Positions 1 through 59,908 of a DNA stretch of 59,908 nt are shown one piece after another. Position 1 is the first letter of the stretch; every line of letters starts with the position of its first letter. The notes below the pieces were generated by a model. That model was not told the origin of the DNA, did no database searches, and saw only the letters and a list, made by a program, of their open reading frames with translations. A program made the translations under genes and the position numbers. The stretch lies in the IMG/VR virus record IMGVR_UViG_3300032323_002596, positions 1 to 59,908 of that record, one strand, 5' to 3'. The stretch comes from a virus.

Positions 1-115
1 CGCAGCCGTTGTTGTAGTTGTAGTAGGCGCAGCCGTTGTTGTAGTTGTAGTAGGCGCAGCCGTTGTTGTAGTTGTAGTAGGCGCAGCCGTTGTTGTAGTT
101 GTAGTAGGCGCAGCC
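1..115 (-). repeat. 27-base tandem repeat, left copy
   Basis: Mirror of 59794-59908. The window begins at exactly the base of the repeat at which the other arm ends. Confidence 0.95.
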
Positions 116-3100
116 GTTGTTGTTGTAGTAGTTGTTGTAGGCCCCGCTGTGGTTGTAGTTGTTTCAGGTGCACAACAAGGTCCATATGAGTCAATTGTAA
201 ATGTTGCAGTTCCACCTAATGTGTTTCTTTGCACACAATTTGGAGAAGAACCAATAACTTCTGGCCCAAGTCCTACCGGTTGTGATTGTGCTGAACCATT
301 ACAATCTACATATGTTACATTTCCTGCTCCTGTTACTTCAATGTTTACAAATTGAACACAGTTACAAGGTATAGTTGTTGTAGTAGTAGTTGGAGCCGCT
401 GTTGTAGTGGTAGTCGTACTAGTTGTTGTTGTAGTCGTAGTAGTAGGCCCTGCTGTGGTAGTAGTTGATGTTGTAACTATATCATATCTATTTATCTCTT
501 CCATAGCAATAATATACTTATTAGTATAAGCATCAAAAACACCATATATGCAAGGGTTTCCTGTATATACCTGACCTTCAGGCACAATGCCATTATTCAA
601 CTCTTGCCTGTATTCTTGTGACAATGGAACAAAAAAAGCGTTTGTGCCATACAAGATACTTAATGGAGTAATTCCATCTTGACTTAATCTACATACAACA
701 CCCCTATAATTATCTACAAAATAATCAGAAAAATTATTCCAAGCCAAACTAGTGCCCGCATCACCAATACCATAATCTCCAGCGTAATACTGAATTTTAT
801 TAATTAACTGATCCGTATTTGCTTGCAATGGATTATTTGCACTGTCTTTTACAATCTGCGTTAAAATAGGCACATTTCCAACTTTGAATTTCTGATAAAC
901 TTTTAAATACCTATCTCTAACATGCAATCTAATTACATCTCCGAAACTTCTATCATACTCATCAAAATTTTCATACTTAAAATTATTAATCTGATTTATA
1001 TCTGTATTTACTTGATAAGCACCACCAAATCTAATTAGCGTTGGGAAGTAAGTTTTTTTAGCATTTACCTCAACTACAGAAGGCCTTCCATTACTATTTG
1101 TAACTAAATTGTATGTATCATTAAAGCTTTTTTCAATAATTCCAATAGATTTATCTTTTACTACATTAAAATCAAAATTCATTGGCTGAAGAACAAGAAT
1201 ATTAATACCAGTAGCGTCATTTGTGGAACTAGCAACTATCCAAACTTTACCCGATGGAGGGACTGCAAAACTTTTATCAATATCAAAAGTTACATTAAAA
1301 TTATTTGTAGTTGAGTTAAGAGAATTAACCTCTACAGGCAATAGTGAAACAGTATATTTTAAATTCAAAAAGGCTACATCTGTTAAAATTAATGCATAAA
1401 CAGAAAAAGTAGAATTACCACTTGTTGTAAATCTCAATGTCCCCTTTATTGAAAGTATCCTCTCGGCTGTACTTGATTTATTATAAAAAAAATATCCATC
1501 AGTAGCCCAAGTTGGCGCGCCAGCTCCGGTTATATCTACAGGAATATTTAATTGAGATTGTATCTTATATGCAGCATTATCTATTGTTCTTGGCACATTA
1601 ATAGGGAATGATTCAGATCTAGTTTCATTGGGGTCATTTGTATTTGTGTCAAATGAGGTAGAATTAAAATTATAACTATCCGAAAATGGTACTTTTCTAA
1701 GTCTATAAAACAAGTCTCCATTTGTAACAGGTATTGTTGCTCCCCCGTTTGGCAACTGTGTTAAGCCAAAATGGTATCTATTTTCCGTCCCTGGATTGCC
1801 TATTCCATATTGTTTACCAAATTCATAATAAAACCTCTGATTTGAATCTGCATTGGATGAATAATTATATACAAGTATTTCATAATGCTGAAAATCTGTT
1901 GTTCCAGGGAATTGGAAATTAGCACTTATATCAGCATCTGGGTATCTTATTTTTAAGAAATTACCATTAGCTGTATATGTATTTTTATCTGGAGCTATTG
2001 GCACAGGCCACTGTATGTTATATTCAAATGTAGATACGGTACCAACTATTTCATAATCATATTGTGGCAAATAAACTATCTCATTACTAACATTATATCT
2101 AGCAATAAATCTAATTCTATCTCCCTCTGTGTAATTATAGGAAACAACACCCTGTGTTGAACTTATAGCTTCATTATATGCCGCTATGTTATCAATTCCA
2201 ATATAAAAATATCTTGAATTATCTACATTATTCGTAATGCCAGCGTATGCAGACTCGCTTATCCAACACAATCTCTTATTGTAAGTAGTATTATTTGACC
2301 TTAAAACTTGATAATACGTAGCATATAATGGAGGCTTGTTCAGTATGCTTAAAGTTATTTGAGGATATTTTACAAGTGGCTGATCACTTGGCAAATTCGT
2401 AAAACTTGGGGTATTTATAGCACCTCCAATTTCTGTTTGCGCACCTATCGTTCTTCCTTGGGCATCAAAATATTGAATTGCATATTGATAACCCGAGTTC
2501 CATACATATGCAAAACTAGTATTATCATTACTCAATAAAGTTAATGTTTTAAATCCTACAGAGGTCAAAACAAACCCACTTGAATAATTCATAACCAATT
2601 TATTCCCAACCAATGATACTTGAGTATAACCTTTCAACACCATTGCAGCAGATATTCCAGCTAATATATCAGAAACCAAATATGAAGTTGTTAAACCTGA
2701 CGTTGTAAAAGATGTACTTAAATCTGTTCCATTTGATGCGAATGAATTTATATAATAACCACCTGCCGCATTATTTAATGTCGTAACCTCTCCACCTGTA
2801 TTTGTACCGGTACCATAAAGATATATACTCATTTGAGTACCAGGACCGCTATCAGTGCCATTTACCGTAGCAAGAAATAGCAAACCATTTTGATCATAAA
2901 AATAAGTATATGCATTTGGGGATGAATTAATACTTAAACTTACATTTGTTTTATCGTAACCCTCTGTAATTCCAGAATATAACAAAACATTACCATTTGC
3001 CAATTCTGCCGCATTTGCCTTTTGAGGTACATAATCTTGTAATTGGGAACTTTCAATAACATCTATTTGCGTATATACTGAATCATTGTAAAACTTATAA

Positions 3101-3966
3101 ATATAAATGATGTTATCTGATATATTAAGAAGCTGCTTATCAAAAGATTGTATTAAAAACCAATCGCTTGTTGAACCATTTGTTGTTTCTCTAAAACAAA
3201 GCTCAATAGCTTTTACATCTGGCCCACCAGTTGATAACAATACAGCTATTCTTGCATTATTTGTAGCAGTATTATCTGTAAGTGTTAATGATGGTTGCTG
3301 GGGTAATGGCACAATGCTTCTTGAACTCCACACAGATTTTTCATTGTTATCATAAACATATCTGTAAGAAAATTGAAATAATTTGTTTCTTAAATTATTA
3401 ATAGTTATAGTAGTATCATTTTCATAAACTACTTTTGGAGGCATTACCGGAGGAGCTTTGGCTACTAATATATATTCAAGCTTCCAGCTTGTACCATAAT
3501 TTCCAAGTACATTTATATTTTTTGGAGGATTAAAACCATCATTAAAAAATAAAATATCACCTTCTACATCCCTATAAAATATATTTACTGATAAAACTTT
3601 ATAAGATGGGTTAAAATTTAAAATATCAATACCATCACTATCTGTTTTGCTTTCTAATACCTTTGTTATTGTATCATTGCTTAAATCATAATACAAAATG
3701 CTATTATATCCATTACTATTCCAAAGAAAATAATACGCCCTATTTCTTACCCTATCGGCATAAAAACCAATAATTTTATTCGTACCAGCTGGCAGTGTGT
3801 ATGGTATTAAAGTGTTACCAAGAATATTTGATACTACTCTGTCCTGACCACGACCTTGCGCATCTTTTGTTATATTAAGCGCATCAATATAATCACCATT
3901 AGATATTCTATACTCGGCAACGTCTAAATTGAGCTTACCATTAAATGGGTTATTTATTATTGGCAT
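1..3966 (-). CDS. Giant tail stabilisation/hub-type protein, C-terminus missing (left copy)
   Basis: Mirror of 55943-59908. Start codon at 3966; frame open past base 1. Thr repeats occupy bases 1-162 and about 369-475 with the Cys-rich domain between. Confidence 0.75.
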   Translation of the reverse strand, partial: MPIINNPFNGKLNLDVAEYRISNGDYIDALNITKDAQGRGQDRVVSNILGNTLIPYTLPAGTNKIIGFYADRVRNRAYYFLWNSNGYNSILYYDLSNDTITKVLESKTDSDGIDILNFNPSYKVLSVNIFYRDVEGDILFFNDGFNPPKNINVLGNYGTSWKLEYILVAKAPPVMPPKVVYENDTTITINNLRNKLFQFSYRYVYDNNEKSVWSSRSIVPLPQQPSLTLTDNTATNNARIAVLLSTGGPDVKAIELCFRETTNGSTSDWFLIQSFDKQLLNISDNIIYIYKFYNDSVYTQIDVIESSQLQDYVPQKANAAELANGNVLLYSGITEGYDKTNVSLSINSSPNAYTYFYDQNGLLFLATVNGTDSGPGTQMSIYLYGTGTNTGGEVTTLNNAAGGYYINSFASNGTDLSTSFTTSGLTTSYLVSDILAGISAAMVLKGYTQVSLVGNKLVMNYSSGFVLTSVGFKTLTLLSNDNTSFAYVWNSGYQYAIQYFDAQGRTIGAQTEIGGAINTPSFTNLPSDQPLVKYPQITLSILNKPPLYATYYQVLRSNNTTYNKRLCWISESAYAGITNNVDNSRYFYIGIDNIAAYNEAISSTQGVVSYNYTEGDRIRFIARYNVSNEIVYLPQYDYEIVGTVSTFEYNIQWPVPIAPDKNTYTANGNFLKIRYPDADISANFQFPGTTDFQHYEILVYNYSSNADSNQRFYYEFGKQYGIGNPGTENRYHFGLTQLPNGGATIPVTNGDLFYRLRKVPFSDSYNFNSTSFDTNTNDPNETRSESFPINVPRTIDNAAYKIQSQLNIPVDITGAGAPTWATDGYFFYNKSSTAERILSIKGTLRFTTSGNSTFSVYALILTDVAFLNLKYTVSLLPVEVNSLNSTTNNFNVTFDIDKSFAVPPSGKVWIVASSTNDATGINILVLQPMNFDFNVVKDKSIGIIEKSFNDTYNLVTNSNGRPSVVEVNAKKTYFPTLIRFGGAYQVNTDINQINNFKYENFDEYDRSFGDVIRLHVRDRYLKVYQKFKVGNVPILTQIVKDSANNPLQANTDQLINKIQYYAGDYGIGDAGTSLAWNNFSDYFVDNYRGVVCRLSQDGITPLSILYGTNAFFVPLSQEYRQELNNGIVPEGQVYTGNPCIYGVFDAYTNKYIIAMEEINRYDIVTTSTTTTAGPTTTTTTTTSTTTTTTAAPTTTTTTIPCNCVQFVNIEVTGAGNVTYVDCNGSAQSQPVGLGPEVIGSSPNCVQRNTLGGTATFTIDSYGPCCAPETTTTTAGPTTTTTTTTAAPTTTTTTAAPTTTTTTAAPTTTTTTAAPTTTTTTAA

Positions 3967-3972
3967 TTGTTA

Positions 3973-4743
3973 TTATGCTTTTACAGTCATTCTTTGAGTG
4001 TCTAAATTTTGTTCATATGCTTGCATTAGGTACAATGGCTTAAATTGAGCATTTGCTAATCTTCTTTGATTATAAAATTCTGATTTTCTATCTCTCTTGT
4101 CTCCCAAATTACCTCTTCTTGTAGTAGGCATATTCACTATATCTCTCCAAGCTAACCAAGCAAGCATAGCCTCTCTAAATTGAATTGGAATAGAAAATGT
4201 TTCTTCTGGATTACCACTAGATAAATATTCTATCATCAAATAAGAATAATAAAAATATTGATTTAAAAGAACCACTCCATTAGAATCATCAATATTAAAT
4301 TGACCTACAAACGGAGATCCACTTGGTAAGCCATAAATATTATTAAAACCATAACCATCCCAATAATTAAACCATACCGGCAAATCAGATTGATACCAAG
4401 CTGCCAGGGTATTGTCTTGTGTCAAAGCCAATCTATCCGGTTGCTGGTCTCCATAAAATGTCATTTTAGGATTAAATTTCAAAGGTATAATTTCTCCAAC
4501 TGAATTTAAAACCCCAATTTTAGTATAGCTAATATAATCGTTTGGCAATTGAGCCGTAAAATTAGTTGTGTCAATTGCAACTTTTACTGTTCTTATTTTA
4601 TAAAAAAAGTCAAGTCCTAATTTTTCCATACCACGAACAGCTATGTTGTATAGCTTCGCATACTTGTGGACTGATTGCTCACTTTCATCAATATAATCAT
4701 TGATTACTGAATCTAGTGTTATATAATTTCTAACTTGTGACAT
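3973..4743 (-). CDS. Tail or neck structural protein (left copy)
   Basis: Mirror of 55166-55936: 256 residues, helical start and end around a beta domain; tail-tubular type by position. Confidence 0.6.
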   Translation of the reverse strand: MSQVRNYITLDSVINDYIDESEQSVHKYAKLYNIAVRGMEKLGLDFFYKIRTVKVAIDTTNFTAQLPNDYISYTKIGVLNSVGEIIPLKFNPKMTFYGDQQPDRLALTQDNTLAAWYQSDLPVWFNYWDGYGFNNIYGLPSGSPFVGQFNIDDSNGVVLLNQYFYYSYLMIEYLSSGNPEETFSIPIQFREAMLAWLAWRDIVNMPTTRRGNLGDKRDRKSEFYNQRRLANAQFKPLYLMQAYEQNLDTQRMTVKA

Positions 4744-4745
4744 TT

Positions 4746-5018
4746 TTAATTATTTGATAAGTAAGCTAATATATCATTATGTCGGATCAAAAAGTGCAAT
4801 TCATTATTTACAATGACAGGCTCTCCTGCTCCTTTTATGTGAAAAACAACGTCATCTTTCTTTGCTTCCATCTTAATTTTAGCAGTACCATTGCCTACAG
4901 AAACAACTTGTGCTTTACAATTTCTTTCTCTAAATCCTTCAGGCAAAAACAATCCGCCCTCTGTAACCTCTTCAGGTGCAAATGGTCTTACTAAAACAAA
5001 ATCTCTAATTGGTCTCAT
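4746..5018 (-). CDS. GroES-like co-chaperonin (left copy)
   Basis: Mirror of 54891-55163: 90-residue Cpn10-type protein with RPIRDFVLVRP start and ILAYL end. Confidence 0.8.
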   Translation of the reverse strand: MRPIRDFVLVRPFAPEEVTEGGLFLPEGFRERNCKAQVVSVGNGTAKIKMEAKKDDVVFHIKGAGEPVIVNNELHFLIRHNDILAYLSNN

Positions 5019-5032
5019 ATGTTTTCTTAATT

Positions 5033-5659
5033 TTAATTATCTACGCCATCATTACTTTGATCTATTGGCCTTGATTTCTCAAAAGCTAATTGACCTTTAA
5101 TATATTCAATAATCATTGGCATGTAATCATCCGGAACTATTAACGTAGATGTTAAGTCAGTTGAATCACCACCACTAATCATTCTTAATGTTGCCTTATA
5201 GCTTGTCAAAGGTATAGAACTTTTTACATAAATATTCTTACCTTCAATCCAGTAAAGAATTTTATTTTGAATTGGTCTTAATTGCTCTTGATAAGCAACT
5301 TGATTCATGCTCAAAGGTATAGCCGTTTGCGATGTCTTTTTATCACCCACAAATTGCAACATTGCAACGCCCTCGTTTTTACCCAATGCGTATGGAATTA
5401 CCGGCAAATCAATGCTATAAGTAACAGTATCTACAGTTTCAGCATTAATATCTATATTGGTAAATGTAGTGTAAAACGAATTGTTTACATATGAAATACC
5501 GTCAATTTGAATATTGTCTGTGTAATTCTTTTTAACGGCCATACCAACAGCATCATTCAGCCATTGATTTACCAAATTAAAAGTAATATTTGAATCATCG
5601 GATGGTTGTCCGTTATATATCTGTCTTAATATCCTTTCTATAAGCGCATATCTAGTCAT
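5033..5659 (-). CDS. Head-tail connector-type protein 2 (left copy)
   Basis: Mirror of 54250-54876; shares one base with connector 1. Confidence 0.6.
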   Translation of the reverse strand: MTRYALIERILRQIYNGQPSDDSNITFNLVNQWLNDAVGMAVKKNYTDNIQIDGISYVNNSFYTTFTNIDINAETVDTVTYSIDLPVIPYALGKNEGVAMLQFVGDKKTSQTAIPLSMNQVAYQEQLRPIQNKILYWIEGKNIYVKSSIPLTSYKATLRMISGGDSTDLTSTLIVPDDYMPMIIEYIKGQLAFEKSRPIDQSNDGVDN

Positions 5660-6354
5660 TATTGTCCTGTTTGTGTTATTTGATTAGCATATTGCTGCAC
5701 CATACCATCTTTTAAGTTTAAACCAATTAACTTCAATGCACGCGTAATAATTTCCAATAAATCAACATCATCCCATACTGGCTGAACAGTACCCGTAGTA
5801 GGAGTAACTCCAGCACCTGTTTGGGTTGGAGCATAAACTGGCCTTCCGCTTACTGTTGTATATGCCCATACAATATCTGGTGCATTTTTAACATAAGTTA
5901 AAATAGCGCTACCAAGATTTTTTGGATAAAACTGAAATTTGTTTGGCTCTATTAAATAAATAGGATTAGTTACAACAGGATCAATTTCGCTATTATAATA
6001 AGAATATAAACTGTCTTGCTGAACAAATCTAACTCTTTTAAAATCAGGTGTAATTATTGCATCCGCTTGCAGATAATCAGCAGGATATGGTGCTTCCCCT
6101 GTAGTCGCATTAATAGTTAATGTAGATTCGGTAATCAAAGGAGTTAATCTCTGTCTTATATTTTCATTTTGGCTATAATTAACCCTAGCCTGTGGCCTTC
6201 CGTATTGATATTGCTGAAACTCACCCAATAAATAATCTTGATACGAAATCTGTGCTTGATTTATGACAAGATTAAATTCAGCTGGTGTCAAATAACCATT
6301 CTGCGCTTTATTAATCGCAAACTGGCAAATACGATACATGTCATTAACATTCAT
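5659..6354 (-). CDS. Head-tail connector-type protein 1 (left copy)
   Basis: Mirror of 53555-54250; first gene behind the promoter at 6372-6379. Confidence 0.65.
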   Translation of the reverse strand: MNVNDMYRICQFAINKAQNGYLTPAEFNLVINQAQISYQDYLLGEFQQYQYGRPQARVNYSQNENIRQRLTPLITESTLTINATTGEAPYPADYLQADAIITPDFKRVRFVQQDSLYSYYNSEIDPVVTNPIYLIEPNKFQFYPKNLGSAILTYVKNAPDIVWAYTTVSGRPVYAPTQTGAGVTPTTGTVQPVWDDVDLLEIITRALKLIGLNLKDGMVQQYANQITQTGQ

Positions 6355-6371
6355 TGAAATAAGTTATATAA

Positions 6372-6379
6372 CAAATATA
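6372..6379 (-). promoter_or_regulatory. Connector-tail operon promoter (left copy)
   Basis: Mirror of 53530-53537, TATATTTG on the minus strand. Confidence 0.65.
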
Positions 6380-6381
6380 CG

Positions 6382-6413
6382 AAAAAGCCCCGTAATTTTT
6401 AGGCTACAGGGCT
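6382..6413 (-). terminator. Terminator abutting the connector promoter (left copy)
   Basis: Mirror of 53496-53527; 9-pair stem and T run on the minus strand. Confidence 0.85.
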
Positions 6414-6434
6414 ATTTTATTTAGAGGGGGAAGT

Positions 6435-7328
6435 TTATACCAATTTTTTCAATTGCTCTAAAAATGCCTTACTCTCGTCTTGAGGGAACATAGCAAAATC
6501 AACTAAATAAGTATGCGGCTTTTTGTCCGCTGGTATCTTGCAAATGAAGCCACCATTATTTGCCCAATAAGCTGATCCTTTCTTAGTTGTTGTATCAATC
6601 TTATTGTCAATCAATGCTTTTTTAACTATAAATGCAATTTCAACTTCTTTAGAACCAGCACTTTGCATAAACTTATTAGGTTGAGCTTCAGCGTAAAGTT
6701 CATAGTCGTTTCTTAATGCTTCCATAGATTTAGGCATACCTAAGTCATCTACAAACGAAATTCCCAAGAAATTACAATGTTTACGCATTTCTTCGTCAGA
6801 AGCTAATGAAGCGTACTTAATAGCCTCAACCTTAGCAACGCGTTTTGCCCTTTCAAGTTCAGCAGTTCTTTGTGGATTCCATTGGAAGAAAGTAACCTTT
6901 CTGGTTCCCTTTCTATTTGCATTATCTAAATTAGCATTACAAAGACTTAAAAACTCAAGTGCCTCAATATCATAATCAGCTACCCTTAAAACCCTACGGT
7001 CAAAAATTAAGCTTCTTCTGTTTTGTTCTACAAATGATTTTTCAAGTCCTTTTTGATCCTCTACCCAAATACTTGGATATCCTCTCAAAAGTCTAATTCT
7101 TTCCATTCTACCTTTCTTTTCATTCCAAACATCATCAATACCTTCCATATGGTATTTACCATTCTTCTTAGTATCTGATAATTTGAAAATCTTGAATGTA
7201 GTTCCGTTATTGGAAGCAGGGGCTAAATCAATGGCCTGAGCTGCTTCTTCATGTTGTCTTTGTACCTTTATTTCACCTTGTTGTGAAAAGTTAGCTTCCG
7301 CTAAACCTACTGCCTTTAAACGTGCCAT
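6435..7328 (-). CDS. Structural-region protein, unknown (left copy)
   Basis: Mirror of 52581-53474; 297 residues, isolated between two terminators. Confidence 0.6.
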   Translation of the reverse strand: MARLKAVGLAEANFSQQGEIKVQRQHEEAAQAIDLAPASNNGTTFKIFKLSDTKKNGKYHMEGIDDVWNEKKGRMERIRLLRGYPSIWVEDQKGLEKSFVEQNRRSLIFDRRVLRVADYDIEALEFLSLCNANLDNANRKGTRKVTFFQWNPQRTAELERAKRVAKVEAIKYASLASDEEMRKHCNFLGISFVDDLGMPKSMEALRNDYELYAEAQPNKFMQSAGSKEVEIAFIVKKALIDNKIDTTTKKGSAYWANNGGFICKIPADKKPHTYLVDFAMFPQDESKAFLEQLKKLV

Positions 7329-7350
7329 AAAATGGTTTTAAAATGTTTAA

Positions 7351-7385
7351 AATAGGTAGGGACAATCAATAAAGTTGCCCCTACC
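7351..7385 (-). terminator. Terminator after the capsid gene (left copy)
   Basis: Mirror of 52524-52558. Confidence 0.75.
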
Positions 7386-7408
7386 CGAATTATAATGTCC
7401 TAAATAGA

Positions 7409-8821
7409 CTAGCTACCTTGAACGATGATGAATTGGTTTGCTGCACAAACACGAGTACCACGGTAAGTGATCATCGCGATTTGATTAGTCATTGTACCAT
7501 CTGTTGGATTAGGAGATCCACCACCATATTGCCATACACGAATACCGTTACCAACAGTACCACCTTGAGGAGGTTGTTGATACATAATAGTGATATTCTT
7601 GTAAACTTGAGCGGTTTTAGCATCCTTAGTTTCTCCCATTGGATAGATTAAACCGAAATTACGGAAGTAATCATTTTGAGGAGTTAAACCAGTTGTAACC
7701 TCAGTGTTGAATTGAGAGTACTTCTTAACAGATAATAAATATCCATCAATGTAGATTTCTTGGAAACCATAAGCAACAGAAGCTTCTTTAGACTTCTCGC
7801 CTTGTCCATAAACGAAAGCACCAGCTGGGTAAGCAGCGAAGATACCATCAGAGAAATCTTGTCTTTGGAAGATGTCAGTTAACCAAGCAGATTGCTTAGC
7901 ACAACCGTTAACGTCCATGATACGAGTGATTTCATGTAATTTAGCGATATCTAATGTACCTGGAGTGTAACCAACAGTTTCACCGTCAGCAACTACTTTA
8001 GGGATGATACCTACTGAACCTTGAGAGTTAGAATCAATTGCGGCGTTGTTTTGTAAATCACCACGCATTAATTTAGCCTCTACGTTGTTCTTGAAACGTA
8101 CCAATGTTTTGTACATACCTTTGTAAGTGAAAGCTGTAACACCGTTTTGAGCCATATCTGGAGATACTGGGAACTCATAGTAAGTTTCAGCCATTTGCGC
8201 TAAGTCAGTGTTAGACCAACCATCGCGAATTTCAGTTACATAGTTGTCATATCTTTGATCCAATTGGATTAAAGGATTGATTGCTTGAGAAGCTTCACCA
8301 GCATCGGCATCACCACCGAATAATAAAACCTCACCTGCTAACAATTGATTTACGCCAGCAGAAGCAAATCTTTGACCAGTTTGCTTAGGAGCAACTTGGA
8401 AAGTCCATGCATAAGCTACGCTATCGTCAATAGAGATGATAACCCCTTCAATGTTAGAAGAAGCAACACGCAATGTTTCGTTAACTCTTAATGGAGTCTG
8501 AGTACCATTGTTGTAATAAGCTTCTTGTCCTAATGTTAAAGTTAAAGTAGCGCCAAGACCAGCTGAAACTGTAGATTCGTTTGTAACACCTGGCATTAAT
8601 TTACCACGGTTTTCAAACCAGAAGTAGTTTAAGTTTTTAACTTCTTCCATTCCGCTATGAGCAGCTAACCACCAAGTAAAATCTTCGTTGCCATACTTTT
8701 GAGTGTATTGCTTGTAGTACTGTGGAGTTAATAATTGTAGGTCAACCATAAGTTGCCTATTCTGGGTTTGCAACGAGATACTACCCGGTTGCAAAATATT
8801 TGAGGTAGGTATTCCTGCCAT
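7409..8821 (-). CDS. Major capsid protein (left copy)
   Basis: Mirror of 51088-52500; 470 residues, codon choice of a highly expressed gene. Confidence 0.85.
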   Translation of the reverse strand: MAGIPTSNILQPGSISLQTQNRQLMVDLQLLTPQYYKQYTQKYGNEDFTWWLAAHSGMEEVKNLNYFWFENRGKLMPGVTNESTVSAGLGATLTLTLGQEAYYNNGTQTPLRVNETLRVASSNIEGVIISIDDSVAYAWTFQVAPKQTGQRFASAGVNQLLAGEVLLFGGDADAGEASQAINPLIQLDQRYDNYVTEIRDGWSNTDLAQMAETYYEFPVSPDMAQNGVTAFTYKGMYKTLVRFKNNVEAKLMRGDLQNNAAIDSNSQGSVGIIPKVVADGETVGYTPGTLDIAKLHEITRIMDVNGCAKQSAWLTDIFQRQDFSDGIFAAYPAGAFVYGQGEKSKEASVAYGFQEIYIDGYLLSVKKYSQFNTEVTTGLTPQNDYFRNFGLIYPMGETKDAKTAQVYKNITIMYQQPPQGGTVGNGIRVWQYGGGSPNPTDGTMTNQIAMITYRGTRVCAANQFIIVQGS

Positions 8822-8869
8822 GATATTTTAGTTTTTGTTTTTAACGCCTCCTCCAAAGGCAATATCAAG

Positions 8870-10042
8870 TTACGAACTAAATGCCCACTCTGCTAGTCTC
8901 TGCCTTTCAGCTTCAACGCCACTAAGATCAGGTTTCGCTCCTTGAGGAGTTGCGGTTTGGTTGATGTTTATGTTCCCACTCTTTTTAAAATGAGCAAGCA
9001 ATCTTTGAGATGCCGCCTCATTTGCTATTTTTGAGAATATTTTATCACGGTTTTCTAACAGATATTTATCTGCCATAATTTGTTGAACATTTGGCTTACC
9101 ATCCTCGTTAAACCATCTGCCTTCAAAATAACTGTCCGTGTCAAAATCCTCTAATTGACTCTTCATTGCGCTTTTTTCTTCATCCCCCACATTAAATGAA
9201 ATCGGTATTTCAACATCCTCGTCTTTTACCGATACACTAAATCCGTTGAATGATTTAAAATCAGAGTCAAGTGTTTTTTCATAATTTGATCTAGCATATT
9301 GCATCATTTCATATTCTTCTTGAAATTGAGCTTGTCTGCCTGCCTCATTATAAATATCTGGTAATTGAATTTCACTTTTCAATTTTGCCAATTCAGATCT
9401 AGTTGTTTTAGCCTCAATCATCAACTTCCTTTCGGTATAGTCAACTTGAGCCTCCCAATTCTTTACCTTGTTAGCATAATCTTCATCAGTTTCATCAAAT
9501 CCCTGTTCTGGTTTTAAAGGTACGAAAAATTTATCATAAAATAAAAGTTCCACCTCTTCTTCATTTAACTCCTTGTGTTTTTGTCTAAGATTTTCTTTTA
9601 CAACTTCAATGGCTAATTCAGTATCTAATTCAGCAGTAGTCAATCTTTCTAGTTTTTTCTGCTGATTTAAAACTTGATACACATCGTCTGCTTTGCCTTC
9701 TTTAATTGCATCAAACAATGTTTTACTTACATCGTCCTTAAACTCAAAACTAGGCTCTTCTTTAAGCCTTCTAAATTGATTTTCAGCCTCTTCAACGCTT
9801 TCAAAGCCAAACCTTTCTCTTACAAATTCATTTGGATCAAATGACTGAGAGCTGTTTTGTTGCTCTGATTGTTCCGGTTGCTGTTCCGGTTGAGCCGTAA
9901 CTTGTTCGTTACTTGACTCATTTGTAGCAGTAGGGGTTACATCTACCGCTGTTTGTTGTTGTAACACAACATCTTCATCCCCGAAAGGATTGTAACCTTC
10001 TGCCAGCGTAATTGGTGCTGACATGTCTGTATTCTCTGGCAT
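8870..10042 (-). CDS. Capsid scaffold-like acidic protein (left copy)
   Basis: Mirror of 49867-51039; 390 residues, Gln/Glu-rich start and long helices. Confidence 0.7.
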   Translation of the reverse strand: MPENTDMSAPITLAEGYNPFGDEDVVLQQQTAVDVTPTATNESSNEQVTAQPEQQPEQSEQQNSSQSFDPNEFVRERFGFESVEEAENQFRRLKEEPSFEFKDDVSKTLFDAIKEGKADDVYQVLNQQKKLERLTTAELDTELAIEVVKENLRQKHKELNEEEVELLFYDKFFVPLKPEQGFDETDEDYANKVKNWEAQVDYTERKLMIEAKTTRSELAKLKSEIQLPDIYNEAGRQAQFQEEYEMMQYARSNYEKTLDSDFKSFNGFSVSVKDEDVEIPISFNVGDEEKSAMKSQLEDFDTDSYFEGRWFNEDGKPNVQQIMADKYLLENRDKIFSKIANEAASQRLLAHFKKSGNININQTATPQGAKPDLSGVEAERQRLAEWAFSS

Positions 10043-10071
10043 AAATGCTGATTTGGTTTCTATTTTATATT

Positions 10072-10097
10072 AGAGCACACCTATATTGATGTGCTCT
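10072..10097 (-). other. Stem-loop before the scaffold gene (left copy)
   Basis: Mirror of 49812-49837. Confidence 0.55.
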
Positions 10098-10113
10098 ATT
10101 TTATTTAATTATA

Positions 10114-10722
10114 TTAACAAGCTGTGTAACTGCTAATTGTATTACCAAATGGTCCGCCCATATTACAAACTTGATCTTGAGCTGCGAAATAAATGCTAAG
10201 ATACTGACCATAAAGAGGTCTGTTATATGGAACAGTTAGTCCTGCATCCATATACAAACTAACACCGATATTTAATGATAGAGTATTAGCATATACTGTA
10301 ATCATTGGGTTAATACGTGCACACGCATCAAGTGGATCAGATGCACCATAAGCCATGAAAGCGTATGATGAAACTGCACTAGTAGTAGTTGTTGTAGTAG
10401 GTGCAGCAGTTGTAGTTGTTGTAGTAGGCGCAGTAGTAGTGGTTGTAGTTGTACCAGAACCAATCGCTATTACGCCACTCTCACTTATAGTAATTGGATA
10501 TACTACAGAAGTATTTGTCAATAACTGTACGCCATACCAACTTGTTCCATCTCCATAAATAGGTTGTGTTAATCTACTATCAGCATATAATACATTAGCA
10601 GTTGTTAATGTGCTTGTTGTAGTATATACTATTTGAGTGCCCTGATCAACTCCTATAAGATTTGCCTGAAAGGCATCAGGGTATGTATTTTTAGACAATA
10701 CATAAGCTATTGAATTTGCCAT
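10114..10722 (-). CDS. Two-domain virion-type protein with Thr linker (left copy)
   Basis: Mirror of 49187-49795; Thr-rich units lie at about 10378-10454. Confidence 0.6.
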   Translation of the reverse strand: MANSIAYVLSKNTYPDAFQANLIGVDQGTQIVYTTTSTLTTANVLYADSRLTQPIYGDGTSWYGVQLLTNTSVVYPITISESGVIAIGSGTTTTTTTAPTTTTTTAAPTTTTTTSAVSSYAFMAYGASDPLDACARINPMITVYANTLSLNIGVSLYMDAGLTVPYNRPLYGQYLSIYFAAQDQVCNMGGPFGNTISSYTAC

Positions 10723-10723
10723 T

Positions 10724-11071
10724 TTATTCTATTTTTAAATATTTACCAATAATACCAAATGCCACTAAACCACTAGCGGCAATTGATGTAACATCAGCTT
10801 TTGATGTTAAATTTACTCCAGAAACAGATATCCAGTTAATTGGCACTTCAGGTGCTGGTAATAATTGACCAGTAATAGCGCCATCATCATTTGTTGTGCT
10901 AAAATTAATTGTACCAGAAGGGCTTACTAATTGAACTACAGCCGAATCCCATCCAGATAAATCCTGATAGAAGCTGTTGTTCGCATTAAATGATTCAGTT
11001 GCATCTACAACTGTACTAATTTTTGAACTAAATTTTTGTAGTCTTATTAAAAGTTTACTAACCGTTGCCAT
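10724..11071 (-). CDS. Small structural-type protein (left copy)
   Basis: Mirror of 48838-49185; 115 residues. Confidence 0.6.
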   Translation of the reverse strand: MATVSKLLIRLQKFSSKISTVVDATESFNANNSFYQDLSGWDSAVVQLVSPSGTINFSTTNDDGAITGQLLPAPEVPINWISVSGVNLTSKADVTSIAASGLVAFGIIGKYLKIE

Positions 11072-11097
11072 TTTTTTATTTTTTTAATTTTTATTTA

Positions 11098-13560
11098 TTA
11101 TTGTTGCATTTGTTGAGCCATCATTTGTTCCTGCATCATCTGCTCCTCCATCATTTGTTGATCCTCTGGAGACATCTCCTCTTCTTCGCCCTGCTGAGGC
11201 TCCATTTGTTCGCCTTCTCCGCCTTGTTGCTGCATCGCCGCTTGTTGCTGTTGCATTTCCTCCATTTGCATTTGCTGCATTTGCTTTTCAATTTGATCAT
11301 TTTCCATTACTAATGGCATCTCAACATTTTGCAACATTTCAGCTAACAAAGGTCTTAATTCAACCGGAACAGGTATATTAGCCTTAGCCAAATCAAACAT
11401 TCCTTGTATAACAATCGCTCTTTCTTTTGCTTGAGTTTGTTTTTCTAATAAAGCAGCATCACCCTCAGCTTTAGCTTGCATACTTGCTTGTTGAATTTGA
11501 GCATTTTGCTGACTATTGTTAGCTGCGTTTTCTTGTTCATTTTTTATAAATCTTTTTTGCGCTTGTCTAAAATATAATTCAGCTAATTCAACATTTTCCT
11601 TAGCAATTCTAACAATCTTAAATGGATCTAAATACATTACTAATTGAGGATTTGATGCCATAGCATTGTTCATCATTATTTGCAAATTAGCAATTTCTTG
11701 AGCTTGTGGCAACATTCTAACCGTAGCCACAAAGTTTCTATCTACAACATCAGACTCTTTTAATAAATTTCTGTATTTCTTTGCTCCATAAGTAACGCTC
11801 TTATTTAATAAACATGCTATTTTTTTACATGTTTCTTCCATAACATAAATATATGCATCATACATATATTCTGTAGCATTATTAGCTAAAACTCTTGATG
11901 CCTCAATATTTGAAGCAGCAACTCTTGGTTGAGCAGCTTGGTTCATCAAATTAGGATCTTCACCAAGTTCGTCTTTTAAAACTTGATAATGGAATTGATA
12001 CAACTGAATTAAAGATTGCAATTGAGGCGAAAATCCTGAATTTGCTAATTCTGTAATTGGCACAGGTATTCTATTTCCTTCGGCATCTCTACCACGATAG
12101 TAAAGCTTACCAGTTTGTTCCCAAATCTTTTGAACGTCTAATGGCTTTACAGAGTCACCCAGTCCCAAATCTAACTCCTGCATTGCATCCACATCTATAG
12201 CGGCACCTGCCGGCACCATCTTAGCTACTAATTGTTGTATCTTTAATCTAGCTAAAATCATTTGTTCAATTGGCTCTTCAATCTTTTCTGGCACAGCTAC
12301 ATTACGCATGTCATATGGATCATACATATAGAAGCTATAAGAAAATTCTGCGTTGCCAATTTCTTTTGGATCTTGCGGGCGAATCATGTTTTTCTTAATT
12401 CCCCACTTAATCATTTTTTGAGTAACTGGACAATATACACCTTCGTATATATTCCACTTTTTCTCTTCTAAATATTGCTGATTTTCATCTAATTTTTCTG
12501 GCTTACCTTTTCTTATGATAGTGCTACCGTTTTTCTTCGTCTTAGTAACAGTATATCCATCAGAATCTAAAGTCTTAATTTCAAATTGCATTAAATCAAT
12601 ATTCCATTCGTCATATGGTCTTAACCATGCAACGTTCCAATCTTGCATCCACTTAATCTTATCTGTAAGTTGGTATTCTTTTGAAGATTGAGCTAATTCA
12701 AATATATCTTCTTCGCTTAATGTTCCGCCACTTTCTTTACCATATCTTGCTCTTATTTCGCTAATCTTCATTGATAAGATATGACCTCTATAAGTAGTAT
12801 CTCTAAAATCAGGGAAATCAGAATAAGAATAAATTGCATTTTCTGGGCGAATCCATTGAACATGAATTTCACCTTCTTCATCCATCCATGTATAAGTACA
12901 TACTAATCCAACCTCTGCTGAATCGTGTAATAATCTTTGTTTTAAAACATCATTCCATCCATTAGCCTCTAATACATTATTGCAACCAAGACTATATTGT
13001 ATCTCTTCTGGTAAATGATTAAATTCTGTAATCCATCTATCTAACTCGTCTTTATCTTCTGCAACAAATTGGTCTGGAGATATAATTGGTATTCCAGACT
13101 CTTGTTGAATTTGTCCCAATATCTCTTTATTCTGAAACACAAACTCTGCTTCATCTGCTGCATTTTTTTTAAGCATTGCAGAGGCGCTATCAGTAGCTGT
13201 AACAGTAACCTTTTCATTTCTACTCATCCATGATCCAACTAATCTTGCAACAATTGTATTACCAATAATAATTGACTTCCAATTGATATTTACAAAGTTA
13301 GCTTTACTGTTCATCTCTAAACGATCCATAAACACACTCATGTCTATTTTACCGTTTGCGATTTGTCTATTTTTTCTAAATCTATTATTTCTTAACCAAA
13401 AATAAGTTTGATTACCATAGATTGTAGAATAAATGCTTTGTGCAACATTTTTACCATAGGTATAATCTTTTTTAGAAGATACGTCTGTAGTAATTTGGAA
13501 TTTTTTTAAAGCCTCCCCATTACTATTTGCTGCTGATATGTATAAAGGACTATCTGCCAA
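11098..13560 (-). CDS. Portal protein (left copy)
   Basis: Mirror of 46349-48811; TTG start at 13560-13558, Gln/Met-rich C-terminus toward 11098. Confidence 0.85.
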   Translation of the reverse strand: MADSPLYISAANSNGEALKKFQITTDVSSKKDYTYGKNVAQSIYSTIYGNQTYFWLRNNRFRKNRQIANGKIDMSVFMDRLEMNSKANFVNINWKSIIIGNTIVARLVGSWMSRNEKVTVTATDSASAMLKKNAADEAEFVFQNKEILGQIQQESGIPIISPDQFVAEDKDELDRWITEFNHLPEEIQYSLGCNNVLEANGWNDVLKQRLLHDSAEVGLVCTYTWMDEEGEIHVQWIRPENAIYSYSDFPDFRDTTYRGHILSMKISEIRARYGKESGGTLSEEDIFELAQSSKEYQLTDKIKWMQDWNVAWLRPYDEWNIDLMQFEIKTLDSDGYTVTKTKKNGSTIIRKGKPEKLDENQQYLEEKKWNIYEGVYCPVTQKMIKWGIKKNMIRPQDPKEIGNAEFSYSFYMYDPYDMRNVAVPEKIEEPIEQMILARLKIQQLVAKMVPAGAAIDVDAMQELDLGLGDSVKPLDVQKIWEQTGKLYYRGRDAEGNRIPVPITELANSGFSPQLQSLIQLYQFHYQVLKDELGEDPNLMNQAAQPRVAASNIEASRVLANNATEYMYDAYIYVMEETCKKIACLLNKSVTYGAKKYRNLLKESDVVDRNFVATVRMLPQAQEIANLQIMMNNAMASNPQLVMYLDPFKIVRIAKENVELAELYFRQAQKRFIKNEQENAANNSQQNAQIQQASMQAKAEGDAALLEKQTQAKERAIVIQGMFDLAKANIPVPVELRPLLAEMLQNVEMPLVMENDQIEKQMQQMQMEEMQQQQAAMQQQGGEGEQMEPQQGEEEEMSPEDQQMMEEQMMQEQMMAQQMQQ

Positions 13561-13578
13561 TTTGAGTATATTTTACGT

Positions 13579-13586
13579 CAAATATA
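13579..13586 (-). promoter_or_regulatory. Portal promoter box (left copy)
   Basis: Mirror of 46323-46330. Confidence 0.6.
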
Positions 13587-13616
13587 CTAAATATTAAGAA
13601 TTTAGTAAAATTTTAA

Positions 13617-15665
13617 TTAATTAAATACAGGAACATAACTTTTAACTAGTGGTTCTCTTTTAACCTGCTTCTGAATTGGCTCCATTAAACAAACAATCAA
13701 CATTAAAAATGATACCGTAATGTCATAGTCTGTTCTATTATTGGGATCAAACTTTTTGGCATCTTCAAGCAAGTTTTCAAAATCAATTGAATCAATATGA
13801 GACTCAAAATACATAATGCCGACATCGGTTTGCTTGGTTAAGCTAAATGGCGTAGTCGGGAATCCCTTGTGCCTATCTGCTGTCTCCCTTTTTGATGGAT
13901 CTATTGTGGATAAGGGATAGGAACCTAAATACCCAACCCTACCTCTATCTCTAAAATATGATAAATAATCATCACTATTATGCTCGTACCAAGCCTGATA
14001 ACCATAAAATTCGGCAGCTAAAAGGACTTGTTCGTGTAATATTTCTTTAATTGGCGGCCTTCCATACAAATGCCCTATTGCCTTACCGGTCTGTTCCGGA
14101 TTTAACAAATCATATCTTCTACCTATCCAAGCAGATGCTTTTGAACCATATTTACCACCCTGACTATTACTATACCCGTCAATTGCAATAGCTCCATCAT
14201 GTACTCTTCCTGGCTTTCTAGTCTTAACATCAAATGTGTGCTTATTCTCTTCACCTGGTTTTGGGAATTGGGTTATTACCCAATGAAAATCTTCTTCTTT
14301 ATCTGTAATGTTTCTCCATCTAACCGTTTGGTCTAAGTCTCTATAAAATATAACATGTCTCTTTAATACAGGATTTTCTTTTAAATATTGCTCTCTTGAA
14401 CCAATGTTCATTACATTAAAAATACATTTATCAGAATCTGTACTAAAAGCTTCATCAATAGTCAATGGCTCTTTTCTTACACGCGCAGATAATGCTCTTG
14501 GGTTGTTTTTAACTGTTTCCCTATCTGCCAATATTTGGTCTAAGGTTTTATTTTCATCAGGATAACCAAAATCATCAAAGTTTCTAGTTCGTTTAGCAGA
14601 CATAAAGAATCTATAAAGGCCACTTGAAGTTGTGCCATTATCTTGCCTTTTATCCTGATTACTTTCCTCCCATAATAATTTAAACGCATCTTGTACTCCA
14701 TCTTTTTCTGTTGTTAATTTTTCAACCGTTGTAGTATATAATGCCTTGCCAATGATTTTACCCTCATCATCCAATAAACAATAACGGACAACCTCGTGCC
14801 TATCGTAAACATTTACCTCCGTTGTTTTACCGCACTCGTCAGCAACATATCTATGCAATTTCTGTCCGTCATATGCAACCGTATCAGCTGACTGATGGTC
14901 AATAATTGAACCCAATTCATCCTTATCTACACTCTCCTCTGCCTTTTTACCTCTTACATTGGTTTTTTGGAACCTCATCTCTGTCTTAGGATTTACCCCC
15001 AAAGACATATCGTATTCCGGTCTAAAAAACTTAGGGAGCCTTCTAAATGGATTTACAACAGTTTTAGCAAAGAATTTCTTGGCATCCGAACCTGTTTTAG
15101 ACTGAATACCACCGTTGGTCATTTTTGTCCTAGTTATATATTCGGTAACAAACAATCCTGCTACAAATGATTTACCAAAACGCCTTTTAGTAACTTCTAG
15201 CATCCCCATACATAATGGATCTTGGATGCAATAGTCCATGAAATAAAATTTCTCTAAATCTGGAATACGAAATTTAGGATAACCAATATCTATTGGCCAC
15301 CATTGTAAATACAAATAATGCAACCCCGTTAAAAAAGTAGGCACTCCATTATTCATGTACCAAAAACCATTTAATCTTCTATCCCACTCTTGCTTTTTAA
15401 ATTCCTCAAGCTTTTCGTCATAAAACTCTACATCGTCATCCTTTTTCTTTTTGTCAAATTCATCCCACCTTTTCATAGTATCTAAATACCAATCAGGCAA
15501 AGGCATCCTTTTCCAATACTGTTCTGACTGAATTTCAGATCTTTTATAAACACCCCTAAATTCTACTTGCTTTGTAATTATATTAAATACATAGCCTTCA
15601 GGAGGTAAATTACATTTTAACCCCTGAATATCTATAACACTACCACCTTCAATTTTTTCGTACAT
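13617..15665 (-). CDS. terL: Terminase large subunit (left copy)
   Basis: Mirror of 44244-46292; Walker A RRFGKS, Walker B VADECGK, nuclease Asp496 and Glu561. Confidence 0.93.
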   Translation of the reverse strand: MYEKIEGGSVIDIQGLKCNLPPEGYVFNIITKQVEFRGVYKRSEIQSEQYWKRMPLPDWYLDTMKRWDEFDKKKKDDDVEFYDEKLEEFKKQEWDRRLNGFWYMNNGVPTFLTGLHYLYLQWWPIDIGYPKFRIPDLEKFYFMDYCIQDPLCMGMLEVTKRRFGKSFVAGLFVTEYITRTKMTNGGIQSKTGSDAKKFFAKTVVNPFRRLPKFFRPEYDMSLGVNPKTEMRFQKTNVRGKKAEESVDKDELGSIIDHQSADTVAYDGQKLHRYVADECGKTTEVNVYDRHEVVRYCLLDDEGKIIGKALYTTTVEKLTTEKDGVQDAFKLLWEESNQDKRQDNGTTSSGLYRFFMSAKRTRNFDDFGYPDENKTLDQILADRETVKNNPRALSARVRKEPLTIDEAFSTDSDKCIFNVMNIGSREQYLKENPVLKRHVIFYRDLDQTVRWRNITDKEEDFHWVITQFPKPGEENKHTFDVKTRKPGRVHDGAIAIDGYSNSQGGKYGSKASAWIGRRYDLLNPEQTGKAIGHLYGRPPIKEILHEQVLLAAEFYGYQAWYEHNSDDYLSYFRDRGRVGYLGSYPLSTIDPSKRETADRHKGFPTTPFSLTKQTDVGIMYFESHIDSIDFENLLEDAKKFDPNNRTDYDITVSFLMLIVCLMEPIQKQVKREPLVKSYVPVFN

Positions 15666-15667
15666 AA

Positions 15668-16057
15668 TTAATATCTTTTGCCAGCTAATTCGCCTACAGC
15701 ATCAGCCATGTTTTCTGGAGAAAATGGTTTTCTAGTAATTTGAACTTGTTCTTTTTTATCGTCCTTAGCTTCTTGGTTTATGCCAGCAAGCACTTCTAAC
15801 GCCTTTATTGACGAAGAAATCGTACCCGCATCTACCCATATTTTCTGCAACCTCTCAAAAGTTTTAATCTTAGGATCGTCAATATCAATCGCAGTAAGAC
15901 TTGTTTTATTAAGCAATTCAGCCATTTCATTTGCTTTCCTATTAAGAGCATGATACAGCTTTCCAATACCATCTTCTTCATAGTAAGCGTTTTTACTTTG
16001 AAGATAAGATATTTGCCTTTGTAAATCTTTAATTTTATTTTCTAATTCTACTGACAT
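15668..16057 (-). CDS. Coiled-coil protein, possible terminase small subunit (left copy)
   Basis: Mirror of 43852-44241. Confidence 0.5.
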   Translation of the reverse strand: MSVELENKIKDLQRQISYLQSKNAYYEEDGIGKLYHALNRKANEMAELLNKTSLTAIDIDDPKIKTFERLQKIWVDAGTISSSIKALEVLAGINQEAKDDKKEQVQITRKPFSPENMADAVGELAGKRY

Positions 16058-16722
16058 TAGTTTAATTTTTTAGCATCAGAAACACTATATCCAACTAACA
16101 AATCTCCATTTTTAACTTTTTCAGTTAATTCATGCTCAACCGATATTACCTCATTTCTATCATTACCATCAGGATAATATCTTAATCTTATTATCTTACC
16201 TTCTGTACCGTCATCATTTTGATAAATAATTTCATAATCGCTTGATATTACAGTACCAACCACATTGCCAGCCAAATCACCACTTGTTACGTAAATCTTA
16301 TTTTTTACTAAAGTAGGCTCTATTCCTTGTAAAAAACCAGTATATGGTTCAAATACCCTCAATCCGGTAATAAAATTATTTAAAGCGTTCCACGTGGAAC
16401 CTTTCTCTGTTCTCCACATAAAACACTCTTCAATAGGAATAGAGAAATATTGCATATCGGAAGATGCCTCTGCCGTAGGTCTTTGGTAGTTGAATATTTT
16501 ATATGTATCATGGGTGGAATTGTGGTGTATCAATATTTCGGCACCTTCTGGTATTCCATTGCCATTTACTACTTCCGCATTAACTGGCTTAACATAACGC
16601 ATATTAAAATTATCATACTGCCTTTCTAGCTTAATTTTAGTACCATCCTTAAATGTGTGGCTATTCTTACTTTCTAAATCAACTTTAATAACAACTCGGT
16701 TTGCAGGAGCCTTCAGTTTCAT
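16057..16722 (-). CDS. Late protein with GroES-like pattern (left copy)
   Basis: Mirror of 43187-43852; contains the parS-like palindrome at 16387-16400. Confidence 0.5.
   Translation of the reverse strand: MKLKAPANRVVIKVDLESKNSHTFKDGTKIKLERQYDNFNMRYVKPVNAEVVNGNGIPEGAEILIHHNSTHDTYKIFNYQRPTAEASSDMQYFSIPIEECFMWRTEKGSTWNALNNFITGLRVFEPYTGFLQGIEPTLVKNKIYVTSGDLAGNVVGTVISSDYEIIYQNDDGTEGKIIRLRYYPDGNDRNEVISVEHELTEKVKNGDLLVGYSVSDAKKLN
16387..16400. promoter_or_regulatory. parS-like palindrome (left copy)
   Basis: Mirror of 43509-43522, GTTCCACGTGGAAC. Confidence 0.55.
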
Positions 16723-16740
16723 AATTTAATTAATTTAATT

Positions 16741-16770
16741 CAAAGGTAAGGATTTTATTAACTTAATCAA
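16741..16770 (-). promoter_or_regulatory. Late operon promoter (left copy)
   Basis: Mirror of 43139-43168. Confidence 0.8.
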
Positions 16771-16792
16771 TTTTAAATTGCATAAAATATCT

Positions 16793-16800
16793 TATATTTG
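16793..16800 (+). promoter_or_regulatory. Paralogue cassette promoter box (left copy)
   Basis: Mirror of 43109-43116; TATATTTG on the plus strand. Confidence 0.6.
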
Positions 16801-16842
16801 TATTGCCCAAAAAAAATTTATAACAAAAAAAAACAATCAAAA

Positions 16843-17217
16843 ATGGCAAATCATTTATCGGTTTATGTTTATCGTAGAAATCAATACGATTTATCAAACC
16901 CAAACGGAACCCCTGCAACTAGCGGTGTGTTATTTTCATTACCAACTGTTGGATTACAAGTTCAACCTACTACAGTAGTAGCAAATGGCGTACAAATGAA
17001 CTCATTGATTCTTTTGTACCCTAGTGGTCTTAATCAACCAGCTGAAAAGTTATACAGCAATGCAACTGTTGCTGGATTAATTGCAGCTATCAATGGTGGT
17101 GGTATCGCAACAACAACAACTACTACAGTAGCTCCAACCACAACAACTACTACAGTAGCTCCAACCACAACAACTACTACAGTAGCTCCAACCACAACAA
17201 CTACAACAGTAGCTTAA
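16843..17217 (+). CDS. YRRNQYDL-family protein 1 with Thr repeats (left copy)
   Basis: Mirror of 42692-43066; start at MANHLSVYV, not at the upstream ATG at 16798 that overlaps the promoter. Confidence 0.7.
   Translation: MANHLSVYVYRRNQYDLSNPNGTPATSGVLFSLPTVGLQVQPTTVVANGVQMNSLILLYPSGLNQPAEKLYSNATVAGLIAAINGGGIATTTTTTVAPTTTTTTVAPTTTTTTVAPTTTTTTVA
17125..17214 (+). repeat. 27-base tandem repeat coding TTTTTTVAP (left copy)
   Basis: Mirror of 42695-42785; copies start at 17125, 17152, 17179 and 17206. Confidence 0.85.
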
Positions 17218-17254
17218 TTTAAAAAAATTTAAAAACAATTAAAAATATTAAAAA

Positions 17255-17518
17255 ATGGCAAGTATAGTATCAATTACAGCATATCGCAGAAATCAATATG
17301 ATTTATTAAATGCAAACGGAACTCCAGCAACATCTGGTATTGAATACGGATTCCCAGTAGAGGGATTCGCAGCTTATCCATGTCCTTCTGGAACAGTAGC
17401 AAACGGTGTAACTATGAACTCAATTGTTGAGGTAGTTCCAACCGGTTTAAATCAAGTGCCGGTATTATTTTATACTACTTCTACAGTAGCACAGATTAAT
17501 TCAGCAGCAAATGCTTAA
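17255..17518 (+). CDS. YRRNQYDL-family protein 2 (left copy)
   Basis: Mirror of 42391-42654; 87 residues without the Thr tail. Confidence 0.65.
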   Translation: MASIVSITAYRRNQYDLLNANGTPATSGIEYGFPVEGFAAYPCPSGTVANGVTMNSIVEVVPTGLNQVPVLFYTTSTVAQINSAANA

Positions 17519-17539
17519 TCTTTTTAAAGATGTAAATGA

Positions 17540-17564
17540 GCCCCTAGTTTTTAGGGGCTTTTTT
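17540..17564 (+). terminator. Cassette terminator (left copy)
   Basis: Mirror of 42345-42369; GCCCCTA/TAGGGGC then six T on the plus strand. Confidence 0.85.
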
Positions 17565-17687
17565 ATTTTCTTTATAAACCGTCTTTAGGTTTTTATAAAT
17601 TCTTTCAGCATCATCAATTGTTTTGCCCGCTCCTGCGGCCATTACAACAGACAACCTTCTTAGTTTCTTTGCAGCTTTGTTATTCAT
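17544..17687 (-). CDS. 47-residue basic protein (left copy)
   Basis: Mirror of 42222-42365; its stop lies inside the terminator. Confidence 0.6.
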   Translation of the reverse strand: MNNKAAKKLRRLSVVMAAGAGKTIDDAERIYKNLKTVYKENKKAPKN

Positions 17688-17696
17688 AATTTAATT

Positions 17697-17819
17697 TTAT
17701 CTCCCCTGACCTCTATATTCTTTAGGCTTTGGAGAGTGCTTGTTATAAGTTTTTTTTGCACTACCAGTCTTTCTTTTACCAAATGTAACCTTCCTGGAAT
17801 CTGATTTTACTTTAGCCAT
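17697..17819 (-). CDS. 40-residue basic protein, YRGQGR end (left copy)
   Basis: Mirror of 42090-42212. Confidence 0.65.
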   Translation of the reverse strand: MAKVKSDSRKVTFGKRKTGSAKKTYNKHSPKPKEYRGQGR

Positions 17820-17820
17820 T

Positions 17821-18093
17821 TTATTCGTTATTTAGGATTAATTGGTACGAATATAAGCCATTTTCTAAATATTTTTTATTCAAAATATGACTTCCGAACC
17901 TTTCTTTCCTAAAATCTCTCAATCCGGCTGATACTGAAGCTTCGGGTATATTGGTAATATGAGATATTTCACCCAATGTTCTATACACCCTATCCTTCAT
18001 CAAATCTTTTAATTTAAAATGGTTTTTAGCCAATCTTTTACCATCTTGTTCGTGGTTATAATCGGATCCATCAAATCTTAATTCCTGTTGCAT
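17821..18093 (-). CDS. Winged-helix DNA-binding protein (left copy)
   Basis: Mirror of 41816-42088. Confidence 0.65.
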   Translation of the reverse strand: MQQELRFDGSDYNHEQDGKRLAKNHFKLKDLMKDRVYRTLGEISHITNIPEASVSAGLRDFRKERFGSHILNKKYLENGLYSYQLILNNE

Positions 18094-18097
18094 AGTA

Positions 18098-18322
18098 TTA
18101 TTTTTTGTTTTTAAAATAATCTAAATTCAATTGTCCACCGTCCATAAAATTGGGGTGTACGAGGATGTCATCATCATAAAAGTTCCGCACCATACCACTG
18201 TCGTATAATACGACTTTCCAAACGGTGTTGGTTTGGCTTCCGTAGTCAATCCAGGCAATTGCTTTTCCATATCCTAAAGGGGTTTCTACGTCAATAATAT
18301 TTGTTAATTCGTGTATATACAT
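18098..18322 (-). CDS. Hypothetical 74-residue protein (left copy)
   Basis: Mirror of 41587-41811; one-base overlap with ssb. Confidence 0.65.
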   Translation of the reverse strand: MYIHELTNIIDVETPLGYGKAIAWIDYGSQTNTVWKVVLYDSGMVRNFYDDDILVHPNFMDGGQLNLDYFKNKK

Positions 18323-18660
18323 TAGAATGGAGTTTCGTCTTGTTTACTAGATAATAATTGAATACTTGTAACTCTTGAATGTAATTGAGCTACAGTTTCT
18401 TTTGTCTTGTCGTTTAAATAATTTTTAGCTTCTGGCTTACCTTCCATGTAAATCAACGTACCTTTCTTAAGATAATTTACAACATTTAATTTGTCTGTCC
18501 AATAAGCACAAGAAACCCATGTAGTTTTATCTACATCTTGTCCTTGTTGGTTTTTAAACTTTTCACTGTAGGCCATTGAGAAATTAATCACCGTCTTACC
18601 GTTCACTTCATTAACCACTGCATCTTGTCCTAATCTTCCGATTACTGAAATTCTAATCAT
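18322..18660 (-). CDS. ssb: Single-stranded DNA-binding protein (left copy)
   Basis: Mirror of 41249-41587. Confidence 0.93.
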   Translation of the reverse strand: MIRISVIGRLGQDAVVNEVNGKTVINFSMAYSEKFKNQQGQDVDKTTWVSCAYWTDKLNVVNYLKKGTLIYMEGKPEAKNYLNDKTKETVAQLHSRVTSIQLLSSKQDETPF

Positions 18661-18681
18661 TGTTTTTTGTTTTTATTGTTA

Positions 18682-20544
18682 TTAAAATATTACTTCTTCT
18701 CCGTTTTCATCTTTATATGGAAGCCAAGATTGACTTGCTTCTTTTCTTTTCCAAAAATCCATTTTCTTGGCATTTAACATTTCTTGCAATATATCTTTAC
18801 CTTCTATGAAAAACCTTCTTCTTTCCCATACATAATCAAGCATCATAAAACCTTTTCTACCAACGCTTTTCTTTTTAATCTTTTTGGAATGAAACTCTGC
18901 TAAAGGATTATTTGGATCTGTCTGCGCAAATGGCCTATGATATACTAAAATATTATCCATTTTATTTGACCACATAGCACCATCATTAATATCAAATACA
19001 TCAGGGCATTTATAGTTACCAGTTCTATCTCTTTCCATCAATTTAGGATGCGCAATTATCCAAAAGTATATATCGTTTTTTCTTGCAAATCTTGAAAAGT
19101 CTGCTAATAGTGTTTCAAGATATTTATCAGTTCTACCGTTATATCCCTTGTAATCATTTGTCATCTGATTAAATGGATCAATACAACAGTAATCTACTTT
19201 TTCTTGAACTATTAACTCTAAAAATTTCTCCTTGATATACTGTGGTGTTGGTGATAGCATTTCAGCACTAATGTAAAAAATATGCTTTGAAACAAAATCA
19301 TATGCAGCCTCGTATATTTCACTTGAAGGTCTATTTGGATTGTATGGAGTACATTCGCAACCTAAAAGCATTTCAACATAATCATGAAAGTATTCTTCTG
19401 CCGGAACATCCTCTGGTGAAAATGTTGCAACCTTCTCTCCAAACATAACCATTCTCATTAGCAATTGAGCTTTCTGCCAAGCTGTTTTACCGTAGTTACC
19501 AATACCAGTAAGTAATGTTATTTCACCTCTTTTTGGTTTAAATAAATAATCTATTTGAGGTATTCCAATTCCCATTACCCTGTCAAAACCATTTTCATTG
19601 ATATATAATGCTCTATCTTTTACATCTATACCGTAAACAACATCCTCAACTCTATAATTTTCTCCAGACTCTTCTGTAAACTCTTTTTTAACATCAATTT
19701 CGTAATTTGTGGTTTTACTTACAAGTTTTTCTTTTTGTATTGACGCAGTTGCAAAATTGTTTTTATTTGCCCTATAACCACTCTTAACAGCACTCTTCAT
19801 TTCAGACATTGTAAAGTCATTACTAACCGTGTACTCTGTTGAAATTAAACTTAGTGCAGAATCTTCTCCAATACCAAATCTGCAACAAGCTGAAGCTAAT
19901 TTGAAAATATAAGTGTTTCTTTCACCTGTGACAAAAGCATCGTTTTTATTGGTAAGCCACTTCAAAATTCTACGAAAATTCTCAGAATCATCTACGTTTT
20001 CATTTTCAGTTACAACTACCTTTTCTATCTTTTTTGCCTTTGAAAATACTTCTGCATTTTCGTTAATGTAAATATCTGGATCAAAGCTCTCATAACAAAC
20101 TCGGCTTACGTTAATACCACTTCTATCAATTTCAGGGAAAACATCCTGAAGCGACTGAAAGTGTTCTCTGTGTTTTTTACCATCGGCTATTTTAACCAAT
20201 GCTTTTAAACCGTTACCAGAAGGGCTAACCCAACAAGCGTAAACAAATGTGTTAGATATAATTTCGGTTTGCTTATCCCTTAAATCAGAAATATCATCAA
20301 AATCAAGCACAATAAAACCACTATGCTCAATAAGCTGCTCATCTTTCCTATCAGCACCAAATTTACCACTAAAGCATATTGATGGCAGATTTAACTTCAA
20401 TTTATTGGCTTTTTCCTTATCCAGGGCCAATCTAATATCCATTACCAACTGCTTACTTGCACCAAGCTTTATTCTTTCTAGTGCCTTTTCAACGGTTATA
20501 AAATGAGGTTCCTTGCTAAAAATGTTTTTAAAAATTGTAATCAT
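18682..20544 (-). CDS. Primase-helicase (left copy)
   Basis: Mirror of 39365-41227; Walker A GIGNYGKT and Walker B CCIDPF. Confidence 0.85.
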   Translation of the reverse strand: MITIFKNIFSKEPHFITVEKALERIKLGASKQLVMDIRLALDKEKANKLKLNLPSICFSGKFGADRKDEQLIEHSGFIVLDFDDISDLRDKQTEIISNTFVYACWVSPSGNGLKALVKIADGKKHREHFQSLQDVFPEIDRSGINVSRVCYESFDPDIYINENAEVFSKAKKIEKVVVTENENVDDSENFRRILKWLTNKNDAFVTGERNTYIFKLASACCRFGIGEDSALSLISTEYTVSNDFTMSEMKSAVKSGYRANKNNFATASIQKEKLVSKTTNYEIDVKKEFTEESGENYRVEDVVYGIDVKDRALYINENGFDRVMGIGIPQIDYLFKPKRGEITLLTGIGNYGKTAWQKAQLLMRMVMFGEKVATFSPEDVPAEEYFHDYVEMLLGCECTPYNPNRPSSEIYEAAYDFVSKHIFYISAEMLSPTPQYIKEKFLELIVQEKVDYCCIDPFNQMTNDYKGYNGRTDKYLETLLADFSRFARKNDIYFWIIAHPKLMERDRTGNYKCPDVFDINDGAMWSNKMDNILVYHRPFAQTDPNNPLAEFHSKKIKKKSVGRKGFMMLDYVWERRRFFIEGKDILQEMLNAKKMDFWKRKEASQSWLPYKDENGEEVIF

Positions 20545-21239
20545 TATTCAGAAATTGTTTTATAAGCCATTCTAGCGGCTTCTAATTGTTGTTGGTAAGG
20601 GTTAACACTATTTTGGGGAGAAACTGTCTTATTTGGCTTATTAACAGCATCTAGCACCCATCTACGAATAGTTAGGTAATCTGATTTTGTAGAATAGGAC
20701 TTTTCAATTTTATAAGAAGATAAAAAATCATAGCACTTTTTTACTACATCATTTCCATATTCAGAAATAAGTTTTTCGTTTTCTTTTTCAGTCAAATGAA
20801 CATTATCCTTATATTTTATTTTTATTTCCTTTCCTTTTATTTCCTTTCCTTTCCTTTCCTTTTTAGCATTGCCTTCGGATTGCGTTTGCAATGCGTTCGC
20901 ATTTTCCCATCTATAACTAGCTGATTTTCTTGCACTTTCGCTTTTGCTGTTTCTTTGATCTAATCTTTCTTGAACAGAATTGCTACCAAAAAAATCACCA
21001 TTAAAAATGAACAAATCAAAGTCATTTACTACGGATGCAACAATATCGCAATCCGACCTTAAATCATACGCAATGCCTTCGTAATCCGTTCGCAATGCGT
21101 TCGCATTATTATATAAATCTTCAACAATAGACCAAAATATACCATAGCCAATCATGCCATGTTTTCTTATTAGCCTTTTTATCTTCTCATCATTACGAGC
21201 ATTATAGTCGTGTGAGAAATAGAATGTATCTTTTGGCAT
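20544..21239 (-). CDS. DUF4373-type initiator-like protein (left copy)
   Basis: Mirror of 38670-39365. Confidence 0.75.
   Translation of the reverse strand: MPKDTFYFSHDYNARNDEKIKRLIRKHGMIGYGIFWSIVEDLYNNANALRTDYEGIAYDLRSDCDIVASVVNDFDLFIFNGDFFGSNSVQERLDQRNSKSESARKSASYRWENANALQTQSEGNAKKERKGKEIKGKEIKIKYKDNVHLTEKENEKLISEYGNDVVKKCYDFLSSYKIEKSYSTKSDYLTIRRWVLDAVNKPNKTVSPQNSVNPYQQQLEAARMAYKTISE
20808..21107 (-). other. Candidate intragenic origin (left copy)
   Basis: Mirror of 38802-39102; the 39-base repeats are at 21069-21107 and 20865-20903. Confidence 0.45.
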
Positions 21240-21249
21240 TTTTAAATTC

Positions 21250-21447
21250 TTAATCGTTAGTAAAATCAGTTCCCATTACCTCATTTATCTTTTCTAAATT
21301 TTTATCAGAAAGGTTCATAATCCTCTGGATAAAGATTGAATAAAGTGTTGGATATGGTATTTCTGTTTTTCTTGAAAGCCATGCTAGTGGCCTTTCTTCT
21401 GCTTCAAGATGCAGTAGAATTAAATCTTTTACATTTTGTTTTTCCAT
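21250..21447 (-). CDS. Cro/CI-like HTH regulator (left copy)
   Basis: Mirror of 38462-38659. Confidence 0.7.
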   Translation of the reverse strand: MEKQNVKDLILLHLEAEERPLAWLSRKTEIPYPTLYSIFIQRIMNLSDKNLEKINEVMGTDFTND

Positions 21448-21466
21448 AAATAATTTGATTGAAGCA

Positions 21467-21497
21467 CAAAGTAAAGAATAATATTTTTAATTACAAA
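21467..21497 (-). promoter_or_regulatory. Replication operon promoter (left copy)
   Basis: Mirror of 38412-38442. Confidence 0.65.
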
Positions 21498-21522
21498 ATT
21501 TATTTTTCCATAAATTTATTTT
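21496..21522. repeat. Operator-like direct repeats (left copy)
   Basis: AAATTTATTTT at 21496-21506 and 21512-21522; mirror of 38387-38413. Confidence 0.5.
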
Positions 21523-21549
21523 GTTATTTAATTAAATTAATTATCTTTG
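21520..21549 (+). promoter_or_regulatory. Early promoter TTTG-N18-TATCTTTG (left copy)
   Basis: Mirror of 38360-38389; box ends 14 bases before the start at 21564. Confidence 0.75.
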
Positions 21550-21563
21550 TTAAAATTATTATT

Positions 21564-21833
21564 ATGATTAAAGAATTTATCCCTTCTGAACAAGCGCAAG
21601 CTCTAGCAGAATTAGGTTTTAATGAAGAGTGTATTATGTCATATCCTCCATTATTTCAACAAGCATTTAGATTTTTTAGAGATAAGTATGAATATACTTA
21701 TTCAATTGGTAGAACAAATATTGCAGTTATACATTATGGATTAACAACGCAGTTATTACAAAACAATAATTCATATGAAGAAGCAGAACTTGCTTGTATT
21801 AAAAAATTTATTGAAATAGCTAATGCAGAATAG
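21564..21833 (+). CDS. Hypothetical 89-residue early protein (left copy)
   Basis: Mirror of 38076-38345. Confidence 0.65.
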   Translation: MIKEFIPSEQAQALAELGFNEECIMSYPPLFQQAFRFFRDKYEYTYSIGRTNIAVIHYGLTTQLLQNNNSYEEAELACIKKFIEIANAE

Positions 21834-22008
21834 AGAATTAATATACGATATGGCTAAGAGATTAGACATGGTAATTGAAGTAACAAAGAAAGGAGAATAC
21901 ATTGGAAAATTTAGATTCATTAACAATAAACTACATAAATTAAATGAAACAAGAAATGACGATAACAAAGAAGTGCGCAACTTGCAAGATAGAAAAACCA
22001 GTAAGTGA
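21823..22008 (+). CDS. Hypothetical 61-residue protein, overlapping (left copy)
   Basis: Mirror of 37901-38086. Confidence 0.5.
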   Translation: MQNRELIYDMAKRLDMVIEVTKKGEYIGKFRFINNKLHKLNETRNDDNKEVRNLQDRKTSK

Positions 22009-22126
22009 GTTCGCTAGAGATCATGATGCATTATATGGAAGATATTATCAGTGTAAAAAATGTACTGTTTTAGCTAATAGGGCATCAAAAAATAAAAAGA
22101 AAGAAGGAGTTATAATAGCATTTTAA
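21944..22126 (+). CDS. Small zinc-ribbon protein (left copy)
   Basis: Mirror of 37783-37965; two CxxC pairs. Confidence 0.7.
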   Translation: MKQEMTITKKCATCKIEKPVSEFARDHDALYGRYYQCKKCTVLANRASKNKKKEGVIIAF

Positions 22127-22127
22127 T

Positions 22128-22328
22128 ATGGAGCCATACCAAACAAAAGCAATAAAAATATACTTAAACTTTTTTTTAAAAGACAGAATAACTGATTTTG
22201 AAAATAGAATAATAAAAGCAAAAAATGATGCTATATCGCATGCTCAAAATCAAATAGAATTATATAAAAACAATTCTGAAGAAATATTTTATTGGTCAAA
22301 TGTAAAAAACGCAATTGAAAAAATATGA
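22128..22328 (+). CDS. Hypothetical 66-residue helical protein (left copy)
   Basis: Mirror of 37581-37781. Confidence 0.6.
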   Translation: MEPYQTKAIKIYLNFFLKDRITDFENRIIKAKNDAISHAQNQIELYKNNSEEIFYWSNVKNAIEKI

Positions 22329-22864
22329 GAAATAGCACAATAATAGTTAAGAAAAAGCGTTGTATAAATTGTGGTAATATTGATTACCATTTTTCAAAAA
22401 AGATGTGTAAGCAATGCGCTACCATTGCATCAACACAAAAAAGGATGGATGAATTTGAAGATGATTCAGAAAGCTTTAATAATTTAGTTCAGGATTTAGA
22501 TCACGTATTTAGCCAGTATATTAGAAATAAACATGCCGATAAAAGCGGAATAGTAGAATGTTATACTTGTGGAAATAAGCATACTGTTTCTGAAATACAA
22601 TGCGGACATTTTATGGGCAGGTCAAATTTGGGCACAAGATGGATGGAGTCAAATTGTAAACCACAATGTATGGAATGTAATTATTTCAAAACAGGAAACA
22701 TTGAAGAGTTTGAAAATAAACTACACGAAGAAAATGGAGCTTTGGTAGAATATTTAAGAGAAACAGCTAGACAACCAACAAGGCCAACAAGAGAAGAATT
22801 AAAAGCTTTGATCTTAGAATATAGGGCTAAACTTATTTTAGTTAAAAAGAAATTTATAAAGTAG
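22325..22864 (+). CDS. ninG: NinG/Rap-like recombination protein (left copy)
   Basis: Mirror of 37045-37584. Confidence 0.8.
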   Translation: MRNSTIIVKKKRCINCGNIDYHFSKKMCKQCATIASTQKRMDEFEDDSESFNNLVQDLDHVFSQYIRNKHADKSGIVECYTCGNKHTVSEIQCGHFMGRSNLGTRWMESNCKPQCMECNYFKTGNIEEFENKLHEENGALVEYLRETARQPTRPTREELKALILEYRAKLILVKKKFIK

Positions 22865-22890
22865 GTTGTCGGTTTTTTATAGTAAATATG

Positions 22891-22912
22891 CCCCTGCATT
22901 TCTATGCGGGGG
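22891..22912 (+). terminator. NinG operon terminator hairpin (left copy)
   Basis: Mirror of 36997-37018. Confidence 0.65.
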
Positions 22913-22917
22913 TTTAT

Positions 22918-22948
22918 AAAAAAAGAGCCCCTCGTAGAAACGAAGGGC
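22918..22948 (-). terminator. Small-RNA terminator (left copy)
   Basis: Mirror of 36961-36991. Confidence 0.85.
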
Positions 22949-22977
22949 GTGATTAAACCGTTAACACTTGCTATATG
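22918..22977 (-). ncRNA. Candidate orphan small RNA (left copy)
   Basis: Mirror of 36932-36991. Confidence 0.45.
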
Positions 22978-22982
22978 AGATG

Positions 22983-22990
22983 CAAATATA
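22983..22990 (-). promoter_or_regulatory. Small-RNA promoter box (left copy)
   Basis: Mirror of 36919-36926. Confidence 0.6.
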
Positions 22991-23057
22991 CAAAAATTAA
23001 TTAAATTTATTTTTTTAATTAAATTAATTAAATTAATTTTACAAAAAAATTTAAAAA

Positions 23058-23255
23058 ATGGCAAGAAACATTAGTCCAGATTCGGTTTCAAGTAAGGTTG
23101 CTGAATTAACATTAGGAGAAAATATTAGATTAAATAATCCATATACATCAGTTATGGTTATGGTATCAAATTTAAAAAAGAAAGAAGCACACAAAGATAA
23201 GCTGTTTAAAATTAAACACGCGGACGGTGTTACCGTTGTATCACGAATTAAATAA
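23058..23255 (+). CDS. Hypothetical 65-residue protein (left copy)
   Basis: Mirror of 36654-36851. Confidence 0.55.
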   Translation: MARNISPDSVSSKVAELTLGENIRLNNPYTSVMVMVSNLKKKEAHKDKLFKIKHADGVTVVSRIK

Positions 23256-23265
23256 ACCAACATAT

Positions 23266-23643
23266 ATGCACATCCAAACCGTTAACTACACTAGAACATT
23301 TAATTTAGGTAACTATTCATCTGAAAAGATTGGCGTTGAGTTTGCCCTCAATGAAGGTGAGTCAGCCAATAAAGCTCTTGACCACGCAAGAGAGCTAGTA
23401 GAAGAATATCACAATAAAAATGTAGCTAGACAAAAAGAACTTGCTGAGTATTTAGGTGTTAATTATGATGACATACTTACTGAAGAAGTAATTCCTACTC
23501 AGTCAAAAAAGACTTTAGCTGAAAAAACCAAAGAGTTTATTGACTCCTGTAAAACAAAAGAAGAGTTAAAGGCTTGGGAATTGATGAGTAAAAGTAATCC
23601 GGAATTACTAATGCACTACAATAATAAAATGAAAACACTTTAA
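23266..23643 (+). CDS. Hypothetical early protein upstream of the nuclease (left copy)
   Basis: Mirror of 36266-36643; start at MHIQTVNY. Confidence 0.6.
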   Translation: MHIQTVNYTRTFNLGNYSSEKIGVEFALNEGESANKALDHARELVEEYHNKNVARQKELAEYLGVNYDDILTEEVIPTQSKKTLAEKTKEFIDSCKTKEELKAWELMSKSNPELLMHYNNKMKTL

Positions 23644-23645
23644 CT

Positions 23646-24368
23646 ATGAGATGGAATGAAACACACATCAGAGCAAGCTCTGTAGGTTATTTAATGACCG
23701 AACCTCAATCAAAAGCTGATAAAGAAGCTGGATTGTTATCTAAAACGGCTCAAAAGCATTTATTAGATGTTTATATAGCCGAAAAGTATGGTCGCAGAAA
23801 AGACATACAAACCAAGCAAATGAAAAAGGGTATAGAAGTAGAGCAAGATTCAATTGATTTACTTTCTATGTACTTAAAAATGCCATTTAGTAAGAATGAC
23901 CAAAGATTTACAAATGATTTTATTACTGGTTTTCCTGATATTATTGATAATGACAGAATAATTGATATTAAATCAAGTTATGATCTTTGGACGTTTATTG
24001 GCAATATACCAGATAAGTTAGATAGTTTATACTATTGGCAAATGCAATCTTACATGTGGTTGACAAATACAAAAAGTGCTGTAATTGCTTATTGTTTAGT
24101 AAATACTCCTGAAAGTATCATAGAGCAAGAGAAGTATTACATGCTTAAAAAGATGGATGTAGCCACTGAAGAAAATCCAGAGTATGTAAAAGAGGCAATG
24201 AAGATTGAATTTAACATGTCTTTTGATGATATTTCAATAGAAGAAAGAGTACTTATGTTTAAAGTTGGTAGAAATGAAGATGATATACTGCGCATCCAGC
24301 AGAAAGTAGAAAGAGCAAGAGAGTTTTTAAGAGAATTGGAAGAAACACATTTAAACTTTAATAAGTAA
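23646..24368 (+). CDS. PD-(D/E)XK exonuclease (left copy)
   Basis: Mirror of 35541-36263. Confidence 0.8.
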   Translation: MRWNETHIRASSVGYLMTEPQSKADKEAGLLSKTAQKHLLDVYIAEKYGRRKDIQTKQMKKGIEVEQDSIDLLSMYLKMPFSKNDQRFTNDFITGFPDIIDNDRIIDIKSSYDLWTFIGNIPDKLDSLYYWQMQSYMWLTNTKSAVIAYCLVNTPESIIEQEKYYMLKKMDVATEENPEYVKEAMKIEFNMSFDDISIEERVLMFKVGRNEDDILRIQQKVERAREFLRELEETHLNFNK

Positions 24369-24369
24369 T

Positions 24370-24735
24370 ATGAATCCTGAAGTTAATAACGGTGCTAACA
24401 TTATAAATGCCATTCAAAATTTAAAAATGGCTCAAGAACAATTTGAGGATTTTTGTAGGCAATACCCTAATTCGCAAGGATCAAGATTATTTAAGAAATA
24501 TAGCGATAAGATAGGTTGGATATTTGGAGATTTAATATCTAATCCATTTTTAACAGAACAAGTCAGGATTGGGATTAAAACAGAAATAGCAAGTGATGTT
24601 TTTGCGGTGCCGGCAATTATTGAAAAGGTAGCGTTATTAACTCCAGATCAAAGAGATATGATTGAATCTACATTAGATGCATTAATAAGTGGCGAAGAGG
24701 TAAAAATAGTTGACATAAACGAAATAAAACAATAA
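24370..24735 (+). CDS. Hypothetical helical protein (left copy)
   Basis: Mirror of 35174-35539. Confidence 0.55.
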   Translation: MNPEVNNGANIINAIQNLKMAQEQFEDFCRQYPNSQGSRLFKKYSDKIGWIFGDLISNPFLTEQVRIGIKTEIASDVFAVPAIIEKVALLTPDQRDMIESTLDALISGEEVKIVDINEIKQ

Positions 24736-24738
24736 AAT

Positions 24739-25029
24739 ATGGCAAAGAAAAAAGCAAATATTCCTGAAGATAAACAAGCATATACAGAAGGATGTGATTT
24801 TTGTATGCAATTTGACTATGATGACATTCATGTAATTGGAGCAAGTCCAGATGAGCACGGTGCAATTGAATTAATAATTAAGGCTTACCAAGATGCCGGA
24901 GTTACATTTGTATGCCCAAATACTGGTAAAAAATTAAGGATATTTGCTAGGCCATTAACAGATGCTGGCAGAGCTATTTTAGATCCTAGTCAATTACCTG
25001 GAGGTAACGAGGATATTAAGGAAATTTAA
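24739..25029 (+). CDS. Hypothetical CxxC protein (left copy)
   Basis: Mirror of 34880-35170. Confidence 0.6.
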   Translation: MAKKKANIPEDKQAYTEGCDFCMQFDYDDIHVIGASPDEHGAIELIIKAYQDAGVTFVCPNTGKKLRIFARPLTDAGRAILDPSQLPGGNEDIKEI

Positions 25030-25036
25030 CAATGAT

Positions 25037-25108
25037 TGCTGGTTGGTGTAATTGGTAACACGACAGATTTTGGTTCTGTTATTTTGCGTTCAAATCGCAA
25101 ACCAGTAA
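25037..25108 (+). tRNA. tRNA-Gln (UUG) (left copy)
   Basis: Mirror of 34801-34872; reads directly on the plus strand with anticodon at 25069-25071. Confidence 0.93.
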
Positions 25109-25126
25109 CAAATAAAAACTATCAAT

Positions 25127-25216
25127 ATGACAATAGGAATAATAACAATAGTATTATTTATAGCAATATCTATTTTAGGTGTAATAGATATTTTTAAGCA
25201 AACAAAAGACAAATAG
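25127..25216 (+). CDS. 29-residue membrane peptide (left copy)
   Basis: Mirror of 34693-34782. Confidence 0.45.
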   Translation: MTIGIITIVLFIAISILGVIDIFKQTKDK

Positions 25217-25217
25217 T

Positions 25218-25292
25218 ATGATATTTATAGTAATACTCATACTAATGGCAATAGCGGCTTGGGTTTCTTATGATATGAATAAAGAACCCTAG
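25218..25292 (+). CDS. 24-residue membrane peptide (left copy)
   Basis: Mirror of 34617-34691. Confidence 0.45.
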   Translation: MIFIVILILMAIAAWVSYDMNKEP

Positions 25293-25294
25293 TA

Positions 25295-25978
25295 TTAAGA
25301 TTGAACTAAATTAATGTTTTCTCTTCCAGGTAAGTTTATTTGTTTTACTTTAGAAACGCCATTTAGCATATCTAACATGGCTTTTTCATCTTTTGTTATA
25401 TTCAGCAAATCTTCAATATCGCCATTGTCTCTTTTATACGTTTTCCAAAATTCTTGTAAATCTTTTGGTGTAACGACTTGATCTGGCTTAAAACCTGCAC
25501 GTTGTCTTAAAGACATCAACCTTGATTGAATTTCTTTTGGATGTGTAAAATATTCGTATTCAGTACCACGATACTCTTCCGGCATTTTCATTCTTGGTAA
25601 TAATGAATTTCTAATTATTCTTGCATTTTCGTTATCTGAAAATGATTCGTTACCTTCAGACCATTGATTGTTGTAATCTTGTAAAAAATGATTTATTTCA
25701 TGTGTTTCAACATCTGGAGCAGCTCCTTTTTTAACAAGTATTCTTCTTGATTCTGGAACGTATTGACCTTCAACTGGGAATGGTACATCTATAAAACCGG
25801 ACTCATCAACAAACTCTGTTTGTGGTATATTTTTTAATTGATTTAAAATCTTTGACTTATCCATGTTATACCACATTTGACTAGTAAAATTAGGCATTAC
25901 CCTATTTTTATACCAATTAATTAAAAACTCCCTGTTTTTATCAATTGGATCACCTGATTTCATAGCTTTTATTGCCAT
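25295..25978 (-). CDS. Putative zinc metallopeptidase HExxH (left copy)
   Basis: Mirror of 33931-34614. Confidence 0.55.
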   Translation of the reverse strand: MAIKAMKSGDPIDKNREFLINWYKNRVMPNFTSQMWYNMDKSKILNQLKNIPQTEFVDESGFIDVPFPVEGQYVPESRRILVKKGAAPDVETHEINHFLQDYNNQWSEGNESFSDNENARIIRNSLLPRMKMPEEYRGTEYEYFTHPKEIQSRLMSLRQRAGFKPDQVVTPKDLQEFWKTYKRDNGDIEDLLNITKDEKAMLDMLNGVSKVKQINLPGRENINLVQS

Positions 25979-25980
25979 AA

Positions 25981-26778
25981 TTAATCTACTTTATAATTTT
26001 TACCGTATCTAAATTTCAAGAAATCGCTTAATAATTGCTTTTTGTCAGTCGTGCCTTTTGGAGATGTATGCATTGGTTCTGGGAACTCTCCATATTTATT
26101 AAAAAATTCTCTATTAGCTTGTGTATCTTCAGTAAATTTTCGCATGGCTTGTAATTTATTTAACAATCTTGCACCTTTTGGAGCCAAACCCTCTGCTGCG
26201 CTATCTATTTGTTCTCTAAGTGCAGAAAAATTATCACCTCTAGCTTTCATGTAATCTTCATACGCTTCTTTGTCCTTGCCAAAATCCCAACCCCAATCTG
26301 TTGATTGATTAAATCCCTTATCCTCGGTAGGTCCTATTGTTGCAGAATAAATGTATGGTCTATTTGCTAAATAATTTTTTTGATCAACTTCTCTACTATT
26401 ATCAACTGTGTCTAACCCCTGTAATAAATATTTTGTTCTTGCTCCAAGAATGTCATCTACAAAGGTTCCAGCTCTAGTTGTTCCGTAAACCTTCTGCATT
26501 TCTGCTAAATATTGTCTTCCTACTGGAGTAGAAGAGAGCATATCAATAGCAGCTTGTTGAAATTCTCTATTGGAAGTAGTAGGCAATTTGTGTTTTTTCG
26601 CATGTAAAACTACTTCTTCAGGAGTTATTCCAGAACTTGCGAAAGCATTGCTTTTACCAGTAGGAGTTTTTTCAACACCTCCTTCATATATACTTAACCC
26701 AGTACCTGCTATTTTTTTTGATTTTGGTTTTTTTGGATCTTCTGGTAATTCAAAAGACTGCATCATTTCTATTGCCAT
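25981..26778 (-). CDS. Hypothetical protein, PKKPK tag (left copy)
   Basis: Mirror of 33131-33928. Confidence 0.6.
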   Translation of the reverse strand: MAIEMMQSFELPEDPKKPKSKKIAGTGLSIYEGGVEKTPTGKSNAFASSGITPEEVVLHAKKHKLPTTSNREFQQAAIDMLSSTPVGRQYLAEMQKVYGTTRAGTFVDDILGARTKYLLQGLDTVDNSREVDQKNYLANRPYIYSATIGPTEDKGFNQSTDWGWDFGKDKEAYEDYMKARGDNFSALREQIDSAAEGLAPKGARLLNKLQAMRKFTEDTQANREFFNKYGEFPEPMHTSPKGTTDKKQLLSDFLKFRYGKNYKVD

Positions 26779-26799
26779 GTTGTTATATTTTACGCTAAT

Positions 26800-27084
26800 T
26801 TACGATTTTTTGTGTGCATTGGCAAACTTCCTAGCGGCTTCAACGCTTCCAAATCCCCATGCTTTAAGGGCTAATGCTTTACGAGTAGGTTCTCCATTAG
26901 GTTTTTTCATTGCCCCTTTAATACCAGCGAATCTAGCCGCAAATGATACTCTACGAGGATTAGTTCCTTCTTTTACTGGTGCTTTTAAATTACCACCGGT
27001 TTCAGCATTATAAGATGCTCTACCTTTTGCATTTAATCCACCCTCGGGATTTTTGCCTTCTTTTCTTTGCCAAGCTCCTGACAT
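26800..27084 (-). CDS. DUF6321-like protein (left copy)
   Basis: Mirror of 32825-33109. Confidence 0.65.
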   Translation of the reverse strand: MSGAWQRKEGKNPEGGLNAKGRASYNAETGGNLKAPVKEGTNPRRVSFAARFAGIKGAMKKPNGEPTRKALALKAWGFGSVEAARKFANAHKKS

Positions 27085-27093
27085 AATTTATAT

Positions 27094-27651
27094 TTAATTT
27101 CTTTTTAAAATCGTTAATCCATTGTTGTTCGTAAATCTTTCATGTATTACCCAATGTTCGTTTTCTTTCAAAAATTCATCAATTGCCGGCCATAAACCTA
27201 CTTCTTTTTTCCCTTCATAAGATTCGCCATTCCATTCAAAAGTAGTAGTATCATGAAAAATGATATATTTATTACTTTTATTACCATGCAACTCTAATTC
27301 TTTTTTTAGCTGATTGTAATTATGCAAAGTATCTATAAACAATAAGTCTGTTTCTTCTATTTCAAGATCTAATGTATTTGCAATATGAAACTCAAAATCT
27401 ATTTTATTTTCTTTAGCTAAATCAATAAGAAATTTCTGTTCAGTTCCCCATTTCTCTACTGGCTCTATATCATAGGAGATTATTTTTTTAGGCTTGCCCA
27501 TCATAAATGCATATGTAGAAACAACCCATCTGACTCCCATTTCTGTAACATGATTGCACTCTTCAGTATATTTCTTTAGAATAGGTAAATGTTCGTTTAT
27601 ATCAGAATAGGTATTACACTTTTCTTCATATATTCTTTCTAGTGTACTCAT
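27094..27651 (-). CDS. SAM methyltransferase-like protein (left copy)
   Basis: Mirror of 32258-32815. Confidence 0.6.
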   Translation of the reverse strand: MSTLERIYEEKCNTYSDINEHLPILKKYTEECNHVTEMGVRWVVSTYAFMMGKPKKIISYDIEPVEKWGTEQKFLIDLAKENKIDFEFHIANTLDLEIEETDLLFIDTLHNYNQLKKELELHGNKSNKYIIFHDTTTFEWNGESYEGKKEVGLWPAIDEFLKENEHWVIHERFTNNNGLTILKRN

Positions 27652-27803
27652 TTCTTTTCTTGTGCTTTAATTTTCTTTTCTTGTTTAAGCATTTCTGGTG
27701 TTGGTTTTTTACCTGAACCAGCAGCCGCACGAATATTATCCCATAATCCACGAGGTGAATATGAGCCATCTGCGCGCTTCATCATTTTTAATTTACTTTT
27801 CAT
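27648..27803 (-). CDS. Small basic protein, GLWDNI motif (left copy)
   Basis: Mirror of 32106-32261. Confidence 0.7.
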   Translation of the reverse strand: MKSKLKMMKRADGSYSPRGLWDNIRAAAGSGKKPTPEMLKQEKKIKAQEKK

Positions 27804-27819
27804 ACCACTAAGATACGAA

Positions 27820-28083
27820 TTATTTCCAGTTTTCCGCCTTCCAAATAGTCAAATCTATACCTTTTAAGCCAATAGGAGGCTCTTTTTGACTTTCAACAGG
27901 TATTTCTACCACTTTAGCATTATCTGCCAATTTTGAGGCTAATTCTACGGGAGAAACAATATTTCCTTTAGGGTACTTTCTATGCCAATATACCCTGCAC
28001 TTGTCAGAGCAGAATTTCTTTTTTGATGTTTCGCTCTCCATTCTTTCGTTGCAATAAATGCAAAATGGTGTTCTGTTTTTCAT
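27820..28083 (-). CDS. Small treble-clef type zinc protein (left copy)
   Basis: Mirror of 31826-32089. Confidence 0.65.
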   Translation of the reverse strand: MKNRTPFCIYCNERMESETSKKKFCSDKCRVYWHRKYPKGNIVSPVELASKLADNAKVVEIPVESQKEPPIGLKGIDLTIWKAENWK

Positions 28084-28085
28084 GT

Positions 28086-28168
28086 GTTACGATTGGTTGT
28101 TACGATTAATTAATTTGTTACGATAAAGGTATGTATTTTGTTACGATAAAGCAAATTTTTGTTACGAT
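28086..28168 (-). repeat. Five ATCGTAAC repeats (left copy)
   Basis: Read on the plus strand as GTTACGAT at 28086, 28099, 28117, 28140 and 28161; mirror of 31741-31823. Confidence 0.75.
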
Positions 28169-28513
28169 ACCTCCCCCTTACCTCAATACATAATACATAA
28201 ACATAAACCCTACATAACAGCACAGCACCCCCACAAAAGAATTGCAAGAAAGAAAACCCCCACGCCATAGCCACCACGTAAAAAAGCTATAAGTCAACAG
28301 TAGCCTAACCCATAACCCACAAACCCACGCACAACAAACTAGCGGAAAGGGTGCAAGGGAAAACCAATAAACAAGGGTACACGGTGCAAGGCAAAAAAAA
28401 ACCCCACAAAAAAAATCGCGAAAAATTTTTTAGCGGACCCCTAAACAAGTGTTGATGTAGAAGTTTTGGAATTTTTTAGGTATAATATGGTGGAAATGGT
28501 GGAAAATGTTTCG
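28169..28513. other. Gene-free strand-skewed tract, A+C-rich on the plus strand (left copy)
   Basis: Mirror of 31396-31740. Between divergent units; no gene seen. Confidence 0.6.
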
Positions 28514-28521
28514 TATATTTG
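28514..28521 (+). promoter_or_regulatory. Promoter box TATATTTG (left copy)
   Basis: Mirror of 31388-31395; drives the gene at 28547. Confidence 0.6.
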
Positions 28522-28546
28522 AATATAAATTAAAAAAAATATTTTT

Positions 28547-28915
28547 ATGGCAATGGAAATAACAGAAATGGTTTATGATCAAGGTGGTCCAAAAAAACCA
28601 AAAAAAATAGATAAACCAGCAGGCCCAAAGGGTAAATTACTTTCTTCAATGAAAAAGAAATTTCTTAATGGAGTTGAAGTGATGGACACAGAGCTTAGAC
28701 AAAATGTGCCTGTAAAACAAGTTAAAAGGGAAACTCAAGAATTTGTTAATGCAATGGATGGTGCTAGAAAAAGAATGGAAAGAGAAGTAGCGGAAAAAGA
28801 AAAAGTTAAATCTGCGATTGGCGGAAAACCAAAACTTAGTGGAAGCAATCTTTCTCCTAAAGCTCCTTTTAGATCCCCTGCTCCTAGTGCCCCTGCTAAA
28901 TATAAAATGAAATAA
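28547..28915 (+). CDS. Hypothetical basic protein, Pro/Lys-rich ends (left copy)
   Basis: Mirror of 30994-31362. Confidence 0.6.
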   Translation: MAMEITEMVYDQGGPKKPKKIDKPAGPKGKLLSSMKKKFLNGVEVMDTELRQNVPVKQVKRETQEFVNAMDGARKRMEREVAEKEKVKSAIGGKPKLSGSNLSPKAPFRSPAPSAPAKYKMK

Positions 28916-28917
28916 AC

Positions 28918-29109
28918 ATGAAGCCAAAGTTAGGGTCTGGCGAAAGATTCGCTAATATTGAAAATAAGGCGGCAAAATCATACGAAAAGAAAGGAATGAG
29001 CCCAGAACGTGCTAAAGAGGTTGGAGCCGCAATAGCAGCCTCTGTAGGCCGTAAAAAGTACGGTGCAAAGAAATTCTCTAAGCTATCAGCGATGGCTAGA
29101 CAAAAGTAG
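28918..29109 (+). CDS. Small basic phage protein, KKYG motif (left copy)
   Basis: Mirror of 30800-30991. Confidence 0.65.
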   Translation: MKPKLGSGERFANIENKAAKSYEKKGMSPERAKEVGAAIAASVGRKKYGAKKFSKLSAMARQK

Positions 29110-29143
29110 GTTTGTTGGTTAAGTGTTTTCTTTCTTTGAATTG

Positions 29144-29170
29144 ACCTCCCTTAAAAAAGGAGGTTTTTTT
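29144..29170 (+). terminator. Terminator after the small basic genes (left copy)
   Basis: Mirror of 30739-30765. Confidence 0.8.
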
Positions 29171-29178
29171 GTCCCCTT

Positions 29179-29215
29179 CATCATTATGATGTATATTGCA
29201 TCAAACTACATCAAA
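29179..29215 (+). promoter_or_regulatory. Candidate ribbon-helix-helix operator (left copy)
   Basis: CATCATTATGATG at 29179-29191 and CATCAAA at 29199 and 29209; mirror of 30694-30730. Confidence 0.5.
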
Positions 29216-29397
29216 TGAAGAAAAGAATAACAATTACATTATCACAAGAAAGTTACATTAAACTACAACTTCTTGCAGAAAAGAAAAAATGGTCATTAAG
29301 CAAAACGGTAGAAGATGTTTTAGAAAAGTATTTAGCTAAACAAAAAGTAGAATTTAAAACCATCGCCGGCATAGCTTATGAGAAAGGTAATTCTTAA
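29215..29397 (+). CDS. Ribbon-helix-helix protein (left copy)
   Basis: Mirror of 30512-30694. Confidence 0.75.
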   Translation: MKKRITITLSQESYIKLQLLAEKKKWSLSKTVEDVLEKYLAKQKVEFKTIAGIAYEKGNS

Positions 29398-29836
29398 CAT
29401 AACGCCACAAACCCACGTTAGAGCAACTCAAGGTGATTCAATATTCTTCAGAATACCAAGAGAAAAATTACGCCCAGCCGGTCTCAAAAGATTAATGAGA
29501 TTAGAGAGGTATAACAAATACAAACTAGATCTTGATTCGGAAGCTAAACGAAAATCATTTACAATGCCTCCGATTGGAGCTTCAATAACATTTGTAATTC
29601 CTGTGCCTCGCTCCTGGTCAAAGAAGAAAAAGAAACTATACCACGGAACATTCCATCAATCAAAACCAGACATTGACAATCTCCAAAAGGCTTTCTTAGA
29701 TTCCCTAATGAAAGAGGATAAACAAATCGCGCATTTAGAAGTCCAAAAAAGATGGGTTGACTTTGAGTCAGGATGGATAGAAATTACATTAAAAGATTAC
29801 GAACAAGTTCTTACTTTACCAATTCCCAAAGAATAG
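29378..29836 (+). CDS. rusA: RusA-type resolvase (left copy)
   Basis: Mirror of 30073-30531; reads toward the axis. Confidence 0.85.
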   Translation: MRKVILNITPQTHVRATQGDSIFFRIPREKLRPAGLKRLMRLERYNKYKLDLDSEAKRKSFTMPPIGASITFVIPVPRSWSKKKKKLYHGTFHQSKPDIDNLQKAFLDSLMKEDKQIAHLEVQKRWVDFESGWIEITLKDYEQVLTLPIPKE

Positions 29837-30072
29837 ACCTCGCCCAAGAATCCGCTTTAGTGAGTATTATATACACACAATCTTTGTATTTAACATAATA
29901 TTAATTATAAGCTTTAGCTTATTTACAAATACTAGCAATCCCTAAAATTTAGTTAACTAAATTTTAGGGATTGCTAGTATTTGTAAATAAGCTAAAGCTT
30001 ATAATTAATATTATGTTAAATACAAAGATTGTGTGTATATAATACTCACTAAAGCGGATTCTTGGGCGAGGT
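29837..30072. other. Axis spacer between the two convergent resolvase genes, nested dyads
   Basis: This 236-base AT-rich non-coding stretch is centred on GTTAAC, with the axis between 29954 and 29955. Each half also holds its own small dyads: TAATATTA (29896-29903), ATAAGCT-TT-AGCTTAT (29907-29922) and CTAAA-A-TTTAG (29942-29952), all mirrored on the other side. Both flanking genes read toward the axis. Nested palindromes are what a telomere-resolution site looks like, but the same picture follows from any fold-back at this point. No gene is seen here. Confidence 0.7.
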
Positions 30073-30531
30073 CTATTCTTTGGGAATTGGTAAAGTAAGA
30101 ACTTGTTCGTAATCTTTTAATGTAATTTCTATCCATCCTGACTCAAAGTCAACCCATCTTTTTTGGACTTCTAAATGCGCGATTTGTTTATCCTCTTTCA
30201 TTAGGGAATCTAAGAAAGCCTTTTGGAGATTGTCAATGTCTGGTTTTGATTGATGGAATGTTCCGTGGTATAGTTTCTTTTTCTTCTTTGACCAGGAGCG
30301 AGGCACAGGAATTACAAATGTTATTGAAGCTCCAATCGGAGGCATTGTAAATGATTTTCGTTTAGCTTCCGAATCAAGATCTAGTTTGTATTTGTTATAC
30401 CTCTCTAATCTCATTAATCTTTTGAGACCGGCTGGGCGTAATTTTTCTCTTGGTATTCTGAAGAATATTGAATCACCTTGAGTTGCTCTAACGTGGGTTT
30501 GTGGCGTTATGTTAAGAATTACCTTTCTCAT
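30073..30531 (-). CDS. rusA: RusA-type Holliday junction resolvase
   Basis: This 152-residue protein carries the RusA signature: KPDIDN at 97-101 (Asp98, Asp100), Lys104, and EDKQI with Asp114. These correspond to the catalytic Asp/Asp/Lys/Asp set of E. coli RusA, with the last Asp a few residues closer. RusA enzymes cut Holliday junctions symmetrically and help phages resolve recombination or branched replication intermediates before packaging. An N-terminal stretch of about 60 residues with many Arg and Lys precedes the core. The start overlaps the end of the upstream ribbon-helix-helix gene by 20 bases, so the two are probably translationally coupled. It is the last gene before the axis. 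Confidence 0.85.
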   Translation of the reverse strand: MRKVILNITPQTHVRATQGDSIFFRIPREKLRPAGLKRLMRLERYNKYKLDLDSEAKRKSFTMPPIGASITFVIPVPRSWSKKKKKLYHGTFHQSKPDIDNLQKAFLDSLMKEDKQIAHLEVQKRWVDFESGWIEITLKDYEQVLTLPIPKE

Positions 30532-30694
30532 AAGCTATGCCGGCGATGGTTTTAAATTCTACTTTTTGTTTAGCTAAATACTTTTCTAAAACATCTTCTA
30601 CCGTTTTGCTTAATGACCATTTTTTCTTTTCTGCAAGAAGTTGTAGTTTAATGTAACTTTCTTGTGATAATGTAATTGTTATTCTTTTCTTCAT
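30512..30694 (-). CDS. Ribbon-helix-helix (CopG-like) DNA-binding protein
   Basis: This 60-residue protein starts KKRITITLSQESYIKLQLLA, a beta strand followed by a helix, then KKWSLSKTVEDVLEKYL as the second helix. That is the full length of a CopG/Arc-type ribbon-helix-helix domain, which binds DNA as a dimer through the strand. It is probably a repressor of its own two-gene operon with the resolvase. Candidate operators (a 13-base palindrome CATCATTATGATG and two CATCAAA copies) lie immediately upstream and run into the start codon. No toxin partner is visible, so an antitoxin role is not supported. Confidence 0.75.
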   Translation of the reverse strand: MKKRITITLSQESYIKLQLLAEKKKWSLSKTVEDVLEKYLAKQKVEFKTIAGIAYEKGNS

Positions 30695-30730
30695 TTGATG
30701 TAGTTTGATGCAATATACATCATAATGATG
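30694..30730 (-). promoter_or_regulatory. Candidate operator of the ribbon-helix-helix gene
   Basis: Reading on the minus strand, a perfect 13-base palindrome CATCATTATGATG (30718-30730) is followed by CATCAAA twice, 10 bases apart, the second covering the start codon. Short half-sites with 10-11-base spacing suit ribbon-helix-helix dimers, so autoregulation is inferred. Confidence 0.5.
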
Positions 30731-30738
30731 AAGGGGAC

Positions 30739-30765
30739 AAAAAAACCTCCTTTTTTAAGGGAGGT
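30739..30765 (-). terminator. Rho-independent terminator after the small basic genes
   Basis: On the minus strand ACCTCC pairs with GGAGGT around a loop of CTTAAAAAA, followed by an unbroken T run. It ends the two-gene unit 31362-30800 and separates it from the RHH-resolvase unit. Confidence 0.8.
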
Positions 30766-30799
30766 CAATTCAAAGAAAGAAAACACTTAACCAACAAAC

Positions 30800-30991
30800 C
30801 TACTTTTGTCTAGCCATCGCTGATAGCTTAGAGAATTTCTTTGCACCGTACTTTTTACGGCCTACAGAGGCTGCTATTGCGGCTCCAACCTCTTTAGCAC
30901 GTTCTGGGCTCATTCCTTTCTTTTCGTATGATTTTGCCGCCTTATTTTCAATATTAGCGAATCTTTCGCCAGACCCTAACTTTGGCTTCAT
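30800..30991 (-). CDS. Small basic phage protein, KKYG motif
   Basis: This 63-residue lysine-rich protein has a central KKGMSPERAKEVGAAIAA helix and ends GRKKYGAKKFSKLSAMARQK. Proteins of this pattern (gly-lys start, AxxxGRKKYG, basic tail) are common in phages, but I know of no assigned function. It starts 2 bases after the stop of the previous gene and is followed by a strong terminator. Its basic, soluble character would fit nucleic-acid contact or a minor virion part, but this is a guess. Confidence 0.65.
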   Translation of the reverse strand: MKPKLGSGERFANIENKAAKSYEKKGMSPERAKEVGAAIAASVGRKKYGAKKFSKLSAMARQK

Positions 30992-30993
30992 GT

Positions 30994-31362
30994 TTATTTC
31001 ATTTTATATTTAGCAGGGGCACTAGGAGCAGGGGATCTAAAAGGAGCTTTAGGAGAAAGATTGCTTCCACTAAGTTTTGGTTTTCCGCCAATCGCAGATT
31101 TAACTTTTTCTTTTTCCGCTACTTCTCTTTCCATTCTTTTTCTAGCACCATCCATTGCATTAACAAATTCTTGAGTTTCCCTTTTAACTTGTTTTACAGG
31201 CACATTTTGTCTAAGCTCTGTGTCCATCACTTCAACTCCATTAAGAAATTTCTTTTTCATTGAAGAAAGTAATTTACCCTTTGGGCCTGCTGGTTTATCT
31301 ATTTTTTTTGGTTTTTTTGGACCACCTTGATCATAAACCATTTCTGTTATTTCCATTGCCAT
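30994..31362 (-). CDS. Hypothetical basic protein with Pro/Lys-rich ends
   Basis: This 122-residue protein of unknown function starts MAMEITEMVYDQGGPKKPKK. A predicted helical middle (about 35-90) is rich in Lys and Glu, and the tail is Ser-Pro-Ala-rich (APFRSPAPSAPAKYKMK). The N-terminus resembles that of the protein at 33131 (MAIEMMQSF... PKKPK), both giving MAxE then PKKPK within about 20 residues. A TATATTTG promoter lies 25 bases upstream. It is the first gene of the leftward unit leaving the divergent intergenic region. Confidence 0.6.
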   Translation of the reverse strand: MAMEITEMVYDQGGPKKPKKIDKPAGPKGKLLSSMKKKFLNGVEVMDTELRQNVPVKQVKRETQEFVNAMDGARKRMEREVAEKEKVKSAIGGKPKLSGSNLSPKAPFRSPAPSAPAKYKMK

Positions 31363-31387
31363 AAAAATATTTTTTTTAATTTATATT

Positions 31388-31395
31388 CAAATATA
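31388..31395 (-). promoter_or_regulatory. Bacteroidetes-type promoter, -7 box
   Basis: TATATTTG on the minus strand, 25 bases before the start of the gene at 31362, matches TAnnTTTG. A tandem pair of TGGTGGAAA lies just upstream on the same strand where the -33 element would sit, and a TATAAT-like sequence lies further up. Confidence 0.6.
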
Positions 31396-31740
31396 CGAAA
31401 CATTTTCCACCATTTCCACCATATTATACCTAAAAAATTCCAAAACTTCTACATCAACACTTGTTTAGGGGTCCGCTAAAAAATTTTTCGCGATTTTTTT
31501 TGTGGGGTTTTTTTTTGCCTTGCACCGTGTACCCTTGTTTATTGGTTTTCCCTTGCACCCTTTCCGCTAGTTTGTTGTGCGTGGGTTTGTGGGTTATGGG
31601 TTAGGCTACTGTTGACTTATAGCTTTTTTACGTGGTGGCTATGGCGTGGGGGTTTTCTTTCTTGCAATTCTTTTGTGGGGGTGCTGTGCTGTTATGTAGG
31701 GTTTATGTTTATGTATTATGTATTGAGGTAAGGGGGAGGT
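31396..31740. other. Gene-free strand-skewed tract (G+T-rich on the plus strand)
   Basis: About 345 bases between divergent units carry no convincing gene. From about 31490 to 31740 the plus strand is almost entirely G and T, with runs such as GTGGGG, GGGTTATGGG and GGGGGAGG, and is unlike coding DNA elsewhere in the arm. A near-dyad CGCTAAAAAATTTTTCGCG sits at its left edge. Together with the adjacent ATCGTAAC repeats it could be an origin, a packaging start or a regulatory region; the sequence alone does not decide. Confidence 0.6.
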
Positions 31741-31823
31741 ATCGTAACAAAAATTTGCTTTATCGTAACAAAATACATACCTTTATCGTAACAAATTAAT
31801 TAATCGTAACAACCAATCGTAAC
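31741..31823 (+). repeat. Five ATCGTAAC direct repeats before a divergent operon
   Basis: Exact copies of ATCGTAAC start at 31741, 31762, 31785, 31803 and 31816, spaced 21, 23, 18 and 13 bases, most followed by AA. The last ends 2 bases before the ATG at 31826. A weak -7-like TACCTTTA lies between copies 2 and 3, so bound protein would block it. Iteron or operator array; the binding protein is unknown. Confidence 0.75.
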
Positions 31824-31825
31824 AC

Positions 31826-32089
31826 ATGAAAAACAGAACACCATTTTGCATTTATTGCAACGAAAGAATGGAGAGCGAAACATCAAAAAAGAAATTCTGC
31901 TCTGACAAGTGCAGGGTATATTGGCATAGAAAGTACCCTAAAGGAAATATTGTTTCTCCCGTAGAATTAGCCTCAAAATTGGCAGATAATGCTAAAGTGG
32001 TAGAAATACCTGTTGAAAGTCAAAAAGAGCCTCCTATTGGCTTAAAAGGTATAGATTTGACTATTTGGAAGGCGGAAAACTGGAAATAA
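31826..32089 (+). CDS. Small treble-clef type zinc protein, unknown function
   Basis: This 87-residue protein carries one zinc site near its N-terminus: Cys8-x2-Cys11 and Cys25-x3-Cys29 followed by RVYWHRKYP. This resembles the short zinc ribbons or HNH-like leaders seen in many phage early proteins. The C-terminal half lacks motifs. It is the first gene of the rightward accessory operon and its start lies 2 bases after the last ATCGTAAC repeat, which makes it a candidate regulator of that array, by position only. Confidence 0.65.
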   Translation: MKNRTPFCIYCNERMESETSKKKFCSDKCRVYWHRKYPKGNIVSPVELASKLADNAKVVEIPVESQKEPPIGLKGIDLTIWKAENWK

Positions 32090-32105
32090 TTCGTATCTTA
32101 GTGGT

Positions 32106-32261
32106 ATGAAAAGTAAATTAAAAATGATGAAGCGCGCAGATGGCTCATATTCACCTCGTGGATTATGGGATAATATTCGTGCGGCTGCTGGTTCAGGTAA
32201 AAAACCAACACCAGAAATGCTTAAACAAGAAAAGAAAATTAAAGCACAAGAAAAGAAATGA
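32106..32261 (+). CDS. Small basic protein, GLWDNI motif
   Basis: This 51-residue protein (MKSKLKMMKRADGSYSPRGL, then WDNIRAAAGSGKKPTPEML and a Lys-rich tail) was read directly from the DNA. The pattern GLWDNIxAxxxxGKKPT recurs in small proteins of tailed phages, of unassigned role. Its TGA overlaps the next start codon (ATGA), strong evidence that it is translated in the operon. Confidence 0.7.
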   Translation: MKSKLKMMKRADGSYSPRGLWDNIRAAAGSGKKPTPEMLKQEKKIKAQEKK

Positions 32262-32815
32262 GTACACTAGAAAGAATATATGAAGAAAAGTGTAATACCT
32301 ATTCTGATATAAACGAACATTTACCTATTCTAAAGAAATATACTGAAGAGTGCAATCATGTTACAGAAATGGGAGTCAGATGGGTTGTTTCTACATATGC
32401 ATTTATGATGGGCAAGCCTAAAAAAATAATCTCCTATGATATAGAGCCAGTAGAGAAATGGGGAACTGAACAGAAATTTCTTATTGATTTAGCTAAAGAA
32501 AATAAAATAGATTTTGAGTTTCATATTGCAAATACATTAGATCTTGAAATAGAAGAAACAGACTTATTGTTTATAGATACTTTGCATAATTACAATCAGC
32601 TAAAAAAAGAATTAGAGTTGCATGGTAATAAAAGTAATAAATATATCATTTTTCATGATACTACTACTTTTGAATGGAATGGCGAATCTTATGAAGGGAA
32701 AAAAGAAGTAGGTTTATGGCCGGCAATTGATGAATTTTTGAAAGAAAACGAACATTGGGTAATACATGAAAGATTTACGAACAACAATGGATTAACGATT
32801 TTAAAAAGAAATTAA
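32258..32815 (+). CDS. Class I SAM-dependent methyltransferase-like protein
   Basis: This 185-residue protein has a Rossmann-type layout: VTEMGVRWVVST (35-46) in the place of motif I, an acidic SYDIEP (59-64) after strand 2, DLLFIDTLHNY (102-112), and YIIFHDTTTF (129-138). This matches the Methyltransf_24/cephalosporin-hydroxylase-like group, where the last two motifs line the active site. Motif I has only one glycine instead of GxGxG, which is usual for that group. Substrate unknown. In phages such enzymes often modify sugars or nucleotides; neighbours here give no clue. Overlaps the previous gene by 4 bases. Confidence 0.6.
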   Translation: MSTLERIYEEKCNTYSDINEHLPILKKYTEECNHVTEMGVRWVVSTYAFMMGKPKKIISYDIEPVEKWGTEQKFLIDLAKENKIDFEFHIANTLDLEIEETDLLFIDTLHNYNQLKKELELHGNKSNKYIIFHDTTTFEWNGESYEGKKEVGLWPAIDEFLKENEHWVIHERFTNNNGLTILKRN

Positions 32816-32824
32816 ATATAAATT

Positions 32825-33109
32825 ATGTCAGGAGCTTGGCAAAGAAAAGAAGGCAAAAATCCCGAGGGTGGATTAAATGCAAAAGGTAGAGCATCTTATA
32901 ATGCTGAAACCGGTGGTAATTTAAAAGCACCAGTAAAAGAAGGAACTAATCCTCGTAGAGTATCATTTGCGGCTAGATTCGCTGGTATTAAAGGGGCAAT
33001 GAAAAAACCTAATGGAGAACCTACTCGTAAAGCATTAGCCCTTAAAGCATGGGGATTTGGAAGCGTTGAAGCCGCTAGGAAGTTTGCCAATGCACACAAA
33101 AAATCGTAA
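32825..33109 (+). CDS. DUF6321-like small basic protein
   Basis: This 94-residue protein is Gly/Lys/Ala-rich: SGAWQRKEGKNPEGGLNAKG near the start, then RRVSFAARFAGIKGAMKKPNG and a final KALALKAWGFGS. This is the pattern I associate with DUF6321, a family scattered through tailed phages and of unknown role. High basic charge and lack of a hydrophobic segment suggest a soluble nucleic-acid or virion-associated protein. It lies 9 bases after the methyltransferase gene. Confidence 0.65.
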   Translation: MSGAWQRKEGKNPEGGLNAKGRASYNAETGGNLKAPVKEGTNPRRVSFAARFAGIKGAMKKPNGEPTRKALALKAWGFGSVEAARKFANAHKKS

Positions 33110-33130
33110 ATTAGCGTAAAATATAACAAC

Positions 33131-33928
33131 ATGGCAATAGAAATGATGCAGTCTTTTGAATTACCAGAAGATCCAAAAAAACCAAAATCAAAAAAAATAG
33201 CAGGTACTGGGTTAAGTATATATGAAGGAGGTGTTGAAAAAACTCCTACTGGTAAAAGCAATGCTTTCGCAAGTTCTGGAATAACTCCTGAAGAAGTAGT
33301 TTTACATGCGAAAAAACACAAATTGCCTACTACTTCCAATAGAGAATTTCAACAAGCTGCTATTGATATGCTCTCTTCTACTCCAGTAGGAAGACAATAT
33401 TTAGCAGAAATGCAGAAGGTTTACGGAACAACTAGAGCTGGAACCTTTGTAGATGACATTCTTGGAGCAAGAACAAAATATTTATTACAGGGGTTAGACA
33501 CAGTTGATAATAGTAGAGAAGTTGATCAAAAAAATTATTTAGCAAATAGACCATACATTTATTCTGCAACAATAGGACCTACCGAGGATAAGGGATTTAA
33601 TCAATCAACAGATTGGGGTTGGGATTTTGGCAAGGACAAAGAAGCGTATGAAGATTACATGAAAGCTAGAGGTGATAATTTTTCTGCACTTAGAGAACAA
33701 ATAGATAGCGCAGCAGAGGGTTTGGCTCCAAAAGGTGCAAGATTGTTAAATAAATTACAAGCCATGCGAAAATTTACTGAAGATACACAAGCTAATAGAG
33801 AATTTTTTAATAAATATGGAGAGTTCCCAGAACCAATGCATACATCTCCAAAAGGCACGACTGACAAAAAGCAATTATTAAGCGATTTCTTGAAATTTAG
33901 ATACGGTAAAAATTATAAAGTAGATTAA
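33131..33928 (+). CDS. Hypothetical protein, PKKPK N-terminal tag
   Basis: This 265-residue soluble protein of unknown function starts MAIEMMQSFELPEDPKKPK, like the protein starting at 31362. The body (about 55-265) is predicted mainly helical with an aromatic patch (STDWGWDFGKDKEAYEDYMK) around 156-175. No transmembrane segment, Cys pair or nucleotide-binding loop is seen. Only 2 bases separate it from the HExxH gene, so the two are co-translated and may act together, for example as substrate and protease or as a virion pair (inference). Confidence 0.6.
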   Translation: MAIEMMQSFELPEDPKKPKSKKIAGTGLSIYEGGVEKTPTGKSNAFASSGITPEEVVLHAKKHKLPTTSNREFQQAAIDMLSSTPVGRQYLAEMQKVYGTTRAGTFVDDILGARTKYLLQGLDTVDNSREVDQKNYLANRPYIYSATIGPTEDKGFNQSTDWGWDFGKDKEAYEDYMKARGDNFSALREQIDSAAEGLAPKGARLLNKLQAMRKFTEDTQANREFFNKYGEFPEPMHTSPKGTTDKKQLLSDFLKFRYGKNYKVD

Positions 33929-33930
33929 TT

Positions 33931-34614
33931 ATGGCAATAAAAGCTATGAAATCAGGTGATCCAATTGATAAAAACAGGGAGTTTTTAATTAATTGGTATA
34001 AAAATAGGGTAATGCCTAATTTTACTAGTCAAATGTGGTATAACATGGATAAGTCAAAGATTTTAAATCAATTAAAAAATATACCACAAACAGAGTTTGT
34101 TGATGAGTCCGGTTTTATAGATGTACCATTCCCAGTTGAAGGTCAATACGTTCCAGAATCAAGAAGAATACTTGTTAAAAAAGGAGCTGCTCCAGATGTT
34201 GAAACACATGAAATAAATCATTTTTTACAAGATTACAACAATCAATGGTCTGAAGGTAACGAATCATTTTCAGATAACGAAAATGCAAGAATAATTAGAA
34301 ATTCATTATTACCAAGAATGAAAATGCCGGAAGAGTATCGTGGTACTGAATACGAATATTTTACACATCCAAAAGAAATTCAATCAAGGTTGATGTCTTT
34401 AAGACAACGTGCAGGTTTTAAGCCAGATCAAGTCGTTACACCAAAAGATTTACAAGAATTTTGGAAAACGTATAAAAGAGACAATGGCGATATTGAAGAT
34501 TTGCTGAATATAACAAAAGATGAAAAAGCCATGTTAGATATGCTAAATGGCGTTTCTAAAGTAAAACAAATAAACTTACCTGGAAGAGAAAACATTAATT
34601 TAGTTCAATCTTAA
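33931..34614 (+). CDS. Putative zinc metallopeptidase (HExxH)
   Basis: This 227-residue protein contains HEINH at 93-97 in the context VETHEINHFLQDY, the zincin motif in which two His bind zinc and Glu activates water. Upstream, VPFPVEGQYVPESRRILVKK (65-84) would form the beta strand that usually precedes the helix. A downstream Asp or Glu as third ligand is plausible (EYRGTEYEYFTHPKEI around 135-152) but not certain. No signal peptide, so intracellular or virion-borne. It ends 2 bases before a convergent tiny membrane gene. Specificity unknown; maturation of capsid or tail proteins is one option. Confidence 0.55.
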   Translation: MAIKAMKSGDPIDKNREFLINWYKNRVMPNFTSQMWYNMDKSKILNQLKNIPQTEFVDESGFIDVPFPVEGQYVPESRRILVKKGAAPDVETHEINHFLQDYNNQWSEGNESFSDNENARIIRNSLLPRMKMPEEYRGTEYEYFTHPKEIQSRLMSLRQRAGFKPDQVVTPKDLQEFWKTYKRDNGDIEDLLNITKDEKAMLDMLNGVSKVKQINLPGRENINLVQS

Positions 34615-34616
34615 TA

Positions 34617-34691
34617 CTAGGGTTCTTTATTCATATCATAAGAAACCCAAGCCGCTATTGCCATTAGTATGAGTATTACTATAAATATCAT
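34617..34691 (-). CDS. 24-residue single-span membrane peptide
   Basis: MIFIVILILMAIAAWVSYDM then NKEP: one hydrophobic helix of about 16 residues with a short polar end, likely inserted in the inner membrane. The ATG follows the stop of the neighbouring 29-residue gene by 1 base. The tight spacing of two such genes after the tRNA supports both being real. A holin-like or host-membrane role is possible but unsupported. Confidence 0.45.
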   Translation of the reverse strand: MIFIVILILMAIAAWVSYDMNKEP

Positions 34692-34692
34692 A

Positions 34693-34782
34693 CTATTTGT
34701 CTTTTGTTTGCTTAAAAATATCTATTACACCTAAAATAGATATTGCTATAAATAATACTATTGTTATTATTCCTATTGTCAT
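34693..34782 (-). CDS. 29-residue single-span membrane peptide
   Basis: MTIGIITIVLFIAISILGVI, then DIFKQTKDK: a hydrophobic helix of about 20 residues with a positively charged C-terminus, so N-out/C-in by the positive-inside rule. It sits 18 bases after the tRNA gene on the same strand and 1 base before the 24-residue membrane gene. Confidence 0.45.
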   Translation of the reverse strand: MTIGIITIVLFIAISILGVIDIFKQTKDK

Positions 34783-34800
34783 ATTGATAGTTTTTATTTG

Positions 34801-34872
34801 TTACTGGTTTGCGATTTGAACGCAAAATAACAGAACCAAAATCTGTCGTGTTACCAATTACACCAACCAGCA
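34801..34872 (-). tRNA. tRNA-Gln (anticodon UUG)
   Basis: On the minus strand a full 72-base cloverleaf can be drawn: acceptor TGCTGGT/ACCAGTA (U1-A72 as usual for tRNA-Gln, one G-T wobble), D stem GTGT/ACAC, anticodon stem ACAGA/TCTGT with loop TTTTGGT giving UUG, a 4-base variable loop, T stem TTGCG/CGCAA with loop TTCAAAT, and discriminator A. CCA is not encoded. It reads CAA (and CAG), which are frequent in the Gln-rich portal and scaffold genes. It lies 7 bases after the stop codon of the upstream gene, co-transcribed with it. Confidence 0.93.
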
Positions 34873-34879
34873 ATCATTG

Positions 34880-35170
34880 TTAAATTTCCTTAATATCCTC
34901 GTTACCTCCAGGTAATTGACTAGGATCTAAAATAGCTCTGCCAGCATCTGTTAATGGCCTAGCAAATATCCTTAATTTTTTACCAGTATTTGGGCATACA
35001 AATGTAACTCCGGCATCTTGGTAAGCCTTAATTATTAATTCAATTGCACCGTGCTCATCTGGACTTGCTCCAATTACATGAATGTCATCATAGTCAAATT
35101 GCATACAAAAATCACATCCTTCTGTATATGCTTGTTTATCTTCAGGAATATTTGCTTTTTTCTTTGCCAT
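34880..35170 (-). CDS. Hypothetical protein with a single CxxC
   Basis: This 96-residue protein starts with a Lys-rich MAKKKANIPEDKQ, has GCDFC at 18-22 and VCPNTGKKLRIFARPL at about 58-73. Three Cys in all could bind metal with a His, but a full ligand set is not clear. Ends in an acidic tail (GGNEDIKEI). Follows the previous gene by 3 bases and precedes the tRNA. Unknown function. Confidence 0.6.
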   Translation of the reverse strand: MAKKKANIPEDKQAYTEGCDFCMQFDYDDIHVIGASPDEHGAIELIIKAYQDAGVTFVCPNTGKKLRIFARPLTDAGRAILDPSQLPGGNEDIKEI

Positions 35171-35173
35171 ATT

Positions 35174-35539
35174 TTATTGTTTTATTTCGTTTATGTCAAC
35201 TATTTTTACCTCTTCGCCACTTATTAATGCATCTAATGTAGATTCAATCATATCTCTTTGATCTGGAGTTAATAACGCTACCTTTTCAATAATTGCCGGC
35301 ACCGCAAAAACATCACTTGCTATTTCTGTTTTAATCCCAATCCTGACTTGTTCTGTTAAAAATGGATTAGATATTAAATCTCCAAATATCCAACCTATCT
35401 TATCGCTATATTTCTTAAATAATCTTGATCCTTGCGAATTAGGGTATTGCCTACAAAAATCCTCAAATTGTTCTTGAGCCATTTTTAAATTTTGAATGGC
35501 ATTTATAATGTTAGCACCGTTATTAACTTCAGGATTCAT
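35174..35539 (-). CDS. Hypothetical helical protein
   Basis: This 121-residue protein is predicted mostly helical (NIINAIQNLKMAQEQFEDF at about 10-28; LLTPDQRDMIESTLDALISG near 89-108). It has no Cys or membrane segment. It is packed between the PD-(D/E)XK nuclease and the CxxC protein with 1- and 3-base gaps, so it is probably an accessory of the recombination operon. Not recognised. Confidence 0.55.
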   Translation of the reverse strand: MNPEVNNGANIINAIQNLKMAQEQFEDFCRQYPNSQGSRLFKKYSDKIGWIFGDLISNPFLTEQVRIGIKTEIASDVFAVPAIIEKVALLTPDQRDMIESTLDALISGEEVKIVDINEIKQ

Positions 35540-35540
35540 A

Positions 35541-36263
35541 TTACTTATTAAAGTTTAAATGTGTTTCTTCCAATTCTCTTAAAAACTCTCTTGCTCTTTC
35601 TACTTTCTGCTGGATGCGCAGTATATCATCTTCATTTCTACCAACTTTAAACATAAGTACTCTTTCTTCTATTGAAATATCATCAAAAGACATGTTAAAT
35701 TCAATCTTCATTGCCTCTTTTACATACTCTGGATTTTCTTCAGTGGCTACATCCATCTTTTTAAGCATGTAATACTTCTCTTGCTCTATGATACTTTCAG
35801 GAGTATTTACTAAACAATAAGCAATTACAGCACTTTTTGTATTTGTCAACCACATGTAAGATTGCATTTGCCAATAGTATAAACTATCTAACTTATCTGG
35901 TATATTGCCAATAAACGTCCAAAGATCATAACTTGATTTAATATCAATTATTCTGTCATTATCAATAATATCAGGAAAACCAGTAATAAAATCATTTGTA
36001 AATCTTTGGTCATTCTTACTAAATGGCATTTTTAAGTACATAGAAAGTAAATCAATTGAATCTTGCTCTACTTCTATACCCTTTTTCATTTGCTTGGTTT
36101 GTATGTCTTTTCTGCGACCATACTTTTCGGCTATATAAACATCTAATAAATGCTTTTGAGCCGTTTTAGATAACAATCCAGCTTCTTTATCAGCTTTTGA
36201 TTGAGGTTCGGTCATTAAATAACCTACAGAGCTTGCTCTGATGTGTGTTTCATTCCATCTCAT
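35541..36263 (-). CDS. PD-(D/E)XK exonuclease (YqaJ/lambda-Exo type)
   Basis: This 240-residue protein has the nuclease core: Glu64/Glu66 in GIEVEQDSI, Asp98 in GFPDII, Asp107-x-Lys109 in IIDIKSS, then WQMQSYMWL (131-139), the QxxxY motif of the RecB/YqaJ/lambda-Exo branch. Such enzymes degrade one strand from a DNA end to feed a single-strand annealing protein. No annealing protein is recognised nearby; the small neighbours at 36266 and 36654 are candidates by position only. A C-terminal coiled-coil-like segment (QQKVERAREFLRELEETH) ends the protein. Confidence 0.8.
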   Translation of the reverse strand: MRWNETHIRASSVGYLMTEPQSKADKEAGLLSKTAQKHLLDVYIAEKYGRRKDIQTKQMKKGIEVEQDSIDLLSMYLKMPFSKNDQRFTNDFITGFPDIIDNDRIIDIKSSYDLWTFIGNIPDKLDSLYYWQMQSYMWLTNTKSAVIAYCLVNTPESIIEQEKYYMLKKMDVATEENPEYVKEAMKIEFNMSFDDISIEERVLMFKVGRNEDDILRIQQKVERAREFLRELEETHLNFNK

Positions 36264-36265
36264 AG

Positions 36266-36643
36266 TTAAAGTGTTTTCATTTTATTATTGTAGTGCATTA
36301 GTAATTCCGGATTACTTTTACTCATCAATTCCCAAGCCTTTAACTCTTCTTTTGTTTTACAGGAGTCAATAAACTCTTTGGTTTTTTCAGCTAAAGTCTT
36401 TTTTGACTGAGTAGGAATTACTTCTTCAGTAAGTATGTCATCATAATTAACACCTAAATACTCAGCAAGTTCTTTTTGTCTAGCTACATTTTTATTGTGA
36501 TATTCTTCTACTAGCTCTCTTGCGTGGTCAAGAGCTTTATTGGCTGACTCACCTTCATTGAGGGCAAACTCAACGCCAATCTTTTCAGATGAATAGTTAC
36601 CTAAATTAAATGTTCTAGTGTAGTTAACGGTTTGGATGTGCAT
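36266..36643 (-). CDS. Hypothetical early phage protein upstream of the nuclease
   Basis: This 125-residue protein is taken from the internal ATG (MHIQTVNYTRTFNLGNYSSE), which follows the upstream stop by 10 bases; a longer reading would overlap the previous gene by 29 bases. A beta-rich start (FNLGNYSSEKIGVEFALNEG) is followed by charged helices. Start patterns like YxxTFNLGNYSSEKIGVE recur in early phage genes beside exonucleases. Role unknown. Confidence 0.6.
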   Translation of the reverse strand: MHIQTVNYTRTFNLGNYSSEKIGVEFALNEGESANKALDHARELVEEYHNKNVARQKELAEYLGVNYDDILTEEVIPTQSKKTLAEKTKEFIDSCKTKEELKAWELMSKSNPELLMHYNNKMKTL

Positions 36644-36653
36644 ATATGTTGGT

Positions 36654-36851
36654 TTATTTAATTCGTGATACAACGGTAACACCGTCCGCGTGTTTAATTT
36701 TAAACAGCTTATCTTTGTGTGCTTCTTTCTTTTTTAAATTTGATACCATAACCATAACTGATGTATATGGATTATTTAATCTAATATTTTCTCCTAATGT
36801 TAATTCAGCAACCTTACTTGAAACCGAATCTGGACTAATGTTTCTTGCCAT
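36654..36851 (-). CDS. Hypothetical 65-residue protein
   Basis: Small basic protein (MARNISPDSVSSKVAELTLG start; NLKKKEAHKDKLFKIKH in the middle) without Cys or membrane segments. It is the first gene after the small-RNA region on this strand, with an A/T-only leader. A promoter on this strand is not obvious; read-through from the NinG operon is possible. Unknown function. Confidence 0.55.
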   Translation of the reverse strand: MARNISPDSVSSKVAELTLGENIRLNNPYTSVMVMVSNLKKKEAHKDKLFKIKHADGVTVVSRIK

Positions 36852-36918
36852 TTTTTAAATTTTTTTGTAAAATTAATTTAATTAATTTAATTAAAAAAAT
36901 AAATTTAATTAATTTTTG

Positions 36919-36926
36919 TATATTTG
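36919..36926 (+). promoter_or_regulatory. Promoter box of the orphan small RNA
   Basis: TATATTTG on the plus strand matches the Bacteroidetes -7 element. It faces away from the gene at 36654-36851 and is followed within 35 bases by a terminator hairpin and no ATG. An ATTAATTTAATTAATTT-type motif lies just upstream. Confidence 0.6.
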
Positions 36927-36931
36927 CATCT

Positions 36932-36991
36932 CATATAGCAAGTGTTAACGGTTTAATCACGCCCTTCGTTTCTACGAGGGGCTCTTTTTTT
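36932..36991 (+). ncRNA. Candidate 60-base orphan small RNA
   Basis: A -7 box at 36919-36926 predicts a start near 36932, and a strong terminator ends at about 36991. The roughly 30-base body before the hairpin contains no ATG, so a leader peptide is unlikely, and both flanking genes are on the other strand. The unit is antisense to the intergenic end of the NinG operon only. Start site and function are inferred; nothing similar is recognised. Confidence 0.45.
36961..36991 (+). terminator. Rho-independent terminator of the small RNA
   Basis: GCCCTTCGT pairs with ACGAGGGGC over 9 base pairs (one G-T) around loop TTCT, followed by TCTTTTTTT. Very strong for an AT-rich genome. Confidence 0.85.
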
Positions 36992-36996
36992 ATAAA

Positions 36997-37018
36997 CCCC
37001 CGCATAGAAATGCAGGGG
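36997..37018 (-). terminator. Hairpin terminating the NinG operon
   Basis: On the minus strand CCCCTGCA pairs with TGCGGGGG (8 pairs) around TTTCTA, followed by a weak TTTAT. It lies about 25 bases after the NinG-like stop codon. Back-to-back with the small-RNA terminator, it insulates the two units. Confidence 0.65.
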
Positions 37019-37044
37019 CATATTTACTATAAAAAACCGACAAC

Positions 37045-37584
37045 CTACTTTATAAATTTCTTTTTAACTAAAATAAGTTTAGCCCTATATTCTAAGATCA
37101 AAGCTTTTAATTCTTCTCTTGTTGGCCTTGTTGGTTGTCTAGCTGTTTCTCTTAAATATTCTACCAAAGCTCCATTTTCTTCGTGTAGTTTATTTTCAAA
37201 CTCTTCAATGTTTCCTGTTTTGAAATAATTACATTCCATACATTGTGGTTTACAATTTGACTCCATCCATCTTGTGCCCAAATTTGACCTGCCCATAAAA
37301 TGTCCGCATTGTATTTCAGAAACAGTATGCTTATTTCCACAAGTATAACATTCTACTATTCCGCTTTTATCGGCATGTTTATTTCTAATATACTGGCTAA
37401 ATACGTGATCTAAATCCTGAACTAAATTATTAAAGCTTTCTGAATCATCTTCAAATTCATCCATCCTTTTTTGTGTTGATGCAATGGTAGCGCATTGCTT
37501 ACACATCTTTTTTGAAAAATGGTAATCAATATTACCACAATTTATACAACGCTTTTTCTTAACTATTATTGTGCTATTTCTCAT
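37045..37584 (-). CDS. ninG: NinG/Rap-like recombination protein
   Basis: This 179-residue protein has Cys13-x2-Cys16 and Cys28-x2-Cys31 (N-terminal zinc site), Cys79-x2-Cys82, then CGHFMGR (93-99) and Cys111, Cys115, Cys118 with NYFKTGN. The CGHF...R then C(x)CxxCN arrangement is that of phage lambda NinG (Rap), a structure-specific endonuclease favouring recombination between partly homologous DNA. With RusA and the PD-(D/E)XK nuclease it makes a recombination set. The start overlaps the previous gene by 4 bases (ATGA). Confidence 0.8.
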   Translation of the reverse strand: MRNSTIIVKKKRCINCGNIDYHFSKKMCKQCATIASTQKRMDEFEDDSESFNNLVQDLDHVFSQYIRNKHADKSGIVECYTCGNKHTVSEIQCGHFMGRSNLGTRWMESNCKPQCMECNYFKTGNIEEFENKLHEENGALVEYLRETARQPTRPTREELKALILEYRAKLILVKKKFIK

Positions 37585-37781
37585 ATTTTTTCAATTGCGT
37601 TTTTTACATTTGACCAATAAAATATTTCTTCAGAATTGTTTTTATATAATTCTATTTGATTTTGAGCATGCGATATAGCATCATTTTTTGCTTTTATTAT
37701 TCTATTTTCAAAATCAGTTATTCTGTCTTTTAAAAAAAAGTTTAAGTATATTTTTATTGCTTTTGTTTGGTATGGCTCCAT
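37581..37781 (-). CDS. Hypothetical 66-residue helical protein
   Basis: Highly charged helical protein (KDRITDFENRIIKAKNDAIS in the middle) with a mildly hydrophobic AIKIYLNFFL near the N-terminus that is too short for a membrane span. Overlaps the NinG start by 4 bases and follows the zinc-ribbon gene by 1 base, so it is translated in the same operon. Unknown function. Confidence 0.6.
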   Translation of the reverse strand: MEPYQTKAIKIYLNFFLKDRITDFENRIIKAKNDAISHAQNQIELYKNNSEEIFYWSNVKNAIEKI

Positions 37782-37782
37782 A

Positions 37783-37965
37783 TTAAAATGCTATTATAAC
37801 TCCTTCTTTCTTTTTATTTTTTGATGCCCTATTAGCTAAAACAGTACATTTTTTACACTGATAATATCTTCCATATAATGCATCATGATCTCTAGCGAAC
37901 TCACTTACTGGTTTTTCTATCTTGCAAGTTGCGCACTTCTTTGTTATCGTCATTTCTTGTTTCAT
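37783..37965 (-). CDS. Small zinc-ribbon protein (two CxxC)
   Basis: This 60-residue protein has Cys11-x2-Cys14 and Cys37-x2-Cys40 separated by 22 residues with SEFARDHDALYGRYYQC between them. This is a complete four-Cys zinc ribbon of a type frequent next to phage HNH and NinG genes. A stop codon directly precedes its ATG in frame. The start lies inside the end of the upstream gene (65-base overlap). Probably nucleic-acid binding. Confidence 0.7.
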   Translation of the reverse strand: MKQEMTITKKCATCKIEKPVSEFARDHDALYGRYYQCKKCTVLANRASKNKKKEGVIIAF

Positions 37966-38086
37966 TTAATTTATGTAGTTTATTGTTAATGAATCTAAAT
38001 TTTCCAATGTATTCTCCTTTCTTTGTTACTTCAATTACCATGTCTAATCTCTTAGCCATATCGTATATTAATTCTCTATTCTGCAT
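37901..38086 (-). CDS. Hypothetical 61-residue protein, overlapping
   Basis: Basic protein (MQNRELIYDMAKRLDMVIEV start, KKGEYIGKFRFINNK middle). Its start overlaps the end of the preceding gene by 11 bases and its last 65 bases overlap the zinc-ribbon gene in another frame. Without it a 110-base gap would remain in an otherwise gap-free operon. Long overlap lowers confidence. Confidence 0.5.
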   Translation of the reverse strand: MQNRELIYDMAKRLDMVIEVTKKGEYIGKFRFINNKLHKLNETRNDDNKEVRNLQDRKTSK

Positions 38087-38345
38087 TAGCTATTTCAATA
38101 AATTTTTTAATACAAGCAAGTTCTGCTTCTTCATATGAATTATTGTTTTGTAATAACTGCGTTGTTAATCCATAATGTATAACTGCAATATTTGTTCTAC
38201 CAATTGAATAAGTATATTCATACTTATCTCTAAAAAATCTAAATGCTTGTTGAAATAATGGAGGATATGACATAATACACTCTTCATTAAAACCTAATTC
38301 TGCTAGAGCTTGCGCTTGTTCAGAAGGGATAAATTCTTTAATCAT
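38076..38345 (-). CDS. Hypothetical 89-residue protein, first gene of the leftward early operon
   Basis: Start chosen at MIKEFIPSEQAQALAELG, 14 bases after a good promoter (TTTG-N18-TATCTTTG); the upstream ATG in the same frame would place that promoter inside the gene and adds a low-complexity hydrophobic stretch. The protein is acidic/helical with FFRDKYEYTYSIGRTNIAVI in the middle. Similar short proteins occur in Bacteroidetes phages and mobile elements; role unknown. Confidence 0.65.
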   Translation of the reverse strand: MIKEFIPSEQAQALAELGFNEECIMSYPPLFQQAFRFFRDKYEYTYSIGRTNIAVIHYGLTTQLLQNNNSYEEAELACIKKFIEIANAE

Positions 38346-38359
38346 AATAATAATTTTAA

Positions 38360-38389
38360 CAAAGATAATTAATTTAATTAAATAACAAA
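38360..38389 (-). promoter_or_regulatory. Leftward early promoter, TTTG-N18-TATCTTTG
   Basis: Full two-part Bacteroidetes promoter on the minus strand. The spacer is ATTAATTTAATTAAATAAC-like DNA. Its -33 region overlaps one AAATTTATTTT repeat shared with the divergent promoter. Confidence 0.75.
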
Positions 38390-38413
38390 ATAAATTTATG
38401 GAAAAATAAATTT
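38387..38413. repeat. Operator-like direct repeats between divergent promoters
   Basis: AAATTTATTTT occurs twice (minus-strand reading) with start points 16 bases apart, between the two divergent promoters and touching both -33 elements. Likely binding site of the HTH protein encoded at 38462 (inference). Confidence 0.5.
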
Positions 38414-38442
38414 TGTAATTAAAAATATTATTCTTTACTTTG
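38412..38442 (+). promoter_or_regulatory. Rightward promoter of the replication operon, TTTG-N19-TTACTTTG
   Basis: TTTG (38412-38415) and TTACTTTG (38435-38442), one mismatch to TAnnTTTG, 19 bases before the start at 38462. Drives HTH, initiator-like, helicase and SSB genes. Confidence 0.65.
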
Positions 38443-38461
38443 TGCTTCAATCAAATTATTT

Positions 38462-38659
38462 ATGGAAAAACAAAATGTAAAAGATTTAATTCTACTGCAT
38501 CTTGAAGCAGAAGAAAGGCCACTAGCATGGCTTTCAAGAAAAACAGAAATACCATATCCAACACTTTATTCAATCTTTATCCAGAGGATTATGAACCTTT
38601 CTGATAAAAATTTAGAAAAGATAAATGAGGTAATGGGAACTGATTTTACTAACGATTAA
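38462..38659 (+). CDS. Cro/CI-like helix-turn-helix regulator
   Basis: This 65-residue protein has RPLAWLSRKTEIPYPTLYSI at about 19-38 with the pattern of an HTH (LSRKTEIPYPTLYSIFI), followed by MNLSDKNLEKINEVMGTDF, typical of short Xre/Cro-type phage repressors. It heads the replication operon and divides it from the divergent leftward operon; it probably binds the repeats in between and sets the balance of the two. No peptidase or multimerisation domain, so more Cro-like than CI-like. Confidence 0.7.
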   Translation: MEKQNVKDLILLHLEAEERPLAWLSRKTEIPYPTLYSIFIQRIMNLSDKNLEKINEVMGTDFTND

Positions 38660-38669
38660 GAATTTAAAA

Positions 38670-39365
38670 ATGCCAAAAGATACATTCTATTTCTCACACG
38701 ACTATAATGCTCGTAATGATGAGAAGATAAAAAGGCTAATAAGAAAACATGGCATGATTGGCTATGGTATATTTTGGTCTATTGTTGAAGATTTATATAA
38801 TAATGCGAACGCATTGCGAACGGATTACGAAGGCATTGCGTATGATTTAAGGTCGGATTGCGATATTGTTGCATCCGTAGTAAATGACTTTGATTTGTTC
38901 ATTTTTAATGGTGATTTTTTTGGTAGCAATTCTGTTCAAGAAAGATTAGATCAAAGAAACAGCAAAAGCGAAAGTGCAAGAAAATCAGCTAGTTATAGAT
39001 GGGAAAATGCGAACGCATTGCAAACGCAATCCGAAGGCAATGCTAAAAAGGAAAGGAAAGGAAAGGAAATAAAAGGAAAGGAAATAAAAATAAAATATAA
39101 GGATAATGTTCATTTGACTGAAAAAGAAAACGAAAAACTTATTTCTGAATATGGAAATGATGTAGTAAAAAAGTGCTATGATTTTTTATCTTCTTATAAA
39201 ATTGAAAAGTCCTATTCTACAAAATCAGATTACCTAACTATTCGTAGATGGGTGCTAGATGCTGTTAATAAGCCAAATAAGACAGTTTCTCCCCAAAATA
39301 GTGTTAACCCTTACCAACAACAATTAGAAGCCGCTAGAATGGCTTATAAAACAATTTCTGAATAA
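38670..39365 (+). CDS. DUF4373/Lin1244-type replication initiator-like protein
   Basis: This 231-residue protein has an N-terminal domain (about 5-95: KDTFYFSHDYNARNDEKIKR, HGMIGYGIFWSIVEDLY) matching the DUF4373/Lin1244-Lin1753 family, which precedes DnaD-like or primase parts in phage and plasmid replication proteins. A low-complexity linker (126-145, KERKGKEIKG) leads to a C-terminal helical domain (147-215). Two in-frame repeats, NANALRTDYEGIA (45-57) and NANALQTQSEGNA (113-125), come from an iteron-like DNA repeat that looks selected at DNA level. The stop overlaps the helicase start. Confidence 0.75.
   Translation: MPKDTFYFSHDYNARNDEKIKRLIRKHGMIGYGIFWSIVEDLYNNANALRTDYEGIAYDLRSDCDIVASVVNDFDLFIFNGDFFGSNSVQERLDQRNSKSESARKSASYRWENANALQTQSEGNAKKERKGKEIKGKEIKIKYKDNVHLTEKENEKLISEYGNDVVKKCYDFLSSYKIEKSYSTKSDYLTIRRWVLDAVNKPNKTVSPQNSVNPYQQQLEAARMAYKTISE
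38802..39102 (+). other. Candidate intragenic replication origin
   Basis: Two 39-base repeats (38802-38840 and 39006-39044; 33 of 39 identical, first 16 identical) start with the dyad AATGCG-AA-CGCATT and carry extra ATTGCG copies (near 38835 and 38857). The second is followed by a 58-base purine-rich, then A+T-only tract (39045-39102) built on GGAAA repeats. Iterons then an AT-rich tract inside the initiator gene is the layout of the lambda ori in gene O. The repeats are locally GC-rich in an AT-rich gene. Confidence 0.45.
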
Positions 39366-41227
39366 TGATTACAATTTTTAAAAACATTTTTAGCAAGGAA
39401 CCTCATTTTATAACCGTTGAAAAGGCACTAGAAAGAATAAAGCTTGGTGCAAGTAAGCAGTTGGTAATGGATATTAGATTGGCCCTGGATAAGGAAAAAG
39501 CCAATAAATTGAAGTTAAATCTGCCATCAATATGCTTTAGTGGTAAATTTGGTGCTGATAGGAAAGATGAGCAGCTTATTGAGCATAGTGGTTTTATTGT
39601 GCTTGATTTTGATGATATTTCTGATTTAAGGGATAAGCAAACCGAAATTATATCTAACACATTTGTTTACGCTTGTTGGGTTAGCCCTTCTGGTAACGGT
39701 TTAAAAGCATTGGTTAAAATAGCCGATGGTAAAAAACACAGAGAACACTTTCAGTCGCTTCAGGATGTTTTCCCTGAAATTGATAGAAGTGGTATTAACG
39801 TAAGCCGAGTTTGTTATGAGAGCTTTGATCCAGATATTTACATTAACGAAAATGCAGAAGTATTTTCAAAGGCAAAAAAGATAGAAAAGGTAGTTGTAAC
39901 TGAAAATGAAAACGTAGATGATTCTGAGAATTTTCGTAGAATTTTGAAGTGGCTTACCAATAAAAACGATGCTTTTGTCACAGGTGAAAGAAACACTTAT
40001 ATTTTCAAATTAGCTTCAGCTTGTTGCAGATTTGGTATTGGAGAAGATTCTGCACTAAGTTTAATTTCAACAGAGTACACGGTTAGTAATGACTTTACAA
40101 TGTCTGAAATGAAGAGTGCTGTTAAGAGTGGTTATAGGGCAAATAAAAACAATTTTGCAACTGCGTCAATACAAAAAGAAAAACTTGTAAGTAAAACCAC
40201 AAATTACGAAATTGATGTTAAAAAAGAGTTTACAGAAGAGTCTGGAGAAAATTATAGAGTTGAGGATGTTGTTTACGGTATAGATGTAAAAGATAGAGCA
40301 TTATATATCAATGAAAATGGTTTTGACAGGGTAATGGGAATTGGAATACCTCAAATAGATTATTTATTTAAACCAAAAAGAGGTGAAATAACATTACTTA
40401 CTGGTATTGGTAACTACGGTAAAACAGCTTGGCAGAAAGCTCAATTGCTAATGAGAATGGTTATGTTTGGAGAGAAGGTTGCAACATTTTCACCAGAGGA
40501 TGTTCCGGCAGAAGAATACTTTCATGATTATGTTGAAATGCTTTTAGGTTGCGAATGTACTCCATACAATCCAAATAGACCTTCAAGTGAAATATACGAG
40601 GCTGCATATGATTTTGTTTCAAAGCATATTTTTTACATTAGTGCTGAAATGCTATCACCAACACCACAGTATATCAAGGAGAAATTTTTAGAGTTAATAG
40701 TTCAAGAAAAAGTAGATTACTGTTGTATTGATCCATTTAATCAGATGACAAATGATTACAAGGGATATAACGGTAGAACTGATAAATATCTTGAAACACT
40801 ATTAGCAGACTTTTCAAGATTTGCAAGAAAAAACGATATATACTTTTGGATAATTGCGCATCCTAAATTGATGGAAAGAGATAGAACTGGTAACTATAAA
40901 TGCCCTGATGTATTTGATATTAATGATGGTGCTATGTGGTCAAATAAAATGGATAATATTTTAGTATATCATAGGCCATTTGCGCAGACAGATCCAAATA
41001 ATCCTTTAGCAGAGTTTCATTCCAAAAAGATTAAAAAGAAAAGCGTTGGTAGAAAAGGTTTTATGATGCTTGATTATGTATGGGAAAGAAGAAGGTTTTT
41101 CATAGAAGGTAAAGATATATTGCAAGAAATGTTAAATGCCAAGAAAATGGATTTTTGGAAAAGAAAAGAAGCAAGTCAATCTTGGCTTCCATATAAAGAT
41201 GAAAACGGAGAAGAAGTAATATTTTAA
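39365..41227 (+). CDS. Primase-helicase: VirE/BT4734-type N-terminus plus DnaB/RecA-like helicase
   Basis: This 620-residue fusion has an N-terminal part (about 15-170) with VLDFDDI (79-85) and SPSGNGLKALVKI (107-119), the signature of the VirE-N/BT4734-like domain found before primase or helicase parts in Bacteroidetes elements. A middle helical segment (185-262) resembles a primase C-terminal region. The RecA-like domain has Walker A GIGNYGKT (347-354), Walker B YCCIDPF (452-458) and FWIIAHPK (494-501) in the place of the DnaB H4/sensor. It would unwind and possibly prime the fork. Starts on the last base of the initiator stop codon. Confidence 0.85.
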   Translation: MITIFKNIFSKEPHFITVEKALERIKLGASKQLVMDIRLALDKEKANKLKLNLPSICFSGKFGADRKDEQLIEHSGFIVLDFDDISDLRDKQTEIISNTFVYACWVSPSGNGLKALVKIADGKKHREHFQSLQDVFPEIDRSGINVSRVCYESFDPDIYINENAEVFSKAKKIEKVVVTENENVDDSENFRRILKWLTNKNDAFVTGERNTYIFKLASACCRFGIGEDSALSLISTEYTVSNDFTMSEMKSAVKSGYRANKNNFATASIQKEKLVSKTTNYEIDVKKEFTEESGENYRVEDVVYGIDVKDRALYINENGFDRVMGIGIPQIDYLFKPKRGEITLLTGIGNYGKTAWQKAQLLMRMVMFGEKVATFSPEDVPAEEYFHDYVEMLLGCECTPYNPNRPSSEIYEAAYDFVSKHIFYISAEMLSPTPQYIKEKFLELIVQEKVDYCCIDPFNQMTNDYKGYNGRTDKYLETLLADFSRFARKNDIYFWIIAHPKLMERDRTGNYKCPDVFDINDGAMWSNKMDNILVYHRPFAQTDPNNPLAEFHSKKIKKKSVGRKGFMMLDYVWERRRFFIEGKDILQEMLNAKKMDFWKRKEASQSWLPYKDENGEEVIF

Positions 41228-41248
41228 TAACAATAAAAACAAAAAACA

Positions 41249-41587
41249 ATGATTAGAATTTCAGTAATCGGAAGATTAGGACAAGATGCAGTGGTTAATG
41301 AAGTGAACGGTAAGACGGTGATTAATTTCTCAATGGCCTACAGTGAAAAGTTTAAAAACCAACAAGGACAAGATGTAGATAAAACTACATGGGTTTCTTG
41401 TGCTTATTGGACAGACAAATTAAATGTTGTAAATTATCTTAAGAAAGGTACGTTGATTTACATGGAAGGTAAGCCAGAAGCTAAAAATTATTTAAACGAC
41501 AAGACAAAAGAAACTGTAGCTCAATTACATTCAAGAGTTACAAGTATTCAATTATTATCTAGTAAACAAGACGAAACTCCATTCTAA
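41249..41587 (+). CDS. ssb: Single-stranded DNA-binding protein
   Basis: This 112-residue OB-fold protein shows RISVIGRLGQDA (3-14), VINFSMAYSEKF, TTWVSCAYW (46-54), VVNYLKKGTLIYMEGKPEAK (60-79) and the acidic-aromatic end DETPF, the tip that docks partner enzymes. It is shorter than bacterial SSB because the linker is absent. It coats single strands for the upstream primase-helicase. Confidence 0.93.
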   Translation: MIRISVIGRLGQDAVVNEVNGKTVINFSMAYSEKFKNQQGQDVDKTTWVSCAYWTDKLNVVNYLKKGTLIYMEGKPEAKNYLNDKTKETVAQLHSRVTSIQLLSSKQDETPF

Positions 41588-41811
41588 TGTATATACACGA
41601 ATTAACAAATATTATTGACGTAGAAACCCCTTTAGGATATGGAAAAGCAATTGCCTGGATTGACTACGGAAGCCAAACCAACACCGTTTGGAAAGTCGTA
41701 TTATACGACAGTGGTATGGTGCGGAACTTTTATGATGATGACATCCTCGTACACCCCAATTTTATGGACGGTGGACAATTGAATTTAGATTATTTTAAAA
41801 ACAAAAAATAA
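41587..41811 (+). CDS. Hypothetical 74-residue protein
   Basis: Small beta-rich protein (ETPLGYGKAIAWIDYGSQTN; WKVVLYDSGMVRNFYDDDI), the pattern of short SH3-like or Tudor-like phage early proteins with no set role. Its ATG uses the last base of the SSB stop codon, so it is translated with SSB. Confidence 0.65.
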   Translation: MYIHELTNIIDVETPLGYGKAIAWIDYGSQTNTVWKVVLYDSGMVRNFYDDDILVHPNFMDGGQLNLDYFKNKK

Positions 41812-41815
41812 TACT

Positions 41816-42088
41816 ATGCAACAGGAATTAAGATTTGATGGATCCGATTATAACCACGAACAAGATGGTAAAAGATTGGCTAAAAACCATTTTAAATTAA
41901 AAGATTTGATGAAGGATAGGGTGTATAGAACATTGGGTGAAATATCTCATATTACCAATATACCCGAAGCTTCAGTATCAGCCGGATTGAGAGATTTTAG
42001 GAAAGAAAGGTTCGGAAGTCATATTTTGAATAAAAAATATTTAGAAAATGGCTTATATTCGTACCAATTAATCCTAAATAACGAATAA
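41816..42088 (+). CDS. Winged-helix DNA-binding protein
   Basis: This 90-residue protein has YRTLGEISHITNIPEASVSA at about 37-56, a helix-turn-helix in which the second helix reads PEASVSAGLRDFRK, followed by FGSHILNKKY and GLYSYQLI, the two wing strands. This architecture is common in small phage proteins located after SSB or helicase genes. Probably a transcription or replication regulator; target unknown. Confidence 0.65.
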   Translation: MQQELRFDGSDYNHEQDGKRLAKNHFKLKDLMKDRVYRTLGEISHITNIPEASVSAGLRDFRKERFGSHILNKKYLENGLYSYQLILNNE

Positions 42089-42089
42089 A

Positions 42090-42212
42090 ATGGCTAAAGT
42101 AAAATCAGATTCCAGGAAGGTTACATTTGGTAAAAGAAAGACTGGTAGTGCAAAAAAAACTTATAACAAGCACTCTCCAAAGCCTAAAGAATATAGAGGT
42201 CAGGGGAGATAA
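42090..42212 (+). CDS. 40-residue basic protein, KVTFGKRK...YRGQGR
   Basis: Read directly: MAKVKSDSRKVTFGKRKTGS then a Lys/Tyr/Pro-rich tail ending KEYRGQGR. The start and end signatures recur in tiny proteins of Bacteroidetes phages as far as I recall; function unknown. One base separates it from the previous stop. Nearly one third Lys/Arg, which suggests nucleic-acid binding. Confidence 0.65.
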   Translation: MAKVKSDSRKVTFGKRKTGSAKKTYNKHSPKPKEYRGQGR

Positions 42213-42221
42213 AATTAAATT

Positions 42222-42365
42222 ATGAATAACAAAGCTGCAAAGAAACTAAGAAGGTTGTCTGTTGTAATGGCCGCAGGAGCGGGCAAAACAATTGATGATG
42301 CTGAAAGAATTTATAAAAACCTAAAGACGGTTTATAAAGAAAATAAAAAAGCCCCTAAAAACTAG
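42222..42365 (+). CDS. 47-residue basic protein ending inside a terminator
   Basis: MNNKAAKKLRRLSVVMAAGA, then a helix DDAERIYKNLKTVYKENKK. The last codons and the TAG stop form one arm of the bidirectional terminator hairpin at 42351-42369, so stop codon and terminator overlap. Follows the 40-residue gene by 9 bases. Unknown role. Confidence 0.6.
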   Translation: MNNKAAKKLRRLSVVMAAGAGKTIDDAERIYKNLKTVYKENKKAPKN

Positions 42366-42369
42366 GGGC
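42345..42369 (-). terminator. Terminator of the leftward paralogue cassette (bidirectional hairpin)
   Basis: GCCCCTA/TAGGGGC hairpin with a 5-base loop (42351-42369), followed on the minus strand by TTTTTTATTTT. In the plus direction the tail is TCATTTAC, weaker. It separates the replication operon from the convergent cassette. Confidence 0.85.
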
Positions 42370-42390
42370 TCATTTACATCTTTAAAAAGA

Positions 42391-42654
42391 TTAAGCATTT
42401 GCTGCTGAATTAATCTGTGCTACTGTAGAAGTAGTATAAAATAATACCGGCACTTGATTTAAACCGGTTGGAACTACCTCAACAATTGAGTTCATAGTTA
42501 CACCGTTTGCTACTGTTCCAGAAGGACATGGATAAGCTGCGAATCCCTCTACTGGGAATCCGTATTCAATACCAGATGTTGCTGGAGTTCCGTTTGCATT
42601 TAATAAATCATATTGATTTCTGCGATATGCTGTAATTGATACTATACTTGCCAT
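42391..42654 (-). CDS. YRRNQYDL-family protein, paralogue 2 (no Thr repeat)
   Basis: This 87-residue protein aligns with the neighbour at 42692: both share YRRNQYDL.N.NGTPATSG near the N-terminus, a VANGVxMNS motif and GLNQ. It lacks the Thr-rich tail and has a single Cys. Predicted beta-rich, no signal peptide. Looks like a compact virion decoration or fibre-attachment domain; role not known. Its A-rich leader and strong downstream terminator suggest good expression. Confidence 0.65.
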   Translation of the reverse strand: MASIVSITAYRRNQYDLLNANGTPATSGIEYGFPVEGFAAYPCPSGTVANGVTMNSIVEVVPTGLNQVPVLFYTTSTVAQINSAANA

Positions 42655-42691
42655 TTTTTAATATTTTTAATTGTTTTTAAATTTTTTTAAA

Positions 42692-43066
42692 TTAAGCTAC
42701 TGTTGTAGTTGTTGTGGTTGGAGCTACTGTAGTAGTTGTTGTGGTTGGAGCTACTGTAGTAGTTGTTGTGGTTGGAGCTACTGTAGTAGTTGTTGTTGTT
42801 GCGATACCACCACCATTGATAGCTGCAATTAATCCAGCAACAGTTGCATTGCTGTATAACTTTTCAGCTGGTTGATTAAGACCACTAGGGTACAAAAGAA
42901 TCAATGAGTTCATTTGTACGCCATTTGCTACTACTGTAGTAGGTTGAACTTGTAATCCAACAGTTGGTAATGAAAATAACACACCGCTAGTTGCAGGGGT
43001 TCCGTTTGGGTTTGATAAATCGTATTGATTTCTACGATAAACATAAACCGATAAATGATTTGCCAT
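42692..43066 (-). CDS. YRRNQYDL-family protein, paralogue 1, with Thr-rich C-terminal repeats
   Basis: This 124-residue protein is taken from MANHLSVYVYRRNQYDLSN; the longer frame upstream would begin inside the promoter. Residues 1-85 form the domain shared with the protein at 42391. Residues about 89-124 are four copies of a 9-residue unit (TTTTTTVAP), coded by 27-base repeats. The same type of repeat ends the giant tail protein and lies inside the protein at 49187. Exposed, possibly glycosylated linker in a virion protein is the best guess. Confidence 0.7.
   Translation of the reverse strand: MANHLSVYVYRRNQYDLSNPNGTPATSGVLFSLPTVGLQVQPTTVVANGVQMNSLILLYPSGLNQPAEKLYSNATVAGLIAAINGGGIATTTTTTVAPTTTTTTVAPTTTTTTVAPTTTTTTVA
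42695..42785 (-). repeat. 27-base tandem repeat coding TTTTTTVAP
   Basis: Three full copies and a partial copy of ACAGTAGCTCCAACCACAAC plus ACTACT (minus-strand reading), with one mismatch in the third copy. Near identity at DNA level suggests recent slippage. Confidence 0.85.
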
Positions 43067-43108
43067 TTTTGATTGTTTTTTTTTGTTATAAATTTTTTTT
43101 GGGCAATA

Positions 43109-43116
43109 CAAATATA
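43109..43116 (-). promoter_or_regulatory. Promoter box of the paralogue cassette
   Basis: TATATTTG on the minus strand, 42 bases before the start at 43066; divergent from the late promoter at 43139-43168. A -33 TTG is not clear. Confidence 0.6.
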
Positions 43117-43138
43117 AGATATTTTATGCAATTTAAAA

Positions 43139-43168
43139 TTGATTAAGTTAATAAAATCCTTACCTTTG
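43139..43168 (+). promoter_or_regulatory. Late operon promoter, TTG-N19-TACCTTTG
   Basis: Both elements match the Bacteroidetes consensus; the box ends 18 bases before the start codon at 43187, leaving a leader of about 14 bases that contains the repeated TTAAATTAATTAAATT motif. Confidence 0.8.
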
Positions 43169-43186
43169 AATTAAATTAATTAAATT

Positions 43187-43852
43187 ATGAAACTGAAGGC
43201 TCCTGCAAACCGAGTTGTTATTAAAGTTGATTTAGAAAGTAAGAATAGCCACACATTTAAGGATGGTACTAAAATTAAGCTAGAAAGGCAGTATGATAAT
43301 TTTAATATGCGTTATGTTAAGCCAGTTAATGCGGAAGTAGTAAATGGCAATGGAATACCAGAAGGTGCCGAAATATTGATACACCACAATTCCACCCATG
43401 ATACATATAAAATATTCAACTACCAAAGACCTACGGCAGAGGCATCTTCCGATATGCAATATTTCTCTATTCCTATTGAAGAGTGTTTTATGTGGAGAAC
43501 AGAGAAAGGTTCCACGTGGAACGCTTTAAATAATTTTATTACCGGATTGAGGGTATTTGAACCATATACTGGTTTTTTACAAGGAATAGAGCCTACTTTA
43601 GTAAAAAATAAGATTTACGTAACAAGTGGTGATTTGGCTGGCAATGTGGTTGGTACTGTAATATCAAGCGATTATGAAATTATTTATCAAAATGATGACG
43701 GTACAGAAGGTAAGATAATAAGATTAAGATATTATCCTGATGGTAATGATAGAAATGAGGTAATATCGGTTGAGCATGAATTAACTGAAAAAGTTAAAAA
43801 TGGAGATTTGTTAGTTGGATATAGTGTTTCTGATGCTAAAAAATTAAACTAA
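43187..43852 (+). CDS. Late protein with GroES-like pattern; carries a parS-like site
   Basis: This 221-residue protein starts KLKAPANRVVIKVDLESKN and has NAEVVNGNGIPEGAEILIHH at about 48-67, then YFSIPIEECFMW (91-102). A strand, a hydrophobic loop, a valine-rich strand and a turn before an HH pair resemble the co-chaperonin (GroES) fold used by several phages. The C-terminal half (about 105-221) is a separate beta-rich part. First gene of the late operon, ahead of the terminase. Bases 43509-43522, coding Gly-Ser-Thr-Trp-Asn, form a perfect GTTCCACGTGGAAC palindrome. Assignment to GroES is tentative. Confidence 0.5.
   Translation: MKLKAPANRVVIKVDLESKNSHTFKDGTKIKLERQYDNFNMRYVKPVNAEVVNGNGIPEGAEILIHHNSTHDTYKIFNYQRPTAEASSDMQYFSIPIEECFMWRTEKGSTWNALNNFITGLRVFEPYTGFLQGIEPTLVKNKIYVTSGDLAGNVVGTVISSDYEIIYQNDDGTEGKIIRLRYYPDGNDRNEVISVEHELTEKVKNGDLLVGYSVSDAKKLN
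43509..43522. promoter_or_regulatory. parS-like palindrome GTTCCACGTGGAAC
   Basis: Perfect 14-base palindrome matching the core GTTNCACGTGNAAC of chromosomal parS, the ParB-CTP clamp loading site conserved across bacterial phyla. The outermost pair of the 16-mer is G/G here instead of T/A. No parA or parB is seen in the window, so a host ParB would have to bind it. The only such match noticed in the arm. Confidence 0.55.
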
Positions 43853-44241
43853 TGTCAGTAGAATTAGAAAATAAAATTAAAGATTTACAAAGGCAAATAT
43901 CTTATCTTCAAAGTAAAAACGCTTACTATGAAGAAGATGGTATTGGAAAGCTGTATCATGCTCTTAATAGGAAAGCAAATGAAATGGCTGAATTGCTTAA
44001 TAAAACAAGTCTTACTGCGATTGATATTGACGATCCTAAGATTAAAACTTTTGAGAGGTTGCAGAAAATATGGGTAGATGCGGGTACGATTTCTTCGTCA
44101 ATAAAGGCGTTAGAAGTGCTTGCTGGCATAAACCAAGAAGCTAAGGACGATAAAAAAGAACAAGTTCAAATTACTAGAAAACCATTTTCTCCAGAAAACA
44201 TGGCTGATGCTGTAGGCGAATTAGCTGGCAAAAGATATTAA
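43852..44241 (+). CDS. Coiled-coil protein, possible terminase small subunit
   Basis: This 129-residue protein opens with a heptad-like helix (ENKIKDLQRQISYLQSKNAY), then a helical middle, and ends with a basic/hydrophobic tail (FSPENMADAVGELAGKRY). It overlaps the previous gene by 1 base and ends 2 bases before TerL. Position directly before the large terminase and helical, oligomer-forming character suggest TerS, but no DNA-binding HTH is visible. Confidence 0.5.
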   Translation: MSVELENKIKDLQRQISYLQSKNAYYEEDGIGKLYHALNRKANEMAELLNKTSLTAIDIDDPKIKTFERLQKIWVDAGTISSSIKALEVLAGINQEAKDDKKEQVQITRKPFSPENMADAVGELAGKRY

Positions 44242-44243
44242 TT

Positions 44244-46292
44244 ATGTACGAAAAAATTGAAGGTGGTAGTGTTATAGATATTCAGGGGTTAAAATGTAAT
44301 TTACCTCCTGAAGGCTATGTATTTAATATAATTACAAAGCAAGTAGAATTTAGGGGTGTTTATAAAAGATCTGAAATTCAGTCAGAACAGTATTGGAAAA
44401 GGATGCCTTTGCCTGATTGGTATTTAGATACTATGAAAAGGTGGGATGAATTTGACAAAAAGAAAAAGGATGACGATGTAGAGTTTTATGACGAAAAGCT
44501 TGAGGAATTTAAAAAGCAAGAGTGGGATAGAAGATTAAATGGTTTTTGGTACATGAATAATGGAGTGCCTACTTTTTTAACGGGGTTGCATTATTTGTAT
44601 TTACAATGGTGGCCAATAGATATTGGTTATCCTAAATTTCGTATTCCAGATTTAGAGAAATTTTATTTCATGGACTATTGCATCCAAGATCCATTATGTA
44701 TGGGGATGCTAGAAGTTACTAAAAGGCGTTTTGGTAAATCATTTGTAGCAGGATTGTTTGTTACCGAATATATAACTAGGACAAAAATGACCAACGGTGG
44801 TATTCAGTCTAAAACAGGTTCGGATGCCAAGAAATTCTTTGCTAAAACTGTTGTAAATCCATTTAGAAGGCTCCCTAAGTTTTTTAGACCGGAATACGAT
44901 ATGTCTTTGGGGGTAAATCCTAAGACAGAGATGAGGTTCCAAAAAACCAATGTAAGAGGTAAAAAGGCAGAGGAGAGTGTAGATAAGGATGAATTGGGTT
45001 CAATTATTGACCATCAGTCAGCTGATACGGTTGCATATGACGGACAGAAATTGCATAGATATGTTGCTGACGAGTGCGGTAAAACAACGGAGGTAAATGT
45101 TTACGATAGGCACGAGGTTGTCCGTTATTGTTTATTGGATGATGAGGGTAAAATCATTGGCAAGGCATTATATACTACAACGGTTGAAAAATTAACAACA
45201 GAAAAAGATGGAGTACAAGATGCGTTTAAATTATTATGGGAGGAAAGTAATCAGGATAAAAGGCAAGATAATGGCACAACTTCAAGTGGCCTTTATAGAT
45301 TCTTTATGTCTGCTAAACGAACTAGAAACTTTGATGATTTTGGTTATCCTGATGAAAATAAAACCTTAGACCAAATATTGGCAGATAGGGAAACAGTTAA
45401 AAACAACCCAAGAGCATTATCTGCGCGTGTAAGAAAAGAGCCATTGACTATTGATGAAGCTTTTAGTACAGATTCTGATAAATGTATTTTTAATGTAATG
45501 AACATTGGTTCAAGAGAGCAATATTTAAAAGAAAATCCTGTATTAAAGAGACATGTTATATTTTATAGAGACTTAGACCAAACGGTTAGATGGAGAAACA
45601 TTACAGATAAAGAAGAAGATTTTCATTGGGTAATAACCCAATTCCCAAAACCAGGTGAAGAGAATAAGCACACATTTGATGTTAAGACTAGAAAGCCAGG
45701 AAGAGTACATGATGGAGCTATTGCAATTGACGGGTATAGTAATAGTCAGGGTGGTAAATATGGTTCAAAAGCATCTGCTTGGATAGGTAGAAGATATGAT
45801 TTGTTAAATCCGGAACAGACCGGTAAGGCAATAGGGCATTTGTATGGAAGGCCGCCAATTAAAGAAATATTACACGAACAAGTCCTTTTAGCTGCCGAAT
45901 TTTATGGTTATCAGGCTTGGTACGAGCATAATAGTGATGATTATTTATCATATTTTAGAGATAGAGGTAGGGTTGGGTATTTAGGTTCCTATCCCTTATC
46001 CACAATAGATCCATCAAAAAGGGAGACAGCAGATAGGCACAAGGGATTCCCGACTACGCCATTTAGCTTAACCAAGCAAACCGATGTCGGCATTATGTAT
46101 TTTGAGTCTCATATTGATTCAATTGATTTTGAAAACTTGCTTGAAGATGCCAAAAAGTTTGATCCCAATAATAGAACAGACTATGACATTACGGTATCAT
46201 TTTTAATGTTGATTGTTTGTTTAATGGAGCCAATTCAGAAGCAGGTTAAAAGAGAACCACTAGTTAAAAGTTATGTTCCTGTATTTAATTAA
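44244..46292 (+). CDS. terL: Terminase large subunit (ATPase and nuclease)
   Basis: This 682-residue protein carries the TerL ATPase: FWYMNNGVPTFLTGLHYLYL (101-120) as the adenine-side motif typical of Bacteroidetes phages, Walker A TKRRFGKS (159-166) with Lys165, and Walker B RYVADECGK (272-280) with Asp276/Glu277. The C-terminal RNase H-like nuclease has AIAIDGY (Asp496) and WYEHNS (Glu561) as metal ligands. It translocates DNA into the capsid through the portal and cuts at the end. About 80 residues before the ATPase core are Lys/Asp-rich. Longer than lambda-type TerL but usual for crAss-like phages. Confidence 0.93.
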   Translation: MYEKIEGGSVIDIQGLKCNLPPEGYVFNIITKQVEFRGVYKRSEIQSEQYWKRMPLPDWYLDTMKRWDEFDKKKKDDDVEFYDEKLEEFKKQEWDRRLNGFWYMNNGVPTFLTGLHYLYLQWWPIDIGYPKFRIPDLEKFYFMDYCIQDPLCMGMLEVTKRRFGKSFVAGLFVTEYITRTKMTNGGIQSKTGSDAKKFFAKTVVNPFRRLPKFFRPEYDMSLGVNPKTEMRFQKTNVRGKKAEESVDKDELGSIIDHQSADTVAYDGQKLHRYVADECGKTTEVNVYDRHEVVRYCLLDDEGKIIGKALYTTTVEKLTTEKDGVQDAFKLLWEESNQDKRQDNGTTSSGLYRFFMSAKRTRNFDDFGYPDENKTLDQILADRETVKNNPRALSARVRKEPLTIDEAFSTDSDKCIFNVMNIGSREQYLKENPVLKRHVIFYRDLDQTVRWRNITDKEEDFHWVITQFPKPGEENKHTFDVKTRKPGRVHDGAIAIDGYSNSQGGKYGSKASAWIGRRYDLLNPEQTGKAIGHLYGRPPIKEILHEQVLLAAEFYGYQAWYEHNSDDYLSYFRDRGRVGYLGSYPLSTIDPSKRETADRHKGFPTTPFSLTKQTDVGIMYFESHIDSIDFENLLEDAKKFDPNNRTDYDITVSFLMLIVCLMEPIQKQVKREPLVKSYVPVFN

Positions 46293-46322
46293 TTAAAATT
46301 TTACTAAATTCTTAATATTTAG

Positions 46323-46330
46323 TATATTTG
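46323..46330 (+). promoter_or_regulatory. Promoter box before the portal gene
   Basis: TATATTTG, ending 18 bases before the TTG start of the portal. TTTT stands at the -33 position. Gives an extra entry point inside the late operon. Confidence 0.6.
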
Positions 46331-46348
46331 ACGTAAAATATACTCAAA

Positions 46349-48811
46349 TTGGCAGATAGTCCTTTATACATATCAGCAGCAAATAGTAATGGGGAGGCTT
46401 TAAAAAAATTCCAAATTACTACAGACGTATCTTCTAAAAAAGATTATACCTATGGTAAAAATGTTGCACAAAGCATTTATTCTACAATCTATGGTAATCA
46501 AACTTATTTTTGGTTAAGAAATAATAGATTTAGAAAAAATAGACAAATCGCAAACGGTAAAATAGACATGAGTGTGTTTATGGATCGTTTAGAGATGAAC
46601 AGTAAAGCTAACTTTGTAAATATCAATTGGAAGTCAATTATTATTGGTAATACAATTGTTGCAAGATTAGTTGGATCATGGATGAGTAGAAATGAAAAGG
46701 TTACTGTTACAGCTACTGATAGCGCCTCTGCAATGCTTAAAAAAAATGCAGCAGATGAAGCAGAGTTTGTGTTTCAGAATAAAGAGATATTGGGACAAAT
46801 TCAACAAGAGTCTGGAATACCAATTATATCTCCAGACCAATTTGTTGCAGAAGATAAAGACGAGTTAGATAGATGGATTACAGAATTTAATCATTTACCA
46901 GAAGAGATACAATATAGTCTTGGTTGCAATAATGTATTAGAGGCTAATGGATGGAATGATGTTTTAAAACAAAGATTATTACACGATTCAGCAGAGGTTG
47001 GATTAGTATGTACTTATACATGGATGGATGAAGAAGGTGAAATTCATGTTCAATGGATTCGCCCAGAAAATGCAATTTATTCTTATTCTGATTTCCCTGA
47101 TTTTAGAGATACTACTTATAGAGGTCATATCTTATCAATGAAGATTAGCGAAATAAGAGCAAGATATGGTAAAGAAAGTGGCGGAACATTAAGCGAAGAA
47201 GATATATTTGAATTAGCTCAATCTTCAAAAGAATACCAACTTACAGATAAGATTAAGTGGATGCAAGATTGGAACGTTGCATGGTTAAGACCATATGACG
47301 AATGGAATATTGATTTAATGCAATTTGAAATTAAGACTTTAGATTCTGATGGATATACTGTTACTAAGACGAAGAAAAACGGTAGCACTATCATAAGAAA
47401 AGGTAAGCCAGAAAAATTAGATGAAAATCAGCAATATTTAGAAGAGAAAAAGTGGAATATATACGAAGGTGTATATTGTCCAGTTACTCAAAAAATGATT
47501 AAGTGGGGAATTAAGAAAAACATGATTCGCCCGCAAGATCCAAAAGAAATTGGCAACGCAGAATTTTCTTATAGCTTCTATATGTATGATCCATATGACA
47601 TGCGTAATGTAGCTGTGCCAGAAAAGATTGAAGAGCCAATTGAACAAATGATTTTAGCTAGATTAAAGATACAACAATTAGTAGCTAAGATGGTGCCGGC
47701 AGGTGCCGCTATAGATGTGGATGCAATGCAGGAGTTAGATTTGGGACTGGGTGACTCTGTAAAGCCATTAGACGTTCAAAAGATTTGGGAACAAACTGGT
47801 AAGCTTTACTATCGTGGTAGAGATGCCGAAGGAAATAGAATACCTGTGCCAATTACAGAATTAGCAAATTCAGGATTTTCGCCTCAATTGCAATCTTTAA
47901 TTCAGTTGTATCAATTCCATTATCAAGTTTTAAAAGACGAACTTGGTGAAGATCCTAATTTGATGAACCAAGCTGCTCAACCAAGAGTTGCTGCTTCAAA
48001 TATTGAGGCATCAAGAGTTTTAGCTAATAATGCTACAGAATATATGTATGATGCATATATTTATGTTATGGAAGAAACATGTAAAAAAATAGCATGTTTA
48101 TTAAATAAGAGCGTTACTTATGGAGCAAAGAAATACAGAAATTTATTAAAAGAGTCTGATGTTGTAGATAGAAACTTTGTGGCTACGGTTAGAATGTTGC
48201 CACAAGCTCAAGAAATTGCTAATTTGCAAATAATGATGAACAATGCTATGGCATCAAATCCTCAATTAGTAATGTATTTAGATCCATTTAAGATTGTTAG
48301 AATTGCTAAGGAAAATGTTGAATTAGCTGAATTATATTTTAGACAAGCGCAAAAAAGATTTATAAAAAATGAACAAGAAAACGCAGCTAACAATAGTCAG
48401 CAAAATGCTCAAATTCAACAAGCAAGTATGCAAGCTAAAGCTGAGGGTGATGCTGCTTTATTAGAAAAACAAACTCAAGCAAAAGAAAGAGCGATTGTTA
48501 TACAAGGAATGTTTGATTTGGCTAAGGCTAATATACCTGTTCCGGTTGAATTAAGACCTTTGTTAGCTGAAATGTTGCAAAATGTTGAGATGCCATTAGT
48601 AATGGAAAATGATCAAATTGAAAAGCAAATGCAGCAAATGCAAATGGAGGAAATGCAACAGCAACAAGCGGCGATGCAGCAACAAGGCGGAGAAGGCGAA
48701 CAAATGGAGCCTCAGCAGGGCGAAGAAGAGGAGATGTCTCCAGAGGATCAACAAATGATGGAGGAGCAGATGATGCAGGAACAAATGATGGCTCAACAAA
48801 TGCAACAATAA
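46349..48811 (+). CDS. Portal protein
   Basis: This 820-residue protein is the dodecameric ring type through which TerL packs DNA. The start is TTG at 46349, because the next in-frame ATG comes only about 70 residues later, after conserved-looking YGNQTYFWLRNNRFRKNRQ. Features include ANFVNINWKSIIIGNTIVAR (about 88-107), a long alpha-helical middle, and a C-terminal tail from about 745 rich in Gln, Met and Glu (MQQMQMEEMQQQQAAMQQQ). Long portal with Gln-rich tail and position between TerL and scaffold fit crAss-like or P22-like podoviruses. Family assigned by order and pattern. Confidence 0.85.
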   Translation: MADSPLYISAANSNGEALKKFQITTDVSSKKDYTYGKNVAQSIYSTIYGNQTYFWLRNNRFRKNRQIANGKIDMSVFMDRLEMNSKANFVNINWKSIIIGNTIVARLVGSWMSRNEKVTVTATDSASAMLKKNAADEAEFVFQNKEILGQIQQESGIPIISPDQFVAEDKDELDRWITEFNHLPEEIQYSLGCNNVLEANGWNDVLKQRLLHDSAEVGLVCTYTWMDEEGEIHVQWIRPENAIYSYSDFPDFRDTTYRGHILSMKISEIRARYGKESGGTLSEEDIFELAQSSKEYQLTDKIKWMQDWNVAWLRPYDEWNIDLMQFEIKTLDSDGYTVTKTKKNGSTIIRKGKPEKLDENQQYLEEKKWNIYEGVYCPVTQKMIKWGIKKNMIRPQDPKEIGNAEFSYSFYMYDPYDMRNVAVPEKIEEPIEQMILARLKIQQLVAKMVPAGAAIDVDAMQELDLGLGDSVKPLDVQKIWEQTGKLYYRGRDAEGNRIPVPITELANSGFSPQLQSLIQLYQFHYQVLKDELGEDPNLMNQAAQPRVAASNIEASRVLANNATEYMYDAYIYVMEETCKKIACLLNKSVTYGAKKYRNLLKESDVVDRNFVATVRMLPQAQEIANLQIMMNNAMASNPQLVMYLDPFKIVRIAKENVELAELYFRQAQKRFIKNEQENAANNSQQNAQIQQASMQAKAEGDAALLEKQTQAKERAIVIQGMFDLAKANIPVPVELRPLLAEMLQNVEMPLVMENDQIEKQMQQMQMEEMQQQQAAMQQQGGEGEQMEPQQGEEEEMSPEDQQMMEEQMMQEQMMAQQMQQ

Positions 48812-48837
48812 TAAATAAAAATTAAAAAAATAAAAAA

Positions 48838-49185
48838 ATGGCAACGGTTAGTAAACTTTTAATAAGACTACAAAAATTTAGTTCAAAAATTAGTACAGTT
48901 GTAGATGCAACTGAATCATTTAATGCGAACAACAGCTTCTATCAGGATTTATCTGGATGGGATTCGGCTGTAGTTCAATTAGTAAGCCCTTCTGGTACAA
49001 TTAATTTTAGCACAACAAATGATGATGGCGCTATTACTGGTCAATTATTACCAGCACCTGAAGTGCCAATTAACTGGATATCTGTTTCTGGAGTAAATTT
49101 AACATCAAAAGCTGATGTTACATCAATTGCCGCTAGTGGTTTAGTGGCATTTGGTATTATTGGTAAATATTTAAAAATAGAATAA
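48838..49185 (+). CDS. Small structural-type protein, unknown
   Basis: This 115-residue beta-rich protein (SAVVQLVSPSGTINFSTTND in the middle; ASGLVAFGIIGKYLKIE end) has no Cys. It lies between portal and scaffold where head-decoration or head-fibre genes are usual. A-rich 26-base leader without Shine-Dalgarno. The next start follows its stop by 1 base. Confidence 0.6.
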   Translation: MATVSKLLIRLQKFSSKISTVVDATESFNANNSFYQDLSGWDSAVVQLVSPSGTINFSTTNDDGAITGQLLPAPEVPINWISVSGVNLTSKADVTSIAASGLVAFGIIGKYLKIE

Positions 49186-49186
49186 A

Positions 49187-49795
49187 ATGGCAAATTCAAT
49201 AGCTTATGTATTGTCTAAAAATACATACCCTGATGCCTTTCAGGCAAATCTTATAGGAGTTGATCAGGGCACTCAAATAGTATATACTACAACAAGCACA
49301 TTAACAACTGCTAATGTATTATATGCTGATAGTAGATTAACACAACCTATTTATGGAGATGGAACAAGTTGGTATGGCGTACAGTTATTGACAAATACTT
49401 CTGTAGTATATCCAATTACTATAAGTGAGAGTGGCGTAATAGCGATTGGTTCTGGTACAACTACAACCACTACTACTGCGCCTACTACAACAACTACAAC
49501 TGCTGCACCTACTACAACAACTACTACTAGTGCAGTTTCATCATACGCTTTCATGGCTTATGGTGCATCTGATCCACTTGATGCGTGTGCACGTATTAAC
49601 CCAATGATTACAGTATATGCTAATACTCTATCATTAAATATCGGTGTTAGTTTGTATATGGATGCAGGACTAACTGTTCCATATAACAGACCTCTTTATG
49701 GTCAGTATCTTAGCATTTATTTCGCAGCTCAAGATCAAGTTTGTAATATGGGCGGACCATTTGGTAATACAATTAGCAGTTACACAGCTTGTTAA
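49187..49795 (+). CDS. Two-domain virion-type protein joined by a Thr-rich linker
   Basis: This 202-residue protein has an N-terminal domain (about 1-88, SIAYVLSKNTYPDAF start), then a linker of three (T)6-AAP-like units (about 90-115), then a C-terminal domain (about 118-202) with four segments around Cys133, Cys187 and Cys202. N-terminal strand and length recall the YRRNQYDL proteins (both begin MANxxxxYV), suggesting a common head-attachment domain carrying different outer parts. Probable head fibre or decoration protein (inference). Confidence 0.6.
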   Translation: MANSIAYVLSKNTYPDAFQANLIGVDQGTQIVYTTTSTLTTANVLYADSRLTQPIYGDGTSWYGVQLLTNTSVVYPITISESGVIAIGSGTTTTTTTAPTTTTTTAAPTTTTTTSAVSSYAFMAYGASDPLDACARINPMITVYANTLSLNIGVSLYMDAGLTVPYNRPLYGQYLSIYFAAQDQVCNMGGPFGNTISSYTAC

Positions 49796-49811
49796 TATAA
49801 TTAAATAAAAT

Positions 49812-49837
49812 AGAGCACATCAATATAGGTGTGCTCT
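49812..49837 (+). other. Stem-loop between fibre-like and scaffold genes
   Basis: AGAGCACATC pairs with GGTGTGCTCT over 10 base pairs (one G-T) around AATATA. No T run follows on the plus strand, so it is more likely an RNA-processing or stability element than a terminator. On the minus strand it is followed by ATTTTATTTAA. Confidence 0.55.
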
Positions 49838-49866
49838 AATATAAAATAGAAACCAAATCAGCATTT

Positions 49867-51039
49867 ATGCCAGAGAATACAGACATGTCAGCACCAATTA
49901 CGCTGGCAGAAGGTTACAATCCTTTCGGGGATGAAGATGTTGTGTTACAACAACAAACAGCGGTAGATGTAACCCCTACTGCTACAAATGAGTCAAGTAA
50001 CGAACAAGTTACGGCTCAACCGGAACAGCAACCGGAACAATCAGAGCAACAAAACAGCTCTCAGTCATTTGATCCAAATGAATTTGTAAGAGAAAGGTTT
50101 GGCTTTGAAAGCGTTGAAGAGGCTGAAAATCAATTTAGAAGGCTTAAAGAAGAGCCTAGTTTTGAGTTTAAGGACGATGTAAGTAAAACATTGTTTGATG
50201 CAATTAAAGAAGGCAAAGCAGACGATGTGTATCAAGTTTTAAATCAGCAGAAAAAACTAGAAAGATTGACTACTGCTGAATTAGATACTGAATTAGCCAT
50301 TGAAGTTGTAAAAGAAAATCTTAGACAAAAACACAAGGAGTTAAATGAAGAAGAGGTGGAACTTTTATTTTATGATAAATTTTTCGTACCTTTAAAACCA
50401 GAACAGGGATTTGATGAAACTGATGAAGATTATGCTAACAAGGTAAAGAATTGGGAGGCTCAAGTTGACTATACCGAAAGGAAGTTGATGATTGAGGCTA
50501 AAACAACTAGATCTGAATTGGCAAAATTGAAAAGTGAAATTCAATTACCAGATATTTATAATGAGGCAGGCAGACAAGCTCAATTTCAAGAAGAATATGA
50601 AATGATGCAATATGCTAGATCAAATTATGAAAAAACACTTGACTCTGATTTTAAATCATTCAACGGATTTAGTGTATCGGTAAAAGACGAGGATGTTGAA
50701 ATACCGATTTCATTTAATGTGGGGGATGAAGAAAAAAGCGCAATGAAGAGTCAATTAGAGGATTTTGACACGGACAGTTATTTTGAAGGCAGATGGTTTA
50801 ACGAGGATGGTAAGCCAAATGTTCAACAAATTATGGCAGATAAATATCTGTTAGAAAACCGTGATAAAATATTCTCAAAAATAGCAAATGAGGCGGCATC
50901 TCAAAGATTGCTTGCTCATTTTAAAAAGAGTGGGAACATAAACATCAACCAAACCGCAACTCCTCAAGGAGCGAAACCTGATCTTAGTGGCGTTGAAGCT
51001 GAAAGGCAGAGACTAGCAGAGTGGGCATTTAGTTCGTAA
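49867..51039 (+). CDS. Capsid scaffold-like acidic protein
   Basis: This 390-residue, strongly acidic protein has a disordered Gln/Glu-rich N-terminus (EQPEQQPEQSEQQNSSQSF-like, about 45-68), predicted long helices (about 125-255: KKLERLTTAELDTELAIEVV) and a basic C-terminal end (RQRLAEWAFSS). Long helical acidic proteins immediately before the major capsid gene act as internal scaffolds during procapsid assembly, with the C-terminus binding the shell. No protease domain, so it may be released or cut by another enzyme. Confidence 0.7.
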   Translation: MPENTDMSAPITLAEGYNPFGDEDVVLQQQTAVDVTPTATNESSNEQVTAQPEQQPEQSEQQNSSQSFDPNEFVRERFGFESVEEAENQFRRLKEEPSFEFKDDVSKTLFDAIKEGKADDVYQVLNQQKKLERLTTAELDTELAIEVVKENLRQKHKELNEEEVELLFYDKFFVPLKPEQGFDETDEDYANKVKNWEAQVDYTERKLMIEAKTTRSELAKLKSEIQLPDIYNEAGRQAQFQEEYEMMQYARSNYEKTLDSDFKSFNGFSVSVKDEDVEIPISFNVGDEEKSAMKSQLEDFDTDSYFEGRWFNEDGKPNVQQIMADKYLLENRDKIFSKIANEAASQRLLAHFKKSGNININQTATPQGAKPDLSGVEAERQRLAEWAFSS

Positions 51040-51087
51040 CTTGATATTGCCTTTGGAGGAGGCGTTAAAAACAAAAACTAAAATATC

Positions 51088-52500
51088 ATGGCAGGAATAC
51101 CTACCTCAAATATTTTGCAACCGGGTAGTATCTCGTTGCAAACCCAGAATAGGCAACTTATGGTTGACCTACAATTATTAACTCCACAGTACTACAAGCA
51201 ATACACTCAAAAGTATGGCAACGAAGATTTTACTTGGTGGTTAGCTGCTCATAGCGGAATGGAAGAAGTTAAAAACTTAAACTACTTCTGGTTTGAAAAC
51301 CGTGGTAAATTAATGCCAGGTGTTACAAACGAATCTACAGTTTCAGCTGGTCTTGGCGCTACTTTAACTTTAACATTAGGACAAGAAGCTTATTACAACA
51401 ATGGTACTCAGACTCCATTAAGAGTTAACGAAACATTGCGTGTTGCTTCTTCTAACATTGAAGGGGTTATCATCTCTATTGACGATAGCGTAGCTTATGC
51501 ATGGACTTTCCAAGTTGCTCCTAAGCAAACTGGTCAAAGATTTGCTTCTGCTGGCGTAAATCAATTGTTAGCAGGTGAGGTTTTATTATTCGGTGGTGAT
51601 GCCGATGCTGGTGAAGCTTCTCAAGCAATCAATCCTTTAATCCAATTGGATCAAAGATATGACAACTATGTAACTGAAATTCGCGATGGTTGGTCTAACA
51701 CTGACTTAGCGCAAATGGCTGAAACTTACTATGAGTTCCCAGTATCTCCAGATATGGCTCAAAACGGTGTTACAGCTTTCACTTACAAAGGTATGTACAA
51801 AACATTGGTACGTTTCAAGAACAACGTAGAGGCTAAATTAATGCGTGGTGATTTACAAAACAACGCCGCAATTGATTCTAACTCTCAAGGTTCAGTAGGT
51901 ATCATCCCTAAAGTAGTTGCTGACGGTGAAACTGTTGGTTACACTCCAGGTACATTAGATATCGCTAAATTACATGAAATCACTCGTATCATGGACGTTA
52001 ACGGTTGTGCTAAGCAATCTGCTTGGTTAACTGACATCTTCCAAAGACAAGATTTCTCTGATGGTATCTTCGCTGCTTACCCAGCTGGTGCTTTCGTTTA
52101 TGGACAAGGCGAGAAGTCTAAAGAAGCTTCTGTTGCTTATGGTTTCCAAGAAATCTACATTGATGGATATTTATTATCTGTTAAGAAGTACTCTCAATTC
52201 AACACTGAGGTTACAACTGGTTTAACTCCTCAAAATGATTACTTCCGTAATTTCGGTTTAATCTATCCAATGGGAGAAACTAAGGATGCTAAAACCGCTC
52301 AAGTTTACAAGAATATCACTATTATGTATCAACAACCTCCTCAAGGTGGTACTGTTGGTAACGGTATTCGTGTATGGCAATATGGTGGTGGATCTCCTAA
52401 TCCAACAGATGGTACAATGACTAATCAAATCGCGATGATCACTTACCGTGGTACTCGTGTTTGTGCAGCAAACCAATTCATCATCGTTCAAGGTAGCTAG
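51088..52500 (+). CDS. Major capsid protein (HK97-fold expected)
   Basis: This 470-residue protein starts AGIPTSNILQPGSISLQTQN and contains long beta-rich stretches with GNEDFTWWLAAHSGMEEVKN (44-63), YVTEIRDGWSNTDLAQMAET, LMRGDLQNNAAID and a C-terminal ITYRGTRVCAANQFIIVQGS. Size and place after the scaffold fit an HK97-fold shell protein. Codons differ from neighbours: GGT, GCT, AAC and CGT are favoured, the pattern of a very highly expressed gene. Just upstream is a small hairpin GCCT-N7-AGGC with AGGAGG (51057-51062), 25 bases before the ATG, too far for a normal Shine-Dalgarno. Confidence 0.85.
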   Translation: MAGIPTSNILQPGSISLQTQNRQLMVDLQLLTPQYYKQYTQKYGNEDFTWWLAAHSGMEEVKNLNYFWFENRGKLMPGVTNESTVSAGLGATLTLTLGQEAYYNNGTQTPLRVNETLRVASSNIEGVIISIDDSVAYAWTFQVAPKQTGQRFASAGVNQLLAGEVLLFGGDADAGEASQAINPLIQLDQRYDNYVTEIRDGWSNTDLAQMAETYYEFPVSPDMAQNGVTAFTYKGMYKTLVRFKNNVEAKLMRGDLQNNAAIDSNSQGSVGIIPKVVADGETVGYTPGTLDIAKLHEITRIMDVNGCAKQSAWLTDIFQRQDFSDGIFAAYPAGAFVYGQGEKSKEASVAYGFQEIYIDGYLLSVKKYSQFNTEVTTGLTPQNDYFRNFGLIYPMGETKDAKTAQVYKNITIMYQQPPQGGTVGNGIRVWQYGGGSPNPTDGTMTNQIAMITYRGTRVCAANQFIIVQGS

Positions 52501-52523
52501 TCTATTTAGGACATTATAATTCG

Positions 52524-52558
52524 GGTAGGGGCAACTTTATTGATTGTCCCTACCTATT
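52524..52558 (+). terminator. Terminator after the major capsid gene
   Basis: GGTAGGGGCAA pairs with TTGTCCCTACC (11 pairs, one G-T) around a 9-base loop, followed by TATTTT. Likely partial, lowering transcription of downstream connector genes relative to capsid. Confidence 0.75.
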
Positions 52559-52580
52559 TTAAACATTTTAAAACCATTTT

Positions 52581-53474
52581 ATGGCACGTTTAAAGGCAGT
52601 AGGTTTAGCGGAAGCTAACTTTTCACAACAAGGTGAAATAAAGGTACAAAGACAACATGAAGAAGCAGCTCAGGCCATTGATTTAGCCCCTGCTTCCAAT
52701 AACGGAACTACATTCAAGATTTTCAAATTATCAGATACTAAGAAGAATGGTAAATACCATATGGAAGGTATTGATGATGTTTGGAATGAAAAGAAAGGTA
52801 GAATGGAAAGAATTAGACTTTTGAGAGGATATCCAAGTATTTGGGTAGAGGATCAAAAAGGACTTGAAAAATCATTTGTAGAACAAAACAGAAGAAGCTT
52901 AATTTTTGACCGTAGGGTTTTAAGGGTAGCTGATTATGATATTGAGGCACTTGAGTTTTTAAGTCTTTGTAATGCTAATTTAGATAATGCAAATAGAAAG
53001 GGAACCAGAAAGGTTACTTTCTTCCAATGGAATCCACAAAGAACTGCTGAACTTGAAAGGGCAAAACGCGTTGCTAAGGTTGAGGCTATTAAGTACGCTT
53101 CATTAGCTTCTGACGAAGAAATGCGTAAACATTGTAATTTCTTGGGAATTTCGTTTGTAGATGACTTAGGTATGCCTAAATCTATGGAAGCATTAAGAAA
53201 CGACTATGAACTTTACGCTGAAGCTCAACCTAATAAGTTTATGCAAAGTGCTGGTTCTAAAGAAGTTGAAATTGCATTTATAGTTAAAAAAGCATTGATT
53301 GACAATAAGATTGATACAACAACTAAGAAAGGATCAGCTTATTGGGCAAATAATGGTGGCTTCATTTGCAAGATACCAGCGGACAAAAAGCCGCATACTT
53401 ATTTAGTTGATTTTGCTATGTTCCCTCAAGACGAGAGTAAGGCATTTTTAGAGCAATTGAAAAAATTGGTATAA
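52581..53474 (+). CDS. Structural-region protein, unknown (297 residues)
   Basis: A basic N-terminal half (VQRQHEEAAQAIDLAPASNN; KGRMERIRLLRGYPSIW) leads to a helical middle (RTAELERAKRVAKVEAIKYA at about 153-172). It has no membrane segment. It stands alone between two terminators, after the capsid gene, so it is likely made in large amounts. Could be an auxiliary capsid or internal protein; not recognised. Confidence 0.6.
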   Translation: MARLKAVGLAEANFSQQGEIKVQRQHEEAAQAIDLAPASNNGTTFKIFKLSDTKKNGKYHMEGIDDVWNEKKGRMERIRLLRGYPSIWVEDQKGLEKSFVEQNRRSLIFDRRVLRVADYDIEALEFLSLCNANLDNANRKGTRKVTFFQWNPQRTAELERAKRVAKVEAIKYASLASDEEMRKHCNFLGISFVDDLGMPKSMEALRNDYELYAEAQPNKFMQSAGSKEVEIAFIVKKALIDNKIDTTTKKGSAYWANNGGFICKIPADKKPHTYLVDFAMFPQDESKAFLEQLKKLV

Positions 53475-53495
53475 ACTTCCCCCTCTAAATAAAAT

Positions 53496-53527
53496 AGCCC
53501 TGTAGCCTAAAAATTACGGGGCTTTTT
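53496..53527 (+). terminator. Terminator abutting the next promoter
   Basis: AGCCCTGTA pairs with TACGGGGCT (9 pairs, one G-T), loop GCCTAAAAAT, then TTTTT. It ends 3 bases before the -7 box at 53530. Confidence 0.85.
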
Positions 53528-53529
53528 CG

Positions 53530-53537
53530 TATATTTG
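53530..53537 (+). promoter_or_regulatory. Promoter of the connector-tail operon, -7 box
   Basis: TATATTTG ending 17 bases before the ATG at 53555. Its -33 region would lie within the terminator hairpin, so termination and initiation share DNA. Confidence 0.65.
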
Positions 53538-53554
53538 TTATATAACTTATTTCA

Positions 53555-54250
53555 ATGAATGTTAATGACATGTATCGTATTTGCCAGTTTGCGATTAATA
53601 AAGCGCAGAATGGTTATTTGACACCAGCTGAATTTAATCTTGTCATAAATCAAGCACAGATTTCGTATCAAGATTATTTATTGGGTGAGTTTCAGCAATA
53701 TCAATACGGAAGGCCACAGGCTAGGGTTAATTATAGCCAAAATGAAAATATAAGACAGAGATTAACTCCTTTGATTACCGAATCTACATTAACTATTAAT
53801 GCGACTACAGGGGAAGCACCATATCCTGCTGATTATCTGCAAGCGGATGCAATAATTACACCTGATTTTAAAAGAGTTAGATTTGTTCAGCAAGACAGTT
53901 TATATTCTTATTATAATAGCGAAATTGATCCTGTTGTAACTAATCCTATTTATTTAATAGAGCCAAACAAATTTCAGTTTTATCCAAAAAATCTTGGTAG
54001 CGCTATTTTAACTTATGTTAAAAATGCACCAGATATTGTATGGGCATATACAACAGTAAGCGGAAGGCCAGTTTATGCTCCAACCCAAACAGGTGCTGGA
54101 GTTACTCCTACTACGGGTACTGTTCAGCCAGTATGGGATGATGTTGATTTATTGGAAATTATTACGCGTGCATTGAAGTTAATTGGTTTAAACTTAAAAG
54201 ATGGTATGGTGCAGCAATATGCTAATCAAATAACACAAACAGGACAATAA
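53555..54250 (+). CDS. Head-tail connector-type protein 1
   Basis: This 231-residue protein starts NVNDMYRICQFAINKAQNGY, then LTPAEFNLVINQAQISYQDY (22-41), a pattern I associate with connector/ring proteins of crAss-like and related Bacteroidetes podoviruses. The middle is beta-rich; the end is a helix (LLEIITRALKLIGLNLKDG). Expected to sit under the portal as an adaptor ring. Coupled to the next gene by a 1-base stop/start overlap. Confidence 0.65.
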   Translation: MNVNDMYRICQFAINKAQNGYLTPAEFNLVINQAQISYQDYLLGEFQQYQYGRPQARVNYSQNENIRQRLTPLITESTLTINATTGEAPYPADYLQADAIITPDFKRVRFVQQDSLYSYYNSEIDPVVTNPIYLIEPNKFQFYPKNLGSAILTYVKNAPDIVWAYTTVSGRPVYAPTQTGAGVTPTTGTVQPVWDDVDLLEIITRALKLIGLNLKDGMVQQYANQITQTGQ

Positions 54251-54876
54251 TGACTAGATATGCGCTTATAGAAAGGATATTAAGACAGATATATAACGGA
54301 CAACCATCCGATGATTCAAATATTACTTTTAATTTGGTAAATCAATGGCTGAATGATGCTGTTGGTATGGCCGTTAAAAAGAATTACACAGACAATATTC
54401 AAATTGACGGTATTTCATATGTAAACAATTCGTTTTACACTACATTTACCAATATAGATATTAATGCTGAAACTGTAGATACTGTTACTTATAGCATTGA
54501 TTTGCCGGTAATTCCATACGCATTGGGTAAAAACGAGGGCGTTGCAATGTTGCAATTTGTGGGTGATAAAAAGACATCGCAAACGGCTATACCTTTGAGC
54601 ATGAATCAAGTTGCTTATCAAGAGCAATTAAGACCAATTCAAAATAAAATTCTTTACTGGATTGAAGGTAAGAATATTTATGTAAAAAGTTCTATACCTT
54701 TGACAAGCTATAAGGCAACATTAAGAATGATTAGTGGTGGTGATTCAACTGACTTAACATCTACGTTAATAGTTCCGGATGATTACATGCCAATGATTAT
54801 TGAATATATTAAAGGTCAATTAGCTTTTGAGAAATCAAGGCCAATAGATCAAAGTAATGATGGCGTAGATAATTAA
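54250..54876 (+). CDS. Head-tail connector-type protein 2
   Basis: This 208-residue protein begins with a helix TRYALIERILRQIYNGQP, followed by NLVNQWLNDAVGMAVKKNY (28-46), the helical bundle seen in P22 gp4-like adaptors, then beta strands and a C-terminal helix (YMPMIIEYIKGQLAFEKSRP). The helix-beta-helix order fits a second ring of the neck. Lies between connector 1 and the small GroES-like gene. Confidence 0.6.
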   Translation: MTRYALIERILRQIYNGQPSDDSNITFNLVNQWLNDAVGMAVKKNYTDNIQIDGISYVNNSFYTTFTNIDINAETVDTVTYSIDLPVIPYALGKNEGVAMLQFVGDKKTSQTAIPLSMNQVAYQEQLRPIQNKILYWIEGKNIYVKSSIPLTSYKATLRMISGGDSTDLTSTLIVPDDYMPMIIEYIKGQLAFEKSRPIDQSNDGVDN

Positions 54877-54890
54877 AATTAAGAAAACAT

Positions 54891-55163
54891 ATGAGACCAA
54901 TTAGAGATTTTGTTTTAGTAAGACCATTTGCACCTGAAGAGGTTACAGAGGGCGGATTGTTTTTGCCTGAAGGATTTAGAGAAAGAAATTGTAAAGCACA
55001 AGTTGTTTCTGTAGGCAATGGTACTGCTAAAATTAAGATGGAAGCAAAGAAAGATGACGTTGTTTTTCACATAAAAGGAGCAGGAGAGCCTGTCATTGTA
55101 AATAATGAATTGCACTTTTTGATCCGACATAATGATATATTAGCTTACTTATCAAATAATTAA
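54891..55163 (+). CDS. GroES-like co-chaperonin
   Basis: This 90-residue protein matches Cpn10 in length and pattern: RPIRDFVLVRPFAPEEVTEG (2-21), GLFLPEGF in the mobile-loop region, AQVVSVGNGT (37-46), KKDDVVFHIKGAGEPVIVNN and the final LIRHNDILAYL in the place of GroES ...ILAIV. Phage versions (like T4 gp31) replace host GroES so that GroEL folds the capsid protein. Here it is nested among connector genes, with a 14-base gap before and 2 after. Confidence 0.8.
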   Translation: MRPIRDFVLVRPFAPEEVTEGGLFLPEGFRERNCKAQVVSVGNGTAKIKMEAKKDDVVFHIKGAGEPVIVNNELHFLIRHNDILAYLSNN

Positions 55164-55165
55164 AA

Positions 55166-55936
55166 ATGTCACAAGTTAGAAATTATATAACACTAGATTC
55201 AGTAATCAATGATTATATTGATGAAAGTGAGCAATCAGTCCACAAGTATGCGAAGCTATACAACATAGCTGTTCGTGGTATGGAAAAATTAGGACTTGAC
55301 TTTTTTTATAAAATAAGAACAGTAAAAGTTGCAATTGACACAACTAATTTTACGGCTCAATTGCCAAACGATTATATTAGCTATACTAAAATTGGGGTTT
55401 TAAATTCAGTTGGAGAAATTATACCTTTGAAATTTAATCCTAAAATGACATTTTATGGAGACCAGCAACCGGATAGATTGGCTTTGACACAAGACAATAC
55501 CCTGGCAGCTTGGTATCAATCTGATTTGCCGGTATGGTTTAATTATTGGGATGGTTATGGTTTTAATAATATTTATGGCTTACCAAGTGGATCTCCGTTT
55601 GTAGGTCAATTTAATATTGATGATTCTAATGGAGTGGTTCTTTTAAATCAATATTTTTATTATTCTTATTTGATGATAGAATATTTATCTAGTGGTAATC
55701 CAGAAGAAACATTTTCTATTCCAATTCAATTTAGAGAGGCTATGCTTGCTTGGTTAGCTTGGAGAGATATAGTGAATATGCCTACTACAAGAAGAGGTAA
55801 TTTGGGAGACAAGAGAGATAGAAAATCAGAATTTTATAATCAAAGAAGATTAGCAAATGCTCAATTTAAGCCATTGTACCTAATGCAAGCATATGAACAA
55901 AATTTAGACACTCAAAGAATGACTGTAAAAGCATAA
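55166..55936 (+). CDS. Tail or neck structural protein (tail-tubular type)
   Basis: This 256-residue protein begins with helices (NYITLDSVINDYIDESEQSV; KYAKLYNIAVRGMEKLGLDF at about 27-46), then a beta-rich domain with PNDYISYTKIGVLN, and a helical end (FREAMLAWLAWRDIVN at about 186-201) plus an Arg-rich stretch RRGNLGDKRDRK. This fits the tail-tubular/P22 gp4-like adaptors that precede the long stabilisation gene in crAss-like phages. Six bases to the giant tail gene. Confidence 0.6.
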   Translation: MSQVRNYITLDSVINDYIDESEQSVHKYAKLYNIAVRGMEKLGLDFFYKIRTVKVAIDTTNFTAQLPNDYISYTKIGVLNSVGEIIPLKFNPKMTFYGDQQPDRLALTQDNTLAAWYQSDLPVWFNYWDGYGFNNIYGLPSGSPFVGQFNIDDSNGVVLLNQYFYYSYLMIEYLSSGNPEETFSIPIQFREAMLAWLAWRDIVNMPTTRRGNLGDKRDRKSEFYNQRRLANAQFKPLYLMQAYEQNLDTQRMTVKA

Positions 55937-55942
55937 TAACAA

Positions 55943-58900
55943 ATGCCAATAATAAATAACCCATTTAATGGTAAGCTCAATTTAGACGTTGCCGAGTATA
56001 GAATATCTAATGGTGATTATATTGATGCGCTTAATATAACAAAAGATGCGCAAGGTCGTGGTCAGGACAGAGTAGTATCAAATATTCTTGGTAACACTTT
56101 AATACCATACACACTGCCAGCTGGTACGAATAAAATTATTGGTTTTTATGCCGATAGGGTAAGAAATAGGGCGTATTATTTTCTTTGGAATAGTAATGGA
56201 TATAATAGCATTTTGTATTATGATTTAAGCAATGATACAATAACAAAGGTATTAGAAAGCAAAACAGATAGTGATGGTATTGATATTTTAAATTTTAACC
56301 CATCTTATAAAGTTTTATCAGTAAATATATTTTATAGGGATGTAGAAGGTGATATTTTATTTTTTAATGATGGTTTTAATCCTCCAAAAAATATAAATGT
56401 ACTTGGAAATTATGGTACAAGCTGGAAGCTTGAATATATATTAGTAGCCAAAGCTCCTCCGGTAATGCCTCCAAAAGTAGTTTATGAAAATGATACTACT
56501 ATAACTATTAATAATTTAAGAAACAAATTATTTCAATTTTCTTACAGATATGTTTATGATAACAATGAAAAATCTGTGTGGAGTTCAAGAAGCATTGTGC
56601 CATTACCCCAGCAACCATCATTAACACTTACAGATAATACTGCTACAAATAATGCAAGAATAGCTGTATTGTTATCAACTGGTGGGCCAGATGTAAAAGC
56701 TATTGAGCTTTGTTTTAGAGAAACAACAAATGGTTCAACAAGCGATTGGTTTTTAATACAATCTTTTGATAAGCAGCTTCTTAATATATCAGATAACATC
56801 ATTTATATTTATAAGTTTTACAATGATTCAGTATATACGCAAATAGATGTTATTGAAAGTTCCCAATTACAAGATTATGTACCTCAAAAGGCAAATGCGG
56901 CAGAATTGGCAAATGGTAATGTTTTGTTATATTCTGGAATTACAGAGGGTTACGATAAAACAAATGTAAGTTTAAGTATTAATTCATCCCCAAATGCATA
57001 TACTTATTTTTATGATCAAAATGGTTTGCTATTTCTTGCTACGGTAAATGGCACTGATAGCGGTCCTGGTACTCAAATGAGTATATATCTTTATGGTACC
57101 GGTACAAATACAGGTGGAGAGGTTACGACATTAAATAATGCGGCAGGTGGTTATTATATAAATTCATTCGCATCAAATGGAACAGATTTAAGTACATCTT
57201 TTACAACGTCAGGTTTAACAACTTCATATTTGGTTTCTGATATATTAGCTGGAATATCTGCTGCAATGGTGTTGAAAGGTTATACTCAAGTATCATTGGT
57301 TGGGAATAAATTGGTTATGAATTATTCAAGTGGGTTTGTTTTGACCTCTGTAGGATTTAAAACATTAACTTTATTGAGTAATGATAATACTAGTTTTGCA
57401 TATGTATGGAACTCGGGTTATCAATATGCAATTCAATATTTTGATGCCCAAGGAAGAACGATAGGTGCGCAAACAGAAATTGGAGGTGCTATAAATACCC
57501 CAAGTTTTACGAATTTGCCAAGTGATCAGCCACTTGTAAAATATCCTCAAATAACTTTAAGCATACTGAACAAGCCTCCATTATATGCTACGTATTATCA
57601 AGTTTTAAGGTCAAATAATACTACTTACAATAAGAGATTGTGTTGGATAAGCGAGTCTGCATACGCTGGCATTACGAATAATGTAGATAATTCAAGATAT
57701 TTTTATATTGGAATTGATAACATAGCGGCATATAATGAAGCTATAAGTTCAACACAGGGTGTTGTTTCCTATAATTACACAGAGGGAGATAGAATTAGAT
57801 TTATTGCTAGATATAATGTTAGTAATGAGATAGTTTATTTGCCACAATATGATTATGAAATAGTTGGTACCGTATCTACATTTGAATATAACATACAGTG
57901 GCCTGTGCCAATAGCTCCAGATAAAAATACATATACAGCTAATGGTAATTTCTTAAAAATAAGATACCCAGATGCTGATATAAGTGCTAATTTCCAATTC
58001 CCTGGAACAACAGATTTTCAGCATTATGAAATACTTGTATATAATTATTCATCCAATGCAGATTCAAATCAGAGGTTTTATTATGAATTTGGTAAACAAT
58101 ATGGAATAGGCAATCCAGGGACGGAAAATAGATACCATTTTGGCTTAACACAGTTGCCAAACGGGGGAGCAACAATACCTGTTACAAATGGAGACTTGTT
58201 TTATAGACTTAGAAAAGTACCATTTTCGGATAGTTATAATTTTAATTCTACCTCATTTGACACAAATACAAATGACCCCAATGAAACTAGATCTGAATCA
58301 TTCCCTATTAATGTGCCAAGAACAATAGATAATGCTGCATATAAGATACAATCTCAATTAAATATTCCTGTAGATATAACCGGAGCTGGCGCGCCAACTT
58401 GGGCTACTGATGGATATTTTTTTTATAATAAATCAAGTACAGCCGAGAGGATACTTTCAATAAAGGGGACATTGAGATTTACAACAAGTGGTAATTCTAC
58501 TTTTTCTGTTTATGCATTAATTTTAACAGATGTAGCCTTTTTGAATTTAAAATATACTGTTTCACTATTGCCTGTAGAGGTTAATTCTCTTAACTCAACT
58601 ACAAATAATTTTAATGTAACTTTTGATATTGATAAAAGTTTTGCAGTCCCTCCATCGGGTAAAGTTTGGATAGTTGCTAGTTCCACAAATGACGCTACTG
58701 GTATTAATATTCTTGTTCTTCAGCCAATGAATTTTGATTTTAATGTAGTAAAAGATAAATCTATTGGAATTATTGAAAAAAGCTTTAATGATACATACAA
58801 TTTAGTTACAAATAGTAATGGAAGGCCTTCTGTAGTTGAGGTAAATGCTAAAAAAACTTACTTCCCAACGCTAATTAGATTTGGTGGTGCTTATCAAGTA

Positions 58901-59908
58901 AATACAGATATAAATCAGATTAATAATTTTAAGTATGAAAATTTTGATGAGTATGATAGAAGTTTCGGAGATGTAATTAGATTGCATGTTAGAGATAGGT
59001 ATTTAAAAGTTTATCAGAAATTCAAAGTTGGAAATGTGCCTATTTTAACGCAGATTGTAAAAGACAGTGCAAATAATCCATTGCAAGCAAATACGGATCA
59101 GTTAATTAATAAAATTCAGTATTACGCTGGAGATTATGGTATTGGTGATGCGGGCACTAGTTTGGCTTGGAATAATTTTTCTGATTATTTTGTAGATAAT
59201 TATAGGGGTGTTGTATGTAGATTAAGTCAAGATGGAATTACTCCATTAAGTATCTTGTATGGCACAAACGCTTTTTTTGTTCCATTGTCACAAGAATACA
59301 GGCAAGAGTTGAATAATGGCATTGTGCCTGAAGGTCAGGTATATACAGGAAACCCTTGCATATATGGTGTTTTTGATGCTTATACTAATAAGTATATTAT
59401 TGCTATGGAAGAGATAAATAGATATGATATAGTTACAACATCAACTACTACCACAGCAGGGCCTACTACTACGACTACAACAACAACTAGTACGACTACC
59501 ACTACAACAGCGGCTCCAACTACTACTACAACAACTATACCTTGTAACTGTGTTCAATTTGTAAACATTGAAGTAACAGGAGCAGGAAATGTAACATATG
59601 TAGATTGTAATGGTTCAGCACAATCACAACCGGTAGGACTTGGGCCAGAAGTTATTGGTTCTTCTCCAAATTGTGTGCAAAGAAACACATTAGGTGGAAC
59701 TGCAACATTTACAATTGACTCATATGGACCTTGTTGTGCACCTGAAACAACTACAACCACAGCGGGGCCTACAACAACTACTACAACAACAACGGCTGCG
59801 CCTACTACAACTACAACAACGGCTGCGCCTACTACAACTACAACAACGGCTGCGCCTACTACAACTACAACAACGGCTGCGCCTACTACAACTACAACAA
59901 CGGCTGCG
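55943..59908 (+). CDS. Giant tail stabilisation/hub-type protein, C-terminus missing
   Basis: The frame runs from ATG 55943 to the window end: 1,322 residues without a stop. The start, NPFNGKLNLDVAEYRISNG then DYIDALNITKDA, matches the pattern (GKxxxDxxExxxxNGxYxDALN) I associate with the crAss-like stabilisation protein after the tail-tubular gene. A long beta-rich body to about residue 1160 is followed by Thr repeats (about 1165-1199), a small domain with seven Cys (about 1200-1268), and more Thr repeats. The tail end, probably receptor-facing, is lost in the 27-base repeats. Confidence 0.75.
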   Translation, partial: MPIINNPFNGKLNLDVAEYRISNGDYIDALNITKDAQGRGQDRVVSNILGNTLIPYTLPAGTNKIIGFYADRVRNRAYYFLWNSNGYNSILYYDLSNDTITKVLESKTDSDGIDILNFNPSYKVLSVNIFYRDVEGDILFFNDGFNPPKNINVLGNYGTSWKLEYILVAKAPPVMPPKVVYENDTTITINNLRNKLFQFSYRYVYDNNEKSVWSSRSIVPLPQQPSLTLTDNTATNNARIAVLLSTGGPDVKAIELCFRETTNGSTSDWFLIQSFDKQLLNISDNIIYIYKFYNDSVYTQIDVIESSQLQDYVPQKANAAELANGNVLLYSGITEGYDKTNVSLSINSSPNAYTYFYDQNGLLFLATVNGTDSGPGTQMSIYLYGTGTNTGGEVTTLNNAAGGYYINSFASNGTDLSTSFTTSGLTTSYLVSDILAGISAAMVLKGYTQVSLVGNKLVMNYSSGFVLTSVGFKTLTLLSNDNTSFAYVWNSGYQYAIQYFDAQGRTIGAQTEIGGAINTPSFTNLPSDQPLVKYPQITLSILNKPPLYATYYQVLRSNNTTYNKRLCWISESAYAGITNNVDNSRYFYIGIDNIAAYNEAISSTQGVVSYNYTEGDRIRFIARYNVSNEIVYLPQYDYEIVGTVSTFEYNIQWPVPIAPDKNTYTANGNFLKIRYPDADISANFQFPGTTDFQHYEILVYNYSSNADSNQRFYYEFGKQYGIGNPGTENRYHFGLTQLPNGGATIPVTNGDLFYRLRKVPFSDSYNFNSTSFDTNTNDPNETRSESFPINVPRTIDNAAYKIQSQLNIPVDITGAGAPTWATDGYFFYNKSSTAERILSIKGTLRFTTSGNSTFSVYALILTDVAFLNLKYTVSLLPVEVNSLNSTTNNFNVTFDIDKSFAVPPSGKVWIVASSTNDATGINILVLQPMNFDFNVVKDKSIGIIEKSFNDTYNLVTNSNGRPSVVEVNAKKTYFPTLIRFGGAYQVNTDINQINNFKYENFDEYDRSFGDVIRLHVRDRYLKVYQKFKVGNVPILTQIVKDSANNPLQANTDQLINKIQYYAGDYGIGDAGTSLAWNNFSDYFVDNYRGVVCRLSQDGITPLSILYGTNAFFVPLSQEYRQELNNGIVPEGQVYTGNPCIYGVFDAYTNKYIIAMEEINRYDIVTTSTTTTAGPTTTTTTTTSTTTTTTAAPTTTTTTIPCNCVQFVNIEVTGAGNVTYVDCNGSAQSQPVGLGPEVIGSSPNCVQRNTLGGTATFTIDSYGPCCAPETTTTTAGPTTTTTTTTAAPTTTTTTAAPTTTTTTAAPTTTTTTAAPTTTTTTAA
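59794..59908 (+). repeat. 27-base tandem repeat coding TTTTTTAAP, cut by the window end
   Basis: Four exact copies starting at 59794, 59821, 59848 and 59875 (GGCTGCGCCT then ACTACAACTACAACAAC) and a 7-base remnant. Exact copies longer than short reads are a usual cause of contig ends. Confidence 0.95.

Follow-up and report, generated by a model that had tools for sequence, protein, structure and literature searches.

A perfectly palindromic virus record read as one arm of a linear tailed-phage genome with inverted terminal repeats and putative hairpin telomeres beside a RusA gene

Described hairpin-ended genomes and the phage of the window

Poxviruses (vaccinia, fowlpox) are described as having linear DNA with long inverted terminal repeats (ITRs) and AT-rich, sometimes mismatched hairpin tips, together with a conserved element near the tip and a virus-encoded Holliday junction resolvase of the A22 type (excerpts of PMC6962361 and PMC8956199). 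According to an excerpt of PMC3157427, the rudivirus SIRV2 has a hairpin-ended linear genome with ITRs, and its resolvase Hjr, a relative of Hje and Hjc from Sulfolobus, cuts extruded junctions to leave nicked hairpins that can be sealed by a ligase. In the telomere phages N15, PY54, phiKO2 and vB_YenS_P840 a protelomerase adjoins a telRL palindrome located between two arms, and phages of this type circularise by cohesive ends (excerpt of PMC10612081).

The DNA analysed here (the window) is the complete IMG/VR record IMGVR_UViG_3300032323_002596, 59,908 nucleotides in length. It derives from a tailed phage that probably infects Bacteroidota. Those virion genes that could be identified are of the tailed-phage type, and the Caudoviricetes markers, terminase large subunit (13617..15665, minus strand) and portal protein (11098..13560, minus strand; phrog_6547, E 8e-57), are present, neither of them with a Pfam match. 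In tblastn searches the terminase matched MW202828 (29.2% identity, E 3e-60) and the annotated terminases of Flavobacterium elemo phages (27.7%, E 1e-52); these and Cellulophaga phages are the nearest named relatives by terminase (28-29% identity among the matches listed), and all 87 records of terminase relatives fall below 60% identity. The elemo phages and MW202828 have circular or apparently circularly permuted maps, unlike the linear map with ITRs of the window's family. The minus strand also encodes a single-strand DNA-binding protein (18322..18660; PF00436, E 1e-16), a primase-helicase (18682..20544; BT4734-like_N and PriCT_1; phrog_18375 DNA primase/helicase, E 1e-59) and a replication initiation protein or replisome organiser (20544..21239; Lin1244_N, E 2e-10; phrog_2562, E 1e-18). 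On the plus strand lie a NinG/Rap structure-specific endonuclease (22325..22864; PF05766, E 5e-15; phrog_5034, E 3e-25), a second candidate junction nuclease besides RusA, and a RecE-like recombination exonuclease (23646..24368; phrog_5715 exonuclease, E 1e-47; phrog_434 RecE-like, E 3e-9), which has no Pfam match and which, by name, we take to be YqaJ.

Poxviruses encode a primase-helicase. The phage family of the window shares this feature with them and, as far as the excerpts cited above describe poxviruses, also the ITRs, the hairpin-forming tips, a conserved tip element and a resolvase gene of its own. It differs from them in being tailed, with terminase and portal, in having a resolvase of the RusA family and not a RuvC-like one, in that most of its readable tips look perfectly palindromic, and in that no DNA polymerase was found of family B, the Poxviridae trait (PF00136, 0/20 contigs), of the protein-primed B type (PF03175, 0/14) or of family A (0/14). 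SIRV2 is an archaeal rod-shaped virus, unlike the tailed phage of the window, and to our knowledge its resolvase is unrelated to RusA. With N15, PY54, phiKO2 and vB_YenS_P840 the window's family shares the tailed-phage character and hairpin telomeres (here predicted), whereas neither a protelomerase nor a two-arm palindrome was detected in it. The RusA of the lambdoid phage HK639 belongs to the same family as that of the window, with conserved active-site residues, but is encoded internally, with a NinE/HNH pair on one side and a Q-like antiterminator on the other, while the window's gene is the last one and lies inside the ITR. The tip in the window looks like a hairpin telomere next to the gene of a junction-cutting enzyme; poxviruses are known for this arrangement, which is unexpected in tailed phages. 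In a literature search covering titles and the openings of abstracts, with preprints and most subscription journals outside its scope, no such phage was among the matches listed.

The palindrome and the linear genome

Base-by-base comparison of the whole window with its own reverse complement gave 0 mismatches in 59,908 bases, and the palindrome axis is located between 29,954 and 29,955. Positions 1..29954 represent a phage genome arm running outward to the telomere tip, as indicated by this comparison and by collinearity with a contig of the same species, and positions 29955..59908 its exact fold-back copy; a tRNA-Gln is accordingly present twice, at 25037-25109 and 34800-34872. The left end lies within an array of 27-base tandem repeats (1..166, mirrored at 59743-59908; family D1, spacing 27, in a repeat search on 1-29954), and so, because of the mirror symmetry, does the right end. 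In all these respects the initial annotation, which described a perfect palindrome of 2 x 29,954 bases with a mirrored tRNA and both outer ends in the same repeat, was accurate, as was its warning that gene counts taken from the record are doubled, the record being one sequence out and back. The best reading is that the palindrome is one arm of a linear phage genome assembled through its tip.

The contig of the same species (G032, IMGVR_UViG_3300032326_000971, 58,309 bases) shows 97-99% identity to the window in four main aligned blocks and is collinear with window positions 11-28,300 (blocks include 11-10113, 10388-25298 and 25979-28300), interrupted by gaps without alignment (~0.3 and ~0.7 kb) and by an additional ~1.2 kb present in G032. 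It continues for ~29.4 kb beyond the left end of the window, across the tandem repeat, and the outer ends of the window therefore look like an assembly break at this repeat and not like genome ends. G032 begins at window position 28300, a boundary comparable to the inner ITR boundary of another relative (G010), which suggests for the window species an ITR of ~1.65 kb (28300..29954), a value derived from one genome end.

The relatives are linear genomes of about 65.8-74.5 kb (contig plus missing ITR copy, n=8 contigs). Inverted terminal redundancy was detected in 12 of the 21 contigs of at least 60 kb (L264, 67 kb and with 33% RusA identity, was judged outside the family and omitted), with ITRs of about 1.3-4.7 kb, while direct terminal redundancy was found in 0/21; the nine contigs in which no inverted redundancy was detected are perhaps incomplete. 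In G010 and G062 each end has RusA and the two ITR copies are identical (1730 and 1295 bp, respectively), RusA is reached via the left arm in nine long contigs and via the right arm in five, and in G010, G062, G004 and G008 two different arms leave the same repeat in inverted orientation, which yields a map with ITRs and not a circle. That the genome is linear, has ITRs and ends in a palindromic tip is very probable, and its size corresponds to neither 29,954 nor 59,908; the initial annotation overlooked the real genome, of ~66-75 kb with inverted terminal repeats. The idea that the relatives of 64-70 kb are palindromes of 2 x 35 kb was discarded, as self-comparison of four of them revealed one unique genome with inverted end redundancy.

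RusA was absent from 43 of the 48 terminase-selected contigs searched (48 of 78 terminase loci were taken), which fits breaks at the ITR. When the right arm was sampled by its ligase, RusA was present in 1 of 10 loci (G010), and in the other nine the contig extends 4.6-6.7 kb from the ligase before it ends, which a break at the ITR might explain. Neither of two MAG genomes, each with a contig bearing a capsid relative at 62% identity, had a RusA match, so that nothing on genome ends could be learned from them. Of the 80 loci, 76 lead from the RusA-bearing end into the left arm and 3 into the right (arms were assigned by similarity to G010 proteins; L002 is unassigned there, although at the DNA level it matches the arm in the window). 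This skew would not be expected from equal ITRs, but database selection may explain it.

Fold-backs and telomere sequence at the RusA-side end

In 80/80 RusA-selected loci (79 contigs) either the contig folds back or no more than 177 bp follow RusA. Other sequence beyond the tip was seen in 0/80, but the axis is crossed in only 21/80; the remaining 59 loci stop at or before it, so that the missing further sequence is weak evidence there. Relatives continuing past the resolvase gene with different sequence, for which the initial annotation had suggested a search, were not found among loci with at least 63% RusA identity to the query, most of which stop before the axis. Six contigs are fully palindromic (the window, L002, L025, L067, L071 and L072), the five relatives being exact palindromes of 5-10 kb, and a further 15 are partial fold-backs (the axis-crossing inspection table has 65 rows, with some contigs entered twice). 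Fold-backs occur at 15/75 telomere-side ends versus 0/73 other contig ends; neither group includes the five full palindromes, and the other ends comprise 40 left ends of contigs taken at full length and 33 retrieved ends. Contigs from different metagenome ids have the axis position in common (L024/L025, L071/L072, L029/L030). The fold is not a random chimera. Four fold-backs extend beyond the axis by exactly 63 bases, and the two ends of G048 overlap exactly, in inverted orientation, over 127 bases; a de Bruijn graph with k=127, presumably the JGI k-mer setting, would leave such ends.

The telomere extends from the RusA stop codon to its mirror (29837..30072, centred on 29954/29955) and aligns with 21 other arms. 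Conservation anchored on the axis was computed over 20 distinct arms (duplicates L025 and L072 removed), which were chosen by the motif GAGTATTATA, and the ten columns of this motif are invariant by selection. Box A (GAGTATTATATACA; 29862..29875, plus strand), whose first 10 bases are the selection motif and whose flanks are conserved too, varies across the 20 arms in its distance from the axis (34-93 bp), whereas box C (CTAGCAATCCCTAAA) plus 8 AT-rich bases up to the axis (29932..29954, plus strand) keeps a constant distance: C at 15 in 19/20 arms, and A at 10 and at 11 in 19/20. Close to the tip, 15/20 arms have a CC, which reduces the suggestion that RusA cuts at a fixed CC to a hint. An exact search with the 36 bases of the axis gave 0 matches in viral contigs, because the tip varies between species, and a DNA search with window positions 28000-29954 gave no match to named phages. 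A mismatched (flip-flop) hairpin is clear in L244 (145 nt, arms 84% matched) and minor in L033 (4-nt loop ACAA) and L019 (one mismatch); these imperfect hairpins cannot come from mirror copying.

In the sister-lineage contigs L256-L258 (61% RusA identity) 719-1448 bp of other genes follow RusA, and both the telomere motif and a hairpin-forming tip without sequence beyond it, present in the clade, are absent. Far RusA homologues are located in mid-contig (L263, 40%; L264, 33%).

Proposed telomere resolution and competing explanations

We propose that these phages have hairpin telomeres on long ITRs, resolved by RusA in the style of poxviruses or rudiviruses, and assign this reading, in which closure and the role of RusA go beyond the fold and the inverted terminal redundancy that the contigs demonstrate, a probability of about 0.74. 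Each genome end would consist of an ITR of ~1.3-4.7 kb encoding RusA and terminating in a palindromic hairpin telomere. Reads would cross the tip because the strands are covalently joined or because they derive from head-to-head replication junctions, and an assembler following the arm to its tip would then return along the reverse complement of that arm. Host polymerase and the phage primase-helicase might copy around the hairpins and so generate junctions of the head-to-head and tail-to-tail kinds. Such a junction could extrude as a cruciform, in which RusA could make symmetric nicks close to the conserved terminal box; the products could then be sealed into new hairpins by a ligase, supplied by the host or, in some members, encoded by the phage. 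This mode of resolution would be like that of poxviruses or rudiviruses and unlike that of the N15 protelomerase. A head-to-head junction would yield a sequence identical to that of a covalently closed tip; judging from the sequences, the end is nevertheless probably a covalently closed hairpin at some stage. The initial annotation was correct to name a hairpin end or a head-to-head dimer as a possible real cause.

The tips, with a palindromic core at a fixed distance, do resemble a resolvase target, as they would in a system of the N15 type, where a short telRL palindrome that separates two different arms is cut and rejoined by a protelomerase; the mirror would then stem from the hairpin ends of a linear plasmid prophage. 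We consider this unlikely: the ResT/TelK family (PF16684, 0/14 contigs in a search run without a known telomere phage as positive control) and tyrosine recombinases (PF00589, 0/14) were not detected, no contig among the axis-crossing ones (21/80 loci) has two different arms around the palindrome, and kilobase ITRs are not mentioned for that system in the excerpt of PMC10612081. Serine resolvases were not detected either (0/20 contigs), and a divergent protelomerase or resolvase may still be encoded. It is also improbable that the ends are open and that their self-complementary tips fold and are filled in during library preparation to give fold-back reads. Fold-backs would then likewise be confined to natural ends, but an unmirrored loop should be left, whereas most axis-crossing contigs have perfectly symmetric centres; moreover, the same axis recurs in different metagenome ids, box C keeps a constant distance from it, and L244 is a long mismatched hairpin, not a copied arm.

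The initial annotation had leaned towards an artefact, since the arms are identical at every base and equally truncated. Such an artefact would be a chimera formed at random, an adapter that was missed or a mirror made by the assembler where no biological end exists. Equal truncation is, we infer, what an assembler graph path produces on meeting its own reverse complement, so it lends no support to an artefact, and the fold recurs across metagenomes at the same homologous site, in six full palindromes and 15 partial ones, and at 0/73 other ends. As the telomere sequence is also conserved across relatives, imperfect hairpins exist and near-complete genomes carry ITRs, a pure assembly or amplification artefact is highly implausible. 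Scarcely more credible in our view is a long perfect palindrome within a circular or circularly permuted genome, which would fold assemblers where no real end exists. MW202828 is a circular record, and the elemo phage records are of near-equal length with the terminase at very different positions; against this, two arms leave the same inverted repeat in four relatives, direct terminal redundancy is lacking from all 21 long contigs, and axis-crossing loci show the mirror only.

If RusA-resolved hairpin telomeres are the correct reading, hairpin telomeres made by a resolvase would have been invented a third time, besides those of poxviruses and rudiviruses, and genome ends of that kind would occur in tailed phages in which a protelomerase is undetected. 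A role at telomeres would be new for RusA, an ordinary small phage resolvase that numerous further phages encode (68 named records), and terminase packaging of a closed-ended genome would need a new answer, which is testable. A contig end in this phage family would be a real chromosome end, and such database contigs, inflated palindromes (six met) or otherwise unexplained fragments, would be explained. That a widespread tailed-phage family has closed, sometimes mismatched hairpins on ITRs, made by RusA without a protelomerase, is a tentative extension, for which the odds are in our estimate a little below even.

The RusA-family Holliday junction resolvase is encoded by the last gene before the tip (29378..29836, plus strand; mirror 30073-30531, minus strand; PF05866, E 5e-15; phrog_140, E 3e-23), and the sequence predicts a virus-encoded resolvase gene inside the ITR. 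It had no match at E 0.01 among sequences of solved structures; the catalytic residues are retained, and D98, D100, K104 and D114 do not vary in an alignment of 6 sequences, one of them HK639 RusA. RusA adjoins the telomere in 30/30 motif-selected contigs, a count obtained by matching contig names between searches with a motif taken from RusA-selected loci. We lean slightly towards RusA as the putative resolving enzyme. A phage ligase domain was detected in 10/20 contigs (8 over the cut-off) and not in the window or G032, which weakens the ligase as a member of the core set. Adjoining RusA, a small Arc/RHH-like protein is encoded at 29215..29397 (plus strand), with similarity to the Arc-like repressor phrog_3180 (E 2e-5) and, below the family cut-off, to Pfam RHH_1 (E 0.0018).

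Linear genomes with inverted terminal repeats

Base-by-base comparison of the window with its own reverse complement revealed 0 mismatches in 59,908 bases, bearing out the perfect palindrome reported in the initial annotation. G032, a contig of the same species (58,309 bases, 97–99% identical to the window in four main aligned blocks), starts at window position 28300 and extends beyond the left end of the window, crossing the 27-base tandem repeat within which that end falls. The window is thus a single 29,954-base arm, assembled out to the tip and then back, with about 1.65 kb of that arm probably belonging to the inverted terminal repeat (ITR). The truncation of both outer ends at the same base, initially regarded as favouring an artefact or a single molecule read on both strands, follows from the assembly graph and is uninformative in this respect. 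A similar Thr-rich 27-base coding repeat is found at 11–166, 374–475, 10358–10486 and 17108–17241, spread over three separate genes (1–3966, 10114–10722 and 16798–17217) on both strands.

Self-comparison revealed that the long relatives of the window are not palindromes; where their ends are redundant, the result is a linear map with ITRs. G010 (69,590 bases) and G062 (66,344 bases) carry RusA at both ends, within ITRs identical over 1730 and 1295 bases, respectively. Eight contigs (G004, G006, G008, G019, G020, G022, G025 and G081) possess RusA at one end only, and their opposite end overlaps the inner part of this RusA-bearing terminal stretch, inverted, by 60–311 bases; G048 and G069 exhibit an inverted end-to-end overlap with RusA absent. 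Altogether, inverted terminal redundancy is present in 12 of the 21 contigs at least 60 kb long and was not seen in nine (G014, G015, G040, G041, G054, G066, G078, G080 and G082), while a direct terminal overlap was found in none of the 21. The ITRs span about 1.3–4.7 kb, missing tip bases uncounted, and the genome size is 65.8–74.5 kb in eight genomes after addition of the missing ITR copy. At the ends away from RusA, G006, G019, G080 and G081 display strand-skewed G-rich/C-rich tracts that coincide with the inner ITR boundary or lie close to it and may serve as an origin or in packaging or recombination. G080 (77,352 bases, locus L265) is a divergent member with 64% RusA identity, a variant telomere motif, a G-rich tract at the opposite end and no ITR seen.

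The left arm (replication/terminase side) runs into RusA in nine long contigs (G006, G010, G014, G015, G019, G020, G022, G025 and G062), and five (G004, G008, G010, G062 and G081) reach the gene by the right arm. Of the 80 loci L001–L080, 76 have RusA and the ITR joined to the left arm and only 3 to the right arm, a greater skew than equal ITRs predict. A database that favours recognisable viral genes may account for it; unequal ends in the phage population are also possible.

The tip beyond RusA

The gene nearest the axis, 118 bp away, encodes a RusA-family Holliday junction resolvase (29378–29836; PF05866, E-value 5e-15), which retains D98, D100, K104 and D114 in the alignment with HK639 RusA. 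IMG/VR was searched with this protein and the best 80 of 107 relatives, in 79 contigs, were retained. In 75 of these loci the contig breaks off within RusA or no more than 177 bp beyond the stop codon, and the remaining five (L002, L025, L067, L071 and L072) fold back as exact palindromes of 5–10 kb. The axis is crossed in only 21 loci, i.e. these five palindromes, 15 exact fold-backs and L019, which has one mismatch; the remaining 59 do not extend beyond it. A further scan gave 15 loci (L237 being the same contig as L073), six of them already counted; the nine examined all end within 234 bp of the match, as do, within 113 bp, five of eight new loci from another scan. Continuation past the resolvase gene, which the initial annotation had proposed looking for in related phages, was found, among the loci scanned, in no member of the clade, and only in L256–L258 (61% RusA identity), which proceed for 719–1448 bp through other genes and lack the telomere motif, and in two far homologues (40% and 33%) located mid-contig. 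The rule that contigs end or fold beyond RusA therefore applies to this clade and not to every relative of RusA. The right ends of L257 and L258, two sister-lineage contigs from different metagenomes, lie at or within 2 bases of the stop codon of the same gene, by eye a homologue of window 26800–27084; the shared end point could be a genome end of a different type.

RusA adjoins the telomere in all 30 contigs selected by the telomere motif, itself drawn from RusA-selected loci (by name, 29 of the 30 are in the 80-locus list and one in the further scan). Among 48 terminase-selected contigs, examined out of 78 terminase loci, five possess RusA, always at the extreme contig end, and 43 lack it.

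Alignment of twenty distinct arms placed the palindromic tip at a conserved position. A terminal box lies at constant spacing from the axis (C at 15, A at 9–11, T at 5 and 7), and box A, together with the flank upstream of it (CGCCAAAGACTC-GCG-TT-TGAGTATTATATAC), at variable spacing, 34–93 bp. The same axis recurs in contigs of different metagenomes (L024/L025, L071/L072 and L029/L030), and several metagenomes yielded sequence that crosses the tip. The L244 tip folds into a hairpin of 145 nt that contains internal mismatches (z -13.5, 84% match between the arms), the L033 tip an imperfect hairpin with a 4-nt loop, and the L019 tip a hairpin with one mismatch; imperfect hairpins of this sort cannot arise from a mirrored copy. 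An exact fold-back of 11–63 bases occurs at 15 of 75 telomere-side contig ends, and one of at least 8 bases at none of 73 other contig ends. In four fold-back contigs the sequence breaks off exactly 63 bases beyond the axis, and in two long contigs the ends overlap, inverted and without mismatch, over 127 and 123 bases. These values are the expected residue of a k=127 graph, which we take to be the assembler setting behind the contigs, around a junction that is self-complementary and an inverted repeat that has collapsed, and we interpret them as a sign that sequencing reads physically spanned the tip.

A possible resolution mechanism and gene content

We propose that the genome ends are covalent hairpins, around which replication would generate head-to-head junctions; these could extrude as cruciforms, in which RusA would place paired nicks, followed by ligation. 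The cited accounts describe poxvirus junctions as believed to be resolved by cruciform extrusion, paired nicks and ligation (PMC6962361; PMC8956199), and SIRV2 Hjr as cleaving extruded junctions into nicked hairpins that can be ligated (PMC3157427). The likeness to poxviruses and rudiviruses is one of anatomy, and by this analogy the system may work as theirs do. E. coli RusA is reported to cleave nearly exclusively 5' of CC dinucleotides that lie symmetrically on either side of the branch point (PMC3485210); CC is present 11–18 bases from the axis in 15 of the 20 tips, a hint, by analogy, of a RusA cut site.

Known telomere phages, as described in PMC10612081, have a protelomerase adjoining telRL between two arms. 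In contrast, no protelomerase of the ResT/TelK family was found in 14 contigs, with controls that included no known telomere phage, and a two-arm telRL was not seen among the 80 loci, only 21 of which cross the axis. Tyrosine recombinase, protein-primed polymerase B and polymerase A were likewise not found in 14 contigs, nor were serine resolvase and DNA polymerase B in 20, the latter arguing against poxvirus membership. The virion genes identified, terminase and portal, are those of a tailed phage, unlike poxviruses. A tailed-phage affiliation, a RusA-type resolvase and no polymerase of the families tested set the system apart from poxviruses and rudiviruses. Replication and recombination genes comprise a primase-helicase, replisome organiser, SSB, recombination exonuclease, NinG/Rap and RusA; a DNA-ligase domain occurs in only 10 of 20 contigs and is therefore not a constant part of the system.

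The structural gene cluster of the window contains a GroES-like co-chaperonin (Cpn10, E-value 7e-17) at 4746–5018. A ferritin-like gene (E-value 1e-14) is found near structural genes in G010 (35247–35747; L084 15247–15747), and an ArdA antirestriction gene (E-value 1e-33) at 67192–67728 of the same contig (L086 7192–7728), where it lies inside the boundary of the right ITR by about 130 bp.
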